Origin: Ascidia mentula
Lineage: Eukaryota > Chordata > Ascidiacea > Phlebobranchia > Ascidiidae
Reading direction: 5' to 3'
NCBI GenBank assembly: GCA_947561715.1
Contig: OX387203.1
Span: 8,742,001-8,806,000 of the forward strand
Length of the DNA: 64,000 bases
Position 1 is the first letter of the stretch, and each line of letters starts with the position of its first letter. The position numbers and the translations under genes are program-made. Below are positions 1-64,000 of the stretch, piece by piece. The notes under the pieces were generated by a model. It had not been told where the DNA came from and made no database searches. It was given only the letters and a program-made list of their open reading frames with translations.

Positions 1-3000
1 CCACATATTCGATGGGTCGTAGCGTGAAAAGTAGAGACCCCATAGGGTCGGTTGATGCATCGTGTGGAAGGTCTATCTTTCTACTTTACCGTCCACCAAA
101 ATTCAAGTACCTACTGTGTTTGTGCGACACCTAGTGTCGTTTAGAACAAGGACGATTTACGAAACATTGTGACGTCACAAGCAAACTACTTATCGAATCG
201 AAATTTGGAGCGATCGAAAGACATGTCCTTTGTGACAAAGCGTACCAAATTTCAGCTTGCAGCAGCCTTTACTTTTGAGTTGGGAGCCCATCAAAGACCC
301 CCAGCTGATTCGCTCGTATACACGCAAAAAGGCCGAAACCGACCATGTGTACTTTTGGCACCACATATTCGATGGGTCGTAGCGTGAAAAGTAGAGACCC
401 CATAGGGTCGGTTGATGCATCGTGTGGAAGGTCTATCTTTCTACTTTACCGTCCACCAAAATTCAAGTACCTACTGTGTTTGTGCGACACCTAGTGTCGT
501 TTAGAACAAGGACGATTTACGAAACATTGTGACGTCACAAGCAAACTACTTATCGAATCGAAATTTGGAGCGATCGAAAGACATGTCCTTTGTGACAAAG
601 CGTACCAAATTTCAGCTTGCAGCAGCCTTTACTTTTGAGTTGGGAGCCCATCAAAGACCCCCAGCTGATTCGCTCGTATACACGCAAAAAGGCCGAAACC
701 GACCATGTGTACTTTTGGCACCACATATTCGATGGGTCGTAGCGTGAAAAGTAGAGACCCCATAGGGTCGGTTGATGCATCGTGTGGAAGGTCTATCTTT
801 CTACTTTACCGTCCACCAAAATTCAAGTACCTACTGTGTTTGTGCGACACCTAGTGTCGTTTAGAACAAGGACGATTTACGAAACATTGTGACGTCACAA
901 GCAAACTACTTATCGAATCGAAATTTGGAGCGATCGAAAGACATGTCCTTTGTGACAAAGCGTACCAAATTTCAGCTTGCAGCAGCCTTTACTTTTGAGT
1001 TGGGAGCCCATCAAAGACCCCCAGCTGATTCGCTCGTATACACGCAAAAAGGCCGAAACCGACCATGTGTACTTTTGGCACCACATATTCGATGGGTCGT
1101 AGCGTGAAAAGTAGAGACCCCATAGGGTCGGTTGATGCATCGTGTGGAAGGTCTATCTTTCTACTTTACCGTCCACCAAAATTCAAGTACCTACTGTGTT
1201 TGTGCGACACCTAGTGTCGTTTAGAACAAGGACGATTTACGAAACATTGTGACGTCACAAGCAAACTACTTATCGAATCGAAATTTGGAGCGATCGAAAG
1301 ACATGTCCTTTGTGACAAAGCGTACCAAATTTCAGCTTGCAGCAGCCTTTACTTTTGAGTTGGGAGCCCATCAAAGACCCCCAGCTGATTCGCTCGTATA
1401 CACGCAAAAAGGCCGAAACCGACCATGTGTACTTTTGGCACCACATATTCGATGGGTCGTAGCGTGAAAAGTAGAGACCCCATAGGGTCGGTTGATGCAT
1501 CGTGTGGAAGGTCTATCTTTCTACTTTACCGTCCACCAAAATTCAAGTACCTACTGTGTTTGTGCGACACCTAGTGTCGTTTAGAACAAGGACGATTTAC
1601 GAAACATTGTGACGTCACAAGCAAACTACTTATCGAATCGAAATTTGGAGCGATCGAAAGACATGTCCTTTGTGACAAAGCGTACCAAATTTCAGCTTGC
1701 AGCAGCCTTTACTTTTGAGTTGGGAGCCCATCAAAGACCCCCAGCTGATTCGCTCGTATACACGCAAAAAGGCCGAAACCGACCATGTGTACTTTTGGCA
1801 CCACATATTCGATGGGTCGTAGCGTGAAAAGTAGAGACCCCATAGGGTCGGTTGATGCATCGTGTGGAAGGTCTATCTTTCTACTTTACCGTCCACCAAA
1901 ATTCAAGTACCTACTGTGTTTGTGCGACACCTAGTGTCGTTTAGAACAAGGACGATTTACGAAACATTGTGACGTCACAAGCAAACTACTTATCGAATCG
2001 AAATTTGGAGCGATCGAAAGACATGTCCTTTGTGACAAAGCGTACCAAATTTCAGCTTGCAGCAGCCTTTACTTTTGAGTTGGGAGCCCATCAAAGACCC
2101 CCAGCTGATTCGCTCGTATACACGCAAAAAGGCCGAAACCGACCATGTGTACTTTTGGCACCACATATTCGATGGGTCGTAGCGTGAAAAGTAGAGACCC
2201 CATAGGGTCGGTTGATGCATCGTGTGGAAGGTCTATCTTTCTACTTTACCGTCCACCAAAATTCAAGTACCTACTGTGTTTGTGCGACACCTAGTGTCGT
2301 TTAGAACAAGGACGATTTACGAAACATTGTGACGTCACAAGCAAACTACTTATCGAATCGAAATTTGGAGCGATCGAAAGACATGTCCTTTGTGACAAAG
2401 CGTACCAAATTTCAGCTTGCAGCAGCCTTTACTTTTGAGTTGGGAGCCCATCAAAGACCCCCAGCTGATTCGCTCGTATACACGCAAAAAGGCCGAAACC
2501 GACCATGTGTACTTTTGGCACCACATATTCGATGGGTCGTAGCGTGAAAAGTAGAGACCCCATAGGGTCGGTTGATGCATCGTGTGGAAGGTCTATCTTT
2601 CTACTTTACCGTCCACCAAAATTCAAGTACCTACTGTGTTTGTGCGACACCTAGTGTCGTTTAGAACAAGGACGATTTACGAAACATTGTGACGTCACAA
2701 GCAAACTACTTATCGAATCGAAATTTGGAGCGATCGAAAGACATGTCCTTTGTGACAAAGCGTACCAAATTTCAGCTTGCAGCAGCCTTTACTTTTGAGT
2801 TGGGAGCCCATCAAAGACCCCCAGCTGATTCGCTCGTATACACGCAAAAAGGCCGAAACCGACCATGTGTACTTTTGGCACCACATATTCGATGGGTCGT
2901 AGCGTGAAAAGTAGAGACCCCATAGGGTCGGTTGATGCATCGTGTGGAAGGTCTATCTTTCTACTTTACCGTCCACCAAAATTCAAGTACCTACTGTGTT

Positions 3001-4820
3001 TGTGCGACACCTAGTGTCGTTTAGAACAAGGACGATTTACGAAACATTGTGACGTCACAAGCAAACTACTTATCGAATCGAAATTTGGAGCGATCGAAAG
3101 ACATGTCCTTTGTGACAAAGCGTACCAAATTTCAGCTTGCAGCAGCCTTTACTTTTGAGTTGGGAGCCCATCAAAGACCCCCAGCTGATTCGCTCGTATA
3201 CACGCAAAAAGGCCGAAACCGACCATGTGTACTTTTGGCACCACATATTCGATGGGTCGTAGCGTGAAAAGTAGAGACCCCATAGGGTCGGTTGATGCAT
3301 CGTGTGGAAGGTCTATCTTTCTACTTTACCGTCCACCAAAATTCAAGTACCTACTGTGTTTGTGCGACACCTAGTGTCGTTTAGAACAAGGACGATTTAC
3401 GAAACATTGTGACGTCACAAGCAAACTACTTATCGAATCGAAATTTGGAGCGATCGAAAGACATGTCCTTTGTGACAAAGCGTACCAAATTTCAGCTTGC
3501 AGCAGCCTTTACTTTTGAGTTGGGAGCCCATCAAAGACCCCCAGCTGATTCGCTCGTATACACGCAAAAAGGCCGAAACCGACCATGTGTACTTTTGGCA
3601 CCACATATTCGATGGGTCGTAGCGTGAAAAGTAGAGACCCCATAGGGTCGGTTGATGCATCGTGTGGAAGGTCTATCTTTCTACTTTACCGTCCACCAAA
3701 ATTCAAGTACCTACTGTGTTTGTGCGACACCTAGTGTCGTTTAGAACAAGGACGATTTACGAAACATTGTGACGTCACAAGCAAACTACTTATCGAATCG
3801 AAATTTGGAGCGATCGAAAGACATGTCCTTTGTGACAAAGCGTACCAAATTTCAGCTTGCAGCAGCCTTTACTTTTGAGTTGGGAGCCCATCAAAGACCC
3901 CCAGCTGATTCGCTCGTATACACGCAAAAAGGCCGAAACCGACCATGTGTACTTTTGGCACCACATATTCGATGGGTCGTAGCGTGAAAAGTAGAGACCC
4001 CATAGGGTCGGTTGATGCATCGTGTGGAAGGTCTATCTTTCTACTTTACCGTCCACCAAAATTCAAGTACCTACTGTGTTTGTGCGACACCTAGTGTCGT
4101 TTAGAACAAGGACGATTTACGAAACATTGTGACGTCACAAGCAAACTACTTATCGAATCGAAATTTGGAGCGATCGAAAGACATGTCCTTTGTGACAAAG
4201 CGTACCAAATTTCAGCTTGCAGCAGCCTTTACTTTTGAGTTGGGAGCCCATCAAAGACCCCCAGCTGATTCGCTCGTATACACGCAAAAAGGCCGAAACC
4301 GACCATGTGTACTTTTGGCACCACATATTCGATGGGTCGTAGCGTGAAAAGTAGAGACCCCATAGGGTCGGTTGATGCATCGTGTGGAAGGTCTATCTTT
4401 CTACTTTACCGTCCACCAAAATTCAAGTACCTACTGTGTTTGTGCGACACCTAGTGTCGTTTAGAACAAGGACGATTTACGAAACATTGTGACGTCACAA
4501 GCAAACTACTTATCGAATCGAAATTTGGAGCGATCGAAAGACATGTCCTTTGTGACAAAGCGTACCAAATTTCAGCTTGCAGCAGCCTTTACTTTTGAGT
4601 TGGGAGCCCATCAAAGACCCCCAGCTGATTCGCTCGTATACACGCAAAAAGGCCGAAACCGACCATGTGTACTTTTGGCACCACATATTCGATGGGTCGT
4701 AGCGTGAAAAGTAGAGACCCCATAGGGTCGGTTGATGCATCGTGTGGAAGGTCTATCTTTCTACTTTACCGTCCACCAAAATTCAAGTACCTACTGTGTT
4801 TGTGCGACACCTAGTGTCGC
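1..4820 (+). repeat. Left 360-bp satellite array (about 13.4 units)
   Basis: The same 360-bp block recurs with an exact 360-base period from base 1, and the copies I compared are identical. The array enters from outside the window, so its true length is unknown. Each unit contains a 14-bp perfect palindrome (TTGTGACGTCACAA, for example 167-180) with a CRE-like TGACGTCA core, and a 15-nt inverted repeat CGACACCTAGTGTCG (for example 125-139). The array ends inside that second motif at about 4820, where the sequence changes to a diverged version of the unit (about 4821-4850). The reading frames of 72 and 76 codons in every unit are by-products of repetition, not genes. The right array is the reverse complement of this one. 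Confidence 0.97.
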
Positions 4821-5562
4821 CTAAAACGAGAACGATTTATCAAACATTGTTTATTTTTATCCAACATTGTTTCACTGTTTACATTGTTTATCAACCCCAC
4901 CTAATACGCTCGTGATCAAGATGGGGGTCTAACTTAAAATTACGAATGAACTTCTACTTCTGTGATTCAATTTTTAGATGCATCCCCTGTAACATTTTTG
5001 TGTTTTTTAAAATTAGTTACGTGCCGCCTTTGTTTGTGACGGAGGAATACAGGGTGGGCATTCCCCGTAAACAAAACCTTTTTTATTAGAAATGCTCATA
5101 TGCGTTCTAACGGTTGCTACGAATGGCACCTTTTTTGAATGAAAGGAATATTGCTTCAATTGACCATCTTAAAACGGTACATAATATAGATCCACCCCAC
5201 AGCTAATTTGTCATGTGTGGCTGTGTGAGCCTCACATAAGCTGATGAAACATAGAAATCTATGCTAAAACGTTTGTTGTTAACAAACAAATATTTGAGTT
5301 TAAATACTGCACTAAATTGTGCACAATTTGTACCGTCTACATTCGCGCATATTTCTTTGTTCCAAAGTTATATTGAGGATCACAAATGCTGATCCAGCTG
5401 TGAGGTGGTTCTTTAGCATTCACCTCTTAAAACCGAAGACCTGTAATTTCTATGAGCAGTAGCAATTAATATATCAACCTTAATTAAGCCATTTCCTCAC
5501 TTACCTGTTGTTATTTTGTATGTTGTCATTCTCTTGCCGTGCGGAGGTGGTGGAGCGGGTGT
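4821..5562. other. Spacer with diverged edge of the satellite, no gene seen
   Basis: The first 30 to 60 bases resemble the continuation of the 360-bp unit with many substitutions, so the boundary is a decayed repeat rather than a clean break. The rest is AT-rich and I found no convincing coding exon, RNA gene or known element in it. Confidence 0.5.
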
Positions 5563-6440
5563 TTGTAACCCAACCCTAGGTTTTTTCAACCCTAACCCTG
5601 GTTTTTGGTTAAACCCACTATTTGACAATATTTACCCTAATGATTTGTTTTCGATTGAAACCACTCACTATACCCTTTTTGCAAACGTAACTCTAATGTA
5701 TTTGTGCCTGTGCAACTGATGAATGACGACCGTCTTGCCCAGTCAGACAGAGACTTTCTACTGTGTAGTGACCGTCGTCAGCCACCACCAGCAGTGATGA
5801 CGGGTCGTTGCTCTCACATCTCACTTCAGTCGAACAGAGAAATGTCAAAAACAACACGATGAGATTAAATCGCTTACAATATGTTGTCATTGAAAGGGTA
5901 AACTCTTTACAATTGTGTATTGAATACCAATTCATTCTGATAGAGTTGTTGTTTCGTTTAACCCAACCCATGCGGTGGTGCGTCCACTGTACGATAGCGC
6001 GAAGATTTGAGGTTGGTCACGTGGATAAAGATCTTTTGACAAACGGCTTATCTGATCGTCGAGATGTGTTGTGTCCTAGCATCCCCGCCTGATACTTTCC
6101 TTGATATTGCATTTGTAGTACCGCAGCGTTCAATACGAGAGTAAGACGGGCCGTGACCGAAGAACGAGTGAGATGACATCAATTGCGAGACGACATTGTT
6201 TCAACCTATTATGCCATCAGTGCTACAGGTGACTGACGACAGTCACCATAAAGTAGAAAAGTCTCTGCCTAATGTTGCACAATCCAAAGCTTCGTTAAGG
6301 TTGTAAAATGATTATGATTAGGACTTTCAACTGAAAATAACACATTAGGGTTATGATTTTCAAACAAAATAACAGGGTTAGGGCGAAAAAAACGAGGGTT
6401 AGGGGTTTTTGGCCCAAACTTCAGGGTTGGGATTCCCAGA
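5563..6440. repeat. 880-bp degenerate palindromic element (MITE-like)
   Basis: The left edge (5563-5670) and the reverse complement of the right edge (6320-6440) match over about 110 bp. Both carry repeated AACCCTA/TAGGGTT blocks. An inner pair (about 5740-5800 and 6205-6275) also matches in inverted orientation and contains a motif that recurs in other elements of this window (a CAGTG...GGTGACTG segment and a variant of CACCACAAAGTGGAAGTC). The whole segment could fold as a nested hairpin, as expected for a non-autonomous foldback DNA transposon. There is no transposase inside it. Family not recognised. Confidence 0.6.
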
Positions 6441-7546
6441 CAGACGGCAGCGATACATTAATGAGTGAATCCAACCGTAATGTCCTGCAACCGGTCATTT
6501 ACACCTGCAGCTGGAGCCAACTTCTACCAGTACGCTTGCATCCCCCAATTGTAGATCTACCAGGCCACCATGGACACCCCCTCTCAACCCTCAAAGAAAT
6601 TTTATCACACATCCGCCAATTCTTCGTAACCCTTTACACCGACCAACATCTCCCTGAAGACATTGTACTGTACATTTTTCGGTTCGATTCGTTGTTGGGG
6701 GTATTGCACTCATGTTTCCTTAGCCTTGATCTGAAAGCATGACCTTCCTCACAGTGTGGGTATGTAGAACAGAATATTTTGCTTTTGGGAAAATCGTCCT
6801 CAATGTCTATTTAAAATAGAATCCATTGGACTTGTATTACCCATGTTTGAACACATCACCTGCACAATACTTACGATGCAAAATCAGGGACCGTAGAAAA
6901 ACATATAGGCGAAAAATCATGACAGCGGTCGAAAAAAAAAGCAATTTGCCTAAAGCGCTTTCTCCACTGGAGAAAAAGAAATTATCCCCACAAAGGATTA
7001 CGGCACTCCCACCATCTTTGACATTGGTTTTGGAATGAGTAAATGTGATCTTTCCTTGTTGCTAATAACCTTTGCTGGAGGCTCATTTACTATCATCAAA
7101 CCTAGAAAAGGCGCCTTCTACAGTTCATGTGATAGCGTTAATTGTTTCGTCTAGCCTGCCTGCGTTTCGGTCTAGCGTTTGGTCATTAATTCATTCAATA
7201 TATTCTATTCTGATTTAATTGTATACGAGACTCATGCAATGCTAGTTCTATAGCACTATACTGTTTGGATTCACAAGGCTTAAAAAGAATAAACATATTT
7301 GGATTGTTAGGGACAACTGAGAATTTTTTTTCTGGATAAAGTACAAGGGAGCCGGGTCTGCTGACTCGAGGCATATTTGCCTTGACGGACGATAAACTAA
7401 TGTGAGGCTCACCTTAGGGTCTTTAGCCTTCATCATGTCGTGTTGAAGTGTACGAACAGCGACTCCACGCTTACATTGCATAATTACAAAGGGTTGATCT
7501 TCACAACATCAGCACGTACGACTAATATATAAACAATATATTTTCC
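6441..7546. other. Spacer, no supported gene
   Basis: Open frames of 129 codons (6353-6742) and 70 codons (6826-7038) exist, but neither shows a recognisable domain. The first one starts inside the palindromic element. This interval could contain a missing N-terminal part of the transposase downstream, but I see no zinc-ribbon or helix-turn-helix signature. Confidence 0.4.
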
Positions 7547-8303
7547 GTGTAAGCTACAAACAGGTCTCATCAGTGCAGTTCGTGTGACTATCAGACGAAT
7601 TTGCTGACCGAATATGTTGATGACGGTGATCACCACAAAGTGGAAGTCTTTGCTTGGCCGTTTGGTCAGCAAAGTCGTCTGATAGTCACACCAGCTGCAC
7701 TGATAAGACCTTCCAGATCGAAACACTGGCCATCTGTATTTCCCGAAACTACCCCAACACGATACCCCTTACGCGTCGACCCTATCCGCTCTACTGAAAA
7801 CCTCTTTAACCCACATAATTTGGAAGACAAGAAACCGCATCAAACACGACCCCCGCCCTCTGAACAACATCCCTAATCACCTCATCCGATCATTTAAATC
7901 CTCTATTGCTTTAAGACTTGCTATCCAACGTCACAAGGAAAACCCCTTTCTCGAAAGCGTCCTGGCCGACGTCAAGAATAATATAACCCAATTTTGGTAA
8001 CCCTCTCTGCTACGTAGTATTCTCTTTTAGTGTGTGTGTATGTGACCCCTTTTTTGTATTTATTTATACACTCTCGTTTTTCTTTGTAATCGTAAATCCC
8101 GCTTTTTTTCGCACTTTTCCCTTGCTCTCCTCCATTTCCTTCTTTTCCTATTTGTGCAGTACTTTGTCGTCTGCAAATTTTTTTCTTTTGTACCTGTATT
8201 ATTCGCCTCTTCCTTTCCTCCATTCTAGTGTGATATTCGTGGTAGCCTTGTGCTCATCCGATTAAAAAAAAAGAAACACTGGCCATCTGTATGTAGCTTA
8301 CAC
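7547..8303. mobile_element. Short hairpin MITE, split by a LINE insertion
   Basis: The element begins with GTGTAAGCTACA at 7547 and ends with the inverted TGTAGCTTACAC at 8303. Inside, a stem of about 45 bp pairs 7564-7608 with 7665-7709 (for example GTCTCATCAGTGCAG against CTGCACTGATAAGAC). Without the inserted LINE and one copy of the target duplication the original element was about 200 bp. Related motifs occur near 19100, 25690, 30660, 42130, 51740, 55585 and 63190, so this is a repeated family. Confidence 0.75.
7740..8272 (+). mobile_element. 5'-truncated LINE (non-LTR retrotransposon) 3' end
   Basis: The segment is bounded by a perfect 20-bp direct repeat, GAAACACTGGCCATCTGTAT, at 7720-7739 and 8273-8292. 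It ends in a run of nine A (8264-8272), the classic mark of target-primed reverse transcription. One frame is open from the insertion point to a TAA at 7998-8000 (about 86 codons) and includes a WKTRN motif like the W-x-x-RN found near the C-terminus of many LINE ORF2 proteins. About 260 bp of 3' UTR follows. The clade cannot be assigned from so little. It inserted into the MITE listed above, so it is younger than that MITE. Confidence 0.82.
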
Positions 8304-8448
8304 AATTCAAATTATTGACATTACTTTAATAAAGTCTTCATTGGAAATTCACCACAGTTTAATGGCGATAGAAAAAGATAATTAAATAAAACCGTTTGCA
8401 ACGTATAACACATACCGTTTTCACTATTGAAACATTTGACAATTTCAG

Positions 8449-9211
8449 TTTATTCGTGAGGTAACATTGACAATGGAATTGTGACATGGCTGCTGGCAGT
8501 TATACTGTGGTATTAAAACACAAACAGATTTGTACGGAAGACCTGCTACGGCAACCAAATGTGACTGGAGGGCCGGGCCACATCGTTGCTATAGACGAAA
8601 GTCTGGTGGCCAGAAGAAAAGCAGGTTCGAACGCCCAAGCGCGACCTGTCAGGGAGCAATGGGTTTTTGGGGGGGTAGATCTGACAACCAAGTAAGACTA
8701 CCATACATTCACCCTTCTTTGCTTTAAATGTTTCTCCCGTCAGGAACTGTTTCATTGAGTTGGTGGCTCAACGCGACCGGGCTACCCTGGAAGACGTAAT
8801 TACCAGGAAAATAGCGGCTGGGACCGAAATTAGGTCTGACCAGTGGGCTGCCTACAACAACATATCTCGTATGTTACAAAAAGAAGACCTCTTGTTCAAT
8901 GCACGTACACACAGTTTTATTTTGCAGACTTGCCCCAGCAATATGTACATCGCACGGTGAACCACTCGTATTTGTTTGTGGCGCCTGACGGGGTTCATAC
9001 TAATGATATTGAAAGCCTGTGGTGCGATTGCAAAAGAAAATTCAAGCGAATGAATGGAGCTTATAGGGACTTCATTCCTTCGTACATTGATGAGTGGCTT
9101 TGGCGACGAAAAAGGGACAAATCTCTTTACTTCGCTGATTTAATTCGTCGCATCGAACCCACGTTACCAAGTGTGGTTCTACATCACATTTGCTCTATGG
9201 AGCAACATTAA
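8449..9211 (+). CDS. Merlin-type (IS1595/ISXO2-like DDE) transposase, catalytic part
   Basis: Plain DNA-transposon gene. Proposed exons are 8449-8460, 8528-8691, 8744-8868 and 8938-9211, all with GT-AG junctions and a consistent frame. The first is a 12-nt end of an exon whose start I cannot place. The joined product reads FIRE, then a GGPG-hiVaIDES block, QWVFGG, SDQWAAYNN, TVNHS and NDIESLW. These blocks and their order are those of the ISXO2/IS1595 DDE domain found in eukaryotic Merlin elements. The presumed catalytic residues are D in IDES, D in SDQW and E in IESLW, and all are present. The C-terminus (WLWRRKRD, stop at 9209-9211) looks complete. The N-terminal zinc-ribbon/HTH part was not found, so the gene is partial or has distant exons. 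It lies between two inverted 360-bp arrays. Introns argue against a recent bacterial origin. Confidence 0.85.
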
Positions 9212-9382
9212 ACTCATCCTTACAGAAGGAAACATAAATACTTAAACTAGTTTTTTTCCGTCAAACATTTACGTATTACATTGCTTTAGGTGCAAGAAAA
9301 AGACGAAAAAAATGAACCAGCAGGCAACGGCAATTGACCAAGAAGATGGAGGCAGATAAAAAATCGTACTTTTTTAAAAAAA
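9212..9382. other. Spacer between transposase and right array
   Basis: A-rich sequence with no gene. It runs from the transposase stop to the first base of the right array, so the transposase sits only about 170 bp from the array. Confidence 0.6.
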
Positions 9383-12300
9383 ACTAGGTGTCGCACAAAC
9401 ACAGTAGGTACTTGAATTTTGGTGGACGGTAAAGTAGATAGATAGACCTTCCACACGATGCATCAACCGACCCTATGGGGTCTCTACTTTCCACGCTACG
9501 ACCCATCGAATATGTGGTGCCAAAAGTACACATGGTCGGTTTCGGCCTTTTTGCGTGTATACGAGCGAATCAGCTGGGGGTCTTTGATGGGCTCCCAACT
9601 CAAAAGTAAAGGCTGCTGCAAGCTGAAATTTGGTACGCTTTGTCACAAAGGACATGTCTTTCGATCGCTCCAAATTTCGATTCGATAAGTAGTTTGCTTG
9701 TGACGTCACAATGTTTCGTAAATCGTCCTTGTTCTAAACGACACTAGGTGTCGCACAAACACAGTAGGTACTTGAATTTTGGTGGACGGTAAAGTAGAAA
9801 GATAGACCTTCCACACGATGCATCAACCGACCCTATGGGGTCTCTACTTTTCACGCTACGACCCATCGAATATGTGGTGCCAAAAGTACACATGGTCGGT
9901 TTCGGCCTTTTTGCGTGTATACGAGCGAATCAGCTGGGGGTCTTTGATGGGCTCCCAACTCAAAAGTAAAGGCTGCTGCAAGCTGAAATTTGGTACGCTT
10001 TGTCACAAAGGACATGTCTTTCGATCGCTCCAAATTTCGATTCGATAAGTAGTTTGCTTGTGACGTCACAATGTTTCGTAAATCGTCCTTGTTCTAAACG
10101 ACACTAGGTGTCGCACAAACACAGTAGGTACTTGAATTTTGGTGGACGGTAAAGTAGAAAGATAGACCTTCCACACGATGCATCAACCGACCCTATGGGG
10201 TCTCTACTTTTCACGCTACGACCCATCGAATATGTGGTGCCAAAAGTACACATGGTCGGTTTCGGCCTTTTTGCGTGTATACGAGCGAATCAGCTGGGGG
10301 TCTTTGATGGGCTCCCAACTCAAAAGTAAAGGCTGCTGCAAGCTGAAATTTGGTACGCTTTGTCACAAAGGACATGTCTTTCGATCGCTCCAAATTTCGA
10401 TTCGATAAGTAGTTTGCTTGTGACGTCACAATGTTTCGTAAATCGTCCTTGTTCTAAACGACACTAGGTGTCGCACAAACACAGTAGGTACTTGAATTTT
10501 GGTGGACGGTAAAGTAGAAAGATAGACCTTCCACACGATGCATCAACCGACCCTATGGGGTCTCTACTTTTCACGCTACGACCCATCGAATATGTGGTGC
10601 CAAAAGTACACATGGTCGGTTTCGGCCTTTTTGCGTGTATACGAGCGAATCAGCTGGGGGTCTTTGATGGGCTCCCAACTCAAAAGTAAAGGCTGCTGCA
10701 AGCTGAAATTTGGTACGCTTTGTCACAAAGGACATGTCTTTCGATCGCTCCAAATTTCGATTCGATAAGTAGTTTGCTTGTGACGTCACAATGTTTCGTA
10801 AATCGTCCTTGTTCTAAACGACACTAGGTGTCGCACAAACACAGTAGGTACTTGAATTTTGGTGGACGGTAAAGTAGAAAGATAGACCTTCCACACGATG
10901 CATCAACCGACCCTATGGGGTCTCTACTTTTCACGCTACGACCCATCGAATATGTGGTGCCAAAAGTACACATGGTCGGTTTCGGCCTTTTTGCGTGTAT
11001 ACGAGCGAATCAGCTGGGGGTCTTTGATGGGCTCCCAACTCAAAAGTAAAGGCTGCTGCAAGCTGAAATTTGGTACGCTTTGTCACAAAGGACATGTCTT
11101 TCGATCGCTCCAAATTTCGATTCGATAAGTAGTTTGCTTGTGACGTCACAATGTTTCGTAAATCGTCCTTGTTCTAAACGACACTAGGTGTCGCACAAAC
11201 ACAGTAGGTACTTGAATTTTGGTGGACGGTAAAGTAGAAAGATAGACCTTCCACACGATGCATCAACCGACCCTATGGGGTCTCTACTTTTCACGCTACG
11301 ACCCATCGAATATGTGGTGCCAAAAGTACACATGGTCGGTTTCGGCCTTTTTGCGTGTATACGAGCGAATCAGCTGGGGGTCTTTGATGGGCTCCCAACT
11401 CAAAAGTAAAGGCTGCTGCAAGCTGAAATTTGGTACGCTTTGTCACAAAGGACATGTCTTTCGATCGCTCCAAATTTCGATTCGATAAGTAGTTTGCTTG
11501 TGACGTCACAATGTTTCGTAAATCGTCCTTGTTCTAAACGACACTAGGTGTCGCACAAACACAGTAGGTACTTGAATTTTGGTGGACGGTAAAGTAGAAA
11601 GATAGACCTTCCACACGATGCATCAACCGACCCTATGGGGTCTCTACTTTTCACGCTACGACCCATCGAATATGTGGTGCCAAAAGTACACATGGTCGGT
11701 TTCGGCCTTTTTGCGTGTATACGAGCGAATCAGCTGGGGGTCTTTGATGGGCTCCCAACTCAAAAGTAAAGGCTGCTGCAAGCTGAAATTTGGTACGCTT
11801 TGTCACAAAGGACATGTCTTTCGATCGCTCCAAATTTCGATTCGATAAGTAGTTTGCTTGTGACGTCACAATGTTTCGTAAATCGTCCTTGTTCTAAACG
11901 ACACTAGGTGTCGCACAAACACAGTAGGTACTTGAATTTTGGTGGACGGTAAAGTAGAAAGATAGACCTTCCACACGATGCATCAACCGACCCTATGGGG
12001 TCTCTACTTTTCACGCTACGACCCATCGAATATGTGGTGCCAAAAGTACACATGGTCGGTTTCGGCCTTTTTGCGTGTATACGAGCGAATCAGCTGGGGG
12101 TCTTTGATGGGCTCCCAACTCAAAAGTAAAGGCTGCTGCAAGCTGAAATTTGGTACGCTTTGTCACAAAGGACATGTCTTTCGATCGCTCCAAATTTCGA
12201 TTCGATAAGTAGTTTGCTTGTGACGTCACAATGTTTCGTAAATCGTCCTTGTTCTAAACGACACTAGGTGTCGCACAAACACAGTAGGTACTTGAATTTT

Positions 12301-15300
12301 GGTGGACGGTAAAGTAGAAAGATAGACCTTCCACACGATGCATCAACCGACCCTATGGGGTCTCTACTTTTCACGCTACGACCCATCGAATATGTGGTGC
12401 CAAAAGTACACATGGTCGGTTTCGGCCTTTTTGCGTGTATACGAGCGAATCAGCTGGGGGTCTTTGATGGGCTCCCAACTCAAAAGTAAAGGCTGCTGCA
12501 AGCTGAAATTTGGTACGCTTTGTCACAAAGGACATGTCTTTCGATCGCTCCAAATTTCGATTCGATAAGTAGTTTGCTTGTGACGTCACAATGTTTCGTA
12601 AATCGTCCTTGTTCTAAACGACACTAGGTGTCGCACAAACACAGTAGGTACTTGAATTTTGGTGGACGGTAAAGTAGAAAGATAGACCTTCCACACGATG
12701 CATCAACCGACCCTATGGGGTCTCTACTTTTCACGCTACGACCCATCGAATATGTGGTGCCAAAAGTACACATGGTCGGTTTCGGCCTTTTTGCGTGTAT
12801 ACGAGCGAATCAGCTGGGGGTCTTTGATGGGCTCCCAACTCAAAAGTAAAGGCTGCTGCAAGCTGAAATTTGGTACGCTTTGTCACAAAGGACATGTCTT
12901 TCGATCGCTCCAAATTTCGATTCGATAAGTAGTTTGCTTGTGACGTCACAATGTTTCGTAAATCGTCCTTGTTCTAAACGACACTAGGTGTCGCACAAAC
13001 ACAGTAGGTACTTGAATTTTGGTGGACGGTAAAGTAGAAAGATAGACCTTCCACACGATGCATCAACCGACCCTATGGGGTCTCTACTTTTCACGCTACG
13101 ACCCATCGAATATGTGGTGCCAAAAGTACACATGGTCGGTTTCGGCCTTTTTGCGTGTATACGAGCGAATCAGCTGGGGGTCTTTGATGGGCTCCCAACT
13201 CAAAAGTAAAGGCTGCTGCAAGCTGAAATTTGGTACGCTTTGTCACAAAGGACATGTCTTTCGATCGCTCCAAATTTCGATTCGATAAGTAGTTTGCTTG
13301 TGACGTCACAATGTTTCGTAAATCGTCCTTGTTCTAAACGACACTAGGTGTCGCACAAACACAGTAGGTACTTGAATTTTGGTGGACGGTAAAGTAGAAA
13401 GATAGACCTTCCACACGATGCATCAACCGACCCTATGGGGTCTCTACTTTTCACGCTACGACCCATCGAATATGTGGTGCCAAAAGTACACATGGTCGGT
13501 TTCGGCCTTTTTGCGTGTATACGAGCGAATCAGCTGGGGGTCTTTGATGGGCTCCCAACTCAAAAGTAAAGGCTGCTGCAAGCTGAAATTTGGTACGCTT
13601 TGTCACAAAGGACATGTCTTTCGATCGCTCCAAATTTCGATTCGATAAGTAGTTTGCTTGTGACGTCACAATGTTTCGTAAATCGTCCTTGTTCTAAACG
13701 ACACTAGGTGTCGCACAAACACAGTAGGTACTTGAATTTTGGTGGACGGTAAAGTAGAAAGATAGACCTTCCACACGATGCATCAACCGACCCTATGGGG
13801 TCTCTACTTTTCACGCTACGACCCATCGAATATGTGGTGCCAAAAGTACACATGGTCGGTTTCGGCCTTTTTGCGTGTATACGAGCGAATCAGCTGGGGG
13901 TCTTTGATGGGCTCCCAACTCAAAAGTAAAGGCTGCTGCAAGCTGAAATTTGGTACGCTTTGTCACAAAGGACATGTCTTTCGATCGCTCCAAATTTCGA
14001 TTCGATAAGTAGTTTGCTTGTGACGTCACAATGTTTCGTAAATCGTCCTTGTTCTAAACGACACTAGGTGTCGCACAAACACAGTAGGTACTTGAATTTT
14101 GGTGGACGGTAAAGTAGAAAGATAGACCTTCCACACGATGCATCAACCGACCCTATGGGGTCTCTACTTTTCACGCTACGACCCATCGAATATGTGGTGC
14201 CAAAAGTACACATGGTCGGTTTCGGCCTTTTTGCGTGTATACGAGCGAATCAGCTGGGGGTCTTTGATGGGCTCCCAACTCAAAAGTAAAGGCTGCTGCA
14301 AGCTGAAATTTGGTACGCTTTGTCACAAAGGACATGTCTTTCGATCGCTCCAAATTTCGATTCGATAAGTAGTTTGCTTGTGACGTCACAATGTTTCGTA
14401 AATCGTCCTTGTTCTAAACGACACTAGGTGTCGCACAAACACAGTAGGTACTTGAATTTTGGTGGACGGTAAAGTAGAAAGATAGACCTTCCACACGATG
14501 CATCAACCGACCCTATGGGGTCTCTACTTTTCACGCTACGACCCATCGAATATGTGGTGCCAAAAGTACACATGGTCGGTTTCGGCCTTTTTGCGTGTAT
14601 ACGAGCGAATCAGCTGGGGGTCTTTGATGGGCTCCCAACTCAAAAGTAAAGGCTGCTGCAAGCTGAAATTTGGTACGCTTTGTCACAAAGGACATGTCTT
14701 TCGATCGCTCCAAATTTCGATTCGATAAGTAGTTTGCTTGTGACGTCACAATGTTTCGTAAATCGTCCTTGTTCTAAACGACACTAGGTGTCGCACAAAC
14801 ACAGTAGGTACTTGAATTTTGGTGGACGGTAAAGTAGAAAGATAGACCTTCCACACGATGCATCAACCGACCCTATGGGGTCTCTACTTTTCACGCTACG
14901 ACCCATCGAATATGTGGTGCCAAAAGTACACATGGTCGGTTTCGGCCTTTTTGCGTGTATACGAGCGAATCAGCTGGGGGTCTTTGATGGGCTCCCAACT
15001 CAAAAGTAAAGGCTGCTGCAAGCTGAAATTTGGTACGCTTTGTCACAAAGGACATGTCTTTCGATCGCTCCAAATTTCGATTCGATAAGTAGTTTGCTTG
15101 TGACGTCACAATGTTTCGTAAATCGTCCTTGTTCTAAACGACACTAGGTGTCGCACAAACACAGTAGGTACTTGAATTTTGGTGGACGGTAAAGTAGAAA
15201 GATAGACCTTCCACACGATGCATCAACCGACCCTATGGGGTCTCTACTTTTCACGCTACGACCCATCGAATATGTGGTGCCAAAAGTACACATGGTCGGT

Positions 15301-15516
15301 TTCGGCCTTTTTGCGTGTATACGAGCGAATCAGCTGGGGGTCTTTGATGGGCTCCCAACTCAAAAGTAAAGGCTGCTGCAAGCTGAAATTTGGTACGCTT
15401 TGTCACAAAGGACATGTCTTTCGATCGCTCCAAATTTCGATTCGATAAGTAGTTTGCTTGTGACGTCACAATGTTTCGTAAATCGTCCTTGTTCTAAACG
15501 ACACTAGGTGTCGCAC
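9383..15516 (-). repeat. Right 360-bp satellite array (about 17 units, inverted)
   Basis: Seventeen units, each the reverse complement of the left-array unit. The innermost unit differs from the rest by at least two substitutions (near 9438 and 9491); the later units look identical to one another and to the left array. Both ends of this array fall in the same ACTAGGTGTCG motif (9383-9393 and about 15503-15513), which suggests that unit boundaries are defined by that inverted repeat. Such uniformity over two arrays implies very recent amplification, gene conversion, or assembly from a consensus. Confidence 0.97.
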
Positions 15517-16060
15517 CATCGAAATATATCTTTAAACTTATCTTTGGTGTAAAGTATAGGATTAGACCTTTCTGATGATGCCACAATGGACACTATTGGA
15601 CCAGTGGTTTTTGCTCTATGAGCCTGACAATTTGTCGTGGTAAAAATAGTACATGTTGTTTGTTGTGTTTTTTCGTAATAACCACGGTCTACTTTGGCGT
15701 GTTTGCTTAGGAAGGCATTTAACAAATCAGTAATAGTCACACAACGCAAGCAGTTTACTTGTGAGAGTTTTGAATTTTCGTCAAACAACATTTTTGTTTT
15801 GTGGGTGTTGTACCTTACGGAGTATGCTATTGCAGTTCGTTGACGGGCGTAGCGCGTATAGAGAGGAAAATTTCGAAGTGTTGTAAATTTCGTTACGTCA
15901 TAGGTGATGACGTCATTTTTGGCATGGTAACTCGTAAGGTGTCATTTAACATTCGTGTGAAGTTTCAGGTTTGTAGTGCTAGGGATAGCTGAGATATTAG
16001 GTGTGGTGCTAAAAGTACACCAGACCCGACCACCAGACCCCAATTTAAAATTTTAGAATA
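15517..16060 (-). repeat. Diverged outer remnants of the 360-bp repeat
   Basis: Beyond the sharp end of the array the sequence still aligns loosely with the unit in the same orientation. An AAAGTA...TAGACCTT segment recurs at about 15550. A version of the GTGGTGCCAAAAGTACACATGG segment recurs near 15634 and again at about 16003. A segment like AAGTAGTTTGCTTGTGACG recurs near 15746, and TGACGTCAT-type palindromes recur near 15900. I read this as one to two old, decayed units. No gene is seen before 16122. Confidence 0.6.
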
Positions 16061-16121
16061 AGATCATTTAACATCACTAACACACATATTTTGACAGGTT
16101 TCCTCAATACAGATTTAAATC

Positions 16122-17294
16122 ATGAGTATTTTGGCATCTCTTAAACCTCTGGGAAGATTAATCCACTTTGGTCCTGTAATTGCTCTCTTCATTGTGTTTA
16201 CCTGCTACACTGTATCAATAGTGGACAGTATGATATGGTTGTGGCCACCAAGAAACTCGATGATCGGAAAGCTGAATGTTTTGCTTCTAACATTTTGGCT
16301 GACGCTAATTTTAGGCAATTTTTTGCGGGCAGTTTTGAAAGGTCCCGGGTACGTTCCAAGGGAATGGGTGCCTGAAAATGACGAGGACAAACAGTATTTG
16401 CAGTTTTGTCAAATATGTCAGGGATACAAACCACCAAGGGCTCATCATTGCAGAGTATGTAAAAGGTGTGTTTTGAAAATGGATCATCACTGCCCTTGGA
16501 TTAACAACTGCTGTGGACATTTTAATCACACAAACTTCATCATGTTTGTGTTCTTTGCTCCTGTGGGCTGTTTTCATGCCTTTCTTGTGTATGCTGCTAC
16601 TGTGTGGAACCAGCTCTTTCATAGGCAAGAATATTTAAAAACTGCCTACAATCCTGTTGTTTTTACCCTTAATTCATTCATTGTGAACCTGTTTGCCACC
16701 GGGTTGGCATTGGGCACAACCTGTGCTGTGGGATTTTTGTTTTACCACCAAGTAAAGTCAGTCAAGCGGAACTGTACAGGGGTAGAGCAATGGATTGTTG
16801 AAAAAGCCGAAGACCGACGTGATGCGATGGATGAACCCGAGTTTGTTTACCCTTATGATTTAGGACTTAAAGGGAACTGTATGGAAGTTATTAACATGTC
16901 ATGTGCTCCAAAAGGTGATGGCTATACTTGGCCAGTCGTCGATGGCTGCAACCAATTTACATTGACTGTGGAACAATTGCAACAGAAATTGTGGAAACGC
17001 GAGCGAATGGTGAAGTACAAAGTTGTAAAGAACTATTCTGGGATGTGGTTTCCATGTACACAAGGCCTGTGCACTTGTATTAAAATTCCCTGCACAGATG
17101 AGCCAAGAATTCCCCTCCAAGAAGGTGATGAAGTCATAGTTACCAGGGGTAGTAAATACTGGTTATATGGGGACAAGGTCATGAACAAAATAGAAACAAA
17201 GCCTGGACATAGAGTGAGGGGTTGGTTTCCACGGCGATGTGCAGTTTCAGTTGAAAGGGTAGAGAAATCCCAAAACAAGGAAAAAATGTCCTGA
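16122..17294 (+). CDS. zdhhc6: DHHC-type palmitoyltransferase, ZDHHC6-like
   Basis: Integral-membrane protein S-acyltransferase of 390 residues in one uninterrupted exon. Members of this family attach palmitate to cysteines of substrate proteins; ZDHHC6 of other animals acts in the ER. Visible features: hydrophobic segments at about 17-35 and 51-66, a cysteine-rich domain at about 96-146 with zinc-binding Cys/His residues, the catalytic DHHC at 121-124 followed by PWINNCCGH, and two more hydrophobic segments at about 150-170 and 185-210. The C-terminal third is SH3-like and ends in a GWFPRRC block. The DHHC core combined with an SH3-like tail identifies the ZDHHC6 subfamily, which is about 410 residues in vertebrates. 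The C-terminus (NKEKMS) does not show the vertebrate lysine-rich ER signal clearly. A pyrimidine-rich AG at about 16109-16111 could be an acceptor for a 5' leader. Lack of introns could mean ancient intron loss. Confidence 0.95.
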   Translation: MSILASLKPLGRLIHFGPVIALFIVFTCYTVSIVDSMIWLWPPRNSMIGKLNVLLLTFWLTLILGNFLRAVLKGPGYVPREWVPENDEDKQYLQFCQICQGYKPPRAHHCRVCKRCVLKMDHHCPWINNCCGHFNHTNFIMFVFFAPVGCFHAFLVYAATVWNQLFHRQEYLKTAYNPVVFTLNSFIVNLFATGLALGTTCAVGFLFYHQVKSVKRNCTGVEQWIVEKAEDRRDAMDEPEFVYPYDLGLKGNCMEVINMSCAPKGDGYTWPVVDGCNQFTLTVEQLQQKLWKRERMVKYKVVKNYSGMWFPCTQGLCTCIKIPCTDEPRIPLQEGDEVIVTRGSKYWLYGDKVMNKIETKPGHRVRGWFPRRCAVSVERVEKSQNKEKMS

Positions 17295-17640
17295 GTGTCG
17301 TTGTAAATTATGTTGTGGGTGTGACCCATGTCTTATGCAGAATGGTTGAGTATCATCTGCTCACTGTGCTAGAAGTAAAATTGTTTTGCTGATCAATCGA
17401 ATTCATTGCTTTTTGGTATAAACACTTCTATGCACATTAAACAGTACTTTTGTTTCTGAAGTAACACACTAACTTCAAATGATATATTTCTTTCTATTCC
17501 AAATTTTTGTTTGGCAATGTAATTATACAACCTTGTACTTACATGTGTTAATTTATATGCAGTTTACTGTTTATCACAGAATGTGTGCATTTTTATGAAT
17601 ATTGAAAAAGATAAAGACTTTAATATGTAGTGCTCTTCTG
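17295..17640 (+). other. 3' flank / probable 3' UTR of the ZDHHC6-like gene
   Basis: AT-rich, with no coding potential. An ATTAAA at about 17437 and AATATTGAAAAAGATAAAG-type sequence near 17600 are possible polyadenylation contexts. No perfect AATAAA was located. Confidence 0.4.
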
Positions 17641-17668
17641 GCATAAAATATATGTGCTGTATTTATTC

Positions 17669-17704
17669 GACGTTTCGTCTGCCACAATGCGAGACTTCAT
17701 CAGG
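17669..17704 (-). other. Hammerhead-ribozyme-like motif in a dispersed repeat
   Basis: On the minus strand the order is CTGATGA (complement of 17697-17703), a 4-bp stem GTCT/AGAC (17692-17695 with 17677-17680) enclosing an 11-nt loop, then GAAA (17673-17676) and CGTCG. This is the catalytic-core order of hammerhead ribozymes (CUGANGA, stem II, GAAA). Hammerheads of this kind are known to ride in animal repeats and Penelope-like retroelements. One extra A precedes stem II, and I could not identify a convincing stem III with a cleavage triplet, so activity is doubtful. A related, weaker copy lies at 57203-57242, and both share a flanking CTTCTGGCA block. Confidence 0.38.
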
Positions 17705-18288
17705 TATTGATAAAGACTTTATTGCAATGATGGTGATCAACTGATTTTTAAATGCCATGTACATGTAAAAAGAACAAAAGCTTTGAATCTACCACTTTTT
17801 CCTCATAAATCACCACCAGAACAGTTCTTTTCCTAGAAAAAAGACACAGCTGTTTTGAATGATTTGGCACACAAAAACGAGAACTAGCAATTTTAACTGG
17901 ATGTATAAAGTTGTTTGCTCTTGTATTGGTTGTTTGAATTTCGTTGTTGCTTCTTATTAATCCAACACAACATGGTTTCAATGTTTACTAGCTCAGCACC
18001 ATAGAGACTTTTTGTAGATCCGTAATCTCAATGTATTTAGGGAAGTTTTGCAAGAATTTGTTGCAAATCGAGTTTTTATACTGAATTTTCAAATTTTGCA
18101 AACAAACATAAAATGATTTTTATTTGCTAAATAGTGCAAACTTTTTCTAAGATGCTGTCAAAAGTAATTGCGGCAAATATAAAAGTGGGGAAAATCCTTA
18201 GAAACAGAAATACGTCCAATTTGACTGCTATGACCGGTCATCTATGTCATAATGTCTATTTTGAATCTGCAAGTACCTTATAATGTTA
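17705..18288. other. Intergenic, nothing recognised
   Basis: AT-rich sequence. The longest frame (17748-17981, minus strand) shows no domain and is treated as chance. Confidence 0.4.
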
Positions 18289-18725
18289 AATAGTTCTCTG
18301 GCTCCATCACGCTGATGTTATTGTAAATAGTCCTCTAGCTCCACCACACGGATATGACTTAAAATAGTCCTCTAGCTCCACCTCACGGATGTGACTTAAA
18401 ATAGTCCTCTAGCTCCACCTCACGGATGTGATTTAAATTAGTCCTCTTTCTTCACAACATAGACGTTGTTTAAAATAATTCTAAACCTTATGTACAGGGG
18501 ATCATTTCCAGAGGTTCAATTAACTTAAGGGATCCATGCAAGTCATTAACTGTTGACATTATCAACATTAAATAGTGTGTTATGTAAAAATATTATGTTG
18601 CACTATACGTTTATGAAAGGAGAGTGTATAATTATAGAGGATTATTTTCAAAAACATTCATGGGGTGGAGCTACAGAACTATTTTAAACAACATCCGCGT
18701 GACGGAGCTAGACGACCGTTTTAGA
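18289..18725. repeat. 37-bp tandem repeats with an inverted terminal copy
   Basis: About five copies of a 37-bp unit (core TAGTCCTCTAGCTCCACC, then CGGATGTGACTTAA) start at 18289, 18326, 18363, 18400 and about 18436. A reverse-complement copy sits at about 18660-18725 (GGAGCTACAGAACTATTTTA and a second GGAGCTAGACGACC). Tandem subterminal repeats with an inverted partner are typical of non-autonomous DNA transposons. No coding capacity. Confidence 0.7.
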
Positions 18726-19202
18726 AATATAGTAAACCCTTGCAGTAGGCAAATATTGTATAGTTCAACAGAATATTTCAGTGTAACGCAGTATTTAATG
18801 TTGTATTCTCTTGCTCCTTTCGCTACATTTTAACTAACTTCATAATGTTGAGACATGCCGTCCATTATATGTGTGTGACAAAATCAATCTATCCCTAAGT
18901 TATTTTCCACAGTAACAGTCCGACAAGACTTTCTTAAACACTGTACACTACATTGTACAAACATTAACAACTGCCACTTGCATGAGACGTTTTTGCAAAT
19001 TTGCGTAACCTACCATTACCTGTATGTGCAAAAAAGCCATAATAATTGACAGCAACAGACAGGTGTATATACTGTTTTGACCTGTAAGGTCTTACAGTGC
19101 AGCTGTTGACTGTGGCACCGTGCTGACTTTTGCACTAGCGGGTACACAGATTTCCACTTTGTAGTACCATTCGGTCAAAGTCGATGTGGTTGGGTGCCCT
19201 AA

Positions 19203-19340
19203 GCAGTAACGTTGATTTGATTATTTTGGCTAACATTACCTTTATGCATGTTTAAACACCTTTTCTGGAAAGGTGTTATGACCGTGTTATATGCAATTTA
19301 AATGTGTGTCAAAATAATCAAATCAAAGTTACTTCTCGAG
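19203..19340. repeat. Small MITE with about 30-bp inverted ends
   Basis: The left end (around 19203-19232, containing GTTGATTTGATTATTTTGGC) pairs with the right end (about 19309-19338, containing GTCAAAATAATCAAATCAAA). The core has a further short hairpin, ACACCTTT...AAAGGTGT. Just upstream (19090-19190) lies another copy of the CAGTGCAG...TTTCCACTTTGTAG repeat family. Confidence 0.65.
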
Positions 19341-19763
19341 CGGCAAAACTCAACCGTTTGTATCGCCTTCGATCTTGCATCACTTCAATATTTCTGTAGA
19401 CAAAACGTGTGTAGCTCAGTGCACAACCCCTAAACGAGCAACCTAGAAAGAACAATCTTATTTCAACAAAAAGTTAAATATATTATGCAGCTTGTTAGGT
19501 AATGAAAAAACTCTTTCCGTGACTTATCAATTGGCAACGAGAGCATGCTGGCAACAAACCACAGTCTTGTGAACTGGAACGTGAACTTCATTAAACGTGA
19601 AGTTAACTTCCTCAAACATATGACACATTTCACTTAAAAAAGAAACGTAGTCGAAAGTATGACTCACCACCTAGAAAGGTCTTAAATCAACACATGCGCA
19701 CTGAGCTGATCATTTGGTGGGAAACATTGACAAATCGTACGGAAAAATTAAGTATTAGTTATA

Positions 19764-22700
19764 ATGAATTTCAGAGTTGTTTGCGTTTGCATATGTTTAC
19801 TGGCGATTGTTCAAGGCGGGTCGGCATGGTACGTTTTTTGCCTCTTTGAATTCAACAAAAAATATTAAACCAATTTTCTCGGCAAATGGTTTTCAGATTT
19901 TCGGTTGAAATGATTTAAATAGCTAAGATGCAAAACCAAGCATTTATGCTGGTAGCCTGTTACAACAGTTTTGGTGAACATTTTCAACTACGTTAGAATT
20001 TAGATGTATTTATTGCTAATTTGTGAAACCAAAGTTATGCATTTGTTTGTATGCGTAAAAGCTGTCAGATCAAGAAGAAGTTGATTTGATGGTTATTATT
20101 TTTTTTGTGCCGACAGAATATTTTTGTTGCTGGTAATTATTTTGTAAAAATTTAAAGCTGATTGATGACACTGTTTGAAATAACACGTTCGGACATGATA
20201 ATTCTTGCCTAAGAAATTTGTGCATTTGATTCACGTTTTTTGCAGGTGGCGTCGAAGAAGACGCAGATGCGACAAATCGCCTTGCCAATGGACCTGGGCA
20301 AGCTGCTCACGGACTTGTGGAGGCGGAACCCAATCTCCCCGTGTAACAAGAGGAAAAGGACAGTGCGGTTCCTGCAACTTGCCGAGCGCGAGATCGTGCA
20401 ACAACCATTGTTGTCCAGGCATGTTCCTTTATAATGCAAAATAAAAATAGTTAATTGTTGTAAACTTAGTCGCGCACATTATCTGAAATTCTTGGTAGGC
20501 ACTTTTTTGTCTGATCGGTGCTTTTCATGACAAGGATTTCGATAACTGTCAATTCTGTGGTTTAACATACATGTGATTTTCCTTAAGTGTGAAACAAGAT
20601 AAAACTGCTGTTCTTTAACCTTGCCGTACGGTAACAAGAAATCACGTGACGCCTGGTTGCCACAGTACCGAGAGTGGTTACCGTTGTGTTCATGAATTAT
20701 TTCAGTCAACTGTGTATGGGGAACATGGAGAAGTTGGAACGAATGTTCTAAGAGCTGCTCAGACGGCACCCAATCACGGACTCGTGAGGTTAGCCGCAGA
20801 GAAAGTTGCGGAGGCAGTCGATGTTATGGAAGTTCAGTTTCAACGCAGAGATGCAACACCAAGTGCTGCCCGATAGACATTCATTGGGCGTCGTGGTCGA
20901 ATTGGGGAGAGTAGGTTGAGTTTAACGTTAGTTTTACCTTCAGGTTAATTTGTCATGGTCATAAGCAAACATATGAAAGCGTGGACAAAAATATCGATAG
21001 ACGATATTAAATTGTAAGCCGAAACTGACGCAGAAGTTTTGAAAACATACGTCACAGAACTGTCGTTTTCATAAGCTGGCGTAATTGAAACAACTCATGA
21101 ATGTTATATTTCTGGTATTTTTGTTCGCTTCTGGCGTGATATTTTTTCCTTACTGGCAAAGTCGTGTTTAGATGTAGCACGTCATGCGGAAATGGCGCGG
21201 AGTTTCGAACTCGAGAAATTCTGTCTGATAAATCGTGCAAAGGAGCTGGCTGTAGTGGGCAACTAAGCGAGGAACGTCTGTGCAACCCTGGGTGTTGTCC
21301 TGGTTAGTAAAAACACACTTTCCAGTAAATACACGATAAATACCTCAATTTCTTCAATACGACGTGTCAGTCCATGGTCTTACAACAACTCCATTGTACG
21401 AGCTTTCGCTTGCCTCTTATGAAAACAGTGCACCAGCAAGTACTATATATAACGATAAATGCTGCAAGTTAAACATGATTGGCAACGACAACAAGATTTA
21501 ACACAAGTTCCAACTTCAAAGTATTCCAGCTTTAACACAAGTCACACTTAACGTTAAAGGATATCTCCAAAGGCTAAATTGTTTTTGGTTTCAGTGAACT
21601 GCACTGTATCGGATTGGGAAAACTGGGGCGATTGTCCACAAACCTGCGGCGTTGCGATCAACAAAGTTAGGAACAGATCGGTGATCACTAGTAACACGTG
21701 TGGAGGGGAGGAATGCCCGACCCTACAGGAAGTCGAGAGTTGTGAAATGATTTGTTACAATGGAGCCACTGCGAATGCTACAGGTTGTTTATGTCAACCA
21801 GGGTGGAGCGGTCTATGTTGTGATCAAGGTACATATTTTCTGTAGTGAAACCGTATCTCCCTAGCTATTTCCTTCTGGTTAACAACAGTGACATACAACG
21901 TCACTGTTTGTTTTTCCAGACGTTGACGAATGCACGCAACACGGAAATAGTTCATGCCCCTTGAATTTAGTCTGCGTCAACACAGAAGGAAGTTACCGAT
22001 GCGATTGCGACCCAGGCTACCAGAAAAACAGCGACATGGGATGTGAAAGTACGTCATCAGGAAATTGCTGGAACATAGCAGTTAGTAATAACATGTCTAA
22101 AGGAAATTAGAACAGTGCGTATTCCAAAAATCCAAAAATCCATTCCATAATATTTTGCATTACTAATTTGAACATTTCGCCCATAACACCCATTCAATGT
22201 TGCCTGTTTCAGATATTAATGAATGCGATGATCAGAGTGACACATGCCACCAAAACGCTCAGTGTTTCGACACTGATGGAAGCTTCTACTGTTTGTGTGA
22301 TGAAGGGTACTCTGGAAACGGTACTCATTGCTCGGGTAATGAACACGCATCCCATGTCCCATATCTTTACATTGACAAACATTTAAACATACAAAATTAA
22401 ATTCTACACATATCAGGCATTAGGTTACATGGATAAATTCTTTCAGTTGCGCTACGTTGATTATTAACCAAAACTAACTTTTGTAGAAATAAACGAGTGC
22501 GAAGCGGGCACTGATACTTGCCCAGACAACAGTGAATGCGTCAACATTGAAGGAAGCTATACTTGTCCTTGTCTTCCTGGCTTCGTGTCCCAAGACGGAC
22601 AATGCTCTGGTTTGAATTAATACGAAACTTTTTTTACATTTGTCCTTCGCGCCAATCAACAATAAGCATAGGCACCAATTGCAATATAGCTGTGTTGGTA

Positions 22701-23708
22701 ATAGATAATTGCGCTATGAAAACAAGAAACGTGTCTCAACGATATTCACCTACGTGTAAACCACTTCCACGTGTATATAACCCTTTTATCTGCACATGTC
22801 AATTATGCTAAACCTATAGGATTTATAAAGCCTTTTATTATGAACAATCTACAGATATCAACGAATGTGCCGACCAAACCGCAAATTGCCACGTCCGAGC
22901 AATATGTGAAAATAAAGTTGGGTCGTACGATTGTCGATGTGATGAAGGTTTCGAAGGGGACGGCAGGACCTGTGTTGGTGAGAAATAAACGGATATGTTT
23001 ATTTGTTTTTTTGTCATACACATTGATGACAAGTCTTTCTATGACCCAAATTTGTTACGTGGGTATAAAGAATCAATAAGTTTCCAAATTAAAAGAGAAG
23101 TTTAGTTTAAAAGCTTTTATGAAAATTTCTAAATTTTTGATAGGAATTGTGCTGAATTTGGCGAAGATGCGTGTCCGGATAACGCTGTGTGCGCTGATTT
23201 GCCTGAAGGATTTCGGTATGGTGTAATTACGGAATCCTTCAGGCAAATCAGCGCACACGGCGTTATCTGTTGCTTGTGATGTAAAGTTAGTTAGCCTACC
23301 ATATATGAGATTCAATGCTGCACGATTCCTAATGATTCTTGGCGAAAATTATGTGAAGATATCAACGAATGTGATGACGATCCGTGTACAGTAGACCACA
23401 TGGAATGCACAAACACGGTTGGTAGTTACGTGTGTGCTTGTCCTGATCACATGGAATTGGAAAGTGGAAGCTGCATCGGTAAGAAACTGTTTGAAAGTTC
23501 GATTTTCTGTGAATGCTTGTTGGCATTGTGATTGCCCAAAGTACGTCAACAGACTTTGTACAGTTTTGAAATATGTGCTTGGTAAACTTCTCTGCAACGT
23601 AAACAACAGAACTTAACATTATTTCGATTCGACTGAAAACAAGCTCAGTGTTTCCTTGTGAGTAAACTCACGAATTTCTTTCCAGAACTTCCGCCTGACT
23701 TACTTTAG
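19764..23708 (+). CDS. TSR/cbEGF paralogue A, secreted
   Basis: Eleven exons: 19764-19828, 20246-20418, 20706-20910, 21172-21302, 21595-21828, 21920-22048, 22213-22335, 22487-22609, 22855-22977, 23359-23478 and 23686-23708. They sum to 1449 nt (482 codons plus stop) with one open frame. Domains in order: a cleavable signal peptide ending near GGSAW, a six-arginine run, three TSRs (W-x-x-W and CSxSCGxG-type motifs), a TSR fused to a Cys-rich EGF-like segment, then five one-exon cbEGFs starting D-[IV]-[ND]-E-C. The last exon encodes only ELPPDLL and a stop. Its partner exon in gene D continues into a transmembrane helix, so A is predicted to be soluble. Intron 2 uses a GC donor (20419) where B, C and D have GT. 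The third exon differs from B-D, so A is the most divergent copy. Role inferred only as extracellular adhesion or matrix. Confidence 0.82.
23148..23267. repeat. Relic EGF exon with inverted copy of itself (gene A intron)
   Basis: After an acceptor-like TAG the sequence can be read NCAEFG...ACPDNAVCADLPEGF, the first half of an EGF domain, but its phase does not fit the neighbouring phase-1 exons. The stretch 23178-23213 is repeated in inverted orientation at 23231-23267 with very few differences, giving a hairpin with stems of about 36 bp and an 18-nt loop. Gene B has the same structure at 28075-28165. I treat the exon as dead. Confidence 0.7.
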
Positions 23709-24983
23709 AGAATGTGTGATGTGAAGTCTGGCCTTTAAATGACAACCCGGAAAGACCCTACGTTTTTTATCATTATTGCATCTCATATGATTTATCATCT
23801 ATTAATACATCTTGAAAGAGTTTTAAAGTAGCGTGCCATTATCTATCTATCGATTTTACTTTATGAAAACCTATTAAGCCAATTGAAAAACTCGAACTCT
23901 ACGCAATTTTCTCGTATTTCACAGATCATATATCGCGATGACACAATTTTAATCATGGTTGATTGTGACTAAGTTAAACTCGGGAATGAAATTGTTGGAA
24001 ATGTAACAATATTGACGGAGAATCGTTTTCAGCTACTTTCGTTCTAACACTTCAAAAGTCTGACAGCTTTTTTTCTGTAGAATTACGAACATTATTGTGA
24101 ACATCATGATCAACAAATTAAATTAAGTACTCACAATTTAAAAAAATAAAAGTTGTAAATTTGACGTTTTCATATCGTTTGTTGTGAAACCAATTTTATT
24201 GTTAAATGTTCTGTAATTATGGATCACAAGAAACGTTTTGATGGATCGAAAGATGCATTCCTTAACTGATAAATAGAGCTAATAATACCCAGTACAAGGT
24301 TGATTGCCCAAGAATAATCAAAACATTTTGCGCTTTACTTTAAAACTACGAACTTTTTTCCGAAAAAACAGTTTTCACAGCAAAAAGCAGCAAAAATGCA
24401 GTTTGGTTTGCACCAAAAGTTTGCAATTCGGTGTCGACCTCAAACATGTTCTACGCAATGGCAACAAAATTAGTCAAGCAGATTTTATTCAATACGAAAT
24501 CAAAGCCGCGTAAAATCAAGAAGAATGAAAATCACAAGATTAGAAACTTGGCCCGTAATATGTTCAGCTTCTCCATAAAAACTAAAGTCAAAAGATGGTA
24601 AGATGCTAAAACTCCTTTGCATATATACTTGTTTGCGATGGATAAATCATATTTCAACAAAAAGTTAAATATATCATGTGGCTTGTTGGGAAATCAAAAA
24701 AACATTTAGTGACTTGTTGGCATTTTACCATCTTTTGACTTTAGTCTGTTATTGACAGTTGGCAACGAGAGCATGCTGGCACCAAAACGCTGTCTTGTGA
24801 ACTGAAAATTGTAACTAAGTTAAATTTTAGTTCCTTCAAGAAATCATACATTTCTCTTAAAAAAGAAACGTGGTCGAAAGTGTGACTCACCATCTAGAAA
24901 GGCCTTAAATCAGCACATGAGCACTGAGCTGAACATTTGATGGGAAACATTGACAAATCGTGCGGAAAAATTAAGTATTAGTT
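23709..24983. other. Intergenic A-B, with a 21-bp inverted repeat
   Basis: No gene. The first half resembles the B-C and C-D intergenic regions, so it belongs to the duplicated unit. The perfect inverted repeat ACTAAAGTCAAAAGATGGTA(A) at 24581-24601 and its complement at 24725-24745 bound a possible small MITE. The last 250 bp matches the region upstream of gene A (about 19480-19763), showing that the promoter-proximal DNA was duplicated too. Confidence 0.65.
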
Positions 24984-27900
24984 ATGATGCATTTCAGAGT
25001 TGTTTGCGTGTGCATATGTTTACTGGCGATTATTCATGGCGGGTCGGCATGGTATGTTCTTTGCCTATTCGAATTCAACGTAAATAATAAACCAATTTTC
25101 TCGGCAAATGGTTTTCAGATATTCGGTTGGAATGTTTAAATTAGTTAGGATGCAAAACCAAGCATTAATGCTAGTAGTCTCTTACAACCTTTTTGGTGAA
25201 CATTTTCAATTACGCTAGAATGTAAATGTGTTTTAAGTGATTGTTATCATGTTTTTGTGCCGACAGAATATTTTTGTTGCCAGTAATTATTTTGTAAAAA
25301 TTTGGCTAAATGGTGATTTGATTGACGTACTTTTGCAGGTGGCGTAGACGAAGACGAAGATGCGACTCCACGCCTTGCCAATGGACCTGGGGAGGCTGCT
25401 CAGTGCCATGCGGTGGTGGAACCCAATCTCCCCGAGTAACTAAAAGACAAGGAAATTGTGGCGCATGCAATTTACCCAGCCCGAGGTCGTGCAACAACCA
25501 ATGTTGTCGAGGTAATAAAATAAAGAGCCGGTCTCTCCTCGATTGTTGCTTAGTAAAGTTTGTTTTTTATTGATGAAACTGATTACTGCGTTTACCACAC
25601 CATGTTGGTATGTTGGTACTTTCGCCAATAAGTTACAGCGATACAGATATTAGGTGCATTCCGTTGAACGCACTGTCACGACGAATCAGTTCACATCAGC
25701 GCAGTTGGTGACTGGCAACAGTCTTGTCGCTAACTGTCCAGACTATTTCACTTTGTGGTGACTTTGCAGGGGACATGGTTACTTTGTAGGTACCAAACAA
25801 GGTACGAACTCCCGGAGACGAGCCACAGCAGAAAACACTACGGCCAAACAACTGCTTGGGAACCAATAGTGTTGTCGGCTTGGTATCACGAAAATCACAA
25901 GCTCGTTGCTCGTACATAAAATACAGTAGCTGTTAATAACTGTAATCTACACTGTGAGTGGCAGTTAGTATTACTGCTAGAGAACACATGTACCTTGTAT
26001 GGTACCGTAATGTACTTGTTATTCAAACTCCAGATATCGCATTTCCACTGTTATTCTCATGTTTGTTTCAGTGAACTGTTATTGGGCATCATGGAGGAGT
26101 TGGGGAGGATGCACTGCGATCTGTGGAAGTGGAATCAGGACACGGACCCGAGGATACGGCCGTAGCGCTAGTTGCGGAGGAAGTCAGTGTTCTGGAAGCT
26201 CAACTATGTCGGAGGCTTGCAACACAAAATGCTGTCCGGTGAACTGCGCTTGGGGTCCTTGGGGATTGTACGGATCATGTTCCGCCAATTGTGGCGAAGG
26301 AACGCAGTCTAGATCTCGCTCTACAACAAGATCACATTCTTGCGGAGGTTCTTGCTCCGGGTCGTCAACTTCGTCTCGTCCGTGCAGCAATCCTTCCCGT
26401 GAGTTAAAACCGTTTCATCATTGAACAAAAATTCCAAGCAATTAAACTTCAACACAAGTTACATGTAACATTGCACAATATCCCGGGTGGCTATTTTTTT
26501 GGTTTTAGTGAACTGCACTGTATCGGATTGGGAAAACTGGAGCACTTGTCCACAAACATGTGGTGTGACGAACAATAAAGTCAGGAACAGATCAGTGATC
26601 ACTAATAACACGTGTGGAGGGGAGGAGTGTCCGACCCTGCAGGAAGTCGAGAGTTGTGAAGTGATTTGTTACAATGGAGCCACTGCGACTGCTACGGGTT
26701 GTTTATGTCAACCAGGGTGGAGCGGTCTTTGTTGTGATCAAGGTACATATTTTCTGTAGTAAAAACCGTATCTCCCTAGCTATTTCCCTCTGGTTAACAA
26801 CAGTGACATACAACGTCACTGTTTGGTTTTCCAGACGTTAACGAGTGCACCCAACAAGGAAGTAGTTCATGCCCCTTGAATTCAATCTGCGTCAACACAG
26901 AAGGAAGTTACCACTGTGATTGCCAGTCTGGCTACAAAAACGACGATTTTGGATGTGAAAGTACGTCATCAGGAAATTGCGGGAACACAGCAGATAACAA
27001 GGACATGTCTAAACGAAATTAAAAAAGCGCTTCTTTCTGTTAATACTAAACTGTTACATGATATTTTTTTTTGCAAATTTTCAATTTTTTCGCCTATAAT
27101 ACTCATTTAATATTGCTTGTTCCAGATATTAACGAATGCGATGACCAGAGTGCCACATGCCACCAAAACGCACAGTGTATCGATACTGATGGAAGCTTCT
27201 ACTGTTTGTGTGATGAAGGGTACACTGGAAACGGTACTCATTGCTCAGGTAAAGGACCACGCACTTCATCTCCTCTTAATGTAGACAAACATTGAAACAC
27301 ATAAAAATTTAATTCTACACATATTATGCATTAGGTTACATGGGTAAAACGTTACAATTGCGCTACGTTGATTAATAACCGAAACTTACTTTTATAGAAA
27401 TAAACGAGTGTGAAGCGGGCAGTGATACTTGCCCAGACAACAGTGAATGCGTCAACATTGAAGGAAGCTATACTTGTCCTTGTCTTCCTGGCTTCGTGTC
27501 CCAAGGCGGACAATGCTCTGGTTCGAATTAATGAGAAACGTTTTTCATATTTGTCTTACGCGCCAATCAACAACAAAACTGTGTTGGCAATAGATAATTA
27601 TGCTATGGAAACAAGAAACGTCTCAAATTTATTCACTCATATGTTCCACGTGTAAAAAAAACCTTCTCAGCCATTCTTATTTTCAAACATGTAAATTGTG
27701 TTAAACCTATTGAAGTTTATGTAGCCTTTTGTTCTGAACATCGATCTACAGATATCAACGAATGTACCGAAGAAACCGCTAATTGCCACGTCCGAGCAAT
27801 ATGTGAAAATAAAGTTGGGTCGTACGATTGTCGATGTGCTGAAGGTTTCGAAGGGGACGGCAGGACCTGTGTTGGTGAGAAATAAACGGACATGTTTATT

Positions 27901-28606
27901 TGTTTTTTTGTCATACACATTGATGACAAGTCTTTCTATGACCCAAATTTGATACGTGGGTATAAAGAATCAATAAGTTTCCAAATTAAAAGAAAACTTC
28001 AGTTTGAAAGCTTTTATGAAAATTTCTAAATTTTTGATAGGAATTGTGCTGAATTTGGCGAAAATGCGTGTCCAGATAACGCTGTGTGCGCTGATTTGCC
28101 TGAGGGATGTAGGTTTGAATGTAAATCCGGAATCCTTCAGGCAAATCAGCGCACACGTCGTTATCTGTTGCTTGTGGTGTTAGGTTAGTTGGCCTACTGC
28201 ATATGAAATTTAATGCTTCACGATTTGTAATGATTCATGGCGAAAATTATGTGAAGATATCAACGAATGCGATGACGATTCGTGTACAGTGGCCCACATG
28301 GAATGCACAAACACGGTTGGTAGTTACGTGTGTGCTTGTCCTGATCACATGGAATTGGAAAATGGAGAATGCATCGGTAAGAAACTGTTCGAAAGTTCGA
28401 TTTTCTGTGAATACTTGTTGGTGTTGTGATTGCCAAAACTACATCAACAGACCTTGTACAGTGTTGAAATATGTGCTTGGTAAACTTCTCTACAACATAA
28501 ACAACAGAACTTAACATTGTTTCGGTTCGACTGAAAACAAGCTCAGTGATTCCTTGTTGGTAAACTCACGAATTTCTTTTCAGATCTTCCGCCTGACTTA
28601 CTTTAG
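24984..28606 (+). CDS. TSR/cbEGF paralogue B, secreted
   Basis: Exons: 24984-25051 (two adjacent in-frame ATGs, 24984 and 24987), 25339-25511, 26072-26398, 26509-26742, 26835-26960, 27126-27248, 27398-27520, 27752-27874, 28257-28376 and 28584-28606. The frame is open throughout (about 479 codons). Domains: signal peptide, six-arginine run, TSR 1, an exon with two TSRs (starting VNCYWASW and VNCAWGPW), a TSR/EGF exon, five cbEGFs, and a last exon encoding DLPPDLL then stop. Like A and C it stops before the transmembrane exon of D, so the product should be secreted. Tryptophan (W-x-x-W) and CxxSCGxG motifs mark the TSRs as potential C-mannosylation and O-fucosylation sites. Intron 2 carries a MITE-family insertion shared with C and D but not A. 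Confidence 0.83.
25681..25925. mobile_element. MITE-family insertion in intron 2 of gene B
   Basis: The block starts with CATCAGCGCAGTTGGTGACTG and carries ACTTTGTGGTGACTTTGC, the signature of the hairpin family at 7547. It ends near GGCTTGGTATCACGAA. Homologous blocks occupy the same intron in C (30655-30890) and D (42122-42357) but not in A, so insertion came after A split from the ancestor of B-D. Confidence 0.6.
28033..28165. repeat. Relic EGF exon with inverted copy (gene B intron)
   Basis: Same structure as in gene A: a half-EGF reading (ACPDNAVCADLPEG) at about 28040-28108 and an inverted copy of its end at 28129-28165. It lies between the fourth and fifth cbEGF exons. Its presence in A and B shows it predates their separation. 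Confidence 0.7.
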
Positions 28607-30129
28607 AGAACGTGTGATGTGAAGTCTGGCCTTTAAATGACAACCCGGAAAGACCCTACGTTTTTTTTTATTATTGCATCTCATATGATTTATCATCCAT
28701 AAATACATCTTGAAAGAGTTTTAAAGTAGCGTGCCATTATCTATCTATCTATTTTAGTTTATGAAAACCTATTAAGCCAATTGAAAAACTCGAACGCTAC
28801 GCAATTTTATCTCTCGTATTTCACAGATCATATATCGCGATGACACAATTTTCATCATGGTTTATTGAGACTAAGTTAAACTCGAGAATCAAATTGTTGG
28901 AAATGTAACTATATTGACGGAGAATCGTTTTCAGCTGCTTTTCGTTCTATCACTTCAAACGTCTGACAGCTTTTTTTCTGTAGAATTACGAACATTAATT
29001 TGAACAACGTAATCAACAAATTAAAAAAGTACTCACGATTTTTAAAAAAAGTCGTAAATTTGACGTTTTCATATAGTTTGTAGTGAAACCTATTTTATTG
29101 TTAAATTTTCGGTAATATCATGGATCACAAAGCACGTTTTGATCGTAAAATACATTCCTCAGCTTATAAAAAGTGTTAGCAATACCCAGTACAAGGTTGA
29201 TTGCTCAAGAATAATCGAAATATTGTTTGCTGTATTTGAACAATAGCAACAGTTTAGTGCGATTTTGGGTCAGGCGATGAACCGATCTTGCACACCGGGA
29301 TTCGAACCCCAAGTGATCCAGGCCACGAACATCGATCGAGGATTCCTTACTGGTATATGTGTCGGGGGCTAAAGCGATGTTATTGGTCTGCGAACGTTAA
29401 TTTTTTACATATCCATAGAGCTTCATGCGGTCATTTTCTTGACAATATGTCGACTATTGCGCAATACATCCACCAGAGCGTAATACATGACTTGTTTGCT
29501 AATGTTTCTCCCACAACCTCATGCGCTTGGATTCCACAATTTTCGGTGCTTGCTGGGACCTCATTAGACAGAATGCTACGTGTTGTTAGGCGTACTTTTT
29601 GCTTTATTAATTTTTCGGCCATGGCAGGGGGCGCTTGCGATTAGGCAGCTCTGTGGAGGTCGTGTAGATATTTTCCAACTGATTAAGTTCTTGAATTTCT
29701 ATGTACAAATTCTGTTGCATCAAAATCTGGTTAAACAAGAAAGATCGATAAAAGTAGTATTCAACAAACGGCTAAACATATTATGAAATGAAAGCTGTAA
29801 TAATCTCTAAAGTAGAATTGCAAAAAAATAAATAATACCAGAAATTTTGTGTAAAATTGCTTAGTGTCTTGGAATTTCCGGAATTTTAATTTTGCCAGAG
29901 CAATTTAATGAGCCGTTGTTTACAAAGATGCGTCAGAAGTTTGGCTTCATTTGAATTTTACTTCCTTGTTCTTCAATCTCGCTTCCTTAATTGCTCTAAA
30001 TGCTTGACTCATCCTTAAAACTCTTCAAATTAGCGCAAGCACGCTTGTGGTTCGTACATTCATTTGAGACCAAATAGTGTTGAAACGTTTATTTTAGCAA
30101 AACTGCAGAAATTTTAAGCACCGGTAGTT
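28607..30129. other. Intergenic B-C
   Basis: No gene. Highly similar to 40000-41597, so it is part of the duplicated unit containing gene C. It contains a tRNA-like repeat, listed separately. Frames at 29288-29644 and 29580-29786 overlap that repeat and are not supported as genes. Confidence 0.6.
29262..29400 (-). repeat. tRNA-like (SINE-type) repeat
   Basis: On the minus strand a GGGGTTCGAATCCC block (complement near 29298-29312) matches the B box and T-arm of tRNA genes, followed by GGTGTGC. A related sequence occurs at 40722-40850 and, more diverged, at 54915-55110 and 62505-62720. No full cloverleaf or clear A box was found, so this is a tRNA-derived repeat at best, not a tRNA gene. Confidence 0.45.
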
Positions 30130-33100
30130 ATGCTGAAAACTCTTTTCGTTTGTTTATGTTTGCTGGCAATTATTCATGGCGCATCGGCATGGTAAGTATG
30201 TTTGTTGTTGTGCGGAGTGAGGTTTGTGATGTGTTTGTAAATCGAATTTTGCCGTCAAAAAGAAATACAAATTGCAGCAAAATGTTCGATTTACCCCAGA
30301 ATTTGGACTTCTGCAGGTTGTTTTGGAGTGATTGTAGCACCACGCCCTGTCAATGGAGGTGGGGAAGCTGCTCACGACCTTGTGGAGGTGGAAGAATGTA
30401 TCCAACAATAACTCGGAGTAAGGGAGAGTGCAGTTCCTGCAACTTGCCTTACTCGAGATCGTGCAACACCCAATGTTGTCGAGGTAATGAAACAGAGAAT
30501 AGGTTTCTCCTTATTTGCTGTTCAGTGGAAAATGAGGTTAAATTTGTTTTAAATTTATGAAACATATCAATGCGACTACAAAAAAACGTGCTGTTGTGTT
30601 GGAACGTAATAGCGATACAGATATTAGCTACAAAGCGTTGTGCGCATTGCTTCGACCTGCCAATACACATCAGTGCAGTTGGTGACTGACAACAGTCTTA
30701 TCAGCTATAAAGAGAGGATCTCACTTTGCAGTTTCTTTGCGCTGGATGTCGCTGCGTTAGGTCCCAAACGAGGTACGAGCGGCTAGAGACAAACTGTATT
30801 GGATAATACCATCGCCAAGCAACTGCTTGGGATCTAATAGTGTGGCCGGCTTGGTATCACGAACATTATTGGCTCATTCCGTGTACATAATATACAGAAA
30901 TTGGCAATATAACAATTATAATCTACACTCCGAGTGGAAGTTAGTAGTACTCTTTATGAACAAATGTACTTTGAATTTAACTGTAATGAAATTTTGTAAT
31001 AAAAAAATTCAATCTCTGTGTTTTAAGATATCGCATTTCGACTATTACCATCATGATTGTTTCAGTGAACTGCTATTGGGCATCATGGAGGAGTTGGGGT
31101 GGATGCTCTGCGAGCTGTGGAAGTGGAATCAGGACACGGACCCGGGGATACGGCCGGAGTGCAAGTTGCGGAGGCAGTCGTTGTTACGGAGGCTCAACTT
31201 CGTCACAGACTTGTAACACAAGATGCTGTCCGGTGAACTGCGCCTGGGGATCATGGGGGCGTTACGGTTCATGCTCCGCCAATTGTGGCGGAGGAACGCA
31301 GTCTAGATCTCGCTCTAAAACAAGATCCGATTCTTGCGGAGGGTCTTGCTCTGGGTTTTCGTATTCTTCTCGCTCGTGCAATACTCACTCTTGCCCTATC
31401 AATTGTCGTTGGAGTTCATGGGGTGAATACGGGACATGTTCTGTCTCTTGCGGAGGGGGGACACACGTTAGATCAAGAAATATCTCTGTAAGTTCCCGGC
31501 ATGGAGGTTTAGCTTGTTCGGGGCCATCGAAGTCTTCAAGTAGATGTAACTCTCAGCTTTGCCCTATCAATTGTCGTTGGAGTTTGTGGGGTGAATACGG
31601 GACATGTTCTGTCTCTTGCGGAGGTGGAACACAGGTTAGATCAAGAAATATCTCTGTAAGTTCCAGGCATGGAGGTTTAGCTTGTTCGGGGCCATCAACG
31701 TCTTCAAGTAGATGCAACTCTCAGCTTTGCCCTATCAATTGTCGTTGGAGTTTGTGGGGTGAATACGGGAAATGTTCTGTCTCTTGCGGAGGTGGAACAC
31801 AGGTTAGATCAAGAAATATCTCTGTAAGTTCCAGGCATGGAGGTTTAGCTTGTTCGGGGCCATCAACGTCTTCAAGTAGATGCAATTCTCAGCCTTGTCC
31901 TATTGATTGTCGTTGGAGTTTGTGGGGTGAATACGGGACATCTTCTGTCTCTTGCGGAGGTGGAACACAGGTTAGATCAAGAAATATCTCTGTAAGTTCC
32001 AGGCATGGAGGTTTAGCTTGTTCGGGGCCATCAACGTCTTCAAGTAGATGCAACTCTCAGCTTTGCCCTATCAATTGTCGTTTGAGTTTGTGGGGTGAAT
32101 ACGGGACATGTTCTGTCTCTTGCGGAGGGGGGACACACGTTAGATCAAGAAATATCGATGTAAGTTCCAGACATGGGGGTTTAGCTTGTTCGGGGCCATC
32201 GAAGTCTTCAAGTAGATGCAATTCTCAGCCTTGCCCTATCAATTGTCGTTGGAGTTTGTGGGGTGAATACGGGACATGTTCTGTCTCTTGCGGAGGGGGG
32301 ACACACGTTAGATCAAGAAATATCGATGTAAGTTCCAGGCATGGGGGTTTAGCTTGTTCGGGGCCATCAACGTCTTCAAGTAGATGCAACTCTCAGCTTT
32401 GCCCTATCAATTGTCGTTGGAGTTTGTGGGGTGAATACGGGACATGTTCTGTCTCTTGCGGAGGTGGAACACAGGTTAGATCAAGAAATATCTCTGTAAG
32501 TTCCAGGCATGGAGGTTTAGCTTGTTCGGGGCCATCAACGTCTTCAAGTAGATGCAACTCTCAGCTTTGCCCTATCAATTGTCGTTGGAGTTTGTGGGGT
32601 AAATACGGGACATGTTCTGTCTCTTGCGGAGGGGGGACACACGTTAGATCAAGAAATATCGATGTAAGTTCCAGACATGGGGGTTTAGCTTGTTCGGGGC
32701 CATCAACGTCTTCAAGTACTTGTAACTCTCAGCCTTGCCCTATAGATTGTCGTTGGAGTTTGTGGGGTGAATACGGGACATGTTCTGTCTCTTGCGGAGG
32801 GGGGACACACGTTAGATCAAGAAATATCGATGTAAGTTCCAGACATGGGGGTTTAGCTTGTTCGGGGCCATCAACGTCTTCAAGTACTTGTAACTCTCAG
32901 CCTTGCCCTATAGATTGTCGTTGGAGTTTGTGGGGTGAATACGGGACATGTTCTGTCTCTTGCGGAGGGGGGACACACGTTAGATCAAGAAATATCGATG
33001 TAAGTTCCAGACATGGGGGTTTAGCTTGTTCGGGGCCATCAACGTCTTCAAGTACTTGTAACTCTCAGCCTTGCCCTATAGATTGTCGTTGGAGTTTGTG

Positions 33101-36100
33101 GGGTGAATACGGGACATGTTCTGTCTCTTGCGGAGGGGGGACACACGTTATATCAAGAAATATCGATGTAAGTTCCAGACATGGGGGTTTAGCTTGTTCG
33201 GGGCCATCAACGTCTTCAAGTACTTGTAACTCTCAGCCTTGCCCTATAGATTGTCGTTGGAGTTTGTGGGGTGAATACGGGACATGTTCTGTCTCTTGCG
33301 GAGAGGGGACACACGTTAGATCAAGAAATATCGATGTAAGTTCCAGACATGGGGGTTTAGCTTGTTCGGGGCCATCAACGTCTTCAAGTACTTGTAACTC
33401 TCAGCCTTGTCCTATAGATTGTCGTTGGAGTTTGTGGGGTGAATACGGGACATGTTCTGTCTCTTGCGGAGGGGGGACACACGTTAGATCAAGAAATATC
33501 GATGTAAGTTCCAGACATGGGGGTTTAGCTTGTTCGGGGCCATCAACGTCTTCAAGTACTTGTAACTCTCAGCCTTGCCCTATAGATTGTCGTTGGAGTT
33601 CATGGGGTGAATACGGGACATGTTCTGTCTCTTGCGGAGGGGGGACACACGTTAGATCAAGAAATATCGATGTAAGTTCCAGGCATGGAGGTTTAGCTTG
33701 TTCGGGGCCATCGAAGTCTTCAAGTAGATGCAACTCTCAGCTTTGCCCTATCAATTGTCGTTGGAGTTTGTGGGGTGAATACGGGACATGTTCTGTCTCT
33801 TGCGGAGGTGGAACACACGTTAGATCAAGAAATATCGATGTAAGTTCCAGGCATGGGGGTTTAGCTTGTTCGGGGCATCAACGTCTTCAAGTACTTGTAA
33901 CTCTCAGCCTTGCCCTATAGATTGTCGTTGGAGTTTGTGGGGTGAATACGGGACATGTTCTGTCTCTTGCGGAGGTGGAACACAGGTTAGATCAAGAAAT
34001 ATCTCTGTAAGTTCTAGGCATGGAGGTTTAGCTTGTTCGGGGCCATCAACGTCTTCAAGTAGATGCAATTCTCAGCTTTGCCCTATCAATTGTCGTTGGA
34101 GTTTGTGGGGTGAATACGGGACATGTTCTGTCTCTTGCGGAGGGGGGACACACGTTAGATCAAGAAATATCGATGTAAGTTCCAGGCATGGGGGTTTAGC
34201 TTGTTCGGGGCCATCGAAGTCTTCAAGTAGATGCAACTCTCAGCCTTGCCCTATCAATTGTCGTTGGAGTTTGTGGGGTGAATACGGGACATGTTCTGTC
34301 TCTTGCGGAGGGGGAACGCAGATTAGATCAAGAAAGATCGCTGAAAGTTCCAGGCATGGGGGTTTAGCTTGTTTCGGGCCATCAACGTCTTCAAGTGGAT
34401 GTAACTCTCAGCCTTGCCCTATCAATTGTCGTTGGAGTTTGTGGGGTGAATACGGGACATGTTCTGTCTCCTGCGGAGGGGGAACGCAGATTAGATCAAG
34501 AAAGATCGCTGAAAGTTCCAGGCATGGGGGTTTAGCTTGTTTCGGGCCATCAACGTCTTCAAGTGTATGTAACTCTCAGCCTTGCCCTATCAATTGTCGT
34601 TGGAGTTTGTGGGGTGAATACGGGACATGTTCTGTCTCTTGCGGAGGGGGGACACACGTTAGATCAAGAAATATCGATGTAAGTTCCAGACATGGGGATT
34701 TAGCTTGTTCGGGGCCATCAACGTCTTCAAGTACTTGTAACTCTCAGCCTTGCCCTATAGATTGTCGTTGGAGTTTGTGGGGTGAATACGGGACATGTTC
34801 TGTCTCTTGCGGAGGGGGGACACACGTTAGATCAAGAAATATCGATGTAAGTTCCAGACATGGGGGTTTAGCTTGTTCGGGGCCATCAACGTCTTCAAGT
34901 ACTTGTAACTCTCAGCCTTGCCCTATAGATTGTCGTTGGAGTTTGTGGGGTGAATACGGGACATGTTCTGTCTCTTGCGGAGGGGGGACACACGTTAGAT
35001 CAAGAAATATCGATGTAAGTTCCAGACATGGGGGTTTAGCTTGTTCGGGGCCATCAACGTCTTCAAGTACTTGTAACTGTCAGCCTTGCCCTATAGATTG
35101 TCGTTGGAGTTTGTGGGGTGAATACGGGACATGTTCTGTCTCTTGCGGAGGGGGGACACACGTTAGATCAAGAAATATCGATGTAAGTTCCAGACATGGG
35201 GGTTTAGCTTGTTCGGGGCCATCAACGTCTTCAAGTACTTGTAACTCTCAGCCTTGTCCTATAGATTGTCGTTGGAGTTTGTGGGGTGAATACGGGACAT
35301 GTTCTGTCTCTTGCGGAGGGGGGACACACGTTAGATCAAGAAATATCGATGTAAGTTCCAGACATGGGGGTTTAGCTTGTTCGGGGCCATCAACGTCTTC
35401 AAGTACTTGTAACTCTCAGCCTTGCCCTATAGATTGTCGTTGGAGTTCATGGGGTGAATACGGGACATGTTCTGTCTCTTGCGGAGGGGGGACACACGTT
35501 AGATCAAGAAATATCGATGTAAGTTCCAGGCATGGAGGTTTAGCTTGTTCGGGGCCATCGAAGTCTTCAAGTAGATGCAACTCTCAGCTTTGCCCTATCA
35601 ATTGTCGTTGGAGTTTGTGGGGTGAATACGGGACATGTTCTGTCTCTTGCGGAGGTGGAACACACGTTAGATCAAGAAATATCGATGTAAGTTCCAGGCA
35701 TGGGGGTTTAGCTTGTTCGGGGCATCAACGTCTTCAAGTACTTGTAACTCTCAGCCTTGCCCTATAGATTGTCGTTGGAGTTTGTGGGGTGAATACGGGA
35801 CATGTTCTGTCTCTTGCGGAGGTGGAACACAGGTTAGATCAAGAAATATCTCTGTAAGTTCTAGGCATGGAGGTTTAGCTTGTTCGGGGCCATCAACGTC
35901 TTCAAGTAGATGCAATTCTCAGCTTTGCCCTATCAATTGTCGTTGGAGTTTGTGGGGTGAATACGGGACATGTTCTGTCTCTTGCGGAGGGGGGACACAC
36001 GTTAGATCAAGAAATATCGATGTAAGTTCCAGGCATGGGGGTTTAGCTTGTTCGGGGCCATCGAAGTCTTCAAGTAGATGCAACTCTCAGCCTTGCCCTA

Positions 36101-39100
36101 TCAATTGTCGTTGGAGTTTGTGGGGTGAATACGGGACATGTTCTGTCTCTTGCGGAGGGGGAACGCAGATTAGATCAAGAAAGATCGCTGAAAGTTCCAG
36201 GCATGGGGGTTTAGCTTGTTTCGGGCCATCAACGTCTTCAAGTGGATGTAACTCTCAGCCTTGCCCTATCAATTGTCGTTGGAGTTTGTGGGGTGAATAC
36301 GGGACATGTTCTGTCTCCTGCGGAGGGGGAACGCAGATTAGATCAAGAAAGATCGCTGAAAGTTCCAGGCATGGGGGTTTAGCTTGTTTCGGGCCATCAA
36401 CGTCTTCAAGTGGATGTAACTCTCAGCCTTGCCCTATCAATTGTCGTTGGAGTTTGTGGGGTGAATACGGGACATGTTCTGTCTCTTGCGGAGGGGGGAC
36501 ACACGTTAGATCAAGAAATATCCCTGAAAGTTCCAGGCATGGGGGTTTAGCTTGTTTCGGGCCATCAACGTCTTCAAGTGGATGTAACTCTCAGCCTTGC
36601 CCTATCAATTGTCGTTGGAGTTTGTGGGGTGAATACGGGACATGTTCTGTCTCTTGCGGAGGGGGGACACACGTTAGATCAAGAAATATCGATGTAAGTT
36701 CCAGGCATGGGGGTTTAGCTTGTTCGGGGCCATCAACGTCTTCAAGTGGATGTAACTCTCAGCCTTGCCCTATCAATTGTCGTTGGAGTTCATGGGGTGA
36801 ATACGGGACATGTTCTGTCTCCTGCGGAGGGGGAACACAGATTAGATCAAGAAATATCGATGTAAGTTCCAGGCATGGGGGTTTAGCTTGTTCGGGGCCA
36901 TCAACGTCTTCAAGTACTTGTAACTCTCAGCCTTGCCCTATCAATTGTCGTTGGAGTTTGTGGGGTGAATACTGGACGTGTTCTGTCACTTGCGGAGGGG
37001 GAACACAGGTTAGATCAAGAAATATCTCTGTAAGTTCCAGGCATGGAGGTTTAGCTTGTTCCGGCTTGTCGATGTCCATAAGAAGTTGCAACACCCACCC
37101 ATGTCCAATGCATTGCATCTGGGGAGCGTGGAGCGAATTTGGAAAATGTTCTGTGAGTTGTGGTGGCGGAAATATGATGAAAACAAGATCGGTGCAAGTA
37201 AAGGAACAACTTGGTGGCACAAAATGTGCGGGCGAAACATTCTTTAACCAATCCTGCAACACTCGGCCTTGCCCTGTTGATTGTTTATGGGGAGAATGGA
37301 GCAATTACGATAAATGCTCTGTAAGTTGTGGTGGGGGAACTCAAACAAAACTTAGGAAACTCGCTCGTTACGTAAGGTATGGAGGTTTAAATTGCACAGG
37401 ACCAACCGAGCAGTCGCAGAGATGCAACACCCAATGTTGCCCGGTTAACTGCCAGTGGGGACAGTGGAGTAAATTTAAGGATTGTTCCATTGAATGTGGT
37501 AACGGCACACAATATCGCAATCGACAGGTTGTGGTTGCAGCTGACTGCGGTGGTCAAGGATGTTTGGGCGAAGATACCTCGTCACAATTCTGTAACACTC
37601 ACTGCTGTCCCATCGACTGCCAGTGGGTAGAGTGGAGTGATTTCGGCGAGTGTTCTGTCCCATGCGGTGGAGGCCAAAAACACCGTCAACGCCAAGTTTC
37701 TGTGGAGCTAGCGTGTGGCGGACGTTCCTGCAATGGTTTAGGTGTTGATTCAACACCGTGTAACACACACCCATGTCCTGTGGATTGCGTTTGGGGTAAC
37801 TGGGGTGTGTGGAGCAACTGCAATGTTACCTGCGGTGGTGGATCCAGGTTCAGATCAAGAAAAATTGACGTGGAAGCTCAGCATGGCGGATTCGAATGCG
37901 AAGGCCAATCAGAAGAGTCAGAGTAAGTGTTTATTGAATAGAAATGCATGGTGTTTGGTACTTGTCATGAGTGGGAATGTGGCGATTTTGTGTTGGCACC
38001 AGATATCACTCAGCTTCCCATTTGTTAGATTCCCTGTTCCTGATTTGCTAAAAATTTACTGCTCATTACTTCTATAACAATAAACAATTATTTGCAGAAT
38101 CTGTAATCAAAATTGTTGCCCAGTCAAATGTGTCCGGAACAATTGGAGTGTTTGGACGCTCTGCTCCAAAACGTGCCAGAATGGTTGGTAGTTATTTGGT
38201 ATGCTTTCTGGCATAGATTGAAAAAAAAACGTAACAAAATTGTTTATTTGAAGGAACGCAATCAAGGTTGAGAAGTGTCAGTGTGACGCAAACATGCGGT
38301 GGTTCCCCTTGCAATGGCAGCTTCATGGAAGAGAGAACGTGCAATGATGTTTGTTGTCCTGAAGATTGTGTGTGGGGCCAGTGGTCAGCTTGGGGAGAGT
38401 TAGTATTTATTTTGGCTCTTGTACCTATCTAAATGTTACCGTAATGATTCGTTTTCTCTGAAGGCAATTTTCTGGAAAACAATTACTATCAAAGTTTGAC
38501 ACTGCATTGCTTCATAGGATGTATAAATTAGCGATAATCAAGTTTATATGATGCTAAAAATTAGTTGATAATTTGTCCAGATGCAGCAAAACTTGCGGCA
38601 CAGGCTCTAAGGTACGGGAAAGAAATATTCACTTGAACAAGACCTGCAACGGAGCGGATTGCATCGGTGATAACAGGGATGAACAAAAATGCAACTCTCA
38701 GTTTTGTTCTGGTATGTTGTCTCGGAATAGCTGAATAGCAGTTCAGAAATTCGTGTCAAAATCTTGAAATCGAAACCCAAATAACACTCTGTCTGCAAAG
38801 AATCAGGAGGACAAATTTTTGTTTAGTAAGCTGCACTGTATCGGATTGGGAAAACTGGGGCTCTTGTCCACAAACATGTGGTGTGACGAACAACAAAGTC
38901 AGGAACAGACCAGTAATCACTAATAACAGGTGTGGAGGGGAGGAGTGCCCGACCCTGCAGGAAGTTGAGAGTTGTGAAGTGATTTGTTACAATGGAGCAA
39001 CTGCGACTGCTTCAGGTTGTTTATGTCAACCAGGGTGGAGCGGTCTGTGTTGCGATCAAGGTATTTTGTTTAATTATGTGGTTTGTTATATCTGCAATAG

Positions 39101-39999
39101 AAAAGTGGCAATGAATTTTTTTGTGATGTAATGAGTAATCTGCAGCTTCGAGAGCTTTTAAATGTGTTACAAAACTCTTGGAATTTTGAAAGATCAGCAC
39201 AGTAAATGAGTAATCTGCAGCAATGGTAGTAAATACGTGGCTGTCTGCATTTCCAGACGTTGACGAGTGCACCCAACAAGGAAGTAGTTCATGCCCCTTG
39301 AATTCAATCTGCGTCAACACAGAAGTTACCACTGTGATTGCCAGTCTGGCTACCAGAAAAACGGCGATTTTGGATGTGAAAGTACGTCAGCAGGAAATTG
39401 CGGGAATCGCAGCAGATAACAAGGACATGTCCCCCCCCAAAAAAAAACTTTTCTTTCTGTCAACACTAAACTGTTACATTATAATTTTCATTGCATATTT
39501 TTAAATTTTTTGTGTATAATACTAATATAATATTGTTTTTTCCAGATATTAATGAATGCGATGATCAGAGTGCCACATGCCACCAAAACGCACAGTGTTT
39601 CGACACTGATGGAAGCTTCTACTGTTTGTGTGATGAAGGGTACACTGGAAACGGTACTCATTGCTCAGGTAAAGGACCACGGACTTCATCTCCTCTTAAT
39701 GTAGACAAACATTCAAACATATAAAATTTCTTTCTACACATATTATGCATTAGGTTACATGGGTAAAACGTTACAATTGCGCTACGTTGATTAATAACCG
39801 AAACTTACTTTTATAGAAATAAACGAGTGTGAAGCGGGCACTGATACTTGCCCAGACAACAGTGAATGCGTCAACATTGAAGGAAGTTATACTTGTCCTT
39901 GTCTTCCTGGCTTCGTGTCCCAAGGCGGACAATGCTCTGGTTCAAGTTCAGTGTTTCCTTGTCGGTTTCTTTTTAGAACTTCCGCCTGACTTACTTTAG
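30130..39999 (+). CDS. TSR/cbEGF paralogue C, giant TSR array, frame-disrupted
   Basis: Exons: 30130-30191 (intact signal peptide), 30317-30483, 31066-37922, 38098-38183, 38254-38398, 38581-38711, 38827-39060, 39257-39381, 39546-39668, 39817-39939 and 39977-39999. The 6.9-kb third exon encodes two TSRs, 34 tandem 56-residue TSRs and five diverse TSRs. With flanking exons the total is about 45 TSRs, followed by three cbEGFs and ELPPDLL-stop. Lesions: one base missing near 33876 and again near 35723, within the same GGGGCCATC site, and five bases missing in the first cbEGF exon near 39324. As written, translation would end at 33920. Two cbEGF exons present in B are gone, and the last gap is only 37 nt. 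It may be a pseudogene, a transcript rescued by splicing, or an array with assembly errors. Confidence 0.72.
30655..30890. mobile_element. MITE-family insertion in intron 2 of gene C
   Basis: Homologue of the insertion in gene B (25681-25925) and almost identical to the one in gene D (42122-42357). It contains CATCAGTGCAGTTGGTGACT and ends near GGCTTGGTATCACGAAC. Confidence 0.6.
31393..37104 (+). repeat. Tandem 168-bp TSR-coding array of gene C (34 units)
   Basis: Period 168 bp (56 codons) from GCCCTATCAATTGTCGTTGG at 31393 to the first diverged TSR at about 37104. The total is 34 units minus two bases. Each unit begins [LP]CPI[ND]CRWS, with CSVSCGGGT in the middle. Unit subtypes differ at a few positions: T[QH][VI]RSR[NK]I[SD]V or KIAE; ACSG or ACFG; STSSS[RTG]C. 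Units about 9-19 and 20-30 form an 11-unit block repeated in tandem (1847-bp offset), both copies with the same one-base deletion. Unit 4 replaces one motif cysteine by serine, and unit 22 has an extra cysteine (TCNCQ). Confidence 0.95.
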
Positions 40000-41597
40000 A
40001 GAACGTGTGATGTGAAGTCTGGCCTTTAAATGACAACCCGGAAAGACCCTACTTTTTTATTATTATTGCATCTCATATGATTTATCATCTATTAATACAT
40101 TTTGATTGAGTTTTAAAGTAGCGTGCCATTATCTATCAATCTATCGATTTTAGTTTATGAAAACCTATTAAGCCAATTGAAAAACTCGCACGCTAGGCTG
40201 TGGTCTAATTCTCAGAAGATTGATATTTTATGAGCATCCAACTGATTGTAACAAAATTTTATCTCTCGTATTTCACAGATCATATATCGCGATGACACAA
40301 TTTTAATCATGGTTCATTGTGACTAAGTTAAACTCGGGAATGAAATTGTTGGAAATGTAACTATATTGACGGAGAATCGTTTTCAGCTGCTTTTCGATCT
40401 ATCACTTCAAACGTCTGACAGCTTTTTTTCTGTAGAATTACGAACATTAATTTGAACAACGTAATCAACAAATTAAAAAAGTACTCACGATTTTAAAAAA
40501 AGTCGTAAATTTGACGTTTTCATATAGTTTGTAGTGAAACCTAGTTTATTGTTAAATTTTCGGTAAAATCATGGATCACAAGGCACGTTTTGATCGTAAA
40601 ATACATTCCTCAGCTTATAAAAATTGTTAGCAATACCCAGTACAACGTTGATTGCCCAAGAATGATCGAAATATTGTTCGCTGTATTTGAACAATGGCAA
40701 CAGTTTATTGCGATTTTGGGTCAGGCGATTAACCGATCTTGCACACCGGGATTCGAACCCGAAGTGATCCTGGCCACGAACATCGCTTAGGATTCCTTAC
40801 TGGTATATTGGTCGGGGGCTAAAGCGATGTTATTGCTTCGAACGTTAATTTTGTACATATCCATAGAGCGATGGCTCCTTCATGCGGTCATATTTTTGAC
40901 AAAATGTCGACTATTTTGCTCCAGAGCGTAAAACATGACTTGTTTGCTACAATTTCTCCCACAAACTTGAGCGCTTGTGTTTCCACAATTTTAGGTGCTT
41001 GCTGTGACCACATTAGACAGAATGCTACGTGTTGTTAGGTGCCAACAACTTTTTGCTTTCTTAATTTTTTGGCAAGCAGGGGACGCTCGCGATTAGGCAG
41101 CTCTCTGGAGGTGGAATTACATCGTGTTGATATTTTCCAACTGATTAAGTTCTACAATTTCTATGTAGAAATTCTGTTGCATCAAAATTTGGTTAAGTTA
41201 GAACAAGAAAGATCGATAAAAATACTATTCAACAAACGGCTAAACATACTATGAAATAAAAGCTGTAATAATATCTAAAATAGGATTGCAAAAAAATAAA
41301 TAATACCAGAAATTTTGTGTAAAATTGTTCAGTGTCTTGGAATTTCCGGAATTTTAATTTTGCCAGAGCAATTTAATAAGCCGTTGTTTACAAAGATGCG
41401 TCATAAGTTTGGCTTCATTTGAATTTCACTTCCTTGCTCTTCAATCTCGCTTCCTTAATTGCTCTAAATGCTTGACTCATCCTTAAAACTCTTCAAATTA
41501 GCGCAAGCACGCTTGTGGTTCGTACATTCATTTCAGACCAAAGAGTGTTGAAACGTTTATTTTAGCAAAACTACAGAAATTGTAAGCATCGGTAGTT
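40000..41597. other. Intergenic C-D
   Basis: No gene. It aligns with 28607-30129 over nearly its full length, so the boundary between C and D is a copy of the boundary between B and C. A tRNA-like repeat (40722-40850, minus strand) corresponds to the one at 29262. Confidence 0.65.
40722..40850 (-). repeat. tRNA-like (SINE-type) repeat, second copy
   Basis: Duplicate of the 29262-29400 repeat, with a GGGTTCGAATCCC block on the minus strand. It was carried along by the gene duplication rather than inserted independently. Confidence 0.45.
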
Positions 41598-44500
41598 ATG
41601 CTGAAAACTCTTTCGTTTGTTTATGTTTGCTGGCAATTATTCATGGCGCATCGGCATGGTAAGTATGTTTGTTGTTGTGCGGAGTGAGGTTTGTGATGTG
41701 TTTGTAAATCGAATTTTGCCGTCAAAAAGAAATACAAATTGCAGCAAAATGTTCGATTTACCCCAGAATTTGGACTTCTGCAGGTTGTTTTGGGATGATT
41801 GTAACACCACGCCCTGTCAATGGAGGTGGGGAATCTGCTCACGACCTTGTGGAGGTGGAAGAATGTATCCAACAATAACTCGGAGTAAGGGAGAGTGCGG
41901 TTCCTGCAACTTGCCTTACTCGAGATCGTGCAACACCCAATGTTGTCGAGGTAATGAAACAGAGAATAGGTTTCTCCTTATTTGCTGTTCAGTGGAAAAT
42001 GAGGTTAAATTTGTTTTAAATTTATGAAACATATCAATGCGACTACAAAAAAACGTGCTGTTGTGTTGGAACGTAATAGCGATACAGATATTAGCTACAA
42101 AGCGTTGTGCGCATTGCTTCGACCTGCCAATACACATCAGTGCAGTTGGTGACTGACAACAGTCTTATCAGCTATAAAGAGAGGATCTCACTTTGCAGTT
42201 TCTTTGCGCTGGATGTCGCTGCGTTAGGTCCCAAACGAGGTACGAGCGGCTAGAGACAAACTGTATTGGATAATACCATCGCCAAGCAACTGCTTGGGAT
42301 CTAATAGTGTGGCCGGCTTGGTATCACGAACATTATTGGCTCATTCCGTGTACATAATATACAGAAGTTGGCAATATAACAATTATAATCTACACTCCGA
42401 GTGGAAGTTAGTAGTACTCTTTATGAACAAATGTACTTTGAATTTAACTGTAATGAAATTTTGTAATAAAAAAATTCAATCTCTGTGTTTTAAGATATCG
42501 CATTTCGACTATTATCATCATGATTGTTTCAGTGAACTGCTATTGGGCATCATGGAGGAGTTGGGGTGGATGCTCTGCTAGCTGTGGAAGTGGAATCAGG
42601 ACACGGACCCGGGGATACGGCCGGAGTGCAAGTTGCGGAGGCAGTCGTTGTTACGGAGGCTCAACTTCGTCACAGACTTGTAACACAAGATACTGTCCGG
42701 TGAACTGCGCCTGGGGATCATGGGGGCGTTACGGTTCATGCTCCGCCAATTGTGGCGGAGGAACGCAGAAGAGATCAAGGGTTGTCGCCCTAAGTGCCAG
42801 GCACGGAGGTACATCTTGTTCTGGGTCGTCAATGTCATTGCAAACTTGTAACTCACAGCCTTGCCCTATCAATTGTCGTTGGAGTTTGTGGGGTGAATAC
42901 GGGACATGTTCTGCCTCTTGCGGAGGGGGGACACACGTTAGATCAAGAAATATCTCTGTAAGTTCCAGGCATGGAGGTTTAGCTTGTTCGGGGCCATCAA
43001 CGTCTTCAAGTAGATACAACTCTGTGCTTTGCCCTATCAATTGTCGTTGGAGTTTGTGGGGTGAATACGGGACATGTTCTGTCTCCTGCGGAGGGGGAAC
43101 ACAGATTAGATCAAGAAATATCTCTGTAAGCTCCAGGCATGGAGGTTTAGCTTGTTCGGGGCCATCAACGTCTTCAAGTAGATGCAACTCTCAGCCTTGT
43201 CCGATCGATTGTCGTTGGAGTTCATGGGGTGAATACGGGACATGTTCTGTCTCTTGCGGAGGGGGGACACAGGTTAGATCAAGAAATATCTCTGTAAGTT
43301 CCAGGCATGGAGGTTTAGCTTGTTCGGGGCCATCAACGTCTTCAAGTAAATGCAAATCTGTGCTTTGCCCTATCAATTGTCGTTGGAGTTTGTGGGGTGA
43401 ATACGGGACATGTTCTGTCTCTTGCGGAGGTGGAACACAGGTTAGATCAAGAAATATCTCTGTAAGTTCCAGGCATGGAGGTTTAGCTTGTTCGGGGCCA
43501 TCAACGTCTTCAAGTAGATGCAACTCTCAGCTTTGCCCTATCAATTGTCGTTGGAGTTTGTGGGGTGAATACGGGACATGTTCTGTCTCTTGCGGAGGGG
43601 GGACACACGTTAGATCAAGAAATATCGATGTAAGTTCCAGACATGGGGGTTTAGCTTGTTCGGGGCCATCGAAGTCTTCAAGTAGATGCAATTCTCAGCC
43701 TTGCCCTATCAATTGTCGTTGGAGTTTGTGGGGTGAATACGGGACATGTTCTGTCTCTTGCGGAGGGGGGACACACGTTAGATCAAGAAATATCTCTGTA
43801 AGTTCCAGGCATGGGGGTTTAGCTTGTTCGGGGCCATCAAGGTCTTCAAGTAGATGCAACTCTCAGCTTTGCCCTATCAATTGTCGTTGGAGTTTGTGGG
43901 GTGAATACGGGACATGTTCTGTCTCTTGCGGAGGTGGAACACAGGTTAGATCAAGAAATATCTCTGTAAGTTCCAGGCATGGAGGTTTAGCTTGTTCGGG
44001 GCCATCAACGTCTTCAAGTAGATGCAACTCTCAGCTTTGCCCTATCAATTGTCGTTGGAGTTTGTGGGGTGAATACGGGACATGTTCTGTCTCTTGCGGA
44101 GGTGGAACACAGGTTAGATCAAGAAATATCTCTGTAAGTTCCAGACATGGAGGTTTAGCTTGTTCGGGGCCATCAACGTCTTCAAGTAGATGCAATTCTC
44201 AGCCTTGTCCTATTGATTGTCGTTGGAGTTTGTGGGGTGAATACGGGACATGTTCTGTCTCTTGCGGAGGTGGAACACAGGTTAGATCAAGAAATATCTC
44301 TGTAAGTTCCAGGCATGGAGGTTTAGCTTGTTCGGGGCCATCAACGTCTTCAAGTAGATGCAACTCTCAGCTTTGCCCTATCAATTGTCGTTGGAGTTTG
44401 TGGGGTGAATACGGGACATGTTCTGTCTCTTGCGGAGGGGGGACACACGTTAGATCAAGAAATATCGATGTAAGTTCCAGACATGGGGGTTTAGCTTGTT

Positions 44501-47500
44501 CGGGGCCATCAAAGTCTTCAAGTAGATGCAATTCTCAGCCTTGCCCTATCAATTGTCGTTGGAGTTTGTGGGGTGAATACGGGACATGTTCTGTCTCTTG
44601 CGGAGGGGGGACACACGTTAGATCAAGAAATATCTCTGTAAGTTCCAGGCATGGAGGTTTAGCTTGTTCGGGGCCATCAACGTCTTCAAGTAGATGCAAC
44701 TCTCAGCTTTGCCCTATCAATTGTCGTTGGAGTTTGTGGGGTGAATACGGGACATGTTCTGTCTCTTGCGGAGGTGGAACGCAGGTTAGATCAAGAAATA
44801 TCTCTGTAAGTTCCAGGCATGGAGGTTTAGCTTGTTCGGGGCCATCAACGTCTTCAAGTAGATGCAACTCTCAGCTTTGCCCTATCAATTGTCGTTGGAG
44901 TTTGTGGGGTGAATACGGGACATGTTCTGTCTCTTGCGGAGGTGGAACGCAGGTTAGATCAAGAAATATCTCTGTAAGTTCCAGGCATGGAGGTTTAGCT
45001 TGTTCGGGGCCATCAACGTCTTCAAGTAGATGCAACTCTCAGCTTTGCCCTATCAATTGTCGTTGGAGTTTGTGGGGTGAATACGGGACATGTTCTGTCT
45101 CTTGCGGAGGGGGGACACACGTTAGATCAAGAAATATCTCTGTAAGTTCCAGGCATGGAGGTTTAGCTTGTTTCGGGCCATCAACGTCTTCAAGTGGATG
45201 TAACTCTCAGCCTTGCCCTATCAATTGTCGTTGGAGTTTGTGGGGTGAATACGGGACATGTTCTGTCTCCTGCGGAGGGGGAACACAGATTAGATCAAGA
45301 AAGATCGCTGAAAGTTCCAGGCATGGGGGTTTAGCTTGTTTCGGGCCATCAACGTCTTCAAGTGGATGTAACTCTCAGCCTTGCCCTATAGATTGTCGTT
45401 GGAGTTTGTGGGGTGAATACGGGACATGTTCTGTCTCTTGCGGAGGGGGAACACACGTTAGATCAAGAAATATCTCTGTAAGTTCCAGGCATGGAGGTTT
45501 AGCTTGTTTCGGGCCGTCAACGTCTTCAAGTGGATGTAACTCTCAGCCTTGCCCTATAGATTGTCGTTGGAGTTTGTGGGGTGAATACGGGACATGTTCT
45601 GTCTCTTGCGGAGGGGGAACACACGTTAGATCAAGAAATATCTCTGTAAGTTCCAGGCATGGAGGTTTAGCTTGTTCCGGCTTTTCGATGTCCATAAGAA
45701 GTTGCAACACCCACCCATGTCCAATGCATTGCATCTGGGGAGCGTGGAGCGAATTTGGAAAATGTTCTGTGAGTTGTGGTGGCGGAAATAAGATGAAAAC
45801 AAGATCGGTGCAAGTAAAGGAACAACTTGGTGGCACAAAATGTGCGGGCGAAACATTCTTTAACCAATCCTGCAACACTCGGCCTTGCCCTGTTGATTGT
45901 TTATGGGGAGAATGGAGCAATTACGGCAAATGCTCTGTAAGTTGTGGTGGGGGAACTCAAACAAAACTTAGGAAAATCGCTCGTTACGTAAGGCATGGAG
46001 GTTTAAATTGCACAGGACCAACCGAGCAGTCGCAGAGATGCAACACCCAATGTTGTCCGGTTAACTGCCAGTGGGGACAGTGGAGTAAATTTAAGGATTG
46101 TTCCATTGAATGTGGTAACGGCACACAATATCGCAATCGACAGGTGGTGGTTGCAGCTGACTGCGGTGGTCAAGGATGTTTGGGCGAAGATACCTCGTCA
46201 CAATTCTGTAACACTCACTGTTGTCCCATCGACTGCCAGTGGGGAGAGTGGAGTGATTTCGGCGAGTGTTCTGTCCCATGCGGTGGAGGCCAAAAACACC
46301 GACAACGCCAAGTTTCCATGGAGCTCGCGTGTGGCGGAAAAACCTGCAATGGTTCTGATATTGATTCAACACCGTGTAACACACACCCATGTCCTGTGGA
46401 TTGTGTTTGGGGTAACTGGGGTGTGTGGGGCAACTGCAATGTTACCTGCGGTGGTGGATCCAGGTTCAGATCAAGAAAAATTGACGTGGAAGTTCAGCAT
46501 GGGGGATTCGAATGCGAAGGCCAATCAGAAGAGTCAGAGTAAGTGTTTATTGAATAGAAATGCATGGTGTTTGGTACTTGTCATGAGTGGGAATGTGGCG
46601 ATTTTGTGTTGGCACCAGATATCACTCAGCTTCCCATTTGTTAGATTCCCTGTTCTTAATTTGCTAAAAATTTACTGCTCATCACTACTTTCTATAACAA
46701 TAAACAATTATTTGCAGAATCTGTAATCAAAATTGTTGCCCAGTCAAATGTGTCTGGAACAATTGGAGTGTTTGGACGCTCTGCTCCAAAACGTGCCAGA
46801 ATGGTTGGTAGTTATTTGGTATGCTTTCTGGCATAGACTGAAAAAAAAACGTAACAAAATTGTTTATTTGAAGGAACGCAATCAAGGTTGAGAAGTGTCA
46901 GTGTGACGCAAACATGCGGTGGTTCCCCTTGCAATGGCAGCTTCATGGAAGAGAGAACGTGCAATGATGTTTGTAGTCCTGCAGATTGTGTGTGGGGTCA
47001 ATGGTCGGTTTGGGGAGAGTTAGTATTTATTTTTGCTCTTGTACCTATCCAAATGATACCGTAATGAAAACAATTACTACCAAAGTTTGACACTGCATTG
47101 CTTCATAGGATGTATAAATTAGCGATAATCAAGTTTATATGATGCTAAAAATTAGTTGATAATTTGTCCAGATGCAGCAAAACTTGCGGCACAGGCTCTA
47201 AGGTACGGGAAAGAAATATTCACTTGAATAAGACCTGCAACGGGGCGGATTGCATTGGTGATCACAGGGATGAACAAAAATGCAACTCTCAGTGTTGTTC
47301 TGGTATGTTGTCCCAGAATAGCTGAATAGCAGTTCAGAAATTCGTGTCAAAATCTTAAAATCGAAACCCAAATTACACTCTGTCTGCAAAGAATCAGCAG
47401 GACAAATTTTTGTTTAGTGAACTGCACTGTATCGGATTGGGACAACTGGAGCACTTGTCCACAAACATGCGGTGTGACGAACAACAAAGTCAGGAACAGA

Positions 47501-49924
47501 TCAGTGATCACTAATAACACGTGCGGAGGGGAGGAGTGCCCGACCCTGCAGGAAGTTGAGAGTTGTGAAGTGATTTGTTACAATGGAGCAACTGCGACTG
47601 CTTCAGGTTGTTTATGTCAACCAGGGTGGAGCGGTCTGTGTTGCGATCAAGGTATTTTGTTTAATTATGTGGTTTGTTATATCGAATTTTTTTGTGATGT
47701 AATGAGTAATCTGCAGCTTCGAAAGCTTTCAAAAGTGTTACAAAACTCTTTTGGAATTTTGAAAGAACAGCACAGTAAATGAGTAATCTGCAGCAATGTT
47801 AGTATTTACGTGGCTGTCTGCATTTCCAGACGTTGACGAGTGCACGCAACAAGGAAGTAGTTCATGCCCCTTGAATTCAGTCTGCGTCAACACAGAAGGA
47901 AGTTATCGATGTGAGTGCGTCTCAGGCTACCAGAAAAACAGCAACATGGAATGTGAAAGTAGGTTTTTGGCTCGTGTTGCATTTTATTGTGAAAAACTCC
48001 GAAACTTTTTGAAAAAACATGTTTACTTCTAAATTGGTTATTTAGTGTTGAAGCATTCATTACGCGGTTTGTTCTTAGCGTCCATGCAACAAAAGTTTTG
48101 AATAACAACAAATTTTAAACCTTCTGTTGCAGATGTTGATGATTGCATTAGCGAGATTTCGAATTGCCACCAAAACGGTCGATGCGTTGACACTGAGGGA
48201 AGTTTTTTTTGCATGTGCGAGCATGGATTTTCGGGAAATGGAATAGTCTGCTTAGGTATGCCACTGGTCTTTTTTTATTCATTTAAACAAAATCGGCTGC
48301 AGAATCCTTACACTATTAACAGTAATTTTAATTAGACGACAAAACAAGAACAAGCATTCATGATATTAGATTTTTTTTAATTTTAGGTCAACATAGTTAA
48401 TGATTCAATTTTGGAATTATGTATTTTATTCGGGCAGATATTAACGAGTGTGAAGCAAACACTGCTACCTGCCCAGACAACACCATATGTGTCAACACTA
48501 AAGGAAATTATTCATGTCCTTGTCTAACTGGCTTCGTGTCTCAATTTGGGCTATGTTCTGGTTCGTACTGACAAAATAGTGATGGTTGTTCGATAGTTAA
48601 TGTTAGGTTTGAAAACACAGTTCACATTTTTCAATTAAGCATTCAACAATTTTGGACACTGTTTTGTGAGCCCACGCAATGTAATAGCTGAAATTGCTAA
48701 GTTAAGCGGTTGTAAAGCGGGCGACTTTAGCATGGAAAAAGTATGCATAATTTCAGAAATATTTGCTTGTTATATTTTGTTGAACAGATGTTAACGAGTG
48801 CCAGCAAGGGAATGCCGGGTGCGCTGTCAACGCAAATTGCGAAAACACGTTCGGTTCGTACAAATGCTTCTGCAATGAAGGAATGTCCGGGGACGGAAGG
48901 ACTTGTGTTGGTAAGAATTAAACTTGCTTATGTTTGCTTGTTTGGCAACTGGTGATTTGAAACGAAACATTCAACATAAATAATAACTACTATAAGTCCT
49001 CACCAATATCAACCAACACAAAAAATTAAACATCTGCTTTAAAACACACGTTATCCTTGAGTTTAGTTTGCGTTTCATTCATCAAAAATATCACGTTTTA
49101 TTGGGGATTTCCGTAACAATTTAATAGTAATGATGTAAATACAGTACAGTTAGGGCTTGTCACACCTATGCCACCATCCATTTTCAAAATGATTTATTAA
49201 GGTTTTATTCTGTGATTTCAGGTATGATTTAATAAAACACTTTTGCCTTGAAGACATCGACGAATGTAGCGACCCACAGAAGAAACCTTGCACCGGTGAC
49301 TACATGGAATGTCAAAACACAGTGGGTAGTTTTCAATGTACATGTCCTTCCTACATGGGCCTCCAAGATGGAAACTGCGTTGGTAAAAACTACTTTGCAA
49401 ATTTTTATTTGAATGTAAAAGAGGGTGTATTGAGCGTACAACCAAAGCTATCAACAACCTTTTGTGCAATAGTGTAGATTGATTTACAAATACAAATCAA
49501 GCAGCATTGATGAATAATTGATCTAATCTAATAATCTAATCTAATTACCCCTACTGGCATGTGACAAACTTTCGGTTTAGAACTTCCGCCAAACTTTGTA
49601 TCGAGGAAAAAGAAAGAACCGTCAGCGTCAGGCGGAACCATAATTATAAAGTTGACGCTTTACGTGCTTTCGGGAATCGTGGTGATCCTACTGCTCGTAT
49701 TTGTTGCAGTGCAGGTAAATTACATCTTTATAATGTATTCCAGTACGTTTTTTATGCCAACTGTTGTAACTGTGTAATCCATGCTCATGTTGTGCTTTTT
49801 AACCAATTTATTGTATAAGGTGTACAAAGGAGTGGCAAATTCAGAGACCGAAATATTGACAAATCCGTCTCACTGTGAACACAACGCAATAAAACTGGAC
49901 GAAATTAATGACGAAGATCTTTAA
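41598..49924 (+). CDS. TSR/cbEGF paralogue D, single-pass membrane protein
   Basis: Fourteen exons: 41598-41658, 41784-41950, 42533-46538, 46718-46803, 46874-47018, 47172-47302, 47418-47651, 47830-47958, 48133-48255, 48438-48560, 48788-48910, 49254-49382, 49581-49714 and 49820-49924. From exon 2 on, one frame stays open (about 1.88 kb of residues). Domains: TSR 1; two TSRs, 17 tandem TSRs and five diverse TSRs in the 4-kb exon; two more TSRs; a TSR/EGF; five cbEGFs; a basic RKKK patch; a transmembrane helix (about 23 residues rich in I, L and V); and a 34-residue acidic tail ending NDEDL. The signal exon is one T shorter than in C (CTTTCG against CTTTTCG), so the ATG at 41598 is out of frame. 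Either this is a base error, an alternative first exon exists, or the copy is impaired. AATAAA follows at 49980. Confidence 0.83.
42122..42357. mobile_element. MITE-family insertion in intron 2 of gene D
   Basis: Nearly identical to the copy in gene C, reflecting the recent C-D duplication. Confidence 0.6.
42863..45720 (+). repeat. Tandem 168-bp TSR-coding array of gene D (17 units)
   Basis: Same unit as the gene C array, 17 copies, no frame shift, 56 residues each. The first unit ends SRYNSVLCP, replacing a TSR cysteine with tyrosine, and unit 3 ends SKCKSVLCP. The last units are of the ACFGPS/SSGC subtype, as in gene C, so array ends are conserved while the middle varies in number. Confidence 0.95.
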
Positions 49925-49979
49925 CATCTGAATGTGACACTTTTGACATTGAAATATGTCCTCACATGTGTTGTTTACA

Positions 49980-49985
49980 AATAAA
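49980..49985 (+). promoter_or_regulatory. Polyadenylation signal of gene D
   Basis: AATAAA lies 56 bp after the TAA at 49922-49924, in AT-rich sequence, and fits the expected position for the end of the gene D transcript. Confidence 0.6.
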
Positions 49986-50039
49986 GCTTTGGAATATTTT
50001 TCGCATATTTGATCATTTTATGACACTATTCTTTTGAAA

Positions 50040-52300
50040 TTAAAAGAAAACAAGTCGTTCATTACAAAACATGAGACATCTTCCTTTAAATCAGGACGTT
50101 TTCTGATGTTTTGCAACATGTTTAATAAACAAACTGACAAAGAATTTTACTACAGTATTCGTATATTTTCCACGAAAGATTTTTTGCCAGCGCAATTCCT
50201 AACATCGTCTCTCAAATCTTCAACATCGATAAAGCAACATATCGAAAATCGTTCGTCATATCGACAATCGTACGATTTCAGTACAGAATTTTATAAAGCA
50301 ACTAATAACGTTTATTTAAAGAAATCAATGTCGTGATTTCGCCTTTTGATAGTTTGCACAAAACCCGTTGTTGTTGAATTCTTTTTCATCATGGTTCTGC
50401 AGCTAAACCACACTAGGAAACCGTTTTCCTAAGAAAAAATGTAATACTTTTTGAGCAAGTGCAAATTTACAGACGAATTACCCAGAGTTCGCTAACTAGC
50501 CTTGTTGACCTGGATGCAAACAGATGACCACTGTTTCGACTTGAGTCTCAGTGGTCACCATCTTGCTTAGTTTCGTAGTGTTACAAGCGTGCAATTTCAG
50601 GTCTATACACTCTGACAGTGAAGGATTGACCACAACAAATTACCAAGTCGAAAGAACTTTTGTGTCCTGTTTAGAACGGTTTAGCGAAAGACATCATGAG
50701 CCACGACGAAGTTTTCTTCACTTTTTGTTTTGTTAAAGAGTGGTGTAATGAAAGGTGTTTAAGATAGTATGGAATATACCCTACAGAATCCCAGAAGAAA
50801 TCCATATAAATTTATATGCAAGATCAAGAAATGCATCGTGATTTAAAATATTTAACCTACAAAAGAAGAAATTAAAATTGTCGGAAGGTGTCGCTGCAGA
50901 GCATTATAGTTCCGGCTGTGTAAGGGTGATATTGGATTTTCGCTTAAACGGTAATTAAACACTCAGTTAGAAGGCTACGTTTACATATCCTCGTGCAGTC
51001 GGTTTATTTTTGACAATATGTCGATTATTTCGCATCAGAGCTAAAAATAATAAAATATGACTTGTTTGCTGGGATTTCTCCGTTTGGATTTCCACAAGTT
51101 TTGGTGCTTTCTGCTCATTCATTTTTCTGTTCATTATTTTTGTTGACACAATCCAAAGTCATCCATTCAGTTCCCAAGTCGCAAAAAATTCTTTGAGCAC
51201 AAGGTTTTCGAACACTGTTTAATCTGGATTGGTGCCTGGTCTTTTAAGCGGCGAGTCAGAATATTTTCCAAAGAAAGTTACAAGAGAACTATTTACACAA
51301 GCAAGGGAAGTTAAAATGGAGACTTGATCGTAACACGCACGAGGAAATGGGGTGCGATGTATTAATTTTTTCGACACGTAGCAAGTTTTTGGTCACAATG
51401 CATTTCTTGATCTCGTGTATAAATTTCAATGGGCCTCCTCTAGGATTCTGTAGGTTATATTCCATGATATCTTTAACACCGTCATTACACTGGTTAACAA
51501 AACAAAAAGTAAAGAACACTCTTACTTGTTTAGGCTCTGAATATCTTTCGCTACACCGTTCTAAGCAGGACACAACGATCTTTCGGATGGGTAGTTTGTT
51601 GTGGACAACTCTTCACTAACAGAATATATAGGTCTAAAATAACCACATTTGCACGCTTCGAACGCCACCAAACTAAGCAAGATGGAGCCAATGACATGAA
51701 TTATGTGAAATTAAGACAGATGGCCACTGTTTTTGCATATTAGGTCTCATCAGTAAAGCTTAGTGTGACTCAGGACGAAACAGTAGCCATCTGTGTGCAC
51801 ATCACATAAAGCAACGAAACTAGTTAGCGAACTCTGGGGAATTCCTTGTGTTAAATTGCACATGCCTAAAAAATTTAAACGGTGTTTGTTCAGTGAATGG
51901 TTTCCTAATGGTTTAGCTGTCGACTGATTAAAAAGAATTCAACAACAACAGGTTTTGTGCAAACTATCAAAAGGCACAAAATCACCGATTTGATTTCTTT
52001 GAAAGGTATGTTTTTCGTATAATTGTCGATTTTCGACACTTTAAGTATCGTCCAGGCAAATTGCAAAAGAATGGGGATCGATTTCCAAAGTCACTTAACA
52101 AGCATTGTCCATATATTGAAGATTTTAGAGACGATTTCAGGAATTGCGCTGACAAAAAACTTTTGTGGAAATCATATGATTTTTGTCGTGCTAAAGTGAT
52201 TTGTTATGGTGTATATTAAACATGCTGCAAAATATCAGGAAACTCCCTGATTTGAAGGAGGATGATTCATGTTTTGTAATGAACGCCTTGTTTTCCCACA
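50040..52300. repeat. Large degenerate inverted duplication (arms about 0.8-0.9 kb)
   Basis: The left arm (about 50040-50850) matches the reverse complement of the right arm (about 51385-52300) in the same order. Landmarks are a GTTCATTACAAAACATGA block (50058 and 52280), TTTTGATAGTTTGCACAAAAC (50345 and 51965), ACCCAGAGTTCGCTAACTAG (50480 and 51825), GACCACTG/CAGTGGCC blocks (50527 and 51725) and GATCAAGAAATGCATCGTG (50823 and 51395). Similarity is roughly 70-80 percent by eye, so the event is old. Coding-like patches exist (minus-strand frame 51289-51573; plus-strand frame about 52000-52220 reading FERYVFRII...), but none is recognised. It may be two relic copies of one gene or a foldback element. 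Confidence 0.7.
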
Positions 52301-52385
52301 TTATAGCTTTCAGTATATATCGATAAGGAACTGATTGATTTGAAAATACTGTCAAAAATGACAAAATGGGCGAAAAAAATTCCAG

Positions 52386-52770
52386 TTTAAGAACTCATTT
52401 TCGAACTCATACTGGAGAAAAGCCGTTTAAATGTGAAATATGTGATAATTTTTTTCTGATAAAGGCAGTCTTATAGGGCACATTCGAACTCATATTGGAG
52501 AAAAAACGTTCAAATGTGAAATATGTAATAAATCTCTTTCTGAAAAACACAATTTCAGAACGCACTTTCGAATTCATACTGGAGAAAAACCGTTCAAATG
52601 TGATATTTGTGAAAAAACATTTCGACAGAAAAACCAGAGAAATGCTCACCTTCAAACTCATATAGGAAAAATCATTAAAAAGCTTGCAACATATGTAATA
52701 GACTTTTTCTGCAAGGAATGCATCGTGAACATTTACCGTCGGATCCACACTGGAGAAACATCGTGAAGAT
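52386..52770 (+). pseudogene. C2H2 zinc-finger gene relic
   Basis: Three to four degenerate C2H2 fingers can be read, with the typical linker HTGEKPF followed by KCxIC (52398 onward, about 52495 and 52575). The frame changes after the first finger and again near 52660, and the last finger has lost its cysteine pair spacing. It starts about 80 bp after the right arm of the inverted duplication and may belong to the same dead gene. Products of this family bind DNA; this one is almost certainly not translated. Confidence 0.75.
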
Positions 52771-54833
52771 GTAGTTAAACCTTTTCAACACAACCTCGGG
52801 ATTTGCACCGTCTAACTTGCTCTTGACAAAAGAAAAAACCAGCGGATTGCAACATGTCAGATGAAGATTTCAAGGAAATTAAACAACACAAAATATCGTA
52901 TACTGATAATATATGTCTCATGCAATATGTTTTTAAGAATCGTTGGTGATGCTATATGGATTGATAATTAGATTTTAATCTATGCCAAATAGTCATGACA
53001 TTACGTCATCGGGAACAACTGTGCCAGCGCGAGCGTAAACGCAGTGTATGTGTCTTCAAATGCTGTTGAAATTTTTCGCGGAACTTTGTCATTTCCTTTC
53101 TTCCTTTTAAATGTTTTTTCCAAGTACTGTGCCTGGTATTCTGTATGGTTGCCTCGTGAACTACTATGTAACAAGAGATAAGTTATCGTGCCTGTCTTGT
53201 GCCCCGTCAAACGGAACTTAGTAAGAATAAAATTGTACGTATTATTTGGAAGAATCATTCATAATCGAATAAGATCAGACTATATGACCAAAAATATAGC
53301 TATGCACAAAGTAAAGTGCAACATACTTTGTCGATCGTTGTATGCTACATGTTTTACAACTTTAATATCAGAGGTAAGATAGCCTTAATCTTCATTCAAA
53401 TTTTCCTATTAAGCACGTATCAACTAGTACGACTAATTTGAACTTGTTGTTAGTAAATTCATTCAGAATGCTGAAAAATTATCTCTAATATTAAACTCAC
53501 TTTGTATGTGCCTACGAACATTACACTTTATGTAGAAATAATGGGTATGGTTTTCTTTCAAACAATTCATCAAGGGTTTCTAACCAGCGTGATACTGGTT
53601 TTCAAAACCTTTGCAAATTAGTTAGGGGCCATTTAACTGTAGCTTTTTGGCATTTCATCCGTCTATTAAGCAAACGCCCAAGGTGTTGGCAATAGTGGAG
53701 CGGTATGTATGTGTTTCATGACACGTTGCAGCGCACTGTATAATGTATAATGTGGTTTATAAATTTAGCCAATTGAAAAGTCCTGCACTGAATTGTTAAA
53801 ACAATAAATCCACAGCAAAATGACAGTCACAATTAAACGATAAAAATTTGAGGAAAAAGTTGATAAGATTTATAGCAAAATGAGTGATAAACTGTTATTT
53901 AATTTTCAACTTTGCACTGAAATGCAATGGGTTCAAATAAACCAAGCTCGAATATGATTTGTGTCGTGTTGTTTCATCAAAATCAGTTTCAGATCAGCAA
54001 AAAACACGTCACAAGACTCGACTTGTAATGACCGCCGATTTCCGTATTCGTTAATACGATTGTATGATTTTCAGCCTCTGGCGCTAGAAGAATTGTGTAA
54101 ATAATCGCCAATATTACTCAGAGGAAATATCGAATACTTCTGGAACGTCGGACGGAACGAAGGATGCAGACAGAGGCTTTCCTGTAGTAGTCCCACAGCC
54201 TTCTGGCATCCGGTTCAACGACTGACCCTTTTCATTGCAACTTGTTAAACACGTGTGACCTGTTCACATTCAATCTGCCACCCAACTAGTCTCTGCCACT
54301 TAACTTACTGCCTATAGCACAGCAGTTACTCGCTCAGTCAGTCTAGTATTTATCATTATCTCACAAAAGCACGTTTTATGGTAACTAACTTGCTACAATT
54401 CAGTCACGTGTTTTCATTCTTAAACATTAACTCGAAGTCATTTACGCGCTTTGACAATTTAACAAACGCTAATTGATACTGAAACGTGTTCTTCAACTGA
54501 TGAATAACTCTGCTCGCGGATTCAAAACCAGTAGTCGTAGGTAAAGAACACACACAACAGACTTAGTTTCAAACATTTGGAGGCTGCAGAACTGGTAGAT
54601 GGAATTGAATAGTAATTTTTGCGAACTCTAATCGTTAAAAATAAAGGAAAATGCACAATTCTTGAAAAATTATTTCACTTTCAGGTTATATAGGGGAGAC
54701 CGGGGATACCTCGGACACGGGGATACCTCGGACCAGGTATTTTACGTCACAATTAGGTATTGTTAAGACACTTTTACAAAAGCCTTATGTCTCCATCAAA
54801 CGTTAACAGGAACTTTGGAATTAAATCATGTCT
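52771..54833. other. Intergenic, nothing recognised
   Basis: AT-rich. Small frames at 53001-53258 (minus) and 53188-53382 (plus) have no recognisable domain. A short tandem duplication (GGGGATACCTCGGAC repeated) lies at about 54705-54737. Confidence 0.4.
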
Positions 54834-56433
54834 GCAGAATGAATATCGTGTACGGTGAAGAGAATGCGATGCGATTTTAACGTGAGTCAAAACAGGTTAA
54901 ATTTTTTTTATGTTTCGAATTTTTGATCACACCGAGATTCGAATCCAGATGGCTCGGGGTTTCTTAAATGATGTTGCCAATTGCTCATATTTTTTTTTAC
55001 CGCACCGATGTTTGAGCCTAGGATATCCTGGCCACGAATCCCGATCAGGTTTTCTTCTTGGTATATGGGTCAGGCACATGGCCAATGCTGCCAATCACCC
55101 GCCCCAATTGCTCATCGACCATTAACTCATAACTAAAACAGCTCAACAGCGCCCACGTCCGGGTAATAGATTTTGTGTTTTCATTCGCTGAACGTGTTGT
55201 GGAGCATCTAAGATGTTCTGCACACGTAAATTTGTACGTGAAGAACGAATTCGAATTCGCTTCGCCCAATCGCTCCTCCCTTTTCATGTGCAAGAGGAGC
55301 GCTGGCGCACTCAATTGTTCTCGCGTTTAAACGGTTCAAATGAGGTGTATTGAATTCGAATCGCTTTCAAACTACTTCGCTTTTTAACAAATGCAACCGG
55401 TTTTTAGGTTGTTAACTTTGTCACATTGCATCAGATAAATGATAAACATTGAAAGACAAGATGTGCTTGAAATTGCTTTTATAATTGTTTTTTTTACGCC
55501 CTATGGCTTGTACAAGTTTTTCTTAGCACTTCTATGATGGTTTGTTTTCCGAGGGTTGCGCTTAGTTTTGTTCCCAATGGTTGACGGCGACTGTGCTGTA
55601 GTCACCACAAATTGGATGTCTTGCTTGACTGCTCGCGTACAAGATCATTGTAGGACCTATTATGTGGAAACAGTGGACCTTTCTATGGCTCAATATTGAA
55701 AACATATTGGTTACATAGCTTTAATGCCAATCGTTGAGGTGTTGGTCGTATAGCATCTTGACCGAGGAAATCCAGCTGCGCAATGTACGAAGCGGAATGT
55801 GATCTTGAATGTGGTTTTGTTCAGTCGCCCATGTCATGCAGTCAAGTGTATCCTTAATTTCGACAGAGCTGGTTTGCGCGAAAGGGAAGTAGGTGTGGGG
55901 ACGGAAAAAGAAATACCTACTAGTTTTTCATTGCGGCATTTCAGTAGTGAGCTGACAGGGTTGCAAAATATACTGCAAATTTGTTGTGATTATTGTATGA
56001 TGTCGTTGTGTTACTTTTTGCCACCAACACTGGTTACAGCTGTAATTTTGATTGACATAAGACTCAATTAGCGGTACAATTCGCGTTTTGTGTTTATTGT
56101 TACAACTTATATACAGTTTATAGCAGTGGTGGGATTTAAATATTGAAGAATTTTGCTGGAGGCCAAGCATAGATGATTTGCATGTTTATTATAAATGACA
56201 TTTTCAGGTTTCACTGGCATTGCATCCATGCTAAGTGGAAGCGCTTTTTTGACGGGTTTAAATCGACATCGAAAAAATCATCAGTTCATTATATTATCCT
56301 GGACACGTAGGGCCACTGTGCTCTGTCGACTAAAGTTGAAAATTTTACACAACGGCAAATCGCTTGCTGGCAAAAAAAACTCTAGCTTGGGATATCCATG
56401 TTTATGTGATATGTCCAAAACTTTTATTTGACC
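54834..56433 (+). repeat. 1.6-kb direct repeat, copy 1 (5' flank of the GTPase gene)
   Basis: The stretch from about CAGAATGAATATCGTG to CAAAACTTTTATTTGA is repeated at 62408-64000 with roughly 90 percent similarity and small indels. It lies directly upstream of exon 1 of the GB1-type GTPase, so it probably contains the promoter. It also holds a tRNA-like repeat (54915-55110) and a copy of the MITE-family motif (about 55580-55630). Confidence 0.85.
54915..55110 (-). repeat. tRNA-like repeat, diverged copy
   Basis: On the minus strand, GGATTCGAATCTCGGTGTG and a second block GATTCGTGGCCAGGATATCC correspond to parts of the 29262 repeat. A matching copy sits at 62505-62720. Confidence 0.4.
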
Positions 56434-56478
56434 CTTCATGTTATTAGTTATAGGAGCTTTATTTTGTGAAGTGATCTC

Positions 56479-59400
56479 ATGTTTCGAAGCGTACAGCAAG
56501 CGCTTCCAAGTGCGCCTTGTGGTAAGTAACTGTATGCAAATGTAGTATTAAACATTATCTACCCTAGCATATGTTGATGTATAATGACTTTCTTCTTAAT
56601 AACTACACTAAATAAAATTTTTAAACTAGTCTGGTCGTATTTAAGCGGTTACAATAACAACGAAGAAAGAAGTAAACAAGGAATATGTGCACGTGATTGA
56701 CCAAAATAAAATCGAAAAAGTGTTTGGAAGAAACGATGTTCGAAACTCCCCTGTTGCAATCTATTCAATTGCAGGATGCTTAAGAAAGGGAAAGTCCTTT
56801 TTTATGAACTTGGTATCAAGATACTTGGACTTTCTTGTGAAAAGCCAGGTTAGTTCATATGCCAACATATTTTATTAAACAGGACATCACCGTCAAATGC
56901 TTTAAAGAAAGTTTGTGCATTATATTTCCGAAAATGTTTTGTACATTTATTTTGTTAAATTTGCCTCAGTTTCCTTTAAACTTGAACCTCTGATACAGGA
57001 AGACGAGTGGACAAAGGAGAAAAATGCCGAACTAAACAAGAATTTTGAATGGCGCCCGGGAACTGAGTCTCACACTGAAGGAATATTGGTTTGGAGTGAA
57101 CCGTTTTGGCTAAAAAGTAACGAACACCCAAAGGTTTGCAGCTGAATGGAATTTTATTTAATAATCTGTCCTTCTGGCACAATTAAACGTAACTTTTATT
57201 GATCGACGTTTTTCTTGCTATTCAGCTATGGGCTTCCTCAGGATAATAAATATTTCAAATAGAATATATTCAAAAACGATTTTCAATCTATAATGTGTAG
57301 TTTCACCTTGTGGGTCTGTTCCTTGTTTAGTGTTGTAGTTAGTATAAACAACAACAGCATTACACAATCACGTGAAAAAAATATGCTGCGGTAATATGTA
57401 TGTTTTTGCATCTACAGATAGCTGTGTTTCTCATGGATACACAAGGTGTTTTTGACGGGAAAAATTCGGAGTTTTCCGATTCTGTTGTGTTCTGTTTAAG
57501 TACTTTTTTAAGTTCATGCCAGATTTACAATGTAACGGGCATGATAGATTCATCACATTTGAATAAACTGAAGGTCGGTTTTGACATACATAGATAATAA
57601 CCTTAACTAACTTTTTAATCTAATATTTGTATTCAGACGTTTTCAGTTTGTGGAAGTCATGTGTTTGGTGCAAACCTGTGTGAAAGTTACCAAGTAAGAT
57701 GGTTGATTTTAAAGTAATATTGTGCGACGAATCTTGCCTTTAACGCACCAAAATCATTAACAATGTATTGTTAAAATCGGTAGACGTTGCTCTTTCTTGT
57801 GAGGGATTGGCAAAACGCAGGATATGAACTCGGTTTTGAAGGTGGTAGACTCCATCTAAAGAAAGAAATGCAACAACATAAAAAAAAGTCTGCAGAGCAT
57901 CAATCTTTATGCAGAAACATCTTTCAAAGAAGTAAATTGCGCTTTGCTTCCGCACCCTGGAAATAAAATAACATGGAGAAACGAAACCAACACTAAAGCT
58001 AGTATAAAAGGTATGTTATATATTCTTATGCATTTTTATGCCTAATGTTTCACCAAATGCACAAGCTAGAAAACGAAGAACCATATTTTATTTGCTATAT
58101 CCCAATATTTCTGATACAACTTATGTATTTCTGTCTTTCTCCAACACTTATCATTAAATGACAGTTACCTCACATCAATTACAGTTTTGTAGGTTTGTTT
58201 TGGTTTGAAAACTATTTTAAAATATTTTTAAACACAGATATTGACTCAATGTTTTTGGAAGCAACTGACAAAGTACTAAAAAAAATGTTTGAGGAAATCC
58301 AAGTAAAGAAACTTAATGATACGACGCTCAAAGGAGAGGATATTATCAATATGGCAATAGCAATTTCGGAAAAAATTTAAAAAAACCTATTGGATCCAAA
58401 GGGAATCTTTCAGGTTTTATGTGTGTTATTGTTAAAACTATTTCTTTCACTTTTGAGACTATATTCAGGCATTATCGACAACAATTGTTGCAAATCTTGT
58501 GAAGAGCAGCGAAGATTTTTTCTACACAGAAATACAGGTCTGTCCTTGGCGATTAATCATAACTGCTTTAAACTTTCTAGTATGCTTGTTTTTCAGGTCG
58601 CCTCAGCTGAAAACAAATACATGTCCAAAGAAGTTTTGGAAAATACTCATTCAAAAATTGTTAATATAATGATGAGAATGTTTAACACCAGACTAAAGCC
58701 TGAATTGCAGCACTTTGTTTCACAAAGTCGACTTGATTTGGAAAAGAGTCTTGAAGAAAGAATCTTTTTTGAAGAAAATCTAAACAATATTTCAAGGGTA
58801 TATTGTCTGTATATATTTTAAGGTTGTTGGCAATGTAGTATTGTGCTGCATTTATATTTGCAGGAACTATATTTTTGTTTGTCAACTAAAAACCTTGGCA
58901 TTAGGATGAATAGATAGTATCTGGTTCATTCGATTTATTTTTTTATGCACAGGAAGGTGTGTGGGAGCTATACCGTTTGTTGATGGAAGACTGCTTCGAT
59001 GCATGCCTTGATGAGTATAAGGTTTGTGTGCAAACAGAACAGTACGTTACAAACAGCTTAACGCTAATCGAATGACTTTAGAGAATATACGGAAGACACG
59101 TGAAACAATGTCGCTTCTTGTCTGCTGATAGAATAAAGGAAGAATTTGGTGAAATAAAAAACAACGCAATAAAACCGTTCAAGTACACTGCAGGCGACAA
59201 AGTGGTTGACAAAACTTTTGAAACAGAACTGCTGATTGAACTGGAAAAGAAGCTTGACCTATTATTAAGGGTATTTGTGGAGGATAATGAACTACAAAAG
59301 GTAAAACCAAACAATTTTTTTCTTTATTTAGTTGTTAAAAGGACTTTAGAGCGTAGCCTAATTTTTCAAAAACGATGAAACAAGTTTATTGCAAAAGAAA

Positions 59401-60883
59401 ACAAGTTTAGTCAAACATGAAACACAATAGGGTATGAAACTTGTCGGACTGAGAAATACACACACACACAAACGTTTTATCAACATGTGACAGCAATTTA
59501 CGAATATTTTATGCCACGTCAAATGCAAGAAACTGTGTATATTGTAGGTAAATACTGCTATCGCTGTTTTGAAGGAATCTGAAAATGTGCTTCAAAATTT
59601 TCAAGAAAAGGTAAGAAAAATTTGTACATGAAAAGCCAAAGGCCTGCTGCATTTTTTTCTTTTCGCTTACATAGGTCAAAAATAAAGGCATACTTGAGAA
59701 AAACGTCCTGAGTATAAAAAACAAACGATGGACGATTTTGTTGTTGATCATCTGAGCAAACTTCCAGCAACGTGGCAGGATCATTTCAAACGAAAACTTG
59801 ATTCTGCAATGGACAACATCGCTAAACACTACTTGGACCAGTTTTTAACCTCCAGTGATCAAAATGTCGTTCAATATAAACTGAAAGAATACGTGGGGCA
59901 TTACATTCCTGTTTTCTTTTCTGCAGGAATATAAGCACTTACATGCATTTTTCACAGACAAAGAATCGTGTTGAATTGGAAAAGGCAATGCAAAGCATTC
60001 ATTCTTTGGGCAAGCAAAATATTGGTGATACAACATCGGTAAGTAAACACAAAATAAATCATTTCTGTTTATTTGCCAAACAGATTATTGCAGTATAATT
60101 TTTAAGATGATTCGAGTTAAAGCCTTGTTTTCCATTTCCGAAAAAAGTTTAAATGAATGGGGAAGTTCGCCAAATACCGAGAAAATACTATCTCTTTGTC
60201 CAACCGAAACAGTTAAAAAGTGGATAGAAACACAGCAAAAATACAATGAATTGTACTTGGTGAGAATTGGCTACTGGGTAAATTATTTGCAATATAATAA
60301 TTGTACGCTTATCTATTTATGCCAGAATTTTCAACGAAAAAGATCATCAGCTTTCTTACAACTCCTTTTGAAAAAATGGAATGAAGAAATGCAATGGGTG
60401 GGAAATATTTTCGCATTTACTTGTCCACTCCTTGTAAATTCCACAACAATACTTTTTGTTGTCCAAACTTTTGTAAATGTAATATTATTTAAAACTCCTA
60501 TTCTTTGTTAGATGCTTTCTGGAACAAAAATGACCGGTACCCAGATGGGAATATGTTATGACAAAGTGGAAAACATAGGCAAGGCTTTCGCAGAAAATTT
60601 ACCAGCTGATATTAGGAAGGAAAAACATGCAGCTTTAAAATCGGAATTAAAATCTAATTTAGCAAAATGGGAAAACGTGAATTTGTTTCACCAAACAATC
60701 TATGTCCAAACCCTTAAAGACGTCCACGTTTTCTTCAGGAATGTTAAATTATGGTTGAAATCTTGGTTTGTCGAAGCGGATGTGCAGAAAATGCGCTTCG
60801 CCACAAAACCGGAAGAATGGTTGCTCACGCGAGTAATGGGTTCATGCAAACCTAGATTTACCAATTTAAAAGCTATTGCCTGA
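56479..60883 (+). pseudogene. GB1/RHD3-type (GBP/atlastin-like) GTPase gene, damaged
   Basis: Exons recognised: 56479-56521 (MFRSVQQALPSAPC), 56646-56848, 56999-57133, 57418-57573, 57637-57693, 57784-58010, 58238-58413, about 58470-58536, 58597-58799, 58954-59021, 59080-59299, 59548-59610, 59675-about 59928, 59958-60039, 60107-60259, 60326-60397 and 60512-60883. The G domain is clear: P-loop AGCLRKGKS, FEWRPG, MDTQG, then FLVRDW with GFEGG. This order is that of guanylate-binding proteins and atlastins, large GTPases of membranes or immune defence. The long helical C-terminus lacks an evident transmembrane pair, favouring GBP over atlastin. Lesions: an extra A in an A8 run of the 57784 exon, an in-frame TAA at 58378-58380, and a frame change in the 59675 exon. 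Two lie at homopolymers and could be base errors, so the gene may still be functional. Confidence 0.68.
57203..57242 (-). other. Second, weaker hammerhead-like repeat
   Basis: It lies in an intron of the GTPase gene. On the minus strand, CTGAGGA (fits CUGANGA), a poor stem, then GAAAAACGTCGATC. Flank CCTTCTGGCAC matches the flank of the copy at 17669, so both come from one repeat family. Folding is not convincing here. Confidence 0.25.
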
Positions 60884-62407
60884 AGGTTTAACTGTACATC
60901 TTGACATAAAATATTTTTGACATTGGTAGTTTGACTAATTGATTTGCTAATTGGCATTGAATTGTGTTGCAGCGTTTTGTATAAAAAGGTGTACATAATT
61001 TTGCCGTTTATGATTTGCGACCATTTTGCTTTTAATTCGCTTTACAATTTTTGCGTTGTAGCTGTCATAACATGTGCGTGTATAAAGTAAGCAATAAATA
61101 CAGACCCTTAGCCACAAGTGCTTCAATAAAATTAATATAGCTGGCGCTAACTTTAACATTTCACTCGCCGAGCAAGATATGCTTTTAGGCGTAAAAAAGG
61201 GAACTGAGCCCACTAGAGGCGCTCAAACGCTTTCGCCAGCAAATCGGTCAGAAGGAAGTTGTGGCGACTGTGCCCAGATGTCGTAGGTAAAAATATATAT
61301 TATGTGATCGGCAAGATGCAGTTCATAGGGAAAGATGCTGTTAACTTGGTTAAGATTTAGGTGTTTTTTTTGTGCGTTATTTATGAAATTGGTTTTGTGT
61401 TGCTGCTTTCTATGGGATGTGTGAAATGCATTTCGTACTGGATTATCAACACAAACAGATTTATAAAGGTCTCTCGCTGCTTTTTTTGACTTTTTCATTT
61501 GTTTAACTGTGTCAGGAAGATGAGAATTATCATTTCTGCATTTTTTGTTTACAACATGGAGAATCATATCGTACTTTTATGATCCCTGCAAAGCGCTGAA
61601 ACGCACAAGAACAAAACGGAACAGGAGTTTTCATATTTGGCTGCTATAAAGACTGCTAAACGTAAGTCTCCACCATCTCGGTAGGAATTTAGTTAGTGAA
61701 GAAGGTCTGCGCATTGTCGCGACGTGGAGGATATAACTTGACAAAATGGTTGAGCAACAACAAAAGGTGTTTCGTGCGATAACGCAAACGCCAACAATCG
61801 CAAGCGAATGCCACGGGAACGAACAAAATAGATTTTGTTGAGGTTTCAAGAAATCATATTTGCGTAAATGTTTAATATTTGTCCGACTGAGAAAATTTAT
61901 TCAATCGCGTACCTGCAGTTGACTGGTTGCTGAGTAGTGAATGTGGTACTTTTTACACAAACATCAACATACAAATACACTATGAATTTATTAATATCGC
62001 GACGCAGTACTTTTTACAAAGCGATAGTGTTTCATGCTTGTTTCTTGCTTTTCCAAATCTTTTATGTGCCCGACACCAAGGGAAAAACGTTAGAAGAAAT
62101 TCAAGCGCATTTTATGTAAAGGGTTTTTAACAAAAATGCGACGGACTGAAGCACTTTTTTGCTGTAAAAAATGTTGCCAACAAAACGATTGTTTCACATT
62201 AACTGGTGTACTGTTTATCGTCAGTGATGCCATAATATTGATTGCACGATAATAGATACCAAATAAAATATTGCAGTGTTTTAAGGTATTTGCAGGATAG
62301 CTGCCCTCAACGTAAACAGACAAGAATCGGTAACCTCTATGGAAGGTGATTTCAGTTCGGTTATTCTTTCTATGCTATCCCTTTTTACAATACCTATTGC
62401 AAACAAC
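60884..62407. other. Intergenic between GTPase copy and second flank repeat
   Basis: No supported gene. A 114-codon minus-strand frame (61223-61567) is lysine-rich and continuous but has no recognisable domain or clear start context. It could be a terminal exon of an unrecognised gene, and I leave it unassigned. Confidence 0.4.
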
Positions 62408-64000
62408 TACAGAATGAATATCGTGAACGGTAAAGACAAACAACGTCAAGTTATGCGATGCGATTTTAACGTGAATCAAAACAGGTTAAATTTTTTATTT
62501 TTCGAATTTTTGATCACACCGAGATTCGAATCCAGATTATCTCGGCTACGAATCTAGATGGGTCGGGGCTCCTTAAATGATGTTGCCAATTGCTCATATT
62601 TTTTTTTACCACACCGATGTTTGAACCCAGGATATCCTGGCCACGAATCCCGATCAGGTTTTCTTCTTGGTATATGGGTCGGACACATGGTCAATGCTAC
62701 CAATCACCCGCCCCCAATTGCTCATCGACCATTAACTCATAACTAAAACAGCTCAACAGCGCCCACGTCCGGGTAATAGATTTTGTGTTTTCATTCGCTG
62801 AACGTGTTATGGAGCATCTAAGATGTTCTGCACACGTAAATTTGTACGTGAAGAACGAATTCGAATTCGCTTCGCCCAATCGCTCTACCCTTTTCATGTG
62901 CAAGAGGAGCACTGGCGCACTCAATCGTTCTCGCGTTTAACCTGTTCAAATGAGGTGTATTGAATTCGAATCGCTTTCAAACCACTTCGCTTTTAAACAA
63001 TTGCAACCGGTTTTTAGGTTGTTAACTTTGTCACATTGTATCAAATAAATGATAAACATTGAAAAACAAGAAGTGCTTGAAATGGCTTGTATAGTTGTTT
63101 TTTAGGCCCTATGGCTTGTACAAGTTTTTCTTAGCACTTCCATGTTGGTTTGTTTTCCGCGGGTTGCGCTTAGTTTTGTACCCAAATGGTTGACGGCGAC
63201 TGTGCTGTAATCACCACAAATTGGATGTCTTGCTTGACTGCTCACCTACAAGATCATTGTAGGACCTATTATGTAGAAACAGTGGCCTTGTCTACGGCTC
63301 ACTATTGAAAACATATTGGTTACATAGCTTTAATGCCGATCGTTGACGTGTTGGTGGTATATGATCGTGACCGAGAAAGTCCATCTGCAAAAGGTAAGAC
63401 GTTTAATTTAATTTTGAACGTGGTTTTGTACAGTTGCCCACGTCATGCAGTCAAACGTATCCTTAATTTCGACAGAGCTGGTTTGCACGAAAGGGTTTGG
63501 GGACGGAAAAAGAAATTTCAACTAGTTTTTCATTCCGGCATTTCGGTAGTTATCTGAAAGGGTTTCAAAATATATTGCAAATTTGTTGTGGTTATTGTAT
63601 GTTGTCGTTTTGGTACTTTTGCTACCAATACCGGTTACAGCTGTAGCGGTATATTTCGCGTTTCGTGTTGTTGTTGCAACGTTATGTACATTTTAAGAAG
63701 TGGTGCTGGTATTTAAATATTGAAGAACTTTGCTGGGAAGCATAAACGAGTTGCATGTTTATTATTTACGACATTTTCAGGTTTGACTGGCATTGCACCC
63801 ATGCTAAGTGGAAGCGTTTTTATTTCTTGACGGGTTACAGCGAGTTTAATGAGTTTATTATATTATCCTGGACACGTAGGGCCACTGTGCTCTGTAGATT
63901 AAAGTTGAAAATTTTACATAACGGTAATAGTTAACTAGTAAAAAAAACTCTAGCTTGGGACACCCATCTTTATGTGATATGTCCAAAACTTTTATTTAAA
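62408..64000 (+). repeat. 1.6-kb direct repeat, copy 2 (runs to the window edge)
   Basis: Second copy of 54834-56433, ending at CAAAACTTTTATTTAAA at the window edge. In copy 1 this same point is about 45 bp before the GTPase start codon. A second GTPase gene is therefore predicted immediately outside the window. A tRNA-like repeat lies at 62505-62720 and the MITE-family motif at about 63190-63240. Confidence 0.85.

Follow-up and report, generated by a model that had tools for sequence, protein, structure and literature searches.

Among the closest described systems is the fuhc-sec/fuhc-tm pair of Botryllus schlosseri, a candidate histocompatibility locus in which a secreted gene adjoins a membrane gene (PMC3691228). 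It offers a precedent for secreted and membrane genes adjoining each other within a recognition locus of a tunicate (PMC3691228). The locus analysed here, probably also from a tunicate, resembles it in that a secreted gene adjoins a membrane-bound one, and in the EGF domains of fuhc-sec (PMC3691228). It differs in number, with a single pair separated by a 227-bp gap in Botryllus and tens of genes here. It also differs in layout: fuhc-tm has three Ig domains and the pair is not described in these sections as having a common front (PMC3691228), whereas the secreted and anchored forms here have a common layout. A Pfam scan of gene B and the rear of gene D detected no Ig domain, which argues against membership in FuHC.

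Other ascidian proteins are partly similar. HrVC70/HrVC120 of Halocynthia, the egg-coat sperm receptor, is an extracellular tunicate protein with tandem EGF-like repeats for which a self/non-self role was proposed; it carries a C-terminal ZP domain, and TSRs are not mentioned in the cited part of the source (PMC9265791). The same Pfam scan of B and the D rear found no ZP domain, such that these genes do not group with the HrVC70 type. The metamorphosis proteins Ci-meta1 of Ciona and Hemps of Herdmania are likewise secreted ascidian EGF/cbEGF proteins, but their description, as far as cited, comprises EGF-like repeats (in Hemps also novel Cys-rich repeats) and no TSR (PMC3760835).

Outside the ascidians, the TSRs of gene B matched chains from the solved structures of thrombospondin-1 (E 2.7e-17) and of properdin (E 1e-15), which gives a likeness to thrombospondin-1/-2 and to properdin. 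Strict thrombospondins are defined by the thrombospondin C-terminal domain. Since the Pfam scan of B and the D rear listed no such domain, these scanned parts do not qualify as thrombospondins in the strict sense. Neither the thrombospondin-1/-2 family nor the properdin family is known to be membrane-anchored. Searches of open-licence papers gave no description of the present locus.

Four genes in the window

We analysed a stretch of 64,000 nucleotides, referred to as the window, which contains four genes (A to D) encoding modular extracellular proteins. An Rfam search of the window gave 0 matches. The gene models are collected in the table.

Table. Gene models and last exons in the window (positions counted from its first letter)
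Feature	Position	Strand	Basis
Gene A, long secreted: signal peptide, TSRs, EGF, five cbEGFs, ELPPDLL-TAG	19764..23708	+	splice-phase model
Gene A exons 1-6	19764-19828, 20246-about 20412, 20706-20910, 21174-21302, 21595-21828, 21920-22048	+	splice-phase model
Gene A exons 7-11	22213-22335, 22487-22609, 22855-22977, 23359-23478, 23686-23708	+	splice-phase model
Gene A soluble last exon, class I	23686..23708	+	
Gene B, long secreted: 10 exons, 479 aa, no internal stop	24984..28606	+	splice-phase model, Pfam
Gene B exons 1-5	24984-25051, 25339-25511, 26072-26398, 26509-26742, 26835-26960	+	splice-phase model
Gene B exons 6-10	27126-27248, 27398-27520, 27752-27874, 28257-28376, 28584-28606	+	splice-phase model
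Gene B soluble last exon, class I	28584..28606	+	
Gene C: front as in D (signal peptide, TSR1, long array of TSRs), rear as in A/B, ELPPDLL-TAG	30130..39999	+	
Gene C soluble last exon, class I	39977..39999	+	
Gene D, anchored form	41598..49924	+	
Gene D front exons: signal peptide (one-base deletion), TSR1, giant TSR	41598-41658, 41784-41950, 42533-46538	+	
Gene D further TSR exons	46718-46803, 46874-47018, about 47174-47302	+	
Gene D EGF and cbEGF exons	47418-47651, 47830-47958, 48133-48255, 48438-48560, 48788-48910, 49254-49382	+	
Gene D juxtamembrane and transmembrane-helix exon	49581..49714	+	
Gene D cytoplasmic tail exon, stop TAA at 49922-49924	49820..49924	+	

The reading frame of gene B is open over its whole length. 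With Pfam it scored 34.2 bits for TSP_1 (cut-off 21.6) and 56.1 bits for TSP1_spondin (cut-off 41), which identifies a TSR protein, and five stretches matched EGF_CA (117.8 bits, cut-off 27), as for a calcium-binding EGF protein. For gene A, the model resorted to a fallback donor behind the first TSR, and it placed another acceptor at about 21178. The letters following the first TSR exon are CCAG|GC instead of GT, such that a GC donor is required; this donor together with the acceptor AG|A TGT is the likelier choice.

The EGF_CA family was also found in five stretches of the D rear (138.8 bits, cut-off 27), and TSP_1 matches above the cut-off occurred in the TSR arrays of both C and D. The frame of D in the window is not open from signal peptide to tail: in the signal-peptide exon (ATG at 41598) one T is missing that is present in 7/8 genome copies, which shifts the exon, and no ATG was found upstream in this frame as far as the nearest stop. 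Gene C carries three frameshifts (-1 near 33876 and -1 near 35723 in the TSR array, and a 4-nt deletion in the first cbEGF exon, cb1) and lacks cb4 and cb5. Judged from its composition it is probably a broken recombinant between D-like and A/B-like lineages. A full product from C or D of the window, as assembled, is not likely.

Soluble and anchored last exons

The sequence-only reading had A, B and C finish in [ED]LPPDLL-stop. TAG endings were indeed read in all three, as ELPPDLL-TAG in A (at 23685), DLPPDLL-TAG in B (at 28583) and ELPPDLL-TAG in C (at 39976). At the corresponding place in D, at 49580, we read ELPPNFVSRKKK, which is followed by a predicted helix with a 19-residue Kyte-Doolittle mean of 2.87. 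By the same measure, the best stretch outside the signal peptide was 0.57 for gene A and 0.84 for gene B. The absence of a helix exon from A-C was borne out by tblastn searches of the window with the helix and the tail exons, each of which gave one convincing match, in D.

The stop had further been aligned with a serine codon of D. By position this holds, as TAG occupies codon 8, where D has TCG. That the substitution of this codon removed an anchor in each of A, B and C is, on the other hand, highly improbable. Clear similarity between the soluble and the anchored last-exon families is limited to the first 11-17 nt. Over nt 18-42 the class I exons retained 46% in-register identity with the anchor exons, a value that 0.9% of random window pieces reach and that speaks for the substitution; for class II the identity was 30%, which speaks against it. 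At the stop site, 15 other soluble copies are about 10 nt longer than the A-C class and have a later stop, still with no helix. Because of these longer helix-free copies, the stop is not established as a mutated serine codon. The cbEGF upstream of the soluble exon, which appears to stem from another lineage (see below), adds to the objections. We also considered whether the hydrophobic stretch past the soluble stops is a decayed helix, but gapped alignments to the anchor exons were negative against dinucleotide shuffles in all six tests (z -0.2 to -2.8). The substitution was set aside, though not fully, as the origin of solubility.

Extent and constraint of the cluster

Genome-wide, the D anchor exon had 50 matches at E<=1 (46 at E<0.01), where a match does not prove a whole gene and 20 anchored ends among the 50 were read. 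Querying with the last exon of B plus the downstream sequence to 28860, we found the soluble last exon at at least 40 loci, a lower bound with 40 scored among 49 candidates. With such numbers, the two exon families are not a product of chance. All of these soluble loci and all 50 anchor-exon matches lie on a single contig (C71), with 40/40 scored soluble loci and 49/50 anchor-exon matches within about 1 Mb. The window is the left edge of a tandem cluster of about 1 Mb that was duplicated repeatedly. What looked like a four-gene curiosity becomes a cluster of one extracellular family, in which the gene ends number at least 40 for the secreted type and about 50 for the anchored type. The statement that an anchor remains in the last gene alone is correct inside the window but, given the 50 matches, an effect of where the window ends.

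Soluble and anchored ends are interleaved along the contig, and 16/89 neighbour pairs (from the 40 scored soluble loci and the 50 anchor-exon matches) are a soluble and an anchored end on opposite strands, tail to tail. This arrangement bears on the idea that the genes form one transcription unit, in which splicing or read-through links the A-C fronts to the D anchor. The introns preceding both kinds of last exon have equal phase, and transcripts joining both Botryllus fuhc genes were reported in the cited sections (PMC3691228). Against these points stand the opposite strands, the own signal-peptide exon (damaged in D) and own last exon of each gene, and gaps of 1.3-1.6 kb from stop to next ATG, which leave a single unit with only a very slight chance. 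Gaps above 1 kb rule out an operon with very short gaps.

The last cbEGF distinguishes the classes. The soluble type was present at 12/40 soluble loci, the remaining ones being 27 of a single-TSR type and gene C, which lacks this cbEGF; the anchored type was present at 18/20 anchored loci read among the 50 found. Because this domain is class-specific, soluble and anchored genes seem to represent two lineages of older date, between which C would be a recombinant. Gene C thereby also attests exchange between copies, and in one D-type copy (L076) a mini-like stretch was found inside TSR1.

The predicted exons show three layouts. The anchored form comprises a signal peptide, TSR1, more TSRs (long arrays in fully read copies), EGF and cbEGFs, a helix and a short tail. 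The long secreted form keeps this order but has about four TSRs and a last exon without helix, and the mini secreted form consists of a signal peptide, TSR1 as single TSR and a short end. In two anchored copies outside the window (L077; L078+L079) all 14 exons sought were open from signal peptide to tail, giving the predicted layout of a type I membrane receptor with signal peptide, one predicted helix and tail.

For the EGF exons of long secreted and anchored genes dN/dS was 0.15-0.45, compared to 1.19-2.76 out of frame. The long secreted genes look like real genes, because the frame of B has no interruption between ATG and stop and dN/dS for cb3, cb4 and cb5 was 0.45, 0.33 and 0.20. The mini TSR1 is weakly constrained (0.73), and the mini genes had an open model in 16/27 cases and none in 11/27. 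TSR1 of 8 D-type copies gave 1.62, a figure with very few changes behind it to which we attach no weight.

These data also allow to judge whether the array consists mostly of pseudogenes or false duplications, by decay or assembly error. The shifts in C, the deletion in D, the minis without open model and the near-identical copies would fit. B and the two anchored copies are open, however, dN/dS in the EGF exons is far below 1, and seven D-type rears with 93.5-99.1% mutual identity exceed what two haplotypes supply. We regard decay or error as improbable.

Possible roles of the family

The proposal of soluble relatives of a membrane receptor survives in the form of separate genes for secreted and anchored versions of one TSR/EGF family; the individual loss of the anchor in A, B and C through a stop at the serine codon finds no support. 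As decoys, competitors or matrix partners, the roles suggested with that proposal, the soluble forms are candidates. That the three forms are each encoded by separate genes is, from the gene structures, very probable. Anchored members may keep long rods of TSRs attached to the cell surface. The secreted members share TSR1, the long ones also the cbEGF stem, and might bind the same partners, thereby competing with, or bridging to, anchored members in surface recognition or adhesion. We put forward this competition and recognition part tentatively. For the best explanation as a whole, one family with three forms from their own genes whose secreted forms compete or bridge, we see an even chance. 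If secreted and anchored forms have common partners, the cluster would be a natural test of soluble paralogues tuning a surface-receptor family.

More generally, the products may act in recognition or in building extracellular matrix. TSR and cbEGF units are frequent in matrix proteins, and selection on the EGF exons is purifying rather than diversifying. Both would suit matrix or tunic building blocks that were amplified for dosage or material properties, with TSR arrays as rods and secreted forms co-assembling instead of competing. The single-TSR minis and the tail-to-tail pairs are no obvious matrix parts, and we hold this explanation for somewhat unlikely.

A bolder version of the recognition reading, based on one assembly, would be a self/non-self or immune recognition locus of a tunicate unrelated to Botryllus fuhc. 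Giant-TSR anchored receptors, their long secreted counterparts and secreted "keys" with a single TSR would lie side by side, and unequal exchange and gene conversion would give each haplotype its own receptor/competitor set. This is unlikely at present. Should the cluster vary between individuals, it would be a candidate for a recognition locus among the tunicates, the group closest to vertebrates.

A further observation concerns the host. COX1 translated with table 13 (AGR=Gly, ATA=Met, TGA=Trp) aligned to solved mitochondrial COX1 with 825 bits, and its AGR codons fall on conserved glycines, e.g. in MIGGFGNW. This mitochondrial code is linked to ascidians and probably points to a tunicate host.

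Gene models in the window

The sequence-only reading had placed four tandem TSR/EGF genes, A to D, at 19764 to 49924, with soluble ends in A to C and a membrane anchor in D. The gene models bear out the span, which runs from the start codon of A to the final base of the D stop, as well as the anatomy: B ends in DLPPDLL-TAG, and D has helix and tail exons. The B product comprises, in order, a signal peptide, Trp-Trp and six Arg, four thrombospondin type 1 repeats (TSRs), an EGF, five cbEGFs and the soluble end. The first B intron is in phase 2, all others are in phase 1. A resembles B in layout, with CCAG|GC, not GT, after its first TSR exon. D follows the same order, again with five cbEGFs, and adds a giant TSR exon and more TSRs.

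Coordinates of features in the window
Feature	Position	Strand	Detail
360-bp satellite, first block	1-4850		13.5 copies, 99% match
360-bp satellite, second block	9361-15516		17.1 copies, 99% match
DHHC palmitoyltransferase frame	16119-17291	+	391 aa, open; domain 109.3 bits
Gene B	24984-28606	+	10 exons, 479 aa, no internal stop
Stretch of the C TSR array with the tandem 11-repeat block	31390-37061
Giant TSR exon of D	42533-46538
D helix exon	49581-49714	+
D tail exon	49820-49924	+
C2H2 zinc-finger frame	52449-52763	+	immediately right of D
Direct repeat, about 1.6 kb	54864-56429 and 62453-63997		87% identity

As assembled, the D signal-peptide exon is one T short of 7 other copies (8 pattern matches in all), and a search of its frame back to the nearest upstream stop found no ATG. 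The signal peptide of C is intact; as assembled, the gene shifts frame by -1 at two places (around 33876 and around 35723), has a 4-nt deletion in the first cbEGF exon, cb1, and is without cb4 and cb5. By alignment C is a recombinant with a D-like front and an A/B-like rear: the front and its upstream flank align to D at 94% over 5445 nt, and the rear aligns to B at 92% over 718 nt and to A at 82% over 722 nt. Within the TSR array of C an 11-repeat block (1847 nt) with a one-base deletion is present twice in tandem; since both copies carry the deletion, it seems to predate the block duplication.

To the left of the cluster lie the two satellite blocks, apparently in opposite orientation as their consensus units match as reverse complement, and the DHHC frame, which adjoins it. 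The direct repeat lies to the right of the cluster genes.

The wider cluster on contig C71

The result of interest is a larger cluster beyond the four window genes, with three forms: anchored, long secreted (A/B type) and mini secreted (signal peptide, first TSR or TSR1, short end). The genome analysed comprises 195.8 Mb in 79 contigs, and the window covers positions 8742001-8806000 of C71. One of these (C79, 19461 bp) is mitochondrial; read with table 13, the ascidian mitochondrial code, its COX1 scores 825 bits against a solved mitochondrial COX1, and AGR codons fall on conserved Gly, which makes a tunicate the most probable host.

The D helix exon has 50 genomic matches at E<=1 (46 with E<0.01, 4 at about 0.08). 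Every one is on C71: a single match sits at 13.84 Mb, and the other 49 lie within 8.79-9.73 Mb. The claim that only the last gene keeps its anchor thus holds within the window, where D alone does, and is too narrow genome-wide. For the D tail exon 38 matches were obtained at E<=1. The last exon of B with downstream sequence found at least 40 loci, all listed ones on C71 at 8.77-9.70 Mb; this count of soluble ends is a lower bound (49 candidates, 40 scored). Among the matches listed, soluble and anchored ends interleave and stand tail to tail in 16 of 89 neighbour pairs. Seven D-type rears share 93.5-99.1% identity across about 3.1 kb, a number of copies beyond what two haplotypes can supply. 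Two anchored copies (8.852-8.862 and 9.365-9.376 Mb) have no stop from signal peptide to tail: their 12 joined exons give 2113 and 2561 aa, and the TSR-EGF and cb2 exons, outside these joins, were also found and open in both. A lone anchored-type end at 13.842 Mb (L025), about 4.1 Mb off the cluster and with no soluble end nearby among the matches listed, might serve as an outgroup to polarise the family.

Forty soluble ends were read, 37 from outside the window plus A, B and C. Twelve loci are long, one is C, and 27 are without cbEGF in about 1.4 kb upstream; 26 of the latter have TSR1 or part of it, and L062 has nothing recognisable. An open model of signal peptide, TSR1 and end (92-107 aa) was found in 16 of these 27 mini loci, although some of the acceptors chosen automatically for these models are not the likeliest ones; the other 11 loci gave no such model. 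In L038, L047, L051, L057 and L063 the TSR1 exon can be recognised in its second half alone; these loci are probably decayed or rebuilt. Ahead of the end, eight soluble loci (L037, L046, L048, L049, L050, L055, L056, L062) carry a (GGTGGA)n run, which would encode a poly-Gly stretch. The run varies in length and directly follows an acceptor-like CAG in the four of these eight that were read at length.

Soluble last exons and the origin of their stop

The 40 soluble last exons comprise 17 of class I, 9 class II-like, 5 of class III, 8 with the Gly run and one without the usual acceptor. The stop is codon 8 in class I (A, B and C together with 14 further ends, TAA in one case) and comes after 20 codons in class II-like and 16 in class III ends; the ends outside class I also read to a stop without a helix. 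Ahead of TAGAG, 15 other soluble ends carry about 10 bases, GACCTA[AC]TGC (13 exact; L041 and L061 one base different), that are absent from class I. The class I TAG would for this reason most simply be the result of a deletion, its direction being unpolarised without an outgroup.

The starts of soluble and anchored exons are by comparison homologous: over the first 11 nt class I has a mean identity of 97%, class II of 93% and class III of 58%, and the shared start perhaps extends to 17 nt. Further in, the tests give conflicting answers. At nt 18-42 the in-register identity to anchor exons is 46% for class I (equalled by 0.9% of random window pieces), 30% for class II (26% as good) and 28% for class III (35% as good). 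Gapped alignment past the shared start was no better than shuffles. Given this and the bases missing from class I, the earlier derivation of the TAG in A to C from an S codon is unsupported; such a point change is neither needed to explain the soluble stop nor excluded.

Lineages, constraint and proposed working

Two versions of the last cbEGF occur, DINECDDDPCTVDHMEC... in 12 of the 40 soluble loci read and DIDECSDPQKKPCTGDYMEC... in 18 of the 20 anchored loci read (50 found; L027 partially, L021 and L024 not), and they appear to represent two lineages. Pooled pairwise dN/dS, to be taken as an indication since the pairs are non-independent, was 0.20 for cb5 (8 unique of 12), 0.33 for cb4 (7 of 13) and 0.45 for cb3 (7 unique of 13) of soluble loci and 0.15 for anchored cb5 (9 unique of 17), compared with 1.19-2.76 for cbEGFs when the frame is moved by one base. 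For mini TSR1 the value was 0.73, versus 1.24 and 1.51 out of frame (18 of the 27 loci used, 12 of these sequences unique). Judged from the sequences, exchange between copies is shown by C and by L076, a D-type TSR1 containing a mini-like stretch.

Beside these observations, which cover gene layouts and copy numbers, members with open frames, selective constraint and sequence exchange among the copies, we set a proposed working. Anchored members would display long TSR rods on the cell surface. Secreted members, which have TSR1 and in the long form cbEGF units in common with them, may engage the same partners and act as competitors, bridges or matrix parts. Taken together, gene structure and partner sharing, we consider this proposal evenly balanced between right and wrong. 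In the available text, three thrombospondin type I domains are listed for an EST library of Botryllus rejection (PMC2527998), which is at most a hint for this cluster. The nearest precedent found for neighbouring secreted and membrane genes is, as far as the available text of its source goes, Botryllus fuhc, an adjacent gene pair of which one is membrane-bound and one secreted (PMC3691228).
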